Below are positions 1-64,000 of a stretch of DNA of 64,000 nt, one piece after another. The DNA comes from Sanderia malayensis (lineage: Eukaryota; Cnidaria; Scyphozoa; Semaeostomeae; Pelagiidae). The notes below the pieces were generated by a model, which was not told the DNA's origin, did not search any database, and saw only the letters and a program-made list of their open reading frames with translations. A program made the position numbers and the translations under genes. The stretch is taken from positions 930,001 to 994,000 of the forward strand of contig RQOL01000374.1 of assembly GCA_013076295.1 (NCBI GenBank), written 5' to 3'. Each line of letters opens with the position of its first letter. Position 1 is the stretch's first letter.

Positions 1-476
1 CTCCATACAGTTTGCTGAACCAGTCTTGTAACAGTTTGTTGTTCTCAGATAAATATAGTGCATAGTGGCAAAAAAAGCAGTGCTCTCATCAACAAAAGCC
101 TAGGGGAAAGGTGGATCAGTTTAAGAGAATTTACATCTTATGAAAAAAAAATTGTAATAGACAACTTGGCAACCCGTCATGACCCAAGCTCTAGAAACTG
201 GAAAAGCTACCGGTTTTCAATTAAACATAATGAGTACTGACAAAAAACCAGAGTTTGCTGAACCAGCACAAATGAAAAGAATACATTAAAATTTGACTGT
301 CAAAATTTAATGGCTTTCTGTGAAAATGACAAGTTGGAAAGCACACGTTTTTTTATGAAGGTTACTTGCTGACTTGGCAAAAAACTAGCGTTCCACAAAA
401 ACTCTGTTTCTGATAAAGGACTTAATTACAGGATGCTTGACAGCAATTTAGGATCTGAGCTCCAAACTTTGTAAAG
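1..476 (+). repeat. Diverged single copy of the ~448-bp repeat
   Basis: This stretch aligns by eye along most of its length with the unit arrayed at 39229-41571. Shared blocks include the segments around 'agcctagggg', 'ttttcaattaaacat', 'gtactgacaaaaaacc', 'gataaaggactt' and 'gatctgagctccaaac'. It has scattered substitutions and small indels relative to the array copies. It ends where the Harbinger terminus begins near 477. No coding signal is seen; the short open frame at 58-240 has no recognisable features. Confidence 0.85.
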
Positions 477-560
477 GCCGGGTTACACTATCGCTTTCTG
501 CCATCACTTTTTTGGATATTGGACCAACGTGATAAAAAGTGATCGTGTAACATGCAAAAA
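477..560. mobile_element. Probable Harbinger terminal inverted repeat (left end)
   Basis: The block starting 'ggccgggttacac' lies just beyond the nuclease 3' end, where a Harbinger terminus is expected. It also holds a nearby imperfect inverted copy ('gttacactatcgct' against 'agtgatcgtgtaac'). A TAA immediately precedes it, matching the 3-bp TAA/TTA target preference known for PIF/Harbinger. I could not find the matching right terminus, so the element's right boundary is open. Confidence 0.5.
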
Positions 561-669
561 TGATGGATTTTCGCAGCAGATTTTAATGCTCTTACAAGGT
601 GTTAATCCTCCATCATTGAAAATTTTACTCTGAACAAAAGCAGAGTAAAATCAAGTCCATCACTTTTTT

Positions 670-2511
670 TCAAAGATGGCGACAAATTCTTACGCCATGT
701 AGTGTCTTGGTAAAGGACGAAACTCTCGGTGGCAATGGTTCAAGTAACGTGCCAGCATTGCCTTCTCTCAACTGACCATCTACAATGGCCTCACCGAACA
801 CCTCATCAGCGAATCCTGCAGGAGTGTAGGATTGTGGTGAATCTGATCACAGTAAATTGTGCAGTAAATTGTGCAGGACAAGTGCTGCTTTGACGATTGC
901 AATAACTTTGCGGCGATGGAGGTTCATTTTTGTACCAAACACTCTGAATATGGATGTGAGGATTCCGAATAGATTTTCAGAAATTCGACGAAACCGTGAC
1001 CAAGATAGTTGAAAATTCGTTGTCTGTCATCCAAGCCTTTCTCGGGGAAGGGCTTCATGCAATGCTTGGATAAAGGGAAGGCACTGCCACGCTGAATTTT
1101 TAGATTTTGGTAAAGGCCTGGCTGCTGGCAAATTTAGCTCCGTGGATGAAAGCTGCTGTGCAAATGACGAGTTTCTATATACTCCTCCATCACTTATTCT
1201 TCCCTGGCAGCCAACATCTGCATATAGGAACTTATAATCATTTGTTTGGTGTATGAGAAATCAACGCACCAAACCAGTAATATTCATGAAGCAAGAACTG
1301 ATACAACTCCAGGTATACTTATCATTACATGGTGCAGTGCTTCAAGATTTAGCAGATGCTTATAGTTCATCGGAGGACGAGTATATTATTCATAGAAGGT
1401 TACAGAAAAAGAAAAAACAAATTTTCCAGGACACCCAACACTGCCATCTCAAGTGCAGGTACTGATCGTATTTCTCAATCGAGTCTGAAATTTCATCTAT
1501 TTTCTTTGGTAGCAAGAGAGAAGCAAGTTTTTGCACTTTTTGGTTCCTTTTAAGAATTTTGAATCCGTTGCAACATGAACCAACTCTTATAAAACAAGTC
1601 AACCAAAGCCAATAACACAATGCTATAAAAACCTTTATAGTTATAGAAGGTGCCACCTGAATCATGTGAATGGAAAAGGGCTATATGTTTGCCATCTGCA
1701 GCTGTAAATGCGTTTGGAAACTGCCATTTCTGCTCAGTTGCATTTGCTAAATCAATCCATTCCTGCTCTGTTGTTGGGATTGAGAAGTATTCCTGCTCAA
1801 GAACTTCATAGATGACTTTACAGACTTTTGGAATGAATAAGCCTATAGTGCTTCTGTGGATTCTAAATTGAAATTGTAAGCTCTGGTTTGACTCTCCAGT
1901 AGCTAAGAACCTTAATGTGACTACCAGCTTTTCTTGAGCACTAATAGGCGGTCTCATGTTCGTTGACTGCCCTTGTATATGTGGTCAAATTTTAAACAGC
2001 AATTCCTACAGGTATATAGATTTCCGCAGAAAGTTTGAATATAGTAGCAGAAAGTTAAATTTATTGTGATTGTTGATAATGTCTGGTGTCTTCTCGAATA
2101 AAGTTGTTTATGTAGGGGTGGGATTACTGCTAAACCTGAACGATGGTGTCCTTTGTAAAGCTAAAGGGGTGCTTGTTTGTATATTGACAATTTTGGGGCT
2201 GTAATGGGGCAAGTTCCAAATCCCTGTTCTTATATTTATGCTCTACACAATGTACATGATATGTCAGACTTGAAAGTACTGTTCACTGACTAAAGTTATA
2301 CCGCAAACGTGGTTGTATTCATTCTCATAAATCTTCTGTAGCCACTTCTATCTGCTAACCTCAATTCATTGACAAGACAAGTGTATAAACCACTATCATC
2401 TCTTCTTCGTAGCCAATCCTTGAACCAAACAGTTCTCTTCCTTTGATTCTTTATTTTTAAAGCACATCCTATAAAAATTGCACACGCAGCTGTCTCCTGA
2501 ACGTCATCCAT
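670..2511 (-). pseudogene. PIF/Harbinger nuclease (HARBI1-like), broken by an insertion
   Basis: This is the DDE nuclease that cuts and moves Harbinger elements. Reading on the minus strand, exon 1 (about 2511-2303) encodes the N-terminal helical part, with RRRDDSGLYTCLVNELR and YRRFMRM. It ends at a GT donor (gcg|gtataa), and the next exon starts after a 'ctgtag' near 2020. Exon 2 carries PPISAQEKLVVTLRFLATGE and FTAADGKHIA, the first catalytic Asp region. The frame is then interrupted at 1238-1585 and resumes at about 1230 with YADVGCQGRISDGGVYRNS, the second Asp motif. It ends with ENLFGILTSIFRVF and ALVLHNLL, the family's C-terminal motif, and a stop near 670. Damage includes a stop early in exon 2 (TGA near 1995), two frameshifts in the C-terminal third, and the insertion. 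The family call is strong; the exact exon borders are estimates. Confidence 0.85.
1238..1585 (+). repeat. Insertion in the Harbinger nuclease, related to the 797-bp array unit
   Basis: A ~348-bp insert sits between two copies of the 7-mer CTTATAA (1231-1237 and 1586-1592), consistent with a target duplication. Its right part matches the array unit closely (the stretch from 'aatcgagtctgaaattt' to 'ccgttgcaac'). Its left part holds block E1 in a long, 61-nt form at 1338-1398, between 'gtgcag' and 'gttaca'. In one frame it reads LQDLADAYSSSEDEYIIHRR. The only other long E1 is at 21678-21738. The order of shared parts is the same as in the array, but the spacing is much shorter. Confidence 0.75.
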
Positions 2512-2872
2512 CGCTAAATGTAAACTTACACTGAATGTTTCATTCGTAATTGCACAGAGGAATAGTGTAGAAAACTCAGCTGTAGGCTTTTTATTCCTCC
2601 CTCTAGTTCCTTGATGCTGTCAACACAAGTGGGGCAATTTCTAAAGCTTACACATTGGGCTGTTTCTGATTCCTTGTTGCACGTGTTGCAAGTTTAGATT
2701 TATGGATCTCGTAAGCCCACTGTGTTCCTGTTTCCTTTCTCTCATGTTCCGTGTGGATAGTATTTAAAGAATCAAACAAATGTTGTCTGAACACAAGTTC
2801 TTCGAGGCGATTTAGCTCACCTGGTTCGTGTTCACAAGAAATTAATGAAGAAAATTTGAAAGCTTTGAAGAA

Positions 2873-3388
2873 ATGGATGCAAGACAGATCAGCTTCCAAG
2901 AATTTCTATGTCAACATGGGTTAAATGAAAGGTAAGATATTTTTTAGAATGCTAGCTTTGATTTCACTCCAAAAATGTAGCACACAAACATTGATGCTAT
3001 TTTCAAGAACCATTAATTTCTGTTTTGCAGAGTGGATCCTGAGGAAGCAGCTTCTGAAATAGAAAGTGACGATGAAGTGCCAAACCCACTGCCAGTAAAG
3101 AAGAAAGCATCAAGAAAGACTGGTGAGAAAAAACCAGCTGCAGAAAAAGCATCAAAAAAGAAAAAAATGGCGTTCAATTGGTCCAATAACTTAGTGGAAG
3201 AGATGATAAATCAATGGCAGGTACACCCTGTACTGTACGATACCTCCAATTCAAACTTTCATGTAAAGGACAAGCGACACAACGCCATACAAAAAGTTCT
3301 CAATGTTTTGGAAGATCAAGACAGATTTACTTTGCCAACATACGAAGATGCTAATAAAAAAATGAGAATACTAAAATTGATCCATTGA
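2873..3388 (+). pseudogene. MADF/Myb-SANT-like protein of the Harbinger element, C-terminally cut
   Basis: This is the second protein typical of Harbinger elements, a Myb-like DNA-binding partner that brings the nuclease to the element ends. Exon 1 (2873-2931) starts MDARQISFQEFLCQHG and ends AAAG|gtaaga. A 99-bp intron (2932-3030) ends 'tgttttgcag', and exon 2 (3031-3388) continues in frame. An acidic then lysine-rich linker leads into the MADF-like domain, with FNWSNNLVEEMINQW and FHVKDKRHNAIQKV. The domain is cut after YEDANKKMRILK by a stop at 3386-3388. It lies divergent to the nuclease, with starts 360 bp apart, which fits a two-gene Harbinger layout. The start was chosen because it gives a clean splice join. 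Confidence 0.75.
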
Positions 3389-3390
3389 CA

Positions 3391-3849
3391 GCCTGCTAAA
3401 GTTGCAATGTCATTTGCCAAAATATCAAGCACTGCTTGGCCATCAGGTGTTTTCTCAAGCAATAATTTATATGACGACAAATCATTTTTTACATTTAAGC
3501 AGAAATCCGCCTTGCTTAGCATGGAATTAAGCCATCTTTGCTCTTCCCTTACTTTTGTCGCTGTATCAGAAAGTCTGTGAACATTAATCATAGCCAACAA
3601 AGATTTATCATTGAATGCCCCAAAATTACATGATATTGCTGCATATTTTCCCATTGCTAGAGTTTTCAGCATTTCTTGACAACTGGACTCTGATGGAATT
3701 ATTGTTAAGGTAGAAACATCAGTAATTTTCTTTGGCTGATTACAATGAAAGCAAAGTGAACCAGTTTGTGCATTTCTTGGGTAAATAATTTGAGTTGTGG
3801 CAAGTCTTGTTACAGAGTAGAACTTGCCAGTAGCTACAATTTCCTGCAA
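3391..3849 (-). CDS. Unrecognised ORF fragment
   Basis: This is an open frame of about 150 codons on the minus strand beginning MQEIVATGKFYSVTRLATTQ. It contains a CFHCN pair of cysteines near residue 33 and a long central stretch without low-complexity sequence, which argues for real protein ancestry. I do not recognise the family. Its 3' end runs into sequence antisense to the truncated MADF gene near 3388, so it is probably another element fragment joined there. The final ~20 codons of the open frame past 3391 are antisense to that gene and likely not part of it. Confidence 0.35.
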
Positions 3850-5116
3850 TTTTAAAAAGGATGAGAAAAATATATCTATACATATATTTGATGACTACCA
3901 TAAATTAAGCACATCACTGATTACAATAATTTTAATATCAATGTCGGACAGACTAAAAAATTAATTGCAAAAATTGTTCTTGGATTATTAATGATCTCTG
4001 AAAAGTAGCTTAAGATTCAACAGATTGAGTGAAGGCTCTATCAGTTTCACATGTTTTTGCTTTTCTGGTTTCTCCTCAAAATAACTTTACTTCATAAAAA
4101 ATGAATGAATGAAGAATGCTTTTAATTAATTTAATCTCTACTATAATATAAAATTTTAATTGTTATAATTGATGATGTACTTGATTTTATGTAGCCCATC
4201 AAACTTAATGCATGTTTGCCACACATGACAATGTCACTGAAAATTTCACTATTTCAAGATTTCACTAATTTGACTGAAAAATGTAATGGCCTCAACCAAA
4301 AAGTGTTGAACAAACAAATAAGTGAGGTTTCAAAAGCATGTTGCATGAAGATATTCTTTATGTGACAATAGATTGTATACATTGTGCTAATTTAAGCAAA
4401 ATTATGTCAGTGAACAGGACTAAGTATCATGCTGTGATCCTATGACTGCTGACAGCCCACAGCCCACAGTTTCCTATTTGTTTCATAACTTACGTCCATG
4501 CTATAAATACATCAAAAAGTGACTGTTTATATCCTGAGCAAAACAAAATTTTCATTTCATATAACCTGTTAGAATGTAAATGAATCATACCTTCAGTTTT
4601 TCATCAAAATTTTCAACATTACAATTCAGGATTCTAGGCTTCATTATGTGACATGATTTTTTATCAAAAATTTTTTCATTGGCATCTCGCCTCAATTTTC
4701 ACAATTTCTCAAATTCTTAACCTAAATTACAGATTTTCTGCTTTCCCCAAAATTTAAGAAAAATTAATTTCTCTTTTTGTTCTTCCTACACTCTGAAAAT
4801 TTCTCAACTTTATAGAAATTGAGTAACTAGCTAGTCCACACACATTTTTTTCATAAGGAACAACTTTATAAGGAGTGCAGTACCCTGCAAGGCGAAAACT
4901 TAAGGAATTCCATTACTGAACGGAAGATTGCTAAGGAATTGGAAAATTTTATTTAACAGGAAATGTAAAACTTACACCCTCTTATTAGCGGTTAAATTGC
5001 CTGTCCATGTGTTGTCTATCCTTAATACTCACCGAAAAAGGCAGGAAATCTGATAATTTGTAAAATTTACCTTTTCCTAGTCTATTTTTAAGAAACACGA
5101 AACAACAGTTAAGCAA
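3850..5116. other. Gene-free AT-rich stretch
   Basis: No coding frame, terminal repeat or tandem array seen. The stretch is AT-rich with several short A and T runs. It presumably holds Harbinger remnants or other decayed elements. Confidence 0.5.
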
Positions 5117-5446
5117 TTGCTAAGGAATTTTGAGTACTCAAATGGTGAACTGCCAAGCACACAAGTAAGAAAGAAAAGAAGAAAATGTTTGCCAAAAAGT
5201 ACTGGAGCCTGTTGGCCTAGACGAGTTATGGCTTCATATGAAATGGAGGAAAGCGACCATTCAGATGATGATGTTGCTGATAATTTAGATGCTAAATCAA
5301 GACAGTCACCGACTATTTCTGAAAAAACATCAGGAATGGACAATGGAGATCTTCCATCATCTAGCAACAAAAAGGGAAAGAAGAATAGGCAGGGAATTTT
5401 CTCCAACAATCTGAACTTCAACCTAACTTTGAATTTTATTTCATAA
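5117..5446 (+). CDS. Lysine- and acid-rich ORF, unrecognised
   Basis: A 109-codon frame that starts MLRNFEYSNGELPSTQ, then has a basic patch (RKKRRKCLPK), an acidic patch (EESDHSDDDVADN) and a second basic patch (KKGKKNRQ). The composition resembles a nuclear linker or tail rather than a folded domain. It could be an exon of an element protein, for example the missing part of the Myb-like gene upstream, but nothing in the sequence proves that. Confidence 0.3.
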   Translation: MLRNFEYSNGELPSTQVRKKRRKCLPKSTGACWPRRVMASYEMEESDHSDDDVADNLDAKSRQSPTISEKTSGMDNGDLPSSSNKKGKKNRQGIFSNNLNFNLTLNFIS

Positions 5447-5679
5447 TAATAGCAATTCGACCATGCTGATTCCAAATCCGAGATGGGCCTTTTGAAATTT
5501 TAACCGGAAGTAGCACTTTTTGATGACGTCACAGAGGACCACTTTTCGTATGTGAAAACACGCATAGCGGCGCTTACATACATAGAAACTCGATAAAAAC
5601 GGTACCAATTGATAGCTTTTCACGTTGCGATTCAAATGATATATAGTTTACGCAATTTTTGCTGATATCAGCAAAACAA

Positions 5680-5695
5680 CTGATGACGTCATCAG
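5680..5695. promoter_or_regulatory. 16-bp perfect palindrome around a CRE core
   Basis: CTGATGACGTCATCAG is its own reverse complement and contains TGACGTCA, the CREB/ATF consensus. Another TGACGTCA lies at 5524-5531. Both are in the non-coding stretch 5450-5815, beyond the 3' end of the minus-strand gene at 5818, so an element-terminus role is as likely as a promoter role. Confidence 0.5.
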
Positions 5696-5817
5696 TGCGA
5701 AAAATGGCACAAGTATTGCCGAAATGGCGGAAAACCGAATGTTATTGATTACAACATAATTAAAATTATAATTTAACTTATACTGATTGCAAAAATTCAC
5801 GTATATACTAAAAAAAA

Positions 5818-7960
5818 TCACGGCAGCCAGTCCGATCTATCAGAATCATCATCATCACTTTCGTCACTTGACGAATCTCCAAAAAATATGTAGTCAAACT
5901 CCCTTGTTTCTTCGGATATTTCATTGTTGTCTACTTGAAATTCAGCCGCGTATCTAGCACGCTTTTGTGAAGGAGGATTGCTGGCTGTTTTTGATTCTTT
6001 TGATAAAGGCAGTTGGCTTCCTGACATGCAAAAAGAATTCCCTCTTTTAATTTTAGACAACAACTGCTCTGAATTATCTGTCTTAATAATTTGAATTTTT
6101 GCGCATGAGACACTAGCTAGTAAAAACAACATTTACCTGTGAACCATATTGGCACTAAAATACCATTTTCAAGATCCTTTTTCCATCCATAATCTTCAGC
6201 TTTGATGTTAGTAACGTTGTAGCTGTCACACTGTAGCCAATAGTATGCCTGAAAATGTACACGAAGCAGTGCCTGCCGCCACGAGTCAGGATCGGGTGGG
6301 ATTGCCAGTGTTGCTTTGGTTTTCAGGGACTTGTATAGACGTATTCGTGTCTCCACCAAGGATTCTGTTTCTTTGCCAGAATACATAACTGTTTGGACAA
6401 ATTTTATACTGTCTTCAAATCCTCTTTCTGGCAGTATTTCGTTTTGGCCAACATGTTGTAATAAATTCAGTAACTCTTTATTTTTCTTTATTTTATTTAG
6501 AACTTTAATTTTCCCAACTCCATATAAAAAAGATGTGGTGTCGCAACCAGTGAGACGGTGCAATTGTGGCAAGCAAGACGATATTTTGGCACCAAGACGA
6601 TTACTAACTTTGCTTATGTCAACATACTTCTCATGACCAATTTTCATGTACCATTTGCTGCATGGCTGAAGTTTATTATACGCATAGACCATCAGAATAA
6701 GAACATCTGTATCTTTTGCTACTACCACGACATTGGTGTCTTGAAGAGATGCATGTAAGATAAGCCTCGTGTCAGCTTCTTCGTGGTTACACTTGAAAAT
6801 ATCATTGGAAGTTGTTTTCGTAAGCTCCAATGTATTTTCACCACACGTGAAGATCAGTGGGACGGATAGTGATTTCCTTCCCTCTGTTGTTTGAAAAAAA
6901 TTGGCTGTGAGCTCCACTAGTTCGGTTTTGTTTTCAATGTTGTTGAACACAGAATTCCAGGCATTGCCTTGAAGCATTTTCTGATCATAGCCTTGAATGT
7001 GGATACGGGAAGACTCCTCGCATCTTCTTTGCCTTGTACCGCTTTTTACACTATCTTTCCTGTATGTGTTGTTTATGATCTCCACGGAGAGAGGGCGCGA
7101 CTGAAGAGGTGGTGTTGAGAATTTTAGTAGAGCACGAAGCCATTCCTTATAAGTTTCTCGAGCCTTTACGCATCTCATCGCAGCAATTCCATCAATCAGC
7201 CATCTTGCGTTCTCTGGACAGACATTTGTAATATCATTTGCTTCTTCAATTATATCATTGCGCAAAAGATGTTTTGGTGCTTGTCGGAGTTCTCCACCAG
7301 GCGTGGCAAGGCTCAATGGAACTTCAGTGAGTGGATGCTGAAATGCTGTTTCCAAGTTGATTGATTTCGTGAGAAGTGTGCGGAATGCTTGTCTGTCTTG
7401 CTTCAGGATACTCACAGCTTTTGGTTGCTTTTTCACCTTCTTCAGTCCAGTTGACAACATTAATCTTTTTATCGGCTGAAAAAAGTCCACCTTTCCTTCA
7501 ACCAACCTGTCTTGCACAAATTCCTTGCACTTCTCATTGCCTAGTTTGGGTGGATTTAATAATCCCTCTATCATATTGGGGTCTAGCTCTTTGCCTGTTG
7601 TCATATGACGTGCATTTCCTTTGCTAAATGGATCCAAGCTGTATCCTCTCAATTTCTGCTTCAGTTGATTTACATGTTGAATATGCATCTTTTTGACATG
7701 CTAATTTGTTCTCTCAAGGCCGATTGCAACTTGGCGTGAATATGAGATGTCTTTATCCAGGTATTAACAGCATTCGATTCTGTAATGTACCCACTTTGAC
7801 TCCGTTCCATGAACTGAAGCAGTGATATTTTCAAACAATTCAAGAAACTTTTCATTTTCCAGAACTTCCTTGTTTGCAGAAGGACTTGGATTTTGCTTTA
7901 AAGCTTGAAGAAGGTTTGAAATGGTTTTTGAAATGGTTTTTCAAATTTTGCATATGGAAA
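5818..7960 (-). pseudogene. C-terminal half of an EADTR/GCDT family gene with a PIN/XPG-nuclease-like core
   Basis: The main frame (7688-6117, 523 codons) holds the family motifs NHEEADTRLILHA (residues 301-313), VVVVAKDTDVLIL (320-332) and LTGCDTTSFLYGVGK (379-393). Their order and acidic residues resemble the I-region of FEN1/XPG nucleases (E-A-D, then D-x-D, then G-x-D before a G-x-G-K turn). I infer a metal-dependent nuclease fold; this is not shown directly. Upstream sequence to about 7960 continues the protein in other frames, with breaks near 7680 and 7800. The N-terminal half of the family protein is missing. Downstream, after a possible donor (cacag|gtaaat), an acidic tail ending FFGDSSSDESDDDDSDRSDWLP lies in another frame at 6110-5818. 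The gap is only about 24 bp, so a frameshift is likelier than an intron. The family is common in cnidarian genomes, usually as repeats. Confidence 0.65.
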
Positions 7961-8039
7961 AGTAGATAATTTTAGGTTATATTTTGTATTGTTAATTGGT
8001 TTTGATTTTTTTCTGTCTCTTTCATGCATGGTCAAAAAC

Positions 8040-8094
8040 AGGACATGTGTAAATTAGTTGAGAAACTATTCATTAACTAATTTACACATGTCCT
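8040..8094. repeat. Hairpin with perfect 20-bp arms
   Basis: The arm at 8040-8059 (starting 'aggacatgtgtaaa') is the exact reverse complement of 8075-8094, with a 15-base loop between them. It lies in the intergenic stretch between two divergent, broken element genes (5818-7960 minus and 8557-10358 plus). A perfect arm of this length is unlikely by chance and looks recent compared with the decayed genes around it. Confidence 0.85.
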
Positions 8095-8099
8095 CCATA

Positions 8100-8556
8100 A
8101 TTTTTGCACCCCTTTGGGTGGAAATGGCCACCATGATTGTCCTAGAAAATTCTTTGGTGGCCTTCTTTTGTACTTTATCCTTCCTGTGGCCTTTGCCAAT
8201 CTTGACAAAGGCCTCCTTCTGTGATCTGTGAATACGCAATTATGTTATAGGTTGCTTTTTTCCGTGAAAAGATATGATGCAATATTTGGAAGATATCAAT
8301 AGAGCAACTGAGCTTCAAATACAGAAGGTATACTTACTTACACTATATCTTTTGTTTGGAGTCTTCTCCCTTCCTTGTCATGAAGGGAGAATTTTTTGTG
8401 CCGCCCAATTCTTTGAATCCACCTTTTCGACACAAAGTCCACGTGTTGCTTATAGTCACGTGACCTGTAAAATGGTGCGCTATGATTGGCTAACGTCTCA
8501 TTTTGTAAACAGAAGCGCAAAAACTAGGACAGATTTTTTTCGAAAACATTCGATAA
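8100..8556. promoter_or_regulatory. Upstream stretch of the SAP-YqaJ-Ulp1 gene
   Basis: No supported gene. A TCACGTGA palindrome (E-box CACGTG) occurs at about 8456-8463, ~100 bp before the ATG at 8557, together with an ATTGG (CCAAT-type) motif near 8487. This arrangement is promoter-like, but its function is not shown. Confidence 0.35.
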
Positions 8557-10358
8557 ATGTCAAACATGGAAGGGTTTATTGAGTTCAGCTCTATGAACCC
8601 ACTAATAAATGAGATAGACAAAATGAACATTTACAACTTGCGAAATTTCTTGCTTTCGAAAGGTATCACTGTTTCTAAATGCAAGAAGGCAGACTTAGTC
8701 AAGCTGGCAAAGGCTGCAATCAATTTAGGCCTAGAGGATAACGTTGATTTTCATGAAGATTCTTTTGATTTATCTGAAAGACTGAAGATGGGGCAGATCT
8801 ACCATACCTGCGCCAATTACTGAGATAAACATTGGAAAAACCAGCAATTCCATGAAAAAACGTCGATTTAAGAGCCTTGAAAAAATAAAAACTTGAAAAA
8901 AGAACTATCTGATGATAAAACATTAATCAAAAAACAGAAAAAAACTAGAGGTCCATATAAAAATAAATTCAACTTTGATCCATATCCAACTGGTGATCAT
9001 GAAAACCTTTCTAAAAATGAGCTCAAAGAAATCCAGGAAAAACTGTGCCAATTCGGATGTGTTGCTGGGTCTTTTATAACAAGTGACACTGAAAATGAGC
9101 TTGATGATCTTAGTGAAACATTGATTCAAGATTCGAAAAACCTTGATCCTGTACCATTTATCTTTGAAAAGGTAAGGATATTCGAAGAGCAAGGAGGGAC
9201 TGGCTGCACAAACTTTATTGAACAGTATAGTGTGTCAGAAGAAGAGAGAATTCAACTTGAGTCTCAAACCAAGGGGCAAGGGAGCACATGGAAAGTACAA
9301 AGGAGGGGGTTGGTAACCTCTACAAAACTGAAGGAAGTGTACACAAAGCAAAGAATGATTGAGAAAGGTAAGAAAACATCTGGTGAGACACTTGCAGCAA
9401 GATTGCTAGAGAAAGGCTCATTGGAGAGATATAGCAAGCTTCCTGCCCAGATTGAGTATGGCAGAACCAATGAACATGAGGCCAGAAAGGAATATTATAA
9501 GCTGATGTCAACCACACATGTAAATTTTTTCATTTTCCAAAAAATTCTGGGATGATGTTAAAACTAAAGTAAGAGAGTTTTACATTAGTTGGGTATTACC
9601 AATGTTCCTAGAAGACAATAAACCAGGAAGATCAAGTGCAGAAATTGTAATTATCAAAGAAGAACCACAAGAAAACAATGGTGGAGCAAATCAAGATTCT
9701 TTTCCTTTGTGCACTTTAGAAGGGGTTCCATTATTTAAAGAAGATTTAGATGCACTGGAAGATGACGGCTGGATCACAGATAGCATAATAGTGTATATGA
9801 CCAGAGTGATGAAAAAAAACTTTACCATCTAAGTGGAGTGAGGATAGTGGACAGCATTTTCTATCTCTCACTTTCTCAAAAAACCACTGATACTAGAAGT
9901 TTAGAGAACAATTATCAAAAAGCATCCTCATTTTTGAAAGAGATGACCCAAAATGATATTCTCATTGTACCAATATGTTCCCATGGCCACTGGTACATTA
10001 TTGTTTTTGCCAGTTTTCGTATCACAGTGATGGATTCTTTAAGTCGTGTGGGAGGGAGCATGATAACAAGAAATGAGCAAATTGAACAAATATTAAAGTT
10101 CCTTGCCTGGAAATTCCAGATTATCTGGCAGTCGGTAAAAAAACAGTGTTGAATGTAGCTCAACAAAATAATGGAACAGACTGTGGTATGCATTTACTTC
10201 TCAACCTCCACAACTTTCTGCAACCACATAATTTCAGTACTTTCTTATTGAAGAATGACTTCTTTTGCGTGAAAGACTTCACAAACTGGTTTGATAAAAA
10301 TACAGTGAAACAAGAAAGAGCCAGAATTATGGAGACAATTTTGAGCAATTTGAGTTAA
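8557..10358 (+). pseudogene. SAP - YqaJ-like nuclease - Ulp1-like protease gene, broken
   Basis: Three domains follow one another on the plus strand. A SAP-like DNA-binding motif lies at residues ~24-55 of the first frame (LRNFLLSKGITVSKCKKADL). The entry to a YqaJ-type exonuclease domain is at about 9190-9515 (VQRRGLVTSTKL, then IEYGRTNEHEARKEYY). The core with the catalytic D and E-x-K residues is deleted at about 9535: the frame jumps to FWDDVKTKVREFYISW, which ends this domain in relatives. A C48/Ulp1-like protease follows, with DDGWITDSII, a His in SHGHWYIIVF, an Asp in ITVMDSL and Gln/Cys in AQQNNGTDCGM, so the catalytic triad is visible. Frameshifts lie near 8800, 8898, 9795 and 10138, mostly at A runs. 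The stop is at 10356-10358, about 100 bp before the big array. It is probably an accessory gene of a DNA transposon; the host element is not identified. Confidence 0.7.
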
Positions 10359-11503
10359 AGCTGCAATATATTAAACCTTCCAGCTTGTTTTCCATATTAA
10401 TACACTTTTGGCAGGAAACCTGAACAGACTGTCTTGAAGAAACTAAAAAACTGTGTGTTCGCGGTTGTTAAATTCTAGGCCACGAAAAAGACCCAACAGA
10501 GACATTTCAACAGAAGGTACTGTTTGTATTTCTCAATCGAGTCTCAAATTTTATCTATTTTCTTTGGTAGCAAGAGAGAAGCAAGTTTTTAAACTTTTGG
10601 TTACTTTTAAGATTTTCGATTCCGTTGCAACATTTATGTGTGTCTGCTGTTTCAGTCTTATTCATGCGGTATGGTAATCTTACTGTCTGCGATTTTTTAA
10701 TTTTAGAGGATGCCAACACGACTCTATGTGCACCGGCGACACCCAGAGCAAGAAATTTGGCCACGCTCGAAGGTAAACACACGGTTTAAACTATTTGATG
10801 ATTGGGTGTCTACTGCATCTACCATGCCACTGTCTTGTATTTCCCGTGAAGGCGTTGTTAGTACAGTCAAATCTGCATGGTGCGAGCTCGTGTAGCTCAA
10901 ACTCTATCTAATTCCAACGAAATTCCCCGTCCGTTCAAAAATCACTGATGACAAATATTTTTTAAATATTTTCGACTGACTATGCATATATATTTTCTAA
11001 ATTAAAATTGTAATGACTTATCAATATCATGTTGCAGTGCTTCCCACCTCAGCGTTTGAAGTTATTCATGAAAGGTTATTATATGCTTTAGATTGCTATC
11101 CGCTGTTATTTATCGTTCCGCCATTCCATTATTCATCGTAATTGCTGAGGCTTGTTGCCTCGCTGGATGTCAGAGGAAGGTTTCCTTGCTGCGGATTAAT
11201 ATGAGATATCTTTTTTGGGGGATCTGAATGTTATAGTTTGGGTCGGTTATAAATTCGCGGTTGTTGAAATCTAGGCCACAAAAAAGACCCAACAGAGACA
11301 TTTCACCAGCAGATACTGTTTGTATTTCTCAATCGAGTCTCAAATTTTATCTATTTTCTTTGGTAGCAAGAGAGAAGCAGGTTTTTACACTTTTTGGTTC
11401 CTTTTAAGATTTTCGATTCCGTTGCAACATTTATGTGTGTCTGCTGTTTGAGTCTTATTCATGCGGTATGGTAATCTTACTGTCTGCGATTTTTTAATTT
11501 TAG

Positions 11504-11569
11504 AGGATGCCAACACGACTCTATGTGCACCGGCGACACCCAGAGCAAGAAATTTGGCCACGCTCGAAG
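11504..11569 (+). other. Block E3 of a representative array unit (exon-like, 66 nt)
   Basis: Preceded by a T-rich stretch ending 'tttaattttag' and followed by AAG|gtaaac, a good 3' and 5' splice-site pair. It is 66 nt in every copy I compared. In the frame starting at its first base it reads RMPTRLYVHRRHPEQE and then IWPRSK. In the alternative frame (offset +2) it reads DANTTLCAPATPRAR. Subfamily B changes include tatgtg to tatgag, which makes a TGA only in the offset frame. Confidence 0.55.
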
Positions 11570-11834
11570 GTAAACACACGGTTTAAACTATTTGATGATT
11601 GGGTGTCTACTGCATCTACCATGCCACTGTCTTGTATTTCCCGTGAAGGCGTTGTTAGTACAGTCAAATCTGCATGGTGCGAGCTCGTGTAGCTCAAACT
11701 CTATCTAATTCCAACGAAATTCCCCGTCCGTTCAAGAATCACTGATGACAAATATTTTTTAAATATTTTCGACTGACTATGCATATATATTTTCTAAATT
11801 AAAATTGTAATGACTTATCATTATCATGTTGCAG

Positions 11835-11871
11835 TGCTTCCCACCTCAGCGTTTGAAGTTATTCATGAAAG
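11835..11871 (+). other. Block E1 of a representative array unit (exon-like, 37 nt)
   Basis: Preceded by 'cattatcatgttgcag' and followed by GAAAG|gttatt, a plausible but weaker donor. It reads CFPPQRLKLFMK in the frame continuous with E3. It is 37 nt in the array, but 61 nt in the two older relatives at 1338-1398 and 21678-21738, a difference of 24 nt (eight codons). Confidence 0.5.
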
Positions 11872-12069
11872 GTTATTATATGCTTTAGATTGCTATCCCT
11901 GTTATTTATCGTTCCGCCATTCCATTATTCATCGTAATTGCTGAGGCTTGTTGCCTCGCTGGATGTCAGAGGAAGGTTTCCTTGCTGCGGATTAATATGA
12001 GATATCTTTTTGGGGGATCTGAATGTTATAGTTTGGGTCGGTTATAAATTCGCGGTTGTTGAATTCTAG

Positions 12070-12107
12070 GCCACGAAAAAGACCCAACAGAGACATTTCA
12101 ACAGAAG
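12070..12107 (+). other. Block E2 of a representative array unit (exon-like, 38 nt)
   Basis: Preceded by 'gttgttgaattctag' and followed by AAG|gtactg. It is 38 nt in subfamily A and 50 nt, with different sequence, in subfamily B, a difference of 12 nt (four codons). Joined to E1 it stays open in the E3 frame in both subfamilies (GHEKDPTETFQQK in A, GRHRAQVKLMTMPTPQQ in B). Confidence 0.5.
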
Positions 12108-15100
12108 GTACTGTTTGTATTTCTCAATCGAGTCTCAAATTTTATCTATTTTCTTTGGTAGCAAGAGAGAAGCAAGTTTTTAAACTTTTTGGTTACTTTT
12201 AAGATTTTCGATTCCGTTGCAACATTTATGTGTGTCTGCTGTTTCAGTCTTATTCATGCGGTATGGTAATCTTACTGTCTGCAATTTTTTAATTTTAGAG
12301 GATGCCAACACGACTCTATGTGCACCGGCGACACCCAGAGCAAGAAATTTGGCCACGCTCGAAGGTAAACACACGGTTTAAACTATTTGATGATTGGGTG
12401 TCTACTGCATCTACCATGCCACTGTCTTGTATTTCCCGTGAAGGCGTTGTTAGTACAGTCAAATCTGCATGGTGCGAGCTCGTGTAGCTCAAACTCTATC
12501 TAATTCCAACGAAATTCCCCGTCCGTTCAAGAATCACTGATGACAAATATTTTTTAAATATTTTCGACTGACTATGCATATATATTTTCTAAATTAAAAT
12601 TGTAATGACTTATCATTATCATGTTGCAGTGCTTCCCACCTCAGCGTTTGAAGTTATTCATGAAAGGTTATTATATGCTTTAGATTGCTATCCCCTGTTA
12701 TTTATCGTTCCGCCATTCCATTATTCATCGTAATTGCTGAGGCTTGTTGCCTCGCTGGATGTCAGAGGAAGGTTTCCTTGCTGCGGATTAATATGAGATA
12801 TCTTTTTGGGGGGATCTGAATGTTATAGTTTGGATCGGTTATGATTTTGCGGTTGTTGAATTCTAGGCCACGAAAATAACCCAACAGAGACATTTCAACA
12901 GAAGGTACTGTTTGTATTTCTCAATCGAGTCTCAAATTTTATCTATTTTCTTTGGTAGCAAGAGAGAAGCAAGTTTTTAAACTTTTTGGTTACTTTTAAG
13001 ATTTTCGATTCCATTGCAACATTTATGTGTGTCTGCTGTTTCAGTCTTATTCATGCGGTATGGTAATCTTACTGTCTGCGATTTTTTAATTTTAGAGGAT
13101 GCCAACACGACTCTATGTGCACCGGCGACACCCAGAGCAAGAAATTTGGCCACGCTCGAAGGTAAACACACGGTTTAAACTATTTGATGATTGGGTGTCT
13201 ACTGCATCTACCATGCCACTGTCTTGTATTTCCCGTGAAGGCGTTGTTAGTACAGTCAAATCTGCATGGTGCGAGCTCGTGTAGCTCAAACTCTATCTAA
13301 TTCCAACGAAATTCCCCGTCCGTTCAAGAATCACTGATGACAAATAATTTTTAAATATTTTCTACTGACTATGCATCTATATTTTCTAAATTAAAATTGT
13401 AATGACTTATCATTATCATGTTGCAGTGCTTCCCACCTCAGCGTTTGAAGTTATTCATGAAAGGTTATTATATGCTTTAGATTGCTATCCCCTGTTATTT
13501 ATCGTTCCGCCATTCCATTATTCATCGTAATTGCTGAGGCTTGTTGCCTCGCTGGATGTCAGAGGCAGGTTTCCTTGCTGCGGATTAATATGAGATATCT
13601 TTTTGGGGGATCTGAATGTTATAGTTTGGGTCGGTTATAAATTCGCGGTTGTTGAATTCTAGGCCACGAAAAAGACCCAACAGAGACATTTCAACAGAAG
13701 GTACTGTTTGTATTTCTCAATCGAGTCTCAAATTTTATCTATTTTCTTTGGTAGCAAGAGAGAAGCAAGTTTTTAAACTTTTTGGTTACTTTTAAGATTT
13801 TCGATTCCGTTGCAACATTTATGTGTGTCTGCTGTTTCAGTCTTATTCATGCGGTATGGTAATCTTACTGTCTGCGATTTTTTAATTTTAGAGGATGCCA
13901 ACACGACTCTATGTGCACCGGCGACACCCAGAGCAAGAAATTTGGCCACGCTCGAAGGTAAACACACGGTTTAAACTATTTGATGATTGGGTGTCTACTG
14001 CATCTACCATGCCACTGTCTTGTATTTCCCGTGAAGGCGTTGTTAGTACAGTCAAATCTGCATGGTGCGAGCTCGTGTAGCTCAAACTCTATCTAATTCC
14101 AACGAAATTCCCCGTCCGTTCAAGAATCACTGATGACAAATATTTTTTAAATATTTTCGACTGACTATGCATATATATTTTCTAAATTAAAATTGTAATG
14201 ACTTATCATTATCATGTTGCAGTGCTTCCCACCTCAGCGTTTGAAGTTATTCATGAAAGGTTATTATATGCTTTAGATTGCTATCCGCTGTTATTTATCG
14301 TTCCGCCATTCCATTATTCATCGTAATTGCTGAGGCTTGTTGCCTCGCTGGATGTCAGAGGAAGGTTTCCTTGCTGCGGATTAATATGAGATATCTTTTT
14401 TGGGGGATCTGAATGTTATAGATTGGGTCGGTTATAAATTAGCGGTTGTTGAATTCTAGGCCACGAAAAAGACCCAACAGAGACATTTCAACAGAAGGTA
14501 CTGTTTGTATTTCTCAATCGAGTCTCAAATTTTATCTATTTTCTTTGGTAGCAAGAGAGAAGCAAGTTTTTAAACTTTTTGGTTACTTTTAAGATTTTCG
14601 ATTCCGTTGCAACATTTATGTGTGTCTGCTGTTTCAGTCTTATTCATGCGGTATGGTAATCTTACTGTCTGCGATTTTTTAATTTTAGAGGATGCCAACA
14701 CGACTCTATGTGCACCGGCGACACCCAGAGCAAGAAATTTGGCCACGCTCGAAGGTAAACACACGGTTTAAACTATTTGATGATTGGGTGTCTACTGCAT
14801 CTACCATGCCACTGTCTTGTATTTCCCGTGAAGGCGTTGTTAGTACAGTCAAATCTGCATGGTGCGAGCTCGTGTAGCTCAAACTCTATCTAATTCCAAC
14901 GAAATTCCCCGTCCGTTCAAGAATCACTGATGACAAATATTTTTTAAATATTTTCGACTGACTATGCATATATATTTTCTAAATTAAAATTGTAATGACT
15001 TATCATTATCATGTTGCAGTGCTTCCCACCCCAGCATTTGAAGTTATTCATGAAAGGTTATTATATGCTTTAGATTGCTATCCCCTGTTATTTATCGTTC

Positions 15101-17558
15101 CGCCATTCCATTATTCATCGTAATTGCTGAGGCTTGTTGCCTCGCTGGATGTCAGAGGAAGGTTTCCTTGCTGCGGATTAATATGAGATATCTTTTTTGG
15201 GGGATCTGAATGTTATAGTTTGGGTCGGTTATAAATTCGCGGTTGTTGAATTCTAGGCCACGAAAAAGACCCAACAGAGACATTTCAACAGAAGGTACTG
15301 TTTGTATTTCTCAATCGAGTCTCAAATTTTATCTATTTTCTTTGGTAGCAAGAGAGAAGCAAGTTTTTAAACTTTTTGGTTACTTTTAAGATTTTCGATT
15401 CCGTTGCAACATTTATGTGTGTCTGCTGTTTGAGTCTTATTCATGCGGTATGGTAATCTTACTGTCTGCGATTTTTTAATTTTAGAGGATGCCAACACGA
15501 CTCTATGTGCACCGGCGACACCCAGAGCAAGAAATTTGGCCACGCTCGAAGGTAAACACCTGGTTTAAACTATTTGATGATTGGGTGTCTACTGCATCTA
15601 CCATGCCACTGTCTTGTATTTCCCGTGAAGGCGTTGTTAGTACAGTCAAATCTGCATGGTGCGAGCTCGTGTAGCTCAAACTCTATCTAATTCCAACGAA
15701 ATTCCCCGTCCGTTCAAGAATCACTGATGACAAATATTTTTTAAATATTTTCGACTGACTATGCATATATATTTTCTAAATTAAAATTGTAATGACTTAT
15801 CATTATCATGTTGCAGTGCTTCCCACCTCAGCGTTTGAAGTTATTCATGAAAGGTTATTATATGCTTTAGATTGCTATCCCCTGTTATTTATCGTTCCGC
15901 CATTCCATTATTCATCGTAATTGCTGAGGCTTGTTGCCTCGCTGGATGTCAGAGGAAGGTTTCCTTGCTGCGGATTAATATGAGATATCTTTTTTGGGGG
16001 ATCTGAATGTTATAGTTTGGGTCGGTTATAAATTCGCGGTTGTTGAAATCTAGGCCACAAAAAAGACCCAACAGAGACATTTCACCAGCAGATACTGTTT
16101 GTATTTCTCAATCGAGTCTCAAATTTTATCTATTTTCTTTGGTAGCAAGAGAGAAGCAGGTTTTTACACTTTTTGGTTCCTTTTAAGATTTTCGATTCCG
16201 TTGCAACATTTATGTGTGTCTGCTGTTTCAGTCTTATTCATGCGGTATGGTAATCTTACTGTCTGCGATTTTTTAATTTTAGAGGATGCCAACACGACTC
16301 TATGTGCACCGGCGACACCCAGAGCAAGAAATTTGGCCACGCTCGAAGGTAAACACACGGTTTAAACTATTTGATGATTGGGTGTCTACTGCATCTACCA
16401 TGCCACTGTCTTGTATTTCCCGTGAAGGCGTTGTTAGTACAGTCAAATCTGCATGGTGCGAGCTCGTGTAGCTCAAACTCTATCTAATTCCAACGAAATT
16501 CCCCGTCCGTTCAAGAATCACTGATGACAAATATTTTTTAAATATTTTCGACTGACTATGCATATATATTTTCTAAATTAAAATTGTAATGACTTATCAT
16601 TATCATGTTGCAGTGCTTCCCACCTCAGCGTTTGAAGTTATTCATGAAAGGTTATTATATGCTTTAGATTGCTATCCCCTGTTATTTATCGTTCCGCCAT
16701 TCCATTATTCATCGTAATTGCTGAGGCTTGTTGCCTCGCTGGATGTCAGAGGAAGGTTTCCTTGCTGCGGATTAATATGAGATATCTTTTTGGGGGATCT
16801 GAATGTTATAGTTTGGGTCGGTTATAAATTCGCGGTTGTTGAATTCTAGGCCACGAAAAAGACCCAACAGAGACATTTCAACAGAAGGTACTGTTTGTAT
16901 TTCTCAATCGAGTCTCAAATTTTATCTATTTTCTTTGGTAGCAAGAGAGAAGCAAGTTTTTAAACTTTTTGGTTACTTTTAAGATTTTCGATTCCGTTGC
17001 AACATTTATGTGTGTCTGCTGTTTGAGTCTTATTCATGCGGTATGGTAATCTTACTGTCTGCGATTTTTTAATTTTAGAGGATGCCAACACGACTCTATG
17101 TGCACCGGCGACACCCAGAGCAAGAAATTTGGCCACGCTCGAAGGTAAACACACGGTTTAAACTATTTGATGATTGGGTGTCTACTGCATCTACCATGCC
17201 ACTGTCTTGTATTTCCCGTGAAGGCGTTGTTAGTACAGTCAAATCTGCATGGTGCGAGCTCGTGTAGCTCAAACTCTATCTAATTCCAACGAAATTCCCC
17301 GTCCCTTCAAGAATCACTAATGACAAATGTTTTTTAAATATTTTCTACTAACTATGCATATAGGGCTGTTTCAGCTGACGTCACACGCGCTTGTCACGTG
17401 ACCCTTTGGTGGCACTGGTGGGCAAAAAGACAATATTCGCCATTGATGTTGTATGCAATCGCGAACAAAGTAGTCTTCTTTGTTGAGTTTTGTGTGCATT
17501 TATCAGAAGTAAAAGAGGGCTTAAGTGTTGTCTAACTTCTTTGTTTTCGTATTTAATC

Positions 17559-19137
17559 ATGGTTAATAGCTGTATTGTTACGGGCTGTGCGAATCGGCAA
17601 ATAAAAGGAGTTAACTTAAGCTTCTGCCGACTGCCGAAGGACGCTGAGAGAAGGAGACTTTGGTTAGCAGCAATTTGCAGAAAAAATTACAACCCGTCTT
17701 TAGAAAGTGACGTGAGAGTTTGTGGTGCTCATTTTATAAGTGGTAAGTATGAATTTATTGATATATATTTCATATTATTTCAGCTGTAGAAGCTTCTTTT
17801 GTGGCTAAGGCCGCCTAGGCCAATTTAGGCCAGTCATCTTTGACAGTACCTATTGATTTTATGTATTTTCTTAGGCGTTGCATCAACTGATAAACGAAGT
17901 CCAGATTACGTTCCTTTGTTAAATATGGGCTACGATAAAAAATACATAACCCTGCATCTTGTTCTGCAAGATACGAGCGAGGATTGAGAAGAGAAGTGTC
18001 CAAGATTATTGAGAATGGGAGGCAAAAATCTGAAGCAAATGAGGCAGATTCAGTTTCATTAAATTCTGATGAAACTTCCATACCCGAAACATCATTTCAA
18101 ATAATGGAAACTCAAATTGAGGATTTTGAAGATGAAAGTGTTCTTGAAGATACTACACACATTCACTGTTTAAATGATTTAGAGAGATTAGAGGAGAGGG
18201 TTGACACGCAAAGGAATGAAATTAATAATCTAAGAGTGGAGAAAAAGATGCTAGAAGATCAACTAAAAGCATCAAAGATGTGCTACGAGTTCCTTGATAC
18301 AAATGAAAAGGTTCTGTACTTCACTGGTATACCATCTCTGGCATGCTTCAATTGGTTGCATAAAGTAGTGTCTCCTGGGATCCCAAATTTTCTTTCTTTA
18401 TCATCTAAAAATGCTCTTTTGTTAACCTTCATGAAATTGCGGTTGAATCTTCTACAACAAGACCTTTCATATCGATTTCAAGTCAGCAAAGCTACAATAT
18501 CAAGAGTCATTAACTTTTGTTTGCCAATAATAGCGAAGAGTCTTTCTGGGTTGGTCCACTGGCCTGACAAAGGGGATGTGCTGCGTACATTGCCCAAAGT
18601 GTTTAAGAAGACATTTCCACGCTGCAAAGTTATTATTGATTGCACAGAAATTTATATTGATCGCCCAGGCAATCTGGAGGCACGACAACTCACTTGGTCC
18701 AATTACAAACACAATAACACGTTGAAAGTTTTAATTGGAATATCACCAACTGGTGCCATTGTGTTTCTCTCTAAAGCTTTTGGAGGAAGGGTGTCAGACA
18801 AGGTAATAACACAGAGAAGTGGCTTCTTGGACCTCTTGGAGTTTGGTGACCAGGTTATGGCAGATAGAGGCTTCCTTGTGGCAGATGATGTTGCAAGTCA
18901 TAATGCAACACTGGTAATACCATCATTTACGAAAGGAAAAAGTCAGCTTAGCCAAAAGATGTTGAAACCAGCAGACAAATAGCAAGAGTTCGAATCCATG
19001 TGGAGAGAGCAATTGGTCGTATCAAGAATTTCCGTATTCTTAGCACTGAGATGCAATTAAGAATGGTGCCGAACTTTGACAACATCATGACAATTTGCTC
19101 TGCAATAACCAATCTACATCCAAGGCTTGTAAAATAG
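17559..19137 (+). pseudogene. THAP-domain DDE transposase of the ISL2EU-like element
   Basis: Exon 1 (17559-17742) encodes a THAP zinc-binding domain: C-x4-C in CIVTGCANR, FCRLPKD, a tryptophan in RRLWLAA, and the final C-x2-H in VCGAHF. It ends with the donor gtaagt. Exon 2 starts at 17875 after 'ttttcttag'. An acidic linker and a coiled-coil-like stretch (LERLEERVDTQRNEINNL) precede a helix-turn-helix-like region (YRFQVSKATISRVINF) and the DDE_Tnp_4 core. The core has Asp in VIIDCTEIY, Asp in VMADRGF and, after a frame change, Glu in HVERAIGRIKNF. Two single-base frameshifts, near 17940 (A6 run) and 18957 (A4 run), break it, so it is inactive as read. The stop is at 19135-19137. In its order of parts the protein looks otherwise complete for the family. 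Confidence 0.85.
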
Positions 19138-19193
19138 TGACATCCATTTGGAAATTTAATTTAATTTACACCAGTTGCTACAATAGTCCTTCA

Positions 19194-19560
19194 ATCAAAG
19201 ACACTGGCTTGGTATTGAAGTTCTGAAATGATTGCTTGGTGAATGAAGCCACTTCTCTGTAAAATCCTTAATCAAAGACACTGGCTTGGTATTGAAGTTC
19301 TGAAATGATTGCTTAGTGAATGAGAACACTTCTCTTTAAAATCCTCAATCAAAGACACTGGCTTGGTATTGAAGTTCTGAAATGATTGCTTAGTGAATGA
19401 GAACACTTCTCTTTAAAATCCTCAATCAAAGACACTGGCTTGGTATTGAAGTTCTGGAATGATTGCTTAGTGAATGAGAACACTTCTCTTTAAAATCCTC
19501 AATCAAAGACACTGGCTTGGTATTGAAGTTCTGAAATGATTGCTGAACAAATAAGAAAGA
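19194..19560 (+). repeat. 77-bp minisatellite, about five copies
   Basis: 'atcaaagacactggcttgg' recurs at 19194, 19271, 19348, 19425 and 19502, exactly 77 bp apart, with few differences; the last copy is partial. It lies between the 3' ends of the two convergent transposon genes. Confidence 0.95.
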
Positions 19561-19621
19561 CTGTCCCTTCAATTCTCAGCTGAATTGAGATTATAGGAAT
19601 GAATGGTGAACCAGTGAACCA

Positions 19622-21552
19622 TTATTTTGTACAATCAGGACAAAACCACTTTTTCCTTGGCTTCCTGAGAATACCAACACATTTGTAATGAAATCGATTT
19701 ATTTTACAGTTGTCTCCTGAACATATTATCATGCGACCATGAGCTTTTTTCTGGCATGTACAACATTTGTCAATGGCATTTGAAGCAGTGTCTTCTTCCT
19801 CAGAGATGATCTTCCTGGTGACAATTTCTGGCAGTATATGGGCAAAGAAAAAAGATGCTGATGATGTTACCAATTTGGTGCTGAAAGCTTCGTTAAACAG
19901 TATACGTTGTCTGTGCTTGTTTACATCTGTGCAAATAACAAAGTCACAGTACTTCACTTGCAAAACAAACATTTGAAGCTGGACTTGTGAGTAATATTTG
20001 TGATTTTTTTTAGTGTTAGGGATTTATCAAGACAAAAATCATTATCTTCCATAGCTGCTTGAAGCACTGACTTTGTCTTGTTTTTAAATGACCACTTTAT
20101 TTCCAGGACTCCTGCACCACAACAGGAACAGAAAACATTGCCGTCAGGACTGGCACCAAGGAATGGCTTTGCTTTGTAAACATTGAATCCACTTTCTCTA
20201 CAACTGAAGTTTGGATGAAGTGTTCTCATTTCACTAGCATACCAGTCTCTTGCAGAAGATTCGTTATCCATGCCATACTTGACAGAAGGAACCTTGGATA
20301 AGTCACAGTTACTGTAACCCATGATACGGGACACAAGCTTGGTAGGATTAGTTGAAGGTAACATATGCACAACATCATGCACTTTGGAAGCTGTAATTCT
20401 TCCTTCTCTGTGCCTATACCACAAGTTACTAATAGACTGTGACCTTGTCTGTTTTTCTAGATTTGCAATCTGGTCTTGGGTGACATGGTATTTTATCCAC
20501 AATGATGGTATATATGAAGAAAGACTGTTTCCTCTCAAGTTTGAAAATGGCTCCTCATACAGTGTGCATAGCAGTCTTGGAAAAACATCATCATTTTCAT
20601 CCTCGGAGGCACTGTCTGTCTCTTCTTCATCAAGCTTCGGGATTATTGTAAAAAGACAGGCATTAGGACATATTTCTTTTAACTCATGCAGCAAGTCAAC
20701 AGAGGGAAGAGGGTCTGATCCAGTTGGGTTCCAGTTTTGAGGGATTGCTGAGCGTGTGCCTTTAAATAATCCAGCTTTTTCTTGGATGGTACATGGCTCT
20801 ATCTCTCTGAAGGCTTGATTCCACTTGCAGGCCTGACTTGTTGAAGATGTTGTCGATAAACCAATTCTCACTGCAATTTCAACCTTAAAGAGCAGAGCTG
20901 CAACATGACTACAAGTTTCACCAAGTCCTGCCATACATGTACAGTGTGCACAATATATCGAACCAGTGCTTTTTTCAATGCACACCCAAGGCTGATGCAA
21001 ATCTCCAGAAGCTTTCTGTGATGGCCTGACTTTTGCTTTTAAAAAGCAATATGGATTTTTGCTGTCAATGGAGTGCATGTAAACAGTCTGTACATGTCCA
21101 CTGGTGACATATCTATGCGAAAAGAAGGAATGTTTAGCTTCAAAAAGGGTTCCATAATTCAAAAGAGAGCTGGCCTACTACATGGGCCTAGCATATCATG
21201 CCTAGCCAGGTTTTATAAAGTTTAAATTCGATAATATTATATCCATATCATTATTATATTCTTATAAATTAGAAAATTGCATTTACCTGTATGCCTCCAG
21301 TGATTTATAGGCCTTTAATTCTTCCTTCGTATAGGTACCAGGCGTGTTGATGAGATACAAATATATATCTCCAAATGTTATGTCAGGTCAGCCACGCGGG
21401 CTGTCTGACCAATCAGCTGACAAAAAATATGGATCTGGCAACAGCATAGTGCCTTTAGAGAACTTTAATTTCTCTAAATACCTGCGTTTTGCAACAAGAT
21501 CTGGACTTTTGTAGTAAGCAGACATATCTTTCACTGTAGTTTCAGTCGCCAT
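19622..21552 (-). pseudogene. SWIM - YqaJ nuclease - PHD protein of the ISL2EU-like element
   Basis: Exon 1 (21552-21287) starts MATETTVKDMSAYYKSPDLV and ends cag|gtaaat; exon 2 starts at 21112 after 'cgcatag'. A SWIM zinc-binding motif (CTCMAGLGETCSH: C-x-C, C-x-H) is followed by an acidic linker. The YqaJ-type exonuclease domain comes next, with REGRITASKV, VKYGMDNESSARDWY, GASPDG and LEIKW (catalytic D and E-x-K visible). The C-terminus has a PHD-like C4HC3 pattern (CCTCQKKAHG, then FHYKCVG, then WFCPDC). Damage: TGA at the position after SPRG in exon 1, where relatives I recall have Trp or Leu, and a frameshift at an A8 run near 20012, upstream of the PHD part. YqaJ proteins are lambda-type exonucleases; here the role is probably end processing in transposition or replication. 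Confidence 0.85.
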
Positions 21553-21677
21553 GTCTGCTCTTTTTGCCCACCAGTGAAATACGCATGCGCGAAAAAGAGG
21601 CTTTGTTATTGTTTACTGAAACAGCCCTTATTTTTTTCAAATTAAAATTGTAATGACTTATCATTGTCATCTTGCAG

Positions 21678-21738
21678 TACTTCAAGCTTTAGCTGAGGCC
21701 TACGACTCTTCCGAGGAAGGGTTCATTGTCCACAGAAG
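21678..21738 (+). other. Long (61-nt) form of block E1 next to the transposon
   Basis: The first unit after the inserted transposon has E1 as TACTTCAAGCTTTAGC onwards instead of the array's TGCTTCCCACC form. In the offset frame it reads LQALAEAYDSSEEGFIVHR, matching the long E1 in the Harbinger insert at 1338-1398 (LQDLADAYSSSEDEYIIHR). In the E3-continuous frame it has a TAG. It looks like an older, more protein-like version. Confidence 0.7.
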
Positions 21739-24700
21739 GTTATTATATGTTTTAGATTGCTATCCTCTGTTATTTATCGTTCCGCCATTCCATTATTCGT
21801 CGCAATTGCTGAGGCTTGTTGCCTCGTTGGATGTCAGAGGAAGGTTTCCTTGCTGCGGATTAATATGAGATATCTTTTTTGGGGGATCTGAATGTTATAG
21901 TTTGGGTCGGTTATAAATTCGCGGTTGTTGAAATCTAGGCCACAAAAAAGACCCAACAGAGACATTTCACCAGCAGATACTGTTTGTATTTCTCAATCGA
22001 GTCTCAAATTTTATCTATTTTCTTTGGTAGCAAGAGAGAAGCAGGTTTTTACACTTTTTGGTTCCTTTTAAGATTTTCGATTCCGTTGCAACATTTATGT
22101 GTGTCTGCTGTTTCAGTCTTATTCATGCGGTATGGTAATCTTACTGTCTGCGATTTTTTAATTTTAGAGGATGCCAACACGACTCTATGTGCACCGGCGA
22201 CACCCAGAGCAAGAAATTTGGCCACGCTCGAAGGTAAACACACGGTTTAAACTATTTGATGATTGGGTGTCTACTGCATCTACCATGCCACTGTCTTGTA
22301 TTTCCCGTGAAGGCGTTGTTAGTACAGTCAAATCTGCATGGTGCGAGCTCGTGTAGCTCAAACTCTATCTAATTCCAACGAAATTCCCCGTCCGTTCAAG
22401 AATCACTGATGACAAATATTTTTTAAATATTTTCGACTGACTATGCATATATATTTTCTAAATTAAAATTGTAATGACTTATCATTATCATGTTGCAGTG
22501 CTTCCCACCTCAGCGTTTGAAGTTATTCATGAAAGGTTATTATATGCTTTAGATTGCTATCCCCTGTTATTTATCGTTCCGCCATTCCATTATTCATCGT
22601 AATTGCTGAGGCTTGTTGCCTCGCTGGATGTCAGAGGAAGGTTTCCTTGCTGCGGATTAATATGAGATATCTTTTTGGGGGGATCTGAATGTTATAGTTT
22701 GGGTCGGTTATAAATTCGCGGTTGTTGAATTCTAGGCCACGAAAAAGACCCAACAGAGACATTTCAACAGAAGGTACTGTTTGTATTTCTCAATCGAGTC
22801 TCAAATTTTATCTATTTTCTTTGGTAGCAAGAGAGAAGCAAGTTTTTAAACTTTTTGGTTACTTTTAAGATTTTCGATTCCGTTGCAACATTTATGTGTG
22901 TCTGCTGTTTCAGTCTTATTCATGCGGTATGGTAATCTTACTGTCTGCGATTTTTTAATTTTAGAGGATGCCAACACGACTCTATGTGCATCGGCGACAC
23001 CCAGAGCAAGAAATTTGGCCACGCTCGAAGGTAAACACACGGTTTAAACTATTTGATGATTGGGTGTCTACTGCATCTACCATGCCACTGTCTTGTATTT
23101 CCCGTGAAGGCGTTGTTAGTACAGTCAAATCTGCATGGTGCGACCTCGTGGAGCTCAAACTCTATCTAATTCCAACGAAATTCCCCGTCCGTTCAAGAAT
23201 CACTGATGACAAATATTTTTTAAATATTTTCTACTGACTATGCATATATATTTTCTAAATTAAAATTGTAATGACTTATCATTATCATGTTGCAGTGCTT
23301 CCCACCTCAGCGTTTGAAGTTATTCATGAAAGGTTATTATATGCTTTAGATTGCTATCCGCTGTTATTTATCGTTCCGCCATTCCATTATTCATCGTAAT
23401 TGCTGAGGCTTGTTGCCTCGCTGGATGTCAGAGGAAGGTTTCCTTGCTGCGGATTAATATGAGATATCTTTTTTGGGGGATCTGAATGTTATAGTTTGGG
23501 TCGGTTATAAATTCGCGGTTGTTGAATTCTAGGCCACGAAAAAGACCCAACAGAGACATTTCAACAGAAGGTACTGTTTGTATTTCTCAATCGAGTCTCA
23601 AATTTTATCTATTTTCTTTGGTAGCAAGAGAGAAGCAAGTTTTTAAACTTTTTGGTTACTTTTAAGATTTTCGATTCCGTTGCAACATTTATGTGTGTCT
23701 GCTGTTTCAGTCTTATTCATGCGGTATGGTAATCTTACTGTCTGCGATTTTTTAATTTTAGAGGATGCCAACACGACTCTATGTGCACCGGCGACACCCA
23801 GAGCAAGAAATTTGGCCACGCTCGAAGGTAAAAACACGGTTTAAACTATTTGATGATTGGGTGTCTACTGCATCTACCATGCCACTGTCTTGTATTTCCC
23901 GTGAAGGCGTTGTTAGTACAGTCAAATCTGCATGGTGCGAGCTCGTGTAGCTCAAACTCTATCTAATTCCAACGAAATTCCCCGTCCGTTCAAGAATCAC
24001 TGATGACAAATATTTTTTAAATATTTTCGACTGACTATGCATATATATTTTCTAAATTAAAATTGTAATGACTTATCATTATCATGTTGCAGTGCTTCCC
24101 ACCTCAGCGTTTGAAGTTATTCATGAAAGGTTATTATATGCTTTAGATTGCTATCCCCTGTTATTTATCGTTCCGCCATTCCATTATTCATCGTAATTGC
24201 TGAGGCTTGTTGCCTCGCTGGATGTCAGAGGAAGGTTTCCTTGCTGCGGATTAATATGAGATATCTTTTTGGGGGGATCTGAATGTTATAGTTTGGGTCG
24301 GTTATAAATTCGCGGTTGTTGAATTCTAGGCCACGAAAAAGACCCAACAGAGACATTTCAACAGAAGGTACTGTTTGTATTTCTCAATCGAGTCTCAAAT
24401 TTTATCTATTTTCTTTGGTAGCAAGAGAGAAGCAAGTTTTTAAACTTTTTGGTTACTTTTAAGATTTTCGATTCCGTTGCAACATTTATGTGTGTCTGCT
24501 GTTTCAGTCTTATTCATGCGGTATGGTAATCTTACTGTCTGCGATTTTTTAATTTTAGAGGATGCCAACACGACTCTATGTGCACCGGCGACACCCAGAG
24601 CAAGAAATTTGGCCACGCTCGAAGGTAAAAACACGGTTTAAACTATTTGATGATTGGGTGTCTACTGCATCTACCATGCCACTGTCTTGTATTTCCCGTG

Positions 24701-27700
24701 AAGGCGTTGTTAGTACAGTCAAATCTGCATGGTGCGAGCTCGTGTAGCTCAAACTCTATCTAATTCCAACGAAATTCCCCGTCCGTTCAAGAATCACTGA
24801 TGACAAATATTTTTTAAATATTTTCGACTGACTATGCATATATATTTTCTAAATTAAAATTGTAATGACTTATCATTATCATGTTGCAGTGCTTCCCACC
24901 TCAGCGTTTGAAGTTATTCATGAAAGGTTATTATATGCTTTAGATTGCTATCCCCTGTTATTTATCGTTCCGCCATTCCATTATTCATCGTAATTGCTGA
25001 GGCTTGTTGCCTCGCTGGATGTCAGAGGAAGGTTTCCTTGCTGCGGATTAATATGAGATATCTTTTTGGGGGGATCTGAATGTTATAGTTTGGGTCGGTT
25101 ATAAATTCGCGGTTGTTGAATTCTAGGCCACGAAAAAGACCCAACAGAGACATTTCAACAGAAGGTACTGTTTGTATTTCTCAATCGAGTCTCAAATTTT
25201 ATCTATTTTCTTTGGTAGCAAGAGAGAAGCAAGTTTTTAAACTTTTTGGTTACTTTTAAGATTTTCGATTCCGTTGCAACATTTATGTGTGTCTGCTGTT
25301 TCAGTCTTATTCATGCGGTATGGTAATTTTACTGTCTGCGATTTTTAGTTTTAGAGGATGCCAACACCACTCTATGAGCACCGGCGAGACCCAGAGCAAG
25401 AAATTTGGCTGCGCTCGAAGGTAAACACACGGTTTAAGCTACTTGATGATTGGGTGTCTACTGCATCTACCATGCCACTGTCTTGTATTTCCCGTGAAGG
25501 CGTTGTTACTACAGTCAAATCTGCATGGTGCGAGCTCGTGTAGCTCAAACTCTATCTAATTCCCACGAAATTCCCCGTCCCTTCAAGAATCACTGATGAC
25601 AAATATTTTTTAAATATTTTCTACTGCCTATGCATATATATTTTCTAAATTAAAATTGTAATGACTTATCATTATCATGTTGCAGTGCTTCCCACCTCAG
25701 CGTTTGAAGTTATTCATGAAAGGTTATTATATGCTTTAGATTGCTATCCCCTGTTATTTATCGTTCCGCCATTCCATTATTCATCGTAATTGCTGAGGCT
25801 TGTTGCCTCGCTGGATGTCAGAGGAAGGTTTCCTTGCTGCGGATTAATATGAGATATCTTCTTTGGGGGATCTGAATGTTATAGTTTGGGTCGGTTATGA
25901 TTTTGCGGTTGTTGAATTCTAGGCCGACACAGAGCACAAGTGAAACTAATGACTATGCCAACCCCACAGCAGGTACTGTTTGTAATTCTCAATCGAGTCT
26001 CAAATTTTATCTATTTTCTTTGGTAGCAAGAGAGAAGCAGGTTTTTACACTTTTTGGTTCCTTTTAAGATTTTCGATTCCGTTGCAACATTTATGTGTGT
26101 CTGCTGTTTCAGTCTTATTCATGCGGTATAGTAATTTTACTGTGTGCGATTTTTTAGTTTTAGAGGATGCCAACACCACTCTATGAGCACCGGCGAGACC
26201 CAGAGCAAGAAATTTGGCTGCGCTCGAAGGTAAACACACGGTTTAAGCTACTTGATGATTGGGTGTCTACTGCATCTACCATGCCACTGTCTTGTATTTC
26301 CCGTGAAGGCGTTGTTAGTACAGTCAAATCTGCATGGTGCGAGCTCGTGTAGCTCAAACTCTATCTAATTCCAACGAAATTCCCCGTCCGTTCAAGAATC
26401 ACTGATGACAAATATTTTTTAAATATTTTCTACTGACTATGCATATATATTTTCTAAATTAAAATTGTAATGACTTATCATTATCATGTTGCAGTGCTTC
26501 CCACCTCAGCGTTTGAAGTTATTCATGAAAGGTTATTATATGCTTTAGATTGCTATCCGCTGTTATTTATCGTTCCGCCATTCCATTATTCATCGTAATT
26601 GCTGAGGCTTGTTGCCTCGCTGGATGTCAGAGGAAGGTTTCCTTGCTGCGGATTAATATGAGATATCTTTTTTGGGGGATCTGAATGTTATAGTTTGGGT
26701 CGGTTATAAATTCGCGGCTGTTGAATTCTAGGCCACGAAAAAGACCCAACAGAGACATTTCAACAGAAGGTACTGTTTGTATTTCTCAATCGAGTCTCAA
26801 ATTTTATCTATTTTCTTTGGTAGCAAGAGAGAAGCAAGTTTTTAAACTTTTTGGTTACTTTTAAGATTTTCGATTCCGTTGCAACATTTATGTGTGTCTG
26901 CTGTTTCAGTCTTATTCATGCGGTATGGTAATCTTACTGTCTGCGATTTTTTAATTTTAGAGGATGCCAACACGACTCTATGTGCACCGGCGACACCCAG
27001 AGCAAGAAATTTGGCCACGCTCGAAGGTAAACACACGGTTTAAACTATTTGATGATTGGGTGTCTACTGCATCTACCATGCCACTGTCTTGTATTTCCCG
27101 TGAAGGCGTTGTTAGTACAGTCAAATCTGCATGGTGCGAGCTCGTGTAGCTCAAACTCTATCTAATTCCAACGAAATTCCCCGTCCGTTCAAGAATCACT
27201 GATGACAAATACTTTTTAAATATTTTCGACTGACTATGCATATATATTTTCTAAATTAAAATTGTAATGACTTATCATTATCATGTTGCAGTGCTTCCCA
27301 CCTCAGCGTTTGAAGTTATTCATGAAAGGTTATTATATGCTTTAGATTGCTATCCCCTGTTATTTATCGTTCCGCCATTCCATTATTCATCGTAATTGCT
27401 GAGGCTTGTTGCCTCGCTGGATGTCAGAGGAAGGTTTCCTTGCTGCGGATTAATATGAGATATCTTTTTTGGGGGATCTGAATGTTATAGTTTGGGTCGG
27501 TTATAAATTCGCGGTTGTTGAATTCTAGGCCACGAAAAAGACCCAACAGAGACATTTCAACAGAAGGTACTGTTTGTATTTCTCAATCGAGTCTCAAATT
27601 TTATCTATTTTCTTTGGTAGCAAGAGAGAAGCAAGTTTTTAAACTTTTTGGTTACTTTTAAGATTTTCGATTCCGTTGCAACATTTATGTGTGTCTGCTG

Positions 27701-28557
27701 TTTCAGTCTTATTCATGCGGTATGGTAATCTTACTGTCTGCGATTTTTTAATTTTAGAGGATGCCAACACGACTCTATGTGCACCGGCGACACCCAGAGC
27801 AAGAAATTTGGCCACGCTCGAAGGTAAAAACACGGTTTAAACTATTTGATGATTGGGTGTCTACTGCATCTACCATGCCACTGTCTTGTATTTCCCGTGA
27901 AGGCGTTGTTAGTACAGTCAAATCTGCATGGTGCGAGCTCGTGTAGCTCAAACTCTATCTAATTCCAACGAAATTCCCCGTCCGTTCAAGAATCACTGAT
28001 GACAAATATTTTTTAAATATTTTCGACTGACTATGCATATATATTTTCTAAATTAAAATTGTAATGACTTATCATTATCATGTTGCAGTGCTTCCCACCT
28101 CAGCGTTTGAAGTTATTCATGAAAGGTTATTATATGCTTTAGATTGCTATCCCCTGTTATTTATCGTTCCGCCATTCCATTATTCATCGTAATTGCTGAG
28201 GCTTGTTGCCTCGCTGGATGTCAGAGGAAGGTTTCCTTGCTGCGGATTAATATGAGATATCTTTTTGGGGGGATCTGAATGTTATAGTTTGGGTCGGTTA
28301 TAAATTCGCGGTTGTTGAATTCTAGGCCACGAAAAAGACCCAACAGAGACATTTCAACAGAAGGTACTGTTTGTATTTCTCAATCGAGTCTCAAATTTTA
28401 TCTATTTTCTTTGGTAGCAAGAGAGAAGCAAGTTTTTAAACTTTTTGGTTACTTTTAAGATTTTCGATTCCGTTGCAACATTTATGTGTGTCTGCTGTTT
28501 CAGTCTTATTCATGCGGTATGGTAATCTTACTGTCTGCGATTTTTTAATTTTAGAGG

Positions 28558-29073
28558 ATGCCAACACGACTCTATGTGCACCGGCGACACCCAGAGCAAG
28601 AAATTTGGCCACGCTCGAAGGTAAAAACACGGTTTAAACTATTTGATGATTGGGTGTCTACTGCATCTACCATGCCACTGTCTTGTATTTCCCGTGAAGG
28701 CGTTGTTAGTACAGTCAAATCTGCATGGTGCGAGCTCCAGAGGAAGGTTTCCTTGCTGCGGATTAATATGAGATATCTTTTTGGGGGGATCTGAATGTTA
28801 TAGTTTGGGTCGGTTATAAATTCGCGGTTGTTGAATTCTAGGCCACGAAAAAGACCCAACAGAGACATTTCAACAGAAGGTACTGTTTGTATTTCTCAAT
28901 CGAGTCTCAAATTTTATCTATTTTCTTTGGTAGCAAGAGAGAAGCAAGTTTTTAAACTTTTTGGTTACTTTTAAGATTTTCGATTCCGTTGCAACATTTA
29001 TGTGTGTCTGCTGTTTCAGTCTTATTCATGCGGTATGGTAATCTTACTGTCTGCGATTTTTTAATTTTAGAGG
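28558..29073 (+). repeat. Deleted 516-bp array unit
   Basis: The unit whose E3 starts at 28558 is followed by the next E3 after 516 bp instead of 797. The join reads gcgagct|ccagaggaagg near 28738, removing the segment that contains E1 and both its borders (about 281 bp). E3 and the following E2 remain. Confidence 0.9.
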
Positions 29074-32000
29074 ATGCCAACACGACTCTATGTGCACCGG
29101 CGACACCCAGAGCAAGAAATTTGGCCACGCTCGAAGGTAAACACACGGTTTAAGCTACTTGATGATTGGGTGTCTACTGCATCTACCATGCCACTGTCTT
29201 GTATTTCCCGTGAAGGCGTTGTTACTACAGTCAAATCTGCATGGTGCGAGCTCGTGTAGCTCAAACTCTATCTAATTCCAACGAAATTCCCCGTCCCTTC
29301 AAGAATCACTGATGACAAATATTTTTTAAATATTTTCTACTGCCTATGCATATATATTTTCTAAATTAAAATTGTAATGACTTATCATTATCATGTTGCA
29401 GTGCTTCCCACCTCAGCGTTTGAAGTTATTCATGAAAGGTTATTATATGCTTTAGATTGCTATCCCCTGTTATTTATCGTTCCGCCATTCCATTATTCAT
29501 CGTAATTGCTGAGGCTTGTTGCCTCGCTGGATGTCAGAGGAAGGTTTCCTTGCTGCGGATTAATATGAGATATCTTCTTTGGGGGATCTGAATGTTATAG
29601 TTTGGGTCGGTTATGATTTTACGGTTGTTGAATTCTAGGCCGACACAGAGCACAAGTGAAACTAATGACTATGCCAACCCCACAGCAGGTACTGTTTGTA
29701 TTTCTCAATCGAGTCTCAAATTTTATCTATTTTCTTTGGTAGCAAGAGAGAAGCAGGTTTTTACACTTTTTGGTTCCTTTTAAGATTTTCGATTCCGTTG
29801 CAACATTTATGTGTGTCTGCTGTTTCAGTCTTATTCATGCGGTATGGTAATTTTACTGTGTGCGATTTTTTAGTTTTAGAGGATGCCAACACCACTCTAT
29901 GAGCACCGGCGAGACCCAGAGCAAGAAATTTGGCTGCGCTCGAAGGTAAACACACGGTTTAAGCTACTTGATGATTGGGTGTCTACTGCATCTACCATGC
30001 CACTGTCTTGTATTTCCCGTGAAGGCGTTGTTAGTACAGTCAAATCTGCATGGTGCGAGCTCGTGTAGCTCAAACTCTATCTAATTCCAACGAAATTCCC
30101 CGTCCGTTCAAGAATCACTGATGACAAATATTTTTTAAATATTTTCTACTGACTATGCATATATATTTTCTAAATTAAAATTGTAATGACTTATCATTAT
30201 CATGTTGCAGTGCTTCCCACCTCAGCGTTTGAAGTTATTCATGAAAGGTTATTATATGCTTTAGATTGCTATCCGCTGTTATTTATCGTTCCGCCATTCC
30301 ATTATTCATCGTAATTGCTGAGGCTTGTTGCCTCGCTGGATGTCAGAGGAAGGTTTCCTTGCTGCGGATTAATATGAGATATCTTTTTTGGGGGATCTGA
30401 ATGTTATAGTTTGGGTCGGTTATAAATTCGCGGTTGTTGAATTCTAGGCCACGAAAAAGACCCAACAGAGACATTTCAACAGAAGGTACTGTTTGTATTT
30501 CTCAATCGAGTCTCAAATTTTATCTATTTTCTTTGGTAGCAAGAGAGAAGCAAGTTTTTAAACTTTTTGGTTACTTTTAAGATTTTCGATTCCGTTGCAA
30601 CATTTATGTGTGTCTGCTGTTTCAGTCTTATTCATGCGGTATGGTAATCTTACTGTCTGCGATTTTTTAATTTTAGAGGATGCCAACACGACTCTATGTG
30701 CACCGGCGACACCCAGAGCAAGAAATTTGGCCACGCTCGAAGGTAAACACACGGTTTAAACTATTTGATGATTGGGTGTCTACTGCATCTACCATGCCAC
30801 TGTCTTGTATTTCCCGTGAAGGCGTTGTTAGTACAGTCAAATCTGCATGGTGCGAGCTCGTGTAGCTCAAACTCTATCTAATTCCAACGAAATTCCCCGT
30901 CCGTTCAAGAATCACTGATGACAAATACTTTTTAAATATTTTCGACTGACTATGCATATATATTTTCTAAATTAAAATTGTAATGACTTATCATTATCAT
31001 GTTGCAGTGCTTCCCACCTCAGCGTTTGAAGTTATTCATGAAAGGTTATTATATGCTTTAGATTGCTATCCCCTGTTATTTATCGTTCCGCCATTCCATT
31101 ATTCATCGTAATTGCTGAGGCTTGTTGCCTCGCTGGATGTCAGAGGAAGGTTTCCTTGCTGCGGATTAATATGAGATATCTTTTTTGGGGGATCTGAATG
31201 TTATAGTTTGGGTCGGTTATAAATTCGCGGTTGTTGAAATCTAGGCCACAAAAAAGACCCAACAGAGACATTTCACCAGCAGGTACTGTTTGTATTTCTC
31301 AATCGAGTCTCAAATTTTATCTATTTTCTTTGGTAGCAAGAGAGAAGCAGGTTTTTACACTTTTTGGTTCCTTTTAAGATTTTCGATTCCGTTGCAACAT
31401 TTATGTGTGTCTGCTGTTTCAGTCTTATTCATGCGGTATGGTAATTTTACTGTCTGCGATTTTTTAGTTTTAGAGGATGCCAACACCACTCTATGAGCAC
31501 CGGCGAGACCCAGAGCAAGAAATTTGGCTGCGCTCGAAGGTAAACACACGGTTTAAGCTACTTGATGATTGGGTGTCTACTGCATCTACCATGCCACTGT
31601 CTTGTATTTCCCGTGAAGGCGTTGTTACTACAGTCAAATCTGCATGGTGCGAGCTCGTGTAGCTCAAACTCTATCTAATTCCAACGAAATTCCCCGTCCC
31701 TTCAAGAATCACTGATGACAAATATTTTTTAAATATTTTCTACTGCCTATGCATATATATTTTCTAAATTAAAATTGTAATGACTTATCATTATCATGTT
31801 GCAGTGCTTCCCACCTCAGCGCTTGAAGTTATTCATGAAAGGTTATTATATGCTTTAGATTGCTATCCCCTGTTATTTATCGTTCCGCCATTCCATTATT
31901 CATCGTAATTGCTGAGGCTTGTTGCCTCGCTGGATGTCAGAGGAAGGTTTCCTTGCTGCGGATTAATATGAGATATCTTCTTTGGGGGATCTGAATGTTA

Positions 32001-35000
32001 TAGTTTGGGTCGGTTATGATTTTGCGGTTGTTGAATTCTAGGCCGACACAGAGCACAAGTGAAACTAATGACTATGCCAACCCCACAGCAGGTACTGTTT
32101 GTATTTCTCAATCGAGTCTCAAATTTTATCTATTTTCTTTGGTAGCAAGAGAGAAGCAGGTTTTTACACTTTTTGGTTCCTTTTAAGATTTTCGATTCCG
32201 TTGCAACATTTATGTGTGTCTGCTGTTTCAGTCTTATTCATGCGGTATGGTAATTTTACTGTGTGCGATTTTTTAGTTTTAGAGGATGCCAACACCACTC
32301 TATGAGCACCGGCGAGACCAAGAGCAAGAAATTTGGCTGCGCTCGAAGGTAAACACACGGTTTAAGCTACTTGATGATTGGGTGTCTACTGCATCTACCA
32401 TGCCATTGTCTTGTATTTCCCGTGAAGGCGTTGTTAGTACAGTCAAATCTGCATGGTGCGAGCTCGTGTAGCTCAAACTCGATCTAATTCCAACGAAATT
32501 CCCCGTCCCTTCAAGAATCACTGATGACAAATATTTTTTAAATATTTTCTACTGCCTATGCATATATATTTTCTAAATTAAAATTGTAATGACTTATCAT
32601 TATCATGTTGCAGTGCTTCCCACCTCAGCGTTTGAAGTTATTCATGAAAGGTTATTATATGCTTTAGATTGCTATCCCCTGTTATTTATCGTTCCGCCAT
32701 TCCATTATTCATCGTAATTGCTGAGGCTTGTTGCCTCGCTGGATGTCAGAGGAAGGTTTCCTTGCTGCGGATTAATATGAGATATCTTTTTTGGGGGATC
32801 TGAATGTTATAGTTTGGGTCGGTTATGATTTTGCAGTTGTTGAATTCTAGGCCGACACAGAGCACAAGTGAAACTAATGACTATGCCAACCCCACAGCAG
32901 GTACTGTTTGTATTTCTCAATCGAGTCTCAAATTTTATCTATTTTCTTTGGTAGCAAGAGAGAAGCAGGTTTTTACACTTTTTGGTTCCTTTTAAGATTT
33001 TCGATTCCGTTGCAACATTTATGTGTGTCTGCTGTTTCAGTCTTATTCATGCGGTATGGTAATTTTACTGTCTGCGATTTTTTAGTTTTAGAGGATGCCA
33101 ACACCACTCTATGAGCACCGGCGAGACCCAGAGCAAGAAATTTGGCTGCGCTCGAAGGTAAACACACGGTTTAAGCTACTTGATAATTGGGTGTCTACTG
33201 CATCTACCATGCCACTGTCTTGTATTTCCCGTGAAGGCGTTGTTACTACAGTCAAATCTGCATGGTGCGAGCTCGTGTAGCTCAAACTCCATCTAATTCC
33301 AACGAAATTCCCCGTCCCTTCAAGAATCACTGATGACAAATATTTTTTAAATATTTTCTACTGCCTATGCATATATATTTTCTAAATTAAAATTGTAATG
33401 ACTTATCATTATCATGTTGCAGTGCTTCCCACCTCAGCGTTTGAAGTTATTCATGAAAGGTTATTATATGCTTTAGATTGCTATCTCCTGTTATTTATCG
33501 TTCCGCCATTCCATTATTCATCGTAATTGCTGAGGCTTGTTGCCTCGCTGGATGTCAGAGGAACGTTTCCTTGCTGCGGATTAATATGAGATATCTTCTT
33601 TGGGGGATCTGAATGTTATAGTTTGGGTCGGTTATGATTTTGCGGTTGTTGAATTCTAGGCCGACACAGAGCACAAGTGAAACTAATGACTATGCCAACC
33701 CCACAGCAGGTACTGTTTGTATTTCTCAATCGAGTCTCAAATTTTATCTATTTTCTTTGGTAGCAAGAGAGAAGCAGGTTTTTACACTTTTTGGTTCCTT
33801 TTAAGATTTTCGACTCCGTTGCAACATTTATGTGTGTCTGCTGTTTCAGTCTTATTCATGCGGTATGGTAATTTTACTGTCTGCGATTTTTTAGTTTTAG
33901 AGGATGCCAACACCACTCTATGTGCACCGGCGAGACCCAGAGCAAGAAATTTGGCTGCGCTCGAAGGTAAACACACGGTTTAAGCTACTTGATGATTGGG
34001 TGTCTACTGCATCTACCATGCCACTGTCTTGTATTTCCCGTGAAGGCGTTGTTAGTACAGTCAAATCTGCATGGTGCAAGCTCGTGTAGCTCAAACTCTA
34101 TCTAATTCCAACGAAATTCCCGGTCTCTTCTAGAATCACTGATGACAAATATTTTTTAAATATTTTCTACTGACTATGCATATATATTTTCTAAATTAAA
34201 ATTGTAATGACTTATCATTATCATGTTGCAGTGCTTCCCACCTCAGCGTTTGAAGATATTCATGAAAGGTTATTATATGCTTTAGATTGCTATCCTCTGT
34301 TATTTATCGTTCCGCCATTCCATTATTCATCGCAATTGCTGAGGCTTGTTGCCTCGTTGGATGTCAGAGGAAGGTTTCCTTGCTGCGGATTAATATGAGA
34401 TATCTTTTTTGGGGGATCTGAATGTTATAGTTTGGGTCGGTTATGATTTTGCGGTTGTTGAATTCTAGGCCGACACAGAGCACAAGTGAAACTAATGACT
34501 ATGCCAACCCCATAGCAGGTACTGTTTGTATTTCTCAATCGAGTCTCAAATTTTATCTATTTTCTTTGGTAGCAAGAGAGAAGCAGGTTTTTACACTTTT
34601 TGGTTCCTTTTAAGATTTTCGATTCCGTTGCAACATTTATGTGTGTCTGCTGTTTCAGTCTTATTCATGCGGTATGGTAATTTTACTGTCTGCGATTTTT
34701 TAGTTTTAGAGGATGCCAACACCACTCTATGAGCACCGGCGAGACCCAGAGCAAGAAATTTGGCTGCGCTCGAAGGTAAACACACGGTTTAAGCTACTTG
34801 ATGATTGGGTGTCTACTGCATCTACCATGCCACTGTCTTGTATTTCCCGTGAAGGCGTTGTTACTACAGTCAAATCTGCATGGTGCGAGCTCGTGTAGCT
34901 CAAACTCTATCTAATTCCAACGAAATTCCCCGTCCCTTCAAGAATCACTGATGACAAATATTTTTTAAATATTTTCTACTGACTATGCATATATATTTTC

Positions 35001-38000
35001 TAAATTAAAATTGTAATGACTTATCATTATCATGTTGCAGTGCTTCCCACCTCGGCGTTTGAAGATATTCATGAAAGGTTATTATATGCTTTAGATTGCT
35101 ATCCTCTGTTATTTATCGTTCCGCCATTCCATTATTCATTGCAATTGCTGAGGCTTGTTGCCTCGTTGGATGTCAGAGGAAGGTTTCCTTGCTGCGGATT
35201 AATATGAGATATCTTTTTTGGGGGATCTGAATGTTATAGTTTGGGTCGGTTATGATTTTGCGGTTGTTGAATTCTAGGCCGACACAGAGCACAAGTGAAA
35301 CTAATGACTATGCCAACCCCATAGCAGGTACTGTTTGTATTTCTCAATCGAGTCTCAAATTTTATCTATTTTCTTTGGTAGCAAGAGAGAAGCAGGTTTT
35401 TACACTTTTTGGTTCCTTTTAAGATTTTCGATTCCGTTGCAACATTTATGTGTGTCTGCTGTTTCAGTCTTATTCATGCGGTATGGTAATTTTACTGTCT
35501 GCGATTTTTTAGTTTTAGAGGATGCCAACACCACTCTATGAGCACCGGCGAGACCCAGAGCAAGAAATTTGGCTGCGCTCGAAGGTAAACACACGGTTTA
35601 AGCTACTTGATGATTGGGTGTCTACTGCATCTACCATGCCACTGTCTTGTATTTCCCGTGAAGGCGTTGTTACTACAGTCAAATCTGCATGGTGCGAGCT
35701 CGTGTAGCTCAAACTCTATCTAATTCCAACGAAATTCCCCGTCCGTTCAAGAATCACTGATGACAAATATTTTTTAAATATTTTCGACTGACTATGCATA
35801 TATATTTTCTAAATTAAAATTGTAATGACTTATCATTATCATGTTGCAGTGCTTCCCACCTCAGCGTTTGAAGTTATTCATGAAAGGTTATTATATGCTT
35901 TAGATTGCTATCCCCTGTTATTTATCGTTCCGCCATTCCATTATTCATCGTAATTGCTGAGGCTTGTTGCCTCGCTGGATGTCAGAGGAAGGTTTCCTTG
36001 CTGCGGATTAATATGAGATATCTTCTTTGGGGGATCTGAATGTTATAGTTTGGGTCGGTTATGATTTTGCGGTTGTTGAATTCTAGGCCGACACAGAGCA
36101 CAAGTGAAACTAATGACTATGCCAACCCCACAGCAGGTACTGTTTGTATTTCTCAATCGAGTCTCAAATTTTATCTATTTTCTTTGGTAGCAAGTGAGAA
36201 GCAGGTTTTTACACTTTTTGGTTCCTTTTAAGATTTTCGATTCCGCTGCAACATTTATGTGTGTCTGCTGTTTCAGTCTTATTCATGCGGTATGGTAATT
36301 TTACTGTCTGCGATTTTTTAGTTTTAGAGGATGCCAACACCACTCTATGTGCACCGGCGAGACCCAGAGCAAGAAATTTGGCTGCGCTCGAAGGTAAACA
36401 CACGGTTTAAGCTACTTGATGATTGGGTGTCTACTGCATCTACCATGCCACTGTCTTGTATTTCCCGTGAAGGCGTTGTTAGTACAGTCAAATCTGCATG
36501 GTGCGAGCTCGTGTAGCTCAAACTCTATCTAATTCCAACGAAATTCCCAGTCTCTTCTAGAATCACTGATGACAAATATTTTTTAAATATTTTCTACTGA
36601 CTATGCATATATATTTTCTAAATTAAAATTGTAATGACTTATCATTATCATGTTGCAGTGCTTCCCACCTCAGCGTATGAAGATATTCATGAAAGGTTAT
36701 TATATGCTTTAGATTGCTATCCTCTGTTATTTATCGTTCCGCCATTCCATTATTCATCGCAATTGCTGAGGCTTGTTGCCTCGTTGGATGTCAGTGGAAG
36801 GTTTCCTTGCTGCGGATTAATATGAGATATCTTTTTTGGGGGATCTGAATGTTATAGTTTGGATCGGTTATGATTTTGCGGTTGTTGAATTCTAGGCCAA
36901 CACAGAGCACAAGTGAAACTAATGACTATGCCAACCCCACAGCAGGTACTGTTTGTATTTCTCAATCGAGTCTCAAATTTTATCTATTTTCTTTGGTAGC
37001 AAGAGAGAAGCAAATTTTTAAACTTTTTGGTTCCTTTTAAGATTTTCGATTCCGTTGCAACATTTATGTGTGTCTGCTGTTTCAGTCTTATTCATGCGGT
37101 ATGGTAATTTTACTGTCTGCGATTTTTTAGTTTTAGAGGATGCCAACACCACTCTATGTGCACCGGCGAGACCCAGAGCAAGAAATTTGGCTGCGCTCGA
37201 AGGTAAACACACGGTTTAAGCTACTTGATGATTGGGTGTCTACTGCATCTACCATGCCACTGTCTTGTATTTCCCGTGAAGGCGTTGTTAGTACAGTCAA
37301 ATCTGCATGGTGCGAGCTCGTGTAGCTCAAACTCTATCTAATTCCAACGAAATTCCCGGTCTCTTCTAGAATCACTGATGACAAATATTTTTTAAATATT
37401 TTCTACTGACTATGCATATATATTTTCTAAATTAAAATTGTAATGACTTATCATTATCATGTTGCAGTGCTTCCCACCTCAGCGTTTGAAGATATTCATG
37501 AAAGGTTATTATATGCTTTAGATTGCTATCCTCTGTTATTTATCGTTCCGCCATTCCATTATTCATCGCAATTGCTGAGGCTTGTTGCCTCGTTGGATGT
37601 CAGAGGAAGGTTTCCTTGCTGCGGATTAATATGAGATATCTTTTTTGGGGGATCTGAATGTTATAGTTTGGATCGGTTATGATTTTGCGGTTGTTGAATT
37701 CTAGGCCAACACAGAGCACAAGTGAAACTAATGACTATGCCAACCCCACAGCAGGTACTGTTTGTATTTCTCAATCGAGTCTCAAATTTTATCTATTTTC
37801 TTTGGTAGCAAGAGAGAAGCAAGTTTTTAAACTTTTTGGTTCCTTTTAACATTTTCGATTCCGTTGCAACATTTATGTGTGTCTGCTGTTTCAGTCTTAT
37901 TCATGCGGTATGGCAATCTTACTGTCTGCGATTTTTTAGTTTTAGAGGATGCCAACACCACTCTATGTGCACCGGCGACACCCAGAGCAAGAAATTTGGC

Positions 38001-39228
38001 CACGCTCGAAGGTAAACACACGGTTTAAACTATTTGATGATTGTGTGTCTACTGCATCTACCATGCCACTGTCTTGTATTTCCCGTGAAGGCGTTGTTAG
38101 TACAGTCAAATCTGCATGGTGCGAGCTCGTGTAGCTCAAACTCTATCTAATTCCAACGAAATTCCCCGTCCCTTCAAGAATCACTGATGACAAATATTTT
38201 TTAAATATTTTCTACTGACTATGCATATATATTTTCTAAATTAAAATTGTAATGACTTATCATTATCATGTTGCAGTGCTTCCCACCTCAGCGTTTGAAG
38301 TTATTCATGAAAGGTTATTATATGCTTTAGATTGCTATCCCCTGTTATTTATCGTTCCGTCATTCCATTATTCATCGTAATTGCTGAGGCTTGTTGCCTC
38401 GCTGGATGTCAGAGGAAGGTTTCCTTGCTGCGGATTAATATGAGATATCTTTTTTGGGGGATCTGAATGTTATAGTTTGGATCGGTTATGATTTTGCGGT
38501 TGTTGAATTCTAGGCCGACACAGAGCACAAGTGAAACTAATGACTATGCCAACCCCACAGCAGGTACTGTTTGTATTTCTCAATCGAGTCTCAAATTTTA
38601 TCTATTTTCTTTGGTAGCAAGAGAGAAGCAAGTTTTTAAACTTTTTGGTTCCTTTTAACATTTTCGATTCCGTTGCAACATTTATGTGTGTCTGCTGTTT
38701 CAGTCTTATTCATGCGGTATGGCAATCTTACTGTCTGCGATTTTTTAGTTTTAGAGGATGCCAACACCACTCTATGTGCACCGGCGACACCCAGAGCAAG
38801 AAATTTGGCCACGCTCGAAGGTAAACACACGGTTTAAACTATTTGATGATTGGGTGTCTACTGCATCTACCATGCCACTGTCTTGTATTACCCGTGAAGG
38901 CGTTGTTAGTACGGTCAAATCTGCATGGTGCGAGCTCGTGTAGCTCAAACTCTATCTAATTCCAACGAAATTCCCCATCCCTTCAAGAATCACTGATGAC
39001 AAATATTTTTTAAATATTTTCTACTGACTATGCATATATATTTTCTAAATTAAAATTGTAATGACTTATCATTATCATGTTGCAGTGCTTCCCACCTCAG
39101 CGTTTGAAGTTATTCATGAAAGGTTATTATATGCTTTAGATTGCTATCCCCTGTTATTTATCGTTCCGCCATTCCATTATTCATCGTAATTGCTGAGGCT
39201 TGTTGCCTCGCTGGATGTCAGAGGAAGG

Positions 39229-41571
39229 TTTTTCAATTAAACATAGTGAGTACTGACAAGAAACCAGAGCTTTGCTAAAGCAGCACAAATGAAAAGAATA
39301 AATGGAAATTTGACTGTGAAAATGTAATGGCTTTCTGTGAACATGACAAGTTGGAAAACACACGTTTTGCCTATCATGAAGATTACTTGGTGATTTGGCA
39401 AAAAACTGGGGTCTCCATAAAAAACTTTGTTTCTGATAAAGGACTTTATAAAACGAAGCTTGATGGCAATTTAGGATCTGAGCTCCAAACTTTGTAACAG
39501 TTTTTTTTTCTTAGATAAATTTAGCGAATACTGACAAAAAAACACTCCTCTCACTGACAAAAGCCTAGCGGAACAGTGGCTTAGCTTAAGAGACTTCAAA
39601 TTTTATGAAAAAAAATTAATAATGGACAACTTGGCAAGTCTTCATAACCCAAGCTGTAGAAACTGGAAAGCTACTGGTTTTCAATTAAACATAGTGGGTA
39701 CTGACAAGAAACCAGAGCTTTGCTAAAGCAGCACAAATGAAAAGAATAAATGAAAATTTGACTGTGCAAATTGAATGGCTTTCCGTGAACATGACAAGTT
39801 GGAAAACACACAACTTGCCTATCATGAAGATTACTTGGTGATTTGGCAAAAACCTGGGGTCTCCATAAAAAAACTCTGTTTCTGATAAAGGATTTTATAA
39901 AGCGAAGCTTGATGGCAATTTAGGATCTAAGCTCCAAACTTTGTAACAGTTTCTTGTTCTCAGATAAATTTAGCGCTTACTGACAAAAAGCAGTGCTGTC
40001 ATTAACAAAAGCCTAGCGGATAAGGGTCTCAGCTTAAGAGACTTTAAATTTTATGAAAAAAACTTAGTAATGGACAACTTGGCAAGTCTTCATAACCCAA
40101 GCTGTAGAAACTGGAAAGCGACTGGTTTTCAATTAAACATAGGGAGTACTGACAAGAAACCAGAGCTTTGCTAAAGCAGCACAAATGAAAAGAATAAATG
40201 GAAATTTGACTGTGAAAATTTAATGGCTTTCTGTGAACATGACAAGTTGGAAAACACACGTTTTGCCTATCATGAAGATTACTTGGTGATTTGGCAAAAA
40301 ACTGGGGTCTCCATAAAAAACTTTGTTTCTGATAAAGGACTTCATAACATGAAGCTTCATGGCAATTTAGGATCTGAGCGCCAAACTTTGTAACAGTTTT
40401 TGTTCTCAGATAAATTTAGTGAATACTGACAAAAAAGCACTCCTCTCAATGACAAAAGCCTAGCGGAACAGTGACTCAGCTTAAGAGACTTTAAATTTGA
40501 TGAAAAAAATTTATTAATGGACAAATTGGCAAGTCTTCATAACCCAAGCTATTGAAACTGGAAAGCGACTGGTTTTCAATTAAACAGAGTGAGTACTGAC
40601 AAGAAACCAGAGCTTTGCTAAAGCAGCACAAATGAAAAGAATAAATGGAAATTTGACGGTGAAAATTTAATGGCTTTCTGTGAACATGACAAGTTGGAAA
40701 ACACACGTTTTGCCTATCATGAAGATTACTTGGTGATTTGGCAAAAAACTGGGGTCTCCATAAAAAACTTTGTTTCTGATAAAGGACTTTATAACATGAA
40801 GCTTCATGGCAATTTAGGATCTGAGCTCCAAACTTTGTAACAGTTTTTTGTTCTCGGATAAATTTAGTGAATACTGACAAAAAAGCACTCCTCTCAATGA
40901 CAAAAGCCTAGCGGAACAGTGACTCAGCTTAAGAGACTTTAAATTTTATGAAAAAAATTTATTAATGGACAAATTGGCAAGTCTTCATAACCCAAGCTGT
41001 AGAAACTGGAAAGCTACTGGTTTTCAATTAAACATAGTGGGTACTGACAAGAAACCAGAGCTTTGCTAAAGCAGCACAAATGAAAAGAATAAATGAAAAT
41101 TTGACTGTGCAAATTGAATGGCTTTCCGTGAACATGACAAGTTGGAAAACACACAACTTGCCTATCATGAAGATTACTTGGTGATTTGGCAAAAACCTGG
41201 GGTCTCCATAAAAACTTTGTTTCTGATAAAGGACTTTATAACACGAAGCTTGATGGCAATTTAGGATCTGAGCTCCAAACTTTGTAACAGTTTTTTGTTC
41301 TCAGATAAATTTAGTGAATACTGACAAAAAAGCACTCCTCTCACTGACAAAAGCCTAGCGCAACAGTGGCGCAGCTTAAGAGACTTTAAATTTTATGAAA
41401 AAAGTTTATTAATGGACAACTTGGCAAGTCTTCATAACCCAAGCTGTAGAAACTGGAAAGCTACTGGTTTTCAATTAAACATAGTGAGTACTGACAAGAA
41501 ACCAGAGCTTTGCTAAAGCAGCACAAATGAAAAGAATAAATGGAAATTTGACTGTGAAAATTTAATGGCTT
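39229..41571 (+). repeat. 448-bp tandem array, about 5.2 copies
   Basis: 'tcaattaaac' in the same context recurs at 39233, 39681, 40129, 40577, 41034 and 41471, periods 448, 448, 448, 457 and 437. Copies differ by a few percent. The short frames on the minus strand are by-products. The array starts directly at the truncated 797/809 unit and ends where the 115-bp repeat begins. A diverged copy is at 1-476. Confidence 0.95.
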
Positions 41572-41902
41572 CCCTTTCAACCCCATTTACAATGAGTTAG
41601 GTCGCTGCGATCGCATGTCTATCTATTATCTAGAACCATTGACTGATAGGGCGCACTTTGTGTGCTGCATTCGCTTCGCTCATGCCTCTTTCAACCCCAC
41701 ATACAATGGGTTAGCTCGCTGCGCTCGCCTGTCTATCTATTATAAAAAAAACATTGACTCATAGGACGCACTTCGTGCGCTGCACTCGCTTCGCTCATGC
41801 CTCTTTCAACCCCACGTGCAATGGGTTAGCTCGCTGCGCTCGCCTGTCTATCTTTTATCAAGAAATATTGACTGATAGGGCGCACTTCGTGCGATCAGTC
41901 AA
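41572..41902 (+). repeat. ~115-bp tandem repeat, nearly three copies, with short palindromes
   Basis: 'ctttcaaccccac' or a close variant recurs at about 41574, 41687 and 41802. Each unit contains 'gcgcacttcgtgcg' or a variant (a 6-bp stem with a short loop) and 'ctcgctgcgctcgc'. It is markedly more GC-rich than its surroundings. Confidence 0.9.
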
Positions 41903-42252
41903 TATACCCTACAATACATACCCTACAATACATATCCTACATAACATACCCTACAATACAAACCCTACAATACATACCCTACTATATATACCCTACAATA
42001 CATTCCCTACAATACATACCCTACAATACATACCCTACAATACAAACCCTACAACACATACCCTACAATACATACCCTACAATACAAACCCTACAATACA
42101 TACCCTACAATACATACCCTACAATACATACCCTACAATACAAACCCTACAATACATACCCTACTATATATACCCTACAATACATACCCTACAATACATA
42201 CCCTACAATACATACCCTACAACACATACCCTACAATACATACCCTACAATA
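41903..42252 (+). repeat. 14-bp minisatellite, left part (about 25 copies)
   Basis: Near-perfect repetition of CATACCCTACAATA, with variants ending ctatata, aacaca or caaaca. The long open frame (41754-42257) that reads as repeated PTIHTLQYIPYNTY is a by-product of the 14-bp period, since all three frames are open. Confidence 0.97.
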
Positions 42253-42639
42253 GATGATATGCATATTGACGTCACAGTCCATTCGCCGCCATGCTGAGTG
42301 GTAAAATGAGTGGTAAGATGGCGGCCACAAAGTAGCTATCAAATAGGCCCCTTCAAAAATTACATAATAGACAAGGATGCGAAGTCAGATTTGCAAAAAA
42401 AATTTGTCACTTGATGCGAAAATAGTAGTTTTCTGTAATGAAAGCAGATTTTTATCTGATAGACTTTCTTTCTTATAAAAAATTTGAAGCAAAAACAGCC
42501 TTTCGGCCAAGGCTCGCGGCTTTTTAAAAAAAAAGTTAGGCCGAAGTACACAAATCTCTGTCATTGACAAGAGAGGCTGGTGATGAGCAAAAAAGAGCGC
42601 GCAAAACAAATTTTGATTTTGAATCGATATTTTTTCAAA

Positions 42640-43962
42640 ATGGTTGAGTCTTGTTCTGTTCTTGGTTGCATGAAAAATGGGTTTAAGAATGAGGTCAAAT
42701 TTCATCGAATTCGCAAAGACCCTGAACGGAGGGAAAGATGAATTTTTATTGCCAAAATAAACCCAGATAGCAATATTGACCATGCTTGGGTTTGCGGAAT
42801 TCACTTTGTCTCAGGTAGGCCATGACATATTTGTATTTATTCACCATTTTTCCCTACGGATTGCTCTGATTGGGATGTGAGATTATAATTCTCTGTTTTA
42901 CACGTTTATAACTAAATAGATACATATGTCTCCTTAATGTTTAGGTCAGAAAAGTGGGAACATAGTCAAAACTTAAAGGAAGACAACATATTGTATTGAG
43001 GTCAGGAGTTTTTCCAACTGAACTGAGGACTGATTTGGCATTGTTATCTTTTGAGCAATGTACTCTGGAACATGACAATAATAAGCTCCTTATGAAAATA
43101 CTTGGTTTCATCGAACCTTACATGCATTCCCATCACAACAGAAAGCTCTCTAATTTTCAAGAACTTCTTCTTGCACTAACTAATCCGGTTATGTCTTGAT
43201 TTATCAGAGCAATACTTGGCTTATCGTTTTGGAATTCACCAAAGTAGTGTTTGCAGAATTTTCTACAAATGGATTGTTGTTTTGTCAAAATGTCTATCTG
43301 CCCTTATTCTTTGGCCTGAAAGGGAAGTTCTTCACAAGACCATGCCCACAGCATCCAGAGAGCATTTTTCAAAGTTTGCTGTGATCATTGATTAACATTA
43401 TCTAATGCACAAATCTACACTGAACTGAGGACCAAATTTCCAAAGCATGGGTGTCTTTTGGACCTCTCGCTCCAAGAGACCCATGCTTGCAAATGATAGC
43501 ATGAAATGCCAATATATTAAAAATCATTATTTTTATCTATCTCAGGCACTTGAATATTTTGAATGTTTTATTCGTTCTTGTTTTTTGCTTTGAGTTTTGT
43601 TGAGTTCCATTAATGCAAAACTCCTGTTAAAAACTTAACAATGCCTTGCTGCCATACTATGTGACTCAAATTTATTTTGGCTGAAATCAAAATTTTCAAA
43701 TATTATACACTTGGGTTGGCTTTCTAAATTTTCATGATTAATAAATGCAATATTCTATCATTATAAATCCAATATTCCACGTGCGAATCCTTGTGGAAAG
43801 AGTAATTGGACTGCTTTGAAATAAATTTACAATGTTGCAGAGCATCATCCCCATCAAGTTGCTGATAAGCAAAACTACAAAAGAAGATAGCATTCTTGAT
43901 GATATCTTGGTTGTATGTTCAGCTCTTTGCAACCTCTGTGAGCCTGTTGTTCCTCTGGAATG
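42640..43962 (+). pseudogene. THAP-DDE transposase remnant of the second element
   Basis: Exon 1 (42640-42814) is a THAP domain starting MVESCSVLGCMKNGF, with VCGIHF near its end and a GT donor. A TGA at 42739-42741 sits where the conserved THAP Trp is expected. Later sequence shows KLSNFQELLLAL, a decayed first-Asp region near 43385, and near 43780-43960 the C-terminal part (HVRILVERVIGLL, LVVCSALCNLCEP) with one TGA/TAA-type interruption. The middle of the DDE core is deleted and several frameshifts are present. Similarity to the transposase at 17559-19137 is clear in order and motifs. Confidence 0.75.
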
Positions 43963-44009
43963 AAACAGCAGCACTAAATTTGTCACCTTTTAAATAGCCT
44001 TTTTCAAAG

Positions 44010-44693
44010 CTACCCAATAGACCAATGTGTAACCCCTTTTGTTGTTAAACAGAGTTTATGTATATGTATATATATATCTAGTGGGGCGAGTTGAGTTGTT
44101 ACCCAACCAAGAACAAAGTTCTGCAGTACAAGAAGATGTAGACTTTTCTTTGAACTCAGAAACACTATAAATATAAAAAAAATTGCCGCAACATGAGAGC
44201 AGACTTCCCCTTGTCCGACCAAACAAGTATAATGTCCCCTACATACAGATCCATCATCATTAACGACGACCTAAGCTTGATAAGGCAATTTTTGTGAAAA
44301 TACTGTGAGTTTCGTACTTTGCCAAAAAAAATATACAAGGGGGGCTGGATTCGCTTAAAAATTTCCTCATAGGTTTGGCAAATGACAACATACGGATATG
44401 CATTCATACTTTTATAAGCTTTCAAACTTGAATGGGTAAAATTGCTTGTTGAAGTAACCAGATAATTGTAAACGGCTGCGTAAGAAAATTTAGGCCATTG
44501 CTCCACAGGAGTATCAAAATCAGACTTATTCAATAAATATGGGTCTGATATCTGTAAAAATTGCAACTTCTGGTCGTAAACTAATTTTAGCTCAGAGGTG
44601 AGACCAGAGTAATGTACAGAAGGCGAGTGACAAGCTCCAAAAGGGGCGTTCTCCTTCGGCGCCTTTTTCGTGGCCGCCATTTTGCCACTCATT
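44010..44693 (-). pseudogene. SWIM/YqaJ-type protein, N-terminal fragment
   Basis: Reading from 44693, MSGKMAATKKAPKENAPFG leads to SDPYLLNKSDF and SSLKAYKSMNAYPYV, matching in order the N-terminal exon of the minus-strand gene at 19622-21552 ([23 protein letters not shown]). A SWIM-like motif (VGQGEVCSHVAAIFF) follows in another frame near 44220-44170. The YqaJ nuclease domain and PHD part are absent, deleted together with the end of the transposase. Confidence 0.7.
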
Positions 44694-44748
44694 TTACCAC
44701 TCAGTCCGAAAAGAATGAGTTCTGTGACGTCAATATGCATATCATCTA

Positions 44749-44972
44749 TACATACCCTACAATACAAACCCTACAATACATACCCTACAATACATACCCT
44801 ATTATATATACCCTACAATACATACCCTACAATACATACCCTACAATACATACCCTACAATACATACCCTAGATAACATACCCTACAATACACACCCTAC
44901 AATACATATCCTACATAACATACCCTACAATACATACCCTACTATGCATACCCTACAATACATACCCTACAA
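44749..44972 (+). repeat. 14-bp minisatellite, right part (about 16 copies)
   Basis: The same CATACCCTACAATA unit as at 41903-42252, in the same orientation, resumes directly after the transposon's TA flank. The two parts were evidently one array of roughly 40 copies before the insertion. Periodicity is disturbed near 44870 and 44910. Confidence 0.95.
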
Positions 44973-46352
44973 TACATATTACGACGCAACATTTCTAAAG
45001 AAAGTAAAGGTGGGAGGTCGAATCTCCCCCCCTGCCAAGCGACCGCACCGCGCCCACGCTGCCCCCCTGAAAGCTGTTTCTGAAAGTTGATAGCTTCAGT
45101 GTGAAGTTTGAAAAAAAGGTGCTTTCAAAAATTTAATCCATCCTGGAAAATTTAAACTCAATTTGTAATAAAAATTATATCAAACTGTAGCTAAGGAAAC
45201 AGCGAACACGTTGCAAATAGTCTCATCTCTTAAATAAGTAATACTGAATTCTTAGAGACCATTTGGTGGAAGTGGTTTGAATGAAATTTCGGAGCCGTGC
45301 AAAAAGCAAAACCTTTGAACACACTTTAGCAAGTAAAAATAGTATTTACCGTGGCAAATAGTGACCCAGTTGAACTCAAAAAACACCAACATGAAGGTAA
45401 TATGTTGGGGAACAATTATCGAAAGTGTTTGGGTAAAAAATAATCAATTGTGGCAGGCTAAAATTGAATTTTTGCAAATGCAAAAACAATGCGTGTTGCG
45501 TGAAAAATTGCTCCTTCCCGAGTGAAAAGCAACTTTGTTGGAAATCGTAAAAAAACAAAACAAAAAACAAAAAAAACAACACATTATTTTAGTTGTGTTA
45601 TCAGACAACACTTGTCAAAAATTTAAATGGGGAAAATCGTGCAAATAGGGCCGGAAAAATTCAAAACTTTGACCATGGTCACCTACTACAAAACCCACAA
45701 CTATTTCATTCAAAAAACAAAACAAAGCTATCACCTGTGTTCTCTATTGTTTCCTGCAACTCTCCAGGGGTCTTTCAAACAATTAAGAGCTCTTTACAAA
45801 GATAATTCAGCTGGTAAAACACTTTGAAAGGCGCCCACCTCACTTTTTGTGTACAAAACAAAAACACACGTCTTCTCCAAAAGTACCTGCTGCCTGCCGA
45901 GGCAAATTTGCATGATAACGAAAAACGCGTCACTGTTCACGTGAAGTTGCGAAAGAGCCAATCAAATTGCAGGAAAAGGCGAAATGCGTCACGTGAAGAG
46001 CGAATACTCTTTTCGAAAATGGAGTCGGGGACGCGAATTTGGAAGTTTCGCCAGCGTAAACCGTCGTTTTTTCGTGATAGCACAATTATTGGAGTAATTA
46101 ATAGAATAACTCAAAAATTCTTTTAAAATAGGCTTCCAAAAATAGATAACTTTTGCCTACCCCAGAAACGGAGCCTTTCCATGCAAGTGCCAACCTTGTG
46201 CGCCCCTATTGAAAAAGGCCTTATTGATCACCGATTCGCCGTTTCGTCCCATTGTTTTTGGGCGTTCGACCTATTGTGTCGGGTCGAATCTATTGTTTTA
46301 GGCAGAGTTTCGCCACCGTCACGTGACGTGACATCGTGACAGAATATATATA
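44973..46352. other. Non-coding stretch with CpG-containing E-box and CRE-like sites
   Basis: No recognised gene. A 100-codon frame (45824-46126) is basic and unlike any family I know. It overlaps a promoter-like area with CACGTG at about 45938 and 45990. Near 46318 the sequence gtcacgtgacgtgac combines CACGTG and TGACGT-type cores. A poly-A/C-rich tract lies at 45550-45585. Confidence 0.4.
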
Positions 46353-48945
46353 TTAGATGTTGTCTGCATCATTTTCAAGACAATCTGAATCAGCGGAAGC
46401 AAACAAAGATTTCACTTCATATTTTAATTGCTTGTGAAAATAGCCAACAGATTGAGCACTGATCGAAAAAACATCTATATTATAATCGCCAGATGGTGCT
46501 CTGTGATTTTCCAGGTCATCATGAATGCTTTTAAAATTAACTTCCTGCAACCAACAAGAGTCGGCAATCTGGTTCATGGTGCACTGTTCAAAGGATAAGT
46601 GAATGGTGTTATTCAATGCACACATGCCACACAGAGAAGTACATCCCTGCATCTGTATACAAAGTTGCAATCCTGCATGATTGAATTGCTTCCAGAAAGG
46701 CTTCTTTTTTGAACAAGATTCTTCGAAAACAACTTGCAAGAAGTGTTGCAGATTCTTCACTGTGTCAGGTCATTTGCGTGCTTCTTTGCAGCTAGTTAAC
46801 AATCGCGACCTAAATGTTTGCAGCATATTTTTGATATCAAGGCTTATGTTGGCATTTTGTTGCATACAATCACAGTTAGTTATACACGAGGCAAAGAGCT
46901 CATTCAAATCAGTCCTCTCATCATGTATTGACGAGTTAATAATTTGGAAACTTGATTCGTTTTGACTGTTGATGCTAGTTTGCTGTTTTTTGGGCGGTGC
47001 TGAAGTCATTTCCATAGATTTGGCAACTCTTGCACTTTTTCCCACCAGAAGATTTTTGCTTCTTAGCTATTTGTGCCTTAACGCCACATCACTCAGCAAA
47101 GTTTAGAGCCCTTTGCTGACAACATGCATGGCTGCACTGAAGCACTCTATACATTTGTGCTGATTTTCACCATTCTGGAATTTTGGCAAAAAATCGCTAA
47201 GCCACACCTTTCGTCTTCTCTCCCATGCAACTGAGCCACACAAGAAACTGGAGAAGCCTGTTGATTTTAATTCATTGATGCATTTTTTACATTTAACATG
47301 AAACTGTTGTTGCAAATCAGAGTCAATATATCTATACAAATGCGACAAGACACTACAATGAAGACCCTCAAAATAGCGTTGGAAAAGCTTGTTGATGTTG
47401 CCTGGTACATGCTTGCCTATCGTCACACCTGCCCAATACATGGTACGCCGTACCTGCAGACCAAAGTCGCATATTGCATCAAGGATGTGCTTCTTATTTC
47501 AGAACGTTGGGGAGACAGTATTGGAGATGTCTAAGCTGTTTTTGCCAGCCTTAAAAAGAATCATCTCTCCCTGAAAAACATCCTTTTTAAAAACTTCTTG
47601 ACCCTTGGATAGCTCCAACTTGTACATGCCCTCAGGTAAAATTTCAGTCACTTGAGCAACAACATTTGTAGGAGCAAAGGGGTCATGAGTCTTGATGGAA
47701 GACATTTTCAGAGCTGGATTTTTTATGAGTACACAATCTCCAACATTAAATTTGTCCCCGGGACAATTTTTTATGTTACGCTCAATATTTCTATGAATGG
47801 TGCATTCAGTCGACCCGAGAACATGTAGCTGCAAATTGCTCTCTGTTAAAGAATGCTGAAATAAACAAGATGTGAACTTGATCTGTTCAAAATCTTCTTC
47901 AGCATCAGCCTCTGTGTCTGTCCCTGAATTGATGCTGTGTGATTCAAGTGAGTCAGAAACCAACTGAGAAGACAGAGTGTCAGAAAAACAAGACTTAGAA
48001 AGAGAAGAACCAACACAGGACTGCAGCAGGTCTTCAACAGAACAAGTACTTGTCCCCTTACAGTCAGACCTCTTATCATCATCATCATTATCATCATCAT
48101 AATCATCATCACCACCATCACAAGAATCAATTGTGTCCTCATCTTCAGAAGCAGGTGTTAACAACTCCTCACTTTCAACAAAGAAAATAGTGTCATCAGG
48201 GACAATTGTAAAATTTAAGGAGCTCGTTTCTCTGTTCCTGTACACTCTAAAAGGAATGTCATCAATTGTGGAATGATAAGATTTGTTGATCTTATCTGCT
48301 ATTCCAGCAAGTAGCACTGGCCATGTTTTAGCTTGTTCAGCTGGAGAGGAGTTCTGAAGAAGTTGTCGAAGGTACATTTTCACTGTCTGATTAAGGCGCT
48401 CCACTTGACCTTGGTGTTGTGGCATGTATGGTTTTCCTTGAATCATGCCGAAGCCATAATCAGCACTTAGTTGCTTTATACGTTTGTTGACAAACTCCTG
48501 ACCATTGTCAGACTGTAAAATTTTTGGTGGCCCTTCAATGTCAAATAAGAACTTGACAACATTGTGAACATGTGAAGCCTTTTTTCTTTTCAAAGGGAAG
48601 AGCCAACAGAATTTACTAAAACAGCATTTAATAGAAAGAATATAGCGAAAGTGCCACTGATTATTTTTCATAAAGCCTCTCTTTTTGGAACCTGTCATGT
48701 CAATTAGGTCATACTGGAGTCGTTCATGAGGATGGAAAGCACGAATAGGTTTTGGTGGTGGAGCTCATGTCATTTTGAGAGGAACATTGATTCGACATGT
48801 CTCACATGCTTGAAGATATTTTCGAATCTCTTGAAAGACACCCTTATCGTAAAACTTAGCATTCAAAGATTTGCTGAGAGAGTTAACTCCCCCAGGAAGA
48901 CAGGACTGGAGACCACTGGAGCAATTATCAGGTAATTACTTAATT
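46353..48945 (-). pseudogene. Ginger-like integrase gene fused in frame to a Josephin-like domain
   Basis: One minus-strand frame runs ~860 codons with five in-frame stops and no frameshift. The stops are TGA at 48765-48767, TGA at 47499-47501, TAA at 47103-47105, TAG at 47067-47069 and TGA at 46770-46772. It starts in a zinc-binding-like region (FQEIRKYLQACETCRINVP). The integrase core follows with the DDE triad visible: QYDLIDM, LQSDNGQEFVN, HQGQVERLNQT. Next are an Asp-rich linker coded by a CAT-type microsatellite and a GPY/F-like module (VGDCVLIKNPALK, GMYKLEL). A cysteine-rich part (CKKC, HKCIEC) comes next. The end is Josephin-like (MQGCTSLCGMCALNN with Gln and Cys placed as in ataxin-3-type deubiquitinases, then SGDYNIDVFSISAQ), but stops before the catalytic His. 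A Gypsy-type integrase without RT suggests a Ginger DNA transposon. TAA and TAG lie close together and could mark an unspliced intron. Confidence 0.7.
48074..48126. repeat. CAT/ATC trinucleotide microsatellite inside the integrase gene
   Basis: Imperfect (atc)n encoding an Asp-rich tract (DDDYDDDNDDDD) on the minus strand. Confidence 0.9.
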
Positions 48946-48963
48946 AGAATTGTAAATTATTAG

Positions 48964-50838
48964 TTAGTTGCAGTGGTGTCGCTTGTACAGCAATCTTTGC
49001 ATGACGTGCAGTTGATGAAAACCACCCATTAACACGATAACATTCGAATAAACCTCTTTATTGGTCCAAAGGATATGACATAATTTAGAGCAAACGAGTT
49101 CATCTGAGTGGGCATATATAAAAGGAAGCTCTAATTCTTCCATAAGGTCAAGCAGGAAGTCAAGATACTCTTTGCAGACAGGGTATTCTGGTGGGTATGG
49201 GGTGACAGGCAGGTATTCTTGAACCATACTCTCGCAGTCATAATTTTAAACTAATTCATTGAAAGGTGTCCTTGATCCCAGCAATGGAAGATCATCGCCA
49301 TTTAACGCACCACATAACGACCAAGCTATGTCCTTCCTTAAGGTATTTTTAAGATACTCTGTTGGACATTTCAAACGAAACTCAGTAAAGAGGGCAGAAC
49401 CAGTTTTTTTCCTGGTGTGAATGGTAATGGCTCAACTCTCCAATCACAGCAATATTATGTATGTTTAAATCAATCATTGAAACCATATGGCCATTATATT
49501 ACACAAATTATCTTCATACCTGTTATTCTGTGTAGCACCATACCCAGGACAATTTGCTTTCGGTTCCGCTGTTTTGTGATGATGCTTTCCCAGTCACTGG
49601 CAAGAGACCATATTTTTGTTGACTTCGCATGTGATGCTACTGCATATCCATACTGGTTAAGCTCTCCTCTTTAATGAGTGGAAAAATAAATAGCATTGTA
49701 CAGTTCTGGGAGTGGGCCAGTGTCAAGTTTTGCCAATAGCTCTTCAGGAGTTAAGGGCCATGTGTCTTCAGAAGACTTCCGTTCTTTTACCTTTCTACGA
49801 ATCATGTTGCCAAAGGCTTTTGTCAAATCGGTATCTCGTAAGCCACATCCACGGAGGGTCGCAACTGAGTAAGTGCACAGATTAATGTCAATAGGATGGA
49901 CCAGTAAGCATTTGCTTGAAGGGAAGAAGGCTATATCTTCTTCAAATTGCTTTACAAGATACATCTTCAGTGTGCTTGTATACTCAAAAGCGGGAAATGC
50001 AAGTTCTTGTTCTGCACTCAAATACTTCACATCATTTAGTAGTTTGTGGAGTAAATAGGCTTCTTTATCTCTCACTATTTTGATTTTCACTTTTGAAACA
50101 AATAACTTTAAAACATCGTCTCTTACTTCTTTCCATTTCTTCATTAGAAGTTTCCAAAATAGGTTTGATAACAAACTTTATATAGCACGACTAGTGATCA
50201 AATATGTCTGCAGCAAATACGTCGTTAATAAAATATCCAGCCTTTTCGCGGCATCATAATATCAACTGACTTTGTCACCAAGAAAACCATTCTTCCTTGC
50301 CAGAATCTTTGATGCTGTGTCATCACAGGTACAACACTGTAAACCACCTTCATTATAGGGGCTATCATCAATCATGCGTTTAATGTTACAGATAAAGCAT
50401 TTTTTCCGGAGACCTTACATTGTTCACAGCCATTCGGGTTGCATGTTTGACTGAAGAGCTGCTGAAATTTTCAGTGTCAGTGTTCAATACGTCTCCGTTA
50501 CTGGGTGCCTCTGCAGGTTGTGTTCCGTACCTGTTCTTGAAAACTGTCAACCTATTGCGAAAATTCGTTCAACAGTTTGCATGAACTACGATTTGGGCAT
50601 TATTACCATGACCATCCCTTTTGCAAAGTCTACACTTAACAAGAGTGTAGCTGTGCTCCTTAGGCTCTAAAGGAATCTGTATCTGTGCCCACAATTGGGC
50701 CTGCTCTTGGAATTTGGGTAAACCATCGTTTCCAACACAAGTCTTTTTGGCATTCTTCTTTATGATATCAAAGCATACAAAACAACGCAAGCCAGTTTCT
50801 ACCGTCGCAAGGGTCAGGAAACGTTGAGTGCTTTCCAT
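48964..50838 (-). pseudogene. N-terminal and middle part of an EADTR/GCDT-type element gene
   Basis: Starts MESTQRFLTLATVETGLRCF with paired cysteines (CFVC, CRLC), then a second cysteine cluster in another frame (LQCCTCDDTASKIL). A frame at 50174-49671 holds ELLAKLDTGPLPELYNAIY. This continues, past a TAA, with YGYAVASHAKSTKIW, SLASDWESIITK and MVLHRITG|gtatga. Further segments read DLPLLGSRTPFNELV and YLPVTPYPPEYPVCKEYLDF, then SNVIVLMGGFHQLHVMQRLL, and stop. From memory, this order matches the first half of the family whose C-terminal half carries EADTR/GCDT motifs. The copy is cut right after the GGFH motif, where the integrase pseudogene begins. At least one TAA, one further stop and a frame change break it. 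No biochemical role is known to me. Confidence 0.55.
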
Positions 50839-51869
50839 TCCAAAACAAAATTTAAAAGAAGATTTTCGAAGAACAGGGATACATCTTCAACTATCCCATA
50901 CCAGTGGTCAAAACTCCAGCACTACATCATTTCAGCAGCCAAAACAAGACACAAAATTTGTTTATTTGACTGAGTTGGTCGAATGGTGAACAATAAAGTC
51001 TTCAAATGTGGAACTTGCACCGGAAATATATTTGTAATTGTTTATATGGCTAAAAGCCAAAGTTTTTAATGTAATTGTAACTAATTCAGTTGGTAACAAT
51101 AACAAGTACTTAAGTGTCATAATTCATCTGAAGCTGGTGATATGTAGCTGTTGTTTATTTTAAGTTCTCTTTTCTTAACTTGCCGGAGGCAAACAAATGT
51201 ACTATTAGAATTATACAAAGTTACCCCTTGATTGTTAGAAATTTTGAACGCCTATAACTTTGGAGCCAAACGTTTTTAGACTATGGTTCTTTTATGAAAT
51301 TGACATGACATTTAAAGAGCAATCCAAAAATGTACTTTGATTTGAAATTTGAAATTAATTAACTAGAAAAGAATCGAAATTGAGCTAAAATCAAGTTAAG
51401 AAAATATAAGATAAACAAAAGGAAACAAACTTACTTTGGTAGGCACACGCACCAACGTAAATAGCGATAGACAGGAATGTTGACGTAGAAACGTGACGGA
51501 ATAGGACTTGGACTCCTATAGAACTTAACTAATTTATTTGATAGGTTAAATCGATAGATAGATTGGATAGAACGAAATTGAAATCGTGCGGTAGAAAAAC
51601 TTCCTTTACTTTCGCAGTAGAAAACAGAATCTTAAGCTAATGGGAAGCTTCCGGCCTTTCCTTTCAGAACGACAGGAAGTAAAAGAATAAACCTAGACAG
51701 GGGGTAACGTTTCTAAGCCAACACCCGATATCAGGTCGATTTTCATCACGCTTGTTAGGGGCAGGTATAATTGAAGGTTGGTCACCGGCAGACTGACGAG
51801 CGGCCCAGACATCTGATAGAGAAGACATGACGGTCATCCCCCTCCAAGGTTTTTCAAAGACTTGATTGA
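50839..51869. other. Gene-free stretch between elements
   Basis: AT-rich, no tandem repeat and no supported frame. The 69-codon minus-strand frame at 51664-51873 has no recognised features. Confidence 0.5.
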
Positions 51870-52128
51870 ACACAACTGTAGATTCTATTTCACCATCAGC
51901 TTACGTCATTACAGAGTAGTACGAGAGACTGTACCGCGCATGCGCAATCAATTGTATTGTTCATGGCCGCAATCTGGCAGATGTGTTTTGCAACGTCCAA
52001 AGTTTTCTCTAAGGACCAAGAAGAAATCTGCTTGCATCGAGACGTAATCTTCTCACATCTTTTAAAAGAAACCTTGAATAAGATAAGTATCAATTTATCT
52101 TTGTATTTTAGTCATATTTTCGATTGAA

Positions 52129-53093
52129 ATGGAAGCCGACGAGGCAATAGCCTCCACCCCCTCTGGTGAAAATGAAAGGCCTAATGAAAATTCGGCCTTG
52201 ATGCACATGCTTTCTGCAACGCAGAAAAGCATGACTGAGACTACTAAGTTATTGCTAGAGCTTAAACAAGACAAAAATGTTCCTGCTAGGTCACAGGCCA
52301 CAATGGCCTCAGAGTCAGGATAATTACTTTTTGCCTCAGATGAAGCAGATAAGCCAGCTTCAGAGAAAGCACAACAACCAGCCTCAGAGGAAGCAACTGC
52401 CCACACCTCAGATGAAGGCATAAATCAATCCAGTGAGGATGGTCTTTTGCTGGCAGGAAACCCTCCTAGAACAAGCCAAGATGATGCTATAAGTGTTTTT
52501 GGTGGAAATGACTTTGATGATAACACCTCTGATATCGATATGTATGAGGATAATGATGATTTTTTAGAAACTGTCAATTTGGCTCTTCACCCCTCAGATG
52601 TCAAAGGACCACCTGTCTCAGAAAAAGTAGCTATACAACTGATTTGGGCATACAAAAGGAATGTAAATCATATCGGAATAAAATCCTAGAACACTACCCA
52701 ACTCCTGAAAACTGTAAGAATTTCTTTGTTCCAAAAATTAACAAACAGATCTGGGGAAAAATTAAAGGTTTCCATAAACAGAGTGACATAAGGCTGTCAA
52801 TTTTACAGGATGCAATCGTTAAGGTCTCTAGTGCAATGACACTTACTATCGAAGACCTCTTAACAGCCAGGAAAATCAAACTAATCCTGACTGCAAAGCT
52901 ATAGCCACTAGAATGTTTGATTCAATAGCCTTGTTAGGTCATGTGAACCTTGAACTATCCTACAAGAGACAAGATTTCTTGAAACCCCTATTGAGCACTG
53001 AACTCAAAAAATTTTGCCAACGCACAAATAAGCCAGAAGCCTATTTATTTGGCAACGATTTGGGGAAATCCCTCTCTGATTGAAAATTAGAAG
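52129..53093 (+). pseudogene. DIRS-like Gag region
   Basis: The first frame starts MEADEAIASTPSGENERP and contains a helical stretch (LMHMLSATQKSMTETTKLLL) before a stop at 52321. A Ser/Ala/Glu-rich segment and an acidic one follow. The part around 52690-52830 reads HYPTPENCKNFFVPKINKQ and then IWGKIKGFHKQSDIRLSILQ, typical of the conserved DIRS Gag block, in a second frame. At least two frame changes and one stop are needed to pass through it. It makes the nucleocapsid-like particle protein in intact elements. Confidence 0.6.
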
Positions 53094-53108
53094 GCAAGAT
53101 TATGACAG

Positions 53109-55232
53109 GTGAACAAACACAACCACCACTATATTCTCCGTATCTGCAATATCAGGGCAAGAGGCCTTTTTTATCCAATCGGGGGAGGGGTCTGCCAAAT
53201 ACCAAGGGAGGTACCAAAACAACCGCTTTTCAAAGCAGCAGAATGTGAAACATTATTCCAAACCTGGACATCAATAGATCCACAGGTGAGCCACTTCAAT
53301 GATTTCATTAACAATTGTTTAAAACCGTATATAAAACACAAAGTTTCAAATTTTACTGGTGGCCAATTATGTAACTATTTACAGCAGTGGAAAGTATTAA
53401 CTTCAAATAAGAGCATTTTGCAAACCATCAAGGGTGACCAAATAGAATTTATTAATACTGCTCCTCAAAATTCTCTGTGCCCTAAAAACTATATTGCATC
53501 TAAAAATCATATGCAAATATGCCAAGAAATTATCAGCCTTTTGAACAAGAAAATTATCATTGAAACTTTTCATGAAGTTGGGGAATTTTTATCTCCAATT
53601 TTTTCAGTACCAAAAAAGGACAATCAAATTCGTTTAACACTGAATTTAAAATCATTGAATGAACATGTCACATATTCACACTTTATAATAGATTCTATTT
53701 CAACTGCCATGCATTTGGTGACACAAGGTTGTTGGATGGCATCAATTGATCTCAAGGATGCCTATTATACTGTAAAGATTGATGATAAATTTCAAAAATA
53801 TCTAAATTTTGGTATGATAACAAGCTGTATAAGTATAGAGCATACCCTAATGGTTTGTCATCTTGTCCAAGAAAATTCACAAAGTTATTCAAACCAATTT
53901 TGTGTGATCTAAGGTACAGAGGCTACACCATATGTGCATGTTTAGACGACCTCTTATTGATATCCACATCCTACCACAAGTGCTGTATGAATATTATTGA
54001 AACAATCAAAATTTTTGATAGCCTAGGTTTTGTTGTTCACCCTGACAAATCTGTGTTCATTCCACAAAAGACAACCACTTTTTTGGGATTCAACCTCTCT
54101 GAGACATTAAAAATAACCCTTTAAGCTGACAAGATCACAAAAATTATTAATCGCATCAAGGAGCTACTCTCTACACCTAGCCCTTCTATTCTTCATGTTG
54201 CACAGGTTGTTCGTTATTTAGTATCCAGCTTCCCTGCTGTGAAATATGGTAAAAGTCATAATAGAGCTATCGAAAATGATAAAATTGTATCTTTAAAATT
54301 TACAAAAGGGAACTTTGATTTAAAGATGACCCTGTCTCCTGAAGCTAAAGAACAACTTCACTGGTGGCTTAAAAATTTACCCATCTCTTTCAATGATATT
54401 GAGACACCGCTGGTAAATATTGTCATTCATTCTGATGCATCTCTTTCTGGCTGGGGTGCTGTACAAGGGAACTCCTCAACAGGTGGTCAGTGGAACCCAA
54501 GTGAAGCCTGTCATCACATAAATTATTTAGAGCTCCTAGCTGCATATTTTGCATTAAAATCTTTCTCAAACACTATTACCAACAAACATGTCAAAATTCT
54601 TATAGATAATGCCACAGCGGTGGGTATAATAAACAACATGGGTACATGTCACAGTGAGCGATGTAATAGTGTTGCTTCTAAGATATGGTTTTTTTGTGAG
54701 AAAAATAATTCATGGTTAACAGCTGCACATATTCCAGGCATGCAAAATAATATTGCCGATTTTGAATCTAGACGCAAAAATATTGATACTGAATGGATGC
54801 TAAATTCAGTTTACCTATTTGATGCCTTATCCAAATTATCATTTTTGCCTACTATTGATCTTTTTGCATCCAGACTCAACAAACAATTTTCTGCCTATGT
54901 CTCATATAGACAAGATCCGTATGCAGTCCATATTAATGCTTTCAAATATACCATGGAACAACATTAAATTCTACTCCTTTCCTCCATTCAGTTGCATTCT
55001 GAAAGTACTTTGGAAAATTATTCAAGACAAAGCTCGGGGAATTTTAGTAGTGCCAGATTGGCCGACACAAACTTGGTTTCCTATGCTCAACAAATTGCTG
55101 GAACAAGCACCAATATTTCTGACACCATCACCTCAACTTCTGACAATGCCATCGCAACCAGAACTGGAACATCCTTTAACGAAAAGTCTAACCTTGGCTA
55201 TCTGTCTTGTATCCGGGAAAAATTACAATTAA
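53109..55232 (+). pseudogene. Reverse transcriptase - RNase H of the DIRS-like element
   Basis: RT block motifs: FLSPIFSVPKKDNQIRLTLN, then LKSLNEHV, GCWMASIDLKDAYYTVKID (first catalytic Asp) and, in a second frame, CPRKFTKLFKPILC and CLDDLLL (the YxDD-equivalent Asp pair). RNase H follows at about 54420-54760 with HSDASLSGWGAVQG, YLELLAAYFAL and IDNATAVG (D-E-D visible). The characteristic DIRS end is PTIDLFASRLNKQFSAYVS. Breaks: a frameshift near 53815, an in-frame TAA at about 54122 and a frameshift near 54945. After the last, the third frame continues FYSFPPFSCILKVLWK and ILVVPDWPTQTWFPML to 55232. This overlaps the recombinase frame, an overlap usual for DIRS elements. Confidence 0.85.
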
Positions 55233-56148
55233 GAGGTTTGTCTGAGAATACCATCAAAATCATTTTAGGCTCTTGGCGAGATGGCACAAAATCACAATGC
55301 CAATCTCTTGCTAGAAAGTGGTTTGATTTTTGTCATCAACATCAATGTGATTGTATTTCTGCACCATTACCTCTTGCCTTGGATTTCCTGTCAGATTTGT
55401 TTAATGCAGGTTTATCATATAGCTCTATAAATACGGCAAGAAGTATGTTATCATCTTTACTTTGCTTGGAAAATAGCCATGTTTCATTTGGACAATTACC
55501 AATTGTTAAAGGGTTTATGAAAGAAGTATTTGAGCTTCGCCCATCTTTTCCTGTATTTACATTTATTGGAATATCACCCTTATCCAAGCTTATCCTGAAA
55601 TATCTTTCTTATAGAATTGCCTTTTTGCTAGCATTGTTAAGTGGGCAGAGATGTCAGACCCTAAGCAAACTTTCAATTGATAATGTGGCAATATCTGAGG
55701 ACAAAATAACATTTGTTATTACTGACAAGTTAAAACATACAAGGATAAATTCGCATCAAAAGCCTTTGTGTCTTTATCCTACCCAAATGATAGTAATTTG
55801 TGTATTGTAACTCATTTGAATAAATATTTAGACATGACTAAAGGTCTACGTTGTGCTTCCAGCAAACAGTTGTTAATTAGTTTTATTAAACCTCATAGGC
55901 CTATATCTTGTGATACCATATCACACTGGGTAAAGAAGTTCATGGCATTGTCCGGAATAGACATCTCTAAGTATTCAAGTAATATTGCACGAGGAACTTC
56001 TGCTTCACACCTTGCAACAAATAACTTTAATATTAGCAATATTATGGCAGCTACTGCTTGGTCTAATGAAGGAACTTTTCAACGTTATTACAATTTCGAA
56101 CAGCCAAATAATTTTAATTATGGTGACTCTATTTTGAATTCTGTTTAG
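54992..56148 (+). pseudogene. Tyrosine recombinase of the DIRS-like element
   Basis: The enzyme integrates the circular cDNA without target duplication. N-terminal core-binding region: LREKL-type helix, RGLSENTIKIILGSWRDGT and ARKWFDFCHQH. Catalytic region: the first Arg in LALLSGQRCQTLSKL, a frameshift near 55775, then YSSNIARGTSASHLA and TAWSNEGTFQRYYN with the Tyr nucleophile. The motif that is normally H-x-x-R reads N-x-x-R here, so the catalytic His appears lost. The frame overlaps the end of the RNase H reading region by about 240 bp. Confidence 0.8.
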
Positions 56149-56370
56149 ATTGAAGGCAGTATAACCTTCTTTCAAGTTTGTTTTCATTTTGATATTTTTG
56201 ATATTAAGATATTTGTTGTTGTTGAGCCTTTGAGCCATGCTTATTCTTATATATTCTCCGTTATTTCGGTTATTTGGCGTTGCAAGTGACTATTTGCTCC
56301 ATGTTTGCTCTAAAATCTCGTACAACTCCTCCACTCCTAGCTGATGGTTCATAGAATTGCAATCAAACTT

Positions 56371-57021
56371 CAACTTACGTGGAAGCTATATGCTTTTCCT
56401 CTTTTTTCTTCAGCAGCATAGCTTCTTTCCTTGTTTATGCTTTCGATTTGTCTAACTTTTCATTTGCCTCTTTTATTGGTTGCTTTTGTTGTGCTGCCCG
56501 CTTTCCTTTATTTTTTCCTGGTAAGCCTAGCTTTTTATTTGCAGCCTCGTCAGCTGGCTGCCGTGTGTGAAGTTTCCCTGGATGTTTGCTTCTCTTTGCT
56601 TTTGGACTTAACTCTTCTTCTGATAGCAGAATTAATCCTAGCAACTCATCATCAACCACATAATATGCAATTCTTCGTTTACACGAACGTTTTGACAGTT
56701 TCCTTGTTCTGCCATCAGTGTTTCCGCCATGTTGGTGGACATGAAAACATTGTGCCACCCCTGTGATTTGAAGCAAAAGGGCCAGATAGAGTTCATATTG
56801 CATCCGGGAGATAGCGACGAAAATAGAACTGCGCGAAGGATGCGCAATTTAATATCGTCACTTTGCTTAGGGTTTACCCAACACAGTGCCTCAAATTGTT
56901 CGTCTTTCAATCACTCGGACCAGCAGCTAACAATGAAGAAACAATACAAGATTTAGCTAGTATTGTTCTCCATTGTTCAGGGAATACAATGATGTCATTA
57001 GATTACAAACCAATGAAGTAG
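56371..57021 (-). CDS. Two overlapping unrecognised frames and short direct repeats
   Basis: Minus frame 56910-56638 starts MKDEQFEALCWVNPKQSDD. Frame 56803-56435 has a basic C-terminus (SKRSCKRRIAYYVVDDELLG, then a Lys-rich tail). They may be one gene with a frame change, since both lie on the same strand and overlap. I do not recognise a family. Just beyond, at about 57004-57066, three near-copies of 'caaaccaatgaagtag' (one changed to 'gatgtc') repeat sequence from the end of the adjacent RT frame. Confidence 0.3.
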
Positions 57022-57905
57022 TTACAAACCAATGATGTCATATGATGGCAAACCAATGAAGTAGCCACAATGCACCAGGACAAGGGCTGTACTGAAGATT
57101 GCAGAATTGGCCAAGTCATCATTAGTCCACACTGTCATGGGCATACTGTGTAGACGGCGTTGTCCCACATGACGATCGTCAATGTATTGCCTGATGGGGA
57201 CGCCCAGTGAACAGATGAAATGTGAGGCGGCTAAGCCTGTGGAGTGGTAGATATATGCACTCGGAGCCCACCCAAACGGCAGTGAGTTAAATACGAAATA
57301 CCATTCCTGCCAGCATAGACCAAATAATGTTCTACTCTCTTCCGTAAGAAGTATGTGGTCATAGCCGGCCTTATCATCTAGCTTAGTTTGGAGGTGATCT
57401 TGCTCCATATAGCAGGGTGCTGTCCAGCTCCATAAGTCGTTGATGCTGTCCAGCTTGACAGACAGGAATGACATCCACAGATTGAGGAATCGTTCGTCAT
57501 GGCAGAGGCGGGGTTTGGAGGGCTCTACAGTCAAGGGCATTACGAGGTGCGGTGGAAAGCACTCTCCCACTTCTCCCCAAACTGAGAGAGACCCATTGGT
57601 GACTCTTTCTAGGATGGTGGAGGAAATAAACTCATCAAAGTTGTTGCAGGAGTTGTTGTTAAAGCACGCCTGTGGTGGTCGATTTGAGTCAAAGTTTGGG
57701 CCCTTGAATGACCCTTTGAATGGAGTTAAATACTCGAAGACTGACACACCTTGTTTTATGGCGCGAAGAACTGTATCTCTGTGGGGGTAGCCGGACGTGA
57801 TGGTGTCCCACACGTGTTCATCGTGGTGTAACTTTCCGGCGATGAAAGAATTTGGGTCACAGAAAACTGTGTCCGCCACTGATGGTTTCACCCCGCCTTC
57901 CCCAA
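57022..57905 (-). pseudogene. Ngaro-like reverse transcriptase, fragment
   Basis: The frame starts close to VKPSVADTVFCDPNSFIAG and reads GECFPPHLVMPLTVEPSKPR, LCHDERFLN, then DKAGYDHILLTEESRTLFG and FVFNSLPFGWAPSAYIYHST, with YIDDRHVGQ as the catalytic Asp pair. These motifs, notably the Y-x-H-x-L-L and IDDRH forms, are those of Ngaro-type tyrosine-recombinase retrotransposons. The frame is cut after CGYFIGL, so RNase H and the recombinase are missing. A CCHC-Gag frame in the same orientation lies 2 kb away at 59902-60579, and the two are probably parts of one element. Confidence 0.75.
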
Positions 57906-57942
57906 GTAATTATTGTGATCATGTGTTCATGTCAATCAATGT

Positions 57943-58115
57943 CAATCATGTATAGTATAAACAGTTTTGTCAATTGTAATTTAATTCAGTCTTATACATT
58001 CTTATTCTTATTTTCGTTTTTATTCTAGTATTATCAGGTACATATATTTCATATTTGATTGTCATGTATTCGCACGAACTGAGTCTTATTTAAGTTCAAT
58101 TACGTAATGGTAGCT
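57943..58115 (+). repeat. Left copy of a 173-bp direct repeat (LTR-like)
   Basis: Matches 59283-59455 over its whole 173 bp with about a dozen differences, same orientation. The copies flank a Gag-like plus-strand gene. The surrounding bases do not show clean TG...CA ends, so I do not fix the exact LTR borders. Confidence 0.85.
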
Positions 58116-58178
58116 CGACCACCATTACAGAAGTAGTGTTAGAATCCGTTTTTCGTTCTTTGTTCTTCGTTCTTCGTC

Positions 58179-58985
58179 ATGGCTTCTCCAGAGGAACTTC
58201 TTGGCCTGATCAATGGACTTGCTGGTGCCATTCGTGATCAACATCATGCTTGCCGAGAAGTCACAGGAACGACACAGCAACAAATTTCAGACCTCTCGCA
58301 CGCTGTTAACGAACTCTCCGCTTCAGTTCGCTCTCGTGGTTGCAAGCTGCCTTGCGTCTCCCTTCCCTCACACTCACAGAATTTACCGGTGGTGAACTTC
58401 AAATCGACCGGTTTTGTGAACAGCTATCACAGGTATTGTCATCTTCTAATACCCAGGCCAAATTTTGGTTGCCGTGTTTGAAGCAACAATGTCAGAAAGA
58501 CTCGCATGCCTTTGACATTATTTGCTTTTTTGAGCTTTCAAATGCTTCCCGTATGAGCTTGATTCTACAACATGTAAGAATGGTTATATCCATAAATGCT
58601 CTATTTGTTATACATTTAATTGTAAAGCCCTTAATCATGAGGTCCATGCTTCTAATGATCGTAACCATACTAATCCCCACCCTGGTAATGAAACTCGTCG
58701 TATATTTTCTGGTTCACATTATTCGTCTAACAATTCTACTTCAAATAATGCTCCTCATCCTTATCGCTTATCTAATAATAGTTTTTCACATGATCATATA
58801 TCATCTGTTGTTTCTGCACACGTGGTAGATTCCACTCATTGTGTTACCTTAGATTCGGTTAAAGCTATCGTCTCGGACTGCATGAGTAGTTTAAAACACG
58901 ATCTAACAACTACTATTCTTGCTGAAGTAGAACAATCTATCCATCCCATCCTTTCCCCAACCAACCTCATCTGCCCCCGCTAGGC
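58179..58985 (+). pseudogene. Gag-like gene between the LTR-like repeats
   Basis: Starts MASPEELLGLINGLAGAIRD shortly after the left repeat. A frame change near 58340 leads to LPSLTLTEFTGGELQIDRFC and FWLPCLKQQCQKDSHAFDII, a Gag matrix/capsid-like helical region. After another change, CKNGYIHKCSICYTFNC gives a zinc-knuckle-like cluster, followed by a Ser/Asn/His-rich stretch and a helical segment ending before TAG near 58981. No protease, RT or integrase follows before the right repeat, so this is a gag-only, deleted or non-autonomous element. Confidence 0.5.
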
Positions 58986-59282
58986 CCAGTTCTTCGCCTG
59001 ATCACATTTACGGTATGCCAGCAGTCACACCTCCTAACCTTGTTTCGTCAGTTTCTACGCTTGACCTTTGTAACCACAATATTTTGTGCACCAAAATCGT
59101 TTCTGCGGGTGTTTCCCTACCACTTCCCCTAGACAGCTGATTTTCCGTTTCTCTGGTCACTCAAAATCATGCCGAAATTGTTGCGAAATCTAAACCTGGC
59201 CCACAATTTGTAAAACTCGCCTAACATCGTCCCTGTTTCGGTCGCAGGCCCATCGTCCAACCTACGGGCTGTTGGCACTATG

Positions 59283-59455
59283 CAATCATGTATAGTATAA
59301 ATAGCTTTGTCAATTGTAATTTAATTCAGTCTTCTACATTCTTGTTCTTATTTTCGTTCTTATTCTAGTATTATCAGTTACATAGATTTCATATTTGATT
59401 GTCACGTATTCGCACGATCTGAGCCTTATTTGAGTTCAATTACGCAATGGTAGCT
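59283..59455 (+). repeat. Right copy of the 173-bp direct repeat (LTR-like)
   Basis: Partner of 57943-58115. The interval between the two copies is about 1.17 kb. Confidence 0.85.
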
Positions 59456-59901
59456 GACTAACGGGATCTGAGTGGCAGGATCTGCAGGCCTTCCCCCAAA
59501 ATCACACCATTTTACCTTTCTTCACTGGATGTTACGCTGAAAGTGCAATAGTCAAGTAGAGAATGACGAAACCAGAGGCTACGCAAAATAGGAGAGGAAA
59601 ATGATGGTAAAAATAAAATTAAACTGAAGAGAAGGAGAAGGCCGCCAGATCCAGCCACTCAGAACAGACCATTGGAAAGCTGCGTATTAGGACCCTTAGT
59701 TGGGTCCCCGAGTGGCTGGCAGAGGGTCATAGGAAAGTAAAAGCAAGGACTCATACATCATAGAAACAGTATGACAGGCAACCCAAGAAATAAAAAAGGC
59801 ACAAGTGAAGAAACAAGCGTATAATGTCATAAAACCGGAATAATGAACATTGAAAAAATTCGAAAATACTATCATAAAATCACGGTGACAAATAAGGAAG
59901 T

Positions 59902-60579
59902 TTATGGTAAAAAGTGAAGCATAATATTGGGAAAAACAATTTTTTTGTCGTTTGTGTGGCCTTGACGGTCCCCGCCGTCTGCATTGAAATGTTGCCTTCT
60001 GAAACAACGGGCTGCCATGTGGCCCGTGGCATTGCAGATGAAACAGTGTTGTCTTCTATTCTGTTGCTGACGATCGGGAACCTGATATGGACCTGGCCTT
60101 GGAGGTTGGGACATGAGGCTAGACGGCTGTTGGCTTGGGTGGTTTGGCCAAGACTTTCCGTGTTGATTGTCTACCGCCTCAAAGACTTTTTCCACTTTGC
60201 CGATAGCTTCGACCACCCTCTCATAATCCCGGTCGCCCAGGAGGGCCAGGAGGTAGCTGTGGAATTTTTTTGACAGGCACCCGATGCGTTGCCAGAGCCT
60301 GGCATATACGGTAGAGTAAAAGGCCGTTTTATCCCTTTTTTCGTGTGCAAAAAGCTTCAGGCGCTCCACCATATTGAGGGCCACGTATTTATCAAAGTCT
60401 GAGGACTGTCGCGAGGCATATTGGACGATGTCCTTCTTGAGCTGGTCCACGCCCACTTCTTTTTCTCTCTCCAGGGCCTCAAAGCGCCGTAGGAGTGCCT
60501 CTACATCAATGGGAGGCTGGGGAAGAATAGAGAAAACTATACTGATCAGACTGCTGCGTGGCAGTGCCACCCACATCAC
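59902..60579 (-). pseudogene. Ngaro-like Gag with CCHC zinc knuckle
   Basis: The frame reads PPIDVEALLRRFEALEREKE, then FDKYVALNMVERLKLFAHEK, FYSTVYARLWQRIGCLSKKF and, after a Pro/Gln-rich linker, CFICNATGHMAARC (C-x2-C-x4-H-x4-C). It binds nucleic acid in retroelement particles. The true start may lie upstream of the first ATG at 60579, which is joined to atypical sequence. The orientation matches the RT at 57022-57905, which would be its downstream gene once the LTR-like element between them is removed. The C-terminus past the knuckle is short. Confidence 0.65.
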
Positions 60580-60639
60580 ATATACAAATCTACAACAGGA
60601 TAATGAGACCGGCGATTAGCGAGAAAATATTTAGCCAAG

Positions 60640-62560
60640 TATGCAAGTATCTCCCACCTGACCGGGGTTTGCTGAGGGTCTAAGCACACTATTACATCAC
60701 CGCACTTGGGAGAGAGTCAAACCGATCACAGCCCTTTCTAATAGAAAACTATGTGAAGTCTGTGAGTCTAGTCATACCAGGCGATTACAGTATTTTCATC
60801 AATACATCTGTATTGTAGGTCCCTCTGGGAGGCTAATCGTACCCTGACAATTGCAGCACCTTCATGAAGAATTAGGTCATGTGCAAGGCAGGTCTCTCTG
60901 TGAATCTAATCATACTATGATATCACAGCCCTTCATTAATAACTATGCCCTGTATAATGCAAGATGCTTGGTGAATCAGTTAAGCTATGAGTTAGGTGCC
61001 GGGATGTCCGTGCAGAATCCTACCCGGACATCCCAGCACCTTCGTAAATAATGAGATCATGCGTAATTCATGTTTCTTTGAGCGTCTGGACAAAGCCTGT
61101 ACATTGCAAGCACCCTTTCAATAAAAAGAGGCCATGTGTAAAGCAGGTCTCTCTGTGAGTCTTATCGAGCCCTGACATCACAGCACCTTTATGCGAAATA
61201 AACCATGGAGCAAATCAGGTATCTCTGCGAGTGTAATCACACCAGGGTATCCCAGCATCGTTTTGAATAATTGAACCATGGGTAAAAGCAGGTCTCTCTG
61301 AGTCTAGCTAAACCATGACCTAACATCACCTTCGTGAATAATAAAGACCATGTGTAATGCAGGTTTCTCTATGAGTCTAAGCAAAGCCATCACAGCATAG
61401 CACCTTCATAAATAATAAGACCATGTGTGAATGCAGGTCTCTCTGTGAGTCTGATCATACAATGACATCACAGCACCTTCGTGAATAAGTTGAACCAAGG
61501 GTGCATGCAGGTCTCTCTGTGAGTCTGAACAAAGCCGTGACATCACAGCACCTTCATGAATAATAAGACCATATATAAATGCAGGTCTCTCTGTGAGTCT
61601 GATCATACTATGACATCACAGCACCTTTGTGAATACGTTGAACCCTGTGTAAGGCAGATCTCGGTGGGTCTAAACGAACCGTAACGTCACTGCACCTTCG
61701 TAAATAATAGGAATCGCATGTAATGCAGGTTTCTCTGAGAGTCTAATTATACTATGACCTCGCAGCCCTTCGTGAGTAATTGAACCACTTGTAATGCAGG
61801 TCTCTCTGTGAGTCTAATTAAACCATGACCTCACAGCACCTTCGTGAATAAGTAAGCTACCTGCACTGCTGATCTCTCTGTAAGGGCCTCTGTACATTAC
61901 CAAAGAATGGTTGCAACATAGGGTGTCTGTGTTATGTTCACTACCCTTTCACCCAAAAATTGTAGAGGATATCACACAATTGTGCATCCCTGAGTACCGC
62001 AGTACAGCTGGAGGCACTCAAAACACTTGGTCGAAATCATTACCATTGTCTTGTAATCCCATCGTGTCTAAACGATGCTCCGTTATACTGCTGTTAAAAT
62101 TGTGTTTAAATTTGCACGAAATAGGTTTCTAAATTAAAATGGGTGATCAGCGTTTTGTTGCTATGTCTTATACTGTGCAATGTTCCTCATAATTACAGAT
62201 TTAGGTGAAACGATCTTAGTGCTAGATTGATGCCCAAAGTCTAATCGAACCCTGACGTCACAGCATCTTCGTGAATGATAAAGACCACGTGGGGTGCAGG
62301 TCCCTCTGTGATTCTAATCCTACCATGACATCACAGCATCTTTGTGAATAAATTGACCTATGTGTAATGTAGGTCTCTCTATGAATCTAAACAAAGCTGT
62401 GACATCATAGCACCCTATAAATGGTTGGACCATATGTAAAAAGCAGGTCTCTTTGTGAGTCTGAACATACTATGACCTCACAGCACCTCCGTCAATATTT
62501 GCACCTTGTGGCCAAACAAACCGGGACATCACAGCACCCTCGTAAGCAATGAAAACCATG
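60640..62560 (+). repeat. Decayed ~75-bp minisatellite
   Basis: 'gcaggtctctctgtgagtct' and 'catcacagcaccttcgtgaata' alternate many times. Clear copies start at 61433, 61507 and 61581, 74 bp apart; others are diverged with lengths up to about 85 bp, roughly 20 copies. A 350-bp non-repeat segment (about 61885-62230) interrupts it. The short frames inside are by-products. Confidence 0.85.
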
Positions 62561-64000
62561 GGAGCGGGGGGAGGTTGTTATCAACATGGTGTAAGCGATT
62601 GTACATGAAAATTTTGTTGACCGCAAGAAATGGATATGGTATCTATGGGCACCCCTGTGGGTGCTCGAAACGCTCGGCCAAAATCTTTATCGTATATAAT
62701 TAGTGTGTCATGTGTAATCAATGTGACCTTGACCCGCTGTGAAAACGGTAAAACTTTTCGCATGCAACGGTTCAGCTATAAGGAAATAGGGGACGGAGTT
62801 GTCACGGCAGCTTGGCTGCTATAGTAGTAATGAGAGGGACCAATGGACAACAACGGTACCAACAGCTTGGGTGCCCGTGTCTTGCAATGGTAAATGTGTC
62901 GTCCATGCATGTATACATGCGCTATTAAGTAGCTACCTAACTGGTGAGGGCTTCCCGGATAGAGGTAATTGGCCTACACTGTACAGCCATATGCCAAATT
63001 GCGGACATGAAGACACTGCATGAGACGACCTAAAGCGCTAGAATATATTGCCCTCTGTGTGTTAGGTTTTTAACCAAAAGGTACACAATGTGGGGTATGC
63101 AGTAATAGTGGGAAATACTTGTCAAGTCATACCACATTCTCCATGGTAGCAAAGGAAACTAATCGTTTTAGTTGTGGTGTGCGCATGCCCCCTGAAAAGC
63201 AATAGCGAGGGAAACGAAAACAAGCATGCACTGTGTATATAATGGTGCGAGAGATGTTGTGGAACACGCGCCCCTGGATTCTGGACAAGACCCACTACAA
63301 ATGGGGTGAGGAAGTTATTTGCCGAGCCGGTATAAGTGCACAAGGCGGTGATGGCCTGGCATTGTCCAAGCGGACAGGGATCTAAAATGTGTTGTATGTT
63401 GCCCCATTTTAGCCTTGCGTAAAATTTTTCGTACAGAAAAAAAATAGCCTGTAAAGTGGCGAATAGAACAATAGGACGTATATAAAATAGCAATGCCCTT
63501 GCAGATTCGTGCGATATGACAATGTTAGCAGCAAAATCATATTGCGAAGTATTGTAAAAAAGGCTATATATATATTAAATAATTTGTGCACATGACAAGA
63601 AAAGTAGCCTACTCAGATCAAGGCGGGAATCAATAGGATTGTGCAACACCTTTTACAAATCCAAACAATTGGTGAACTCATTCAACAAAAGCTGTTGCAG
63701 ATGACAGACAAAAGTTTAGACAGCAATTGAAAAATGGAACAAACAGATACTGATGTATAAAAACAAACTGCATGTGGCAGAGCCCCCTAAGGACAGTTTC
63801 CATCACCAACTATTTTATGTGTTCTGATAGGTATATTAAGAGGCTTTACATGAGCGTTACTACTAGCCACACACAATGATAAATGCAATGCAGAGCATAT
63901 AAAATTTGAGATTCTGGTGATAAGGGAAAAAGTTATAATCATTAGAAGTGATCCTCTGTAAATTTGCATCAAATGTGGGTCCCAGGTTCATCTCCACATC
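62561..64000. other. Gene-free stretch at the window end
   Basis: No supported coding frame. Near 62650-62690 a short motif (ctgtgggtgctcgaaacg) resembles one near 62010-62035 inside the minisatellite interruption. Otherwise nothing is recognised. Confidence 0.5.

Follow-up and report, generated by a model that had tools for sequence, protein, structure and literature searches.

What is the tandem array of short, exon-like blocks that fills much of one stretch of the genome of the scyphozoan Sanderia malayensis: a working gene, the remains of one, or a satellite that resembles a gene by chance? The stretch analyzed here (hereafter, the window) comprises 64,000 nucleotides of contig RQOL01000374.1, drawn from a 184-Mb genome, and the array occupies positions 10458–39231 of its forward strand, with both ends inside the same intron of the repeated cassette (I1). 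All positions below are those of the window unless another contig is named.

Organization of the array

The array contains 92 blocks spanning 10458 to 39147, arranged as a repeated E2-E3-E1 cassette, including 31 copies of E2 (38 nt in 20 cases and 50 nt in 11), 31 of E3 (66 nt throughout) and 30 of E1 (37 nt in 29 cases and 61 nt in the one at 21678–21738). As a preliminary description of this DNA had held, the blocks are bounded by AG and GT, which are kept in 89 of 92; the exceptions are three E2 copies that lost their splice donors and read AT instead (11275, 16054 and 21939). Its typical spacers of 265, 200 and 191 nt were measured at 265, ~200 and 191 nt, and the length differences of 24 nt in E1 and 12 nt in E2 are as it gave them. 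The most frequent unit periods are 797 and 809.

Examples from the forward strand, translated in the frame of the kinetochore protein CENP-C (see below), are a type A E2 of 38 nt at 12070–12107 (RPRKRPNRDISTE, basic), a 66-nt E3 at 12299–12364 (EDANTTLCAPATPRARNLATLE), the hybrid intron I3 at 12365–12629, which leads from E3 to the next E1, and a 37-nt E1 at 12630–12666 (VLPTSAFEVIHE). The 61-nt variant of E1 (E1-61; 21678–21738, forward strand; VLQALAEAYDSSEEGFIVHR) has its nearest relative, among the E1 copies compared, at L013 on C675 (VLQDLAEAYSSSEEEFILHR). All 11 type B copies of E2 (50 nt, RPTQSTSETNDYANPTA) fall within 25923–38563 on the forward strand, with type A copies interspersed at the 5' end of this stretch, and eight E3 blocks over 25355–35584, in and just before it, carry an in-frame TGA.

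At approximately 17363–21652 (forward strand), the array is interrupted by transposon-like sequence that holds THAP and DDE_Tnp_4 ORFs, a YqaJ ORF on the minus strand and 77-bp repeats, and that is found in the C475 copy too. At its far end the array stops within an intron, where 5.2 copies of a 448-bp satellite start (39230–41571, forward strand); the same satellite adjoins cassette copies at L010, L011 and L028. Two contigs with flanks 99.7–100% identical carry nine versus five E2 blocks ahead of a common insertion. A stray piece of the cassette, comprising the end of E2 and part of intron I2, lies ~9 kb upstream of the array (1433–1576, forward strand). Within the window, Rfam returned no match at the gathering threshold and no tRNA genes were found. 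A chromosome-end position is unsupported: tandem TTAGGG was found on neither strand of the nine contig-end stretches examined, which makes these ends uninformative on telomeres.

Relationship of the cassette to CENP-C

At C571:3175935–3183171 (minus strand), 18 GT-AG exons splice to a stop-free protein of 974 aa, residues 889–971 of which match the Pfam family CENP-C_C (PF11699), the C-terminal cupin of Mif2/CENP-C, with 66.8 bits (cut-off 29). This locus was the sole match returned for the family in a six-frame search of the genome. The protein also matches CENP-C entries in the PDB (E = 1.6e-15), and the named proteins nearest to it are CENP-C from two corals. Upstream of the cupin, exon M8 (RRGNRTRVPPIKYW; RRGNRTRVPPIKYWNLNEYIEY) is CENP-C-motif-like, having the shape of that motif, and residues 20–72 of the C-terminal query, M8 included, match chain C of 7on1. 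For this gene, a single public protein was found (P0001), a predicted model that skips E1, E3a and E3b; we count these three as exons on the grounds of their phase, splice sites and conservation among paralogues.

The middle exons of the C571 gene bear the intron anchors of the cassette and the same intron phases, and the cassette introns of gene and array differ by 8–14% (gaps left out). Block boundaries and splice phases in the array coincide with CENP-C exon boundaries elsewhere in the same genome, which is more than chance would give. With intron sequence, exon boundaries and phases common to both, the array cassette represents, judging from this correspondence, part of the variable CENP-C (Mif2) linker and not a gene of its own. 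CENP-C is an inner-kinetochore protein that connects chromosomes with the apparatus of cell division. The first ~180 nt of I3 match the CENP-C intron after E3a and its last ~85 nt match the intron before E1. Both of these parent introns are phase 1, so that the founding duplication would have been in frame.

CENP-C pieces on C800 show the arrangement E2-E3-E1-E2, with exon M8 alongside at two places, and by this arrangement they are an intermediate toward the array. The M8 copies of C571 and C800 differ at 7, 7 and 19 first, second and third codon positions, a third-position excess, and we infer that the C800 pieces and other scattered pieces were once working genes. At least ten scattered cassette loci were found; this is a lower bound, because searches of the genome that used the array or its introns as queries scored the best 39 or 40 of 60–1027 candidates and are saturated by array copies, so that dispersed copies are undercounted. 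A single tblastn search of the window with the 974-aa protein, which also misses the diverged array blocks, gave no further CENP-C exon at E ≤ 1 and neither N-terminal exons nor a CENP-C motif or cupin near the array.

Reading frame

The preliminary description favored a frame that it took to be open in every copy read, and reported a second frame with stops in at least nine copies. The second count is borne out (9 of 92 blocks), the first is not: three of 92 blocks are stopped in the favored frame (the 61-nt E1 at 21678 and the E2 copies at 34469 and 35278), and 41 of 92 in the third. The favored frame is rejected on two grounds: it is stopped in E1-61, E1 of L013/L014 and E2 of L009 and L011, and the CENP-C gene uses the other one. 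The second frame is the coding frame. Across 33 family exon entries (31 distinct sequences), 31 are open in the CENP-C frame compared with 25 and 13 in the other two (31 versus 25, p = 0.08, not significant by itself), and 31 of the 33 have a phase-preserving length. In the CENP-C frame, E1-61 and L013 differ at 2, 3 and 11 sites by codon position, a third-position excess that is absent in other pairs (for example, 4, 11 and 5 for E3 of L010/L011; 4, 5 and 7 for E3a/E3b). What stands of the earlier proposal is that the cassette stays in frame from unit to unit and that its blocks are exons, by descent; the frame chosen for it was wrong.

Exon and intron divergence among scattered copies

In 28 of 30 pairs of scattered copies, exons show a p-distance 2.1–6.4 times that of introns (p above 0.05 in 4 of the 30). 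Synonymous divergence is raised too, with pN 0.162 and pS 0.277 in ungapped pairs, and 0.272 and 0.365, respectively, over all aligned codons. Between E1-61 and L013, third positions differ at 11 of 20 sites compared with 12 of 199 in the adjacent intron (p = 1e-7), and between M8 of C571 and C800 at 19 of 36 compared with 43 of 258 in the flanking introns (p = 6e-6); the corresponding values for E2 of L009/L011 are not significant (3 of 21 versus 23 of 455, p = 0.10).

This combination of old exons and young introns is puzzling. Positive selection as the sole cause is doubtful, as it should leave synonymous divergence unraised and third positions here outpace the adjacent introns. Exon-directed hypermutation finds no support in the substitution spectrum, with transitions to transversions of 29:30 in exons and 30:27 in introns (pooled from four exon and five intron comparisons). 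Generally constrained introns are unlikely because, around E3a/E3b inside the C571 gene, divergence is higher in introns (21%) than in exons (15%). Gene conversion, with selection acting against converted exons, fits poorly with intron divergence, which shows no steady increase toward exons (3.6–6.5% in donor-side bins; 0, 1.8, 8.4, 5.6 and 6.1% with growing distance on the acceptor side, where the 16–30-nt bin is higher), and conversion is not expected to halt at splice sites. In primate opsin and MHC genes, introns of paralogues are homogenized by gene conversion and exons stay different. The cassette family is similar in having exons older than introns, but its divergence rises in a single step where exons begin, with no clear gradient, and its copies lie on different contigs.

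State and origin of the array

Within the array, variability does not differ between exons and introns: variable columns number 14 of 141 in exons versus 87 of 656 in introns for type A (p = 0.33) and 10 of 153 versus 44 of 656 for type B (p = 1.0), in a test whose power is limited by low diversity. No predicted protein matching the array in either frame was found among candidates ~0.55–1.75 times 290 and 882 aa in length, of which the best 7995 by shared words were scored in one search. The array looks dead, to judge from its stops, lost donors and lack of detectable coding constraint. It is probably a fossil, a gene-derived satellite formed when three linker exons of a CENP-C (Mif2) paralogue underwent runaway amplification in tandem. 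A repeated-exon gene or its fossil had been proposed; the fossil fits, with CENP-C as its source, and the living gene finds no support, with stops and lost donors spread among copies and no constraint detected in exons.

E1-E2-E3 would have been duplicated in frame within a CENP-C gene when unequal crossing-over joined two phase-1 introns, the one that follows E3 and the one that precedes E1. A copy of the duplicated region would then have been severed from the remaining CENP-C gene and multiplied by more unequal exchange, a process that may still alter the copy number of the array. Array and scattered exon variants would record linker diversification from the time when copies sat in working CENP-C genes. 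A transcript may come from part of the array, given that 89 of 92 blocks keep their splice sites and 83 lack stops in the CENP-C frame.

These same two counts would favor an array that is all or part of a working gene, encodes repeated CENP-C linker modules and perhaps skips its stop-bearing or donor-less exons; E3 is 1-1 symmetric, as is the E1+E2 pair, and exon skipping in a symmetric cassette preserves the frame. We consider this unlikely in view of the stops in nine of 92 blocks, with one TGA spread over eight E3 copies, exon variability that is not below that of introns, the lack of any other CENP-C exon in the window by tblastn and the lack of a matching predicted protein in either frame among the candidates scored.

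It is improbable that the cassette family is a CENP-C diversification system with the array as its reservoir. Near-identical introns would then give tandem and scattered copies handles for recombining with one another, and old, divergent linker exons would be shuffled in frame into working CENP-C genes as introns turn over fast; the divergence step at the exon edge, which extends to synonymous sites, would arise from exchange confined to exons, with spliced RNA or cDNA as a possible intermediate, or from exon-directed mutation.

Activity without coding, as a small-RNA source or as a segregation-distorter or suppressor locus, is a faint possibility that a Drosophila system brings to mind. Stellate and Su(Ste) are tandem repeats derived from a cellular gene, introns included, and Su(Ste) silences Stellate. 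The array shares this outline of an intron-bearing, gene-derived tandem array, with variable copy number and flanks of transposon-like ORF and satellite, but it derives from a different gene, any silencing is putative, and its exons are so diverged from the CENP-C exons of C571 that silencing of that gene through long stretches of perfect identity would be unlikely.

Next to no credence is due to a never-coding satellite that acquired exon-like blocks through chance and homogenization, to which the preliminary description had given some room: within the array two frames are mostly free of stops, so openness by itself proves little, but blocks, phases and introns correspond to CENP-C, scattered loci keep exon phase and an open frame, E1-61 and L013 show the 2/3/11 third-position excess, and the CENP-C locus, with the same exon borders, phases and introns, refutes chance alone unless the C571 gene model is wrong throughout.

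Comparison with known CENP-C duplications

In Caenorhabditis, duplications of kinetochore genes are described as short-lived, with seven duplicates of hcp-4 (CENP-C) across 32 species, including one expressed fusion, and the C. afra hcp-4/CenH3 fusion holds two copies of hcp-4 exons 1–2 (PMC9577544). These are likewise partial CENP-C duplicates outside the parental gene; unlike the case here, no long tandem array is described for hcp-4 in the part of that account used here (PMC9577544).

CENP-C is reported to be essential, with a fast-evolving middle region (PMC549713). In grass Cenpc, Talbert and colleagues (2004) describe a middle-region exon pair, acidic then basic, that was tandemly duplicated several times, with two or three copies observed in cDNAs and adaptive evolution reported (PMC549713). 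This recurrent exon-pair duplication is the closest precedent for the array. Both involve in-frame tandem duplication of linker exons, seen here in the hybrid I3 and its phase-1 parent introns, and here too the longer E1 is acidic (SSEEEF) and part of the E2 copies are basic (RPRKRK). E1 is acidic in L009, L013/L014, L018 and E1-61 and not in the 37-nt form, from which the acidic run was lost; E2 is basic in array type A, L009–L011 and L013–L015 and not in array type B, L012, L017 or C800. In contrast to grasses, the cassette has three exons and ~31 copies, is detached from the gene and has scattered copies elsewhere.

A comparable in-frame module duplication in an animal suggests that the middle region of CENP-C is a recurrent target of such events. 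The array and the scattered loci preserve numerous versions of the linker within a single genome, for which the introns serve as a clock, and together with its relatives the array shows how fast this part of CENP-C can be duplicated and reshaped.

Structure of the array and its flanks

The tandem array (E2/E3/E1) occupies positions 10458-39147 on the plus strand, with its last unit reaching 39231, and comprises 31 E2, 31 E3 and 30 E1 exon-like blocks. The AG/GT flanks ascribed to every block in the preliminary description were found at 89 of the 92, with three E2 blocks lacking a donor. E2 takes two forms very unlike each other, of 38 nt (A units, n = 20) and 50 nt (B units, n = 11), within near-identical introns, and the E1 at 21678 measures 61 nt (E1-61) compared to the usual 37 nt. 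THAP, DDE_Tnp_4 and YqaJ ORFs interrupt the array at ~17363-21652. Another contig, C475, carries the same insertion (99.6% identity) and has 5' flanks 99.7-100% identical to the window contig, with five E2 blocks ahead of the insertion versus nine in the window. Based on these sequences, C475 is probably the other haplotype, so array copy number would be polymorphic; the two may instead reflect a recent duplication.

Alkaline-exonuclease-like and Ulp1 (Peptidase_C48) ORFs at 8881-10358, probably a transposon, end ~100 bp upstream of the array. A 448-bp satellite (39230-41571) is found next to cassette copies in the window and at three scattered loci (L010, L011 and L028). It also makes up local arrays on several contigs, recurring within the first megabase of the window contig. 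Farther along are two arrays, ~2.5 kb apart (41904-42252 and 44748-44978), whose 14-bp units are rich in ATACCCTACA; retroelement-like ORFs (53106-56148) whose matches to reverse transcriptase and RNase H are weak, under curated cut-offs; and a minisatellite with units of ~74/144 bp (61027-61856).

Origin from the CENP-C gene

The array is a CENP-C linker cassette, detached and amplified. Cassette-like copies were found outside the window in the same genome (184 Mb, 918 contigs), one of them at C571:3175935-3183171 (minus strand), where 18 exons with GT-AG borders splice into an open frame of 974 codons; one acceptor was shifted in this model, its initial placement having lost the frame. The product contains the CENP-C cupin (PF11699, 66.8 bits) and matches solved CENP-C chains, and the gene includes a CENP-C-motif-like exon (M8). 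In a six-frame genome-wide search, C571 was the sole CENP-C_C locus, with one exon at 25.3 bits, under the 29-bit cut-off. Protein P0001 (EukProt, 908 aa) is identical to the product over the first ~300 residues and was therefore regarded as a gene model of the same species. It omits E1, E3a and E3b, so their inclusion is based on phase, splice sites and conservation among paralogues. The remaining two proteins returned were CENP-C of Pocillopora (39% identity) and Stylophora (38%), on which grounds the host was considered to be an animal. Exons E3a and E3b are a tandem duplication internal to this gene (L018), diverged by 15% in the exon and 21% in the introns.

Exons of the gene align with array blocks together with the adjoining introns: E1 (52 nt, phase 1 to 2) with array E1, the end of E2b (donor gtactg) with array E2, and E3a (phase 1 to 1) with array E3. 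Array E2 has its acceptor as in E2a and its donor as in E2b. With gaps not counted, p-distances between C571 and the array were 8.2% for the E1-E2 intron, 13.3% for the E2-E3 intron, 13.3% for the 5' part of I3 (the intron from E3 to the next E1) and 14.3% for its 3' part, which matches the C571 intron before E1; gapped sites numbered 26, 4, 10 and 25, respectively. Since its two parts match different C571 introns, I3 is a hybrid that arose in an E1-E3 duplication, and since its parent introns are both phase 1, this founding duplication was in frame. Contig C800 holds several copies arranged E2-E3-E1-E2, with two occurrences of M8 (38 aa; identity to C571, 63 and 66%), and looks like an intermediate step between gene and array; an additional DNA copy of the M8 region lies on C464. 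The I3 segment at ~12450-12540 alone has many 82-89% matches on other contigs among the matches listed (~1,000 initial candidates), and seems to contain a short dispersed repeat. At L009 (C726, minus strand, 3949-4980), an exon-like ORF (LQKEVLPENKSKLRFLNNGRLVLPKEDDDDD...) occurs twice immediately downstream of cassette E1.

Reading frame and coding constraint

Across 33 exon entries excluding partial copies (31 distinct sequences, E1 being identical in L013 and L014, and E3 in L012 and array A), the frame of the CENP-C gene, the second frame of the preliminary description, was open in 31, compared to 25 and 13 for the others (stop-bearing entries: 2 versus 8, p = 0.08; 2 versus 20, p = 3e-6). 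Lengths were out of phase in L015 E1 and L016 E2. Differences between E1-61 and L013 E1 numbered 2, 3 and 11 by codon position, a third-position excess (p = 0.004) that was absent from other pairs, among them L010/L011 E3 (4, 11, 5) and E3a/E3b (4, 5, 7). Long E1 peptides are acidic (LQDLAEAYSSSEEEF), E3 peptides are Thr-rich and some of the E2 peptides are basic (RPRKRKHNFPKTPN), those of B units, L012, L017 and C800 being non-basic.

Within the array there was no sign of coding constraint. Leaving out the E1-61 unit adjoining the interruption, variable columns numbered 14/141 in exons versus 87/656 in introns across 19 A units, and 10/153 versus 44/656 across 11 B units. In the CENP-C frame, 9 of the 92 blocks contain stops, with an identical TGA in E3 accounting for eight. 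No match to the window was obtained with the 974-aa protein (tblastn, E up to 1), the diverged array blocks being missed likewise, and array peptides in both frames had none in a set of 5.8 billion proteins (E up to 1; best 7,995 candidates in the second search).

Across copies, exons are more diverged than introns

Nine copies gave 36 non-independent pairs, 30 of which have both exon and intron segments in common; exon p-distance exceeded intron p-distance in all 30, by 1.5- to 6.4-fold. Fisher tests gave p > 0.05 for four of the 30 (0.69, 0.40, 0.074 and 0.053), three of which include L012. Gapped sites were mainly exonic (array A versus L009: 53 in exons, 0 in 656 intron columns), and substitution types were alike in exons and introns. 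For ungapped pairs, pN was 0.162 and pS 0.277; for all aligned codons, including some doubtful E2 alignments, the values were 0.272 and 0.365. Divergence at third positions of E1-61/L013 and M8 was several-fold that of the neighbouring introns, and intron divergence showed no steady rise near exons.

Either exons were exchanged as units or introns were recently homogenised with exons spared. The latter would agree with opsin and MHC, known cases of such homogenisation, but does not fit the sharp edge of divergence. Selection on amino acids alone is doubtful as an explanation: it predicts synonymous sites that resemble introns, and synonymous divergence is higher.

Relation to known CENP-C duplications

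In grasses, Talbert and colleagues (2004; PMC549713) describe a mid-protein CENP-C exon pair, one acidic and one basic, that was repeatedly duplicated and lost, with positive selection, and PMC9577544 describes partial CENP-C duplicates in Caenorhabditis. Titles and abstract openings among the open-licence papers listed on CENP-C exon duplication, sponge and paralogs/centromere drive name no CENP-C exon array. The proposed mechanism of the array is ordinary, namely unequal exchange; the array is unusual for the gene concerned, for its scale and for the ages of its exons and introns.
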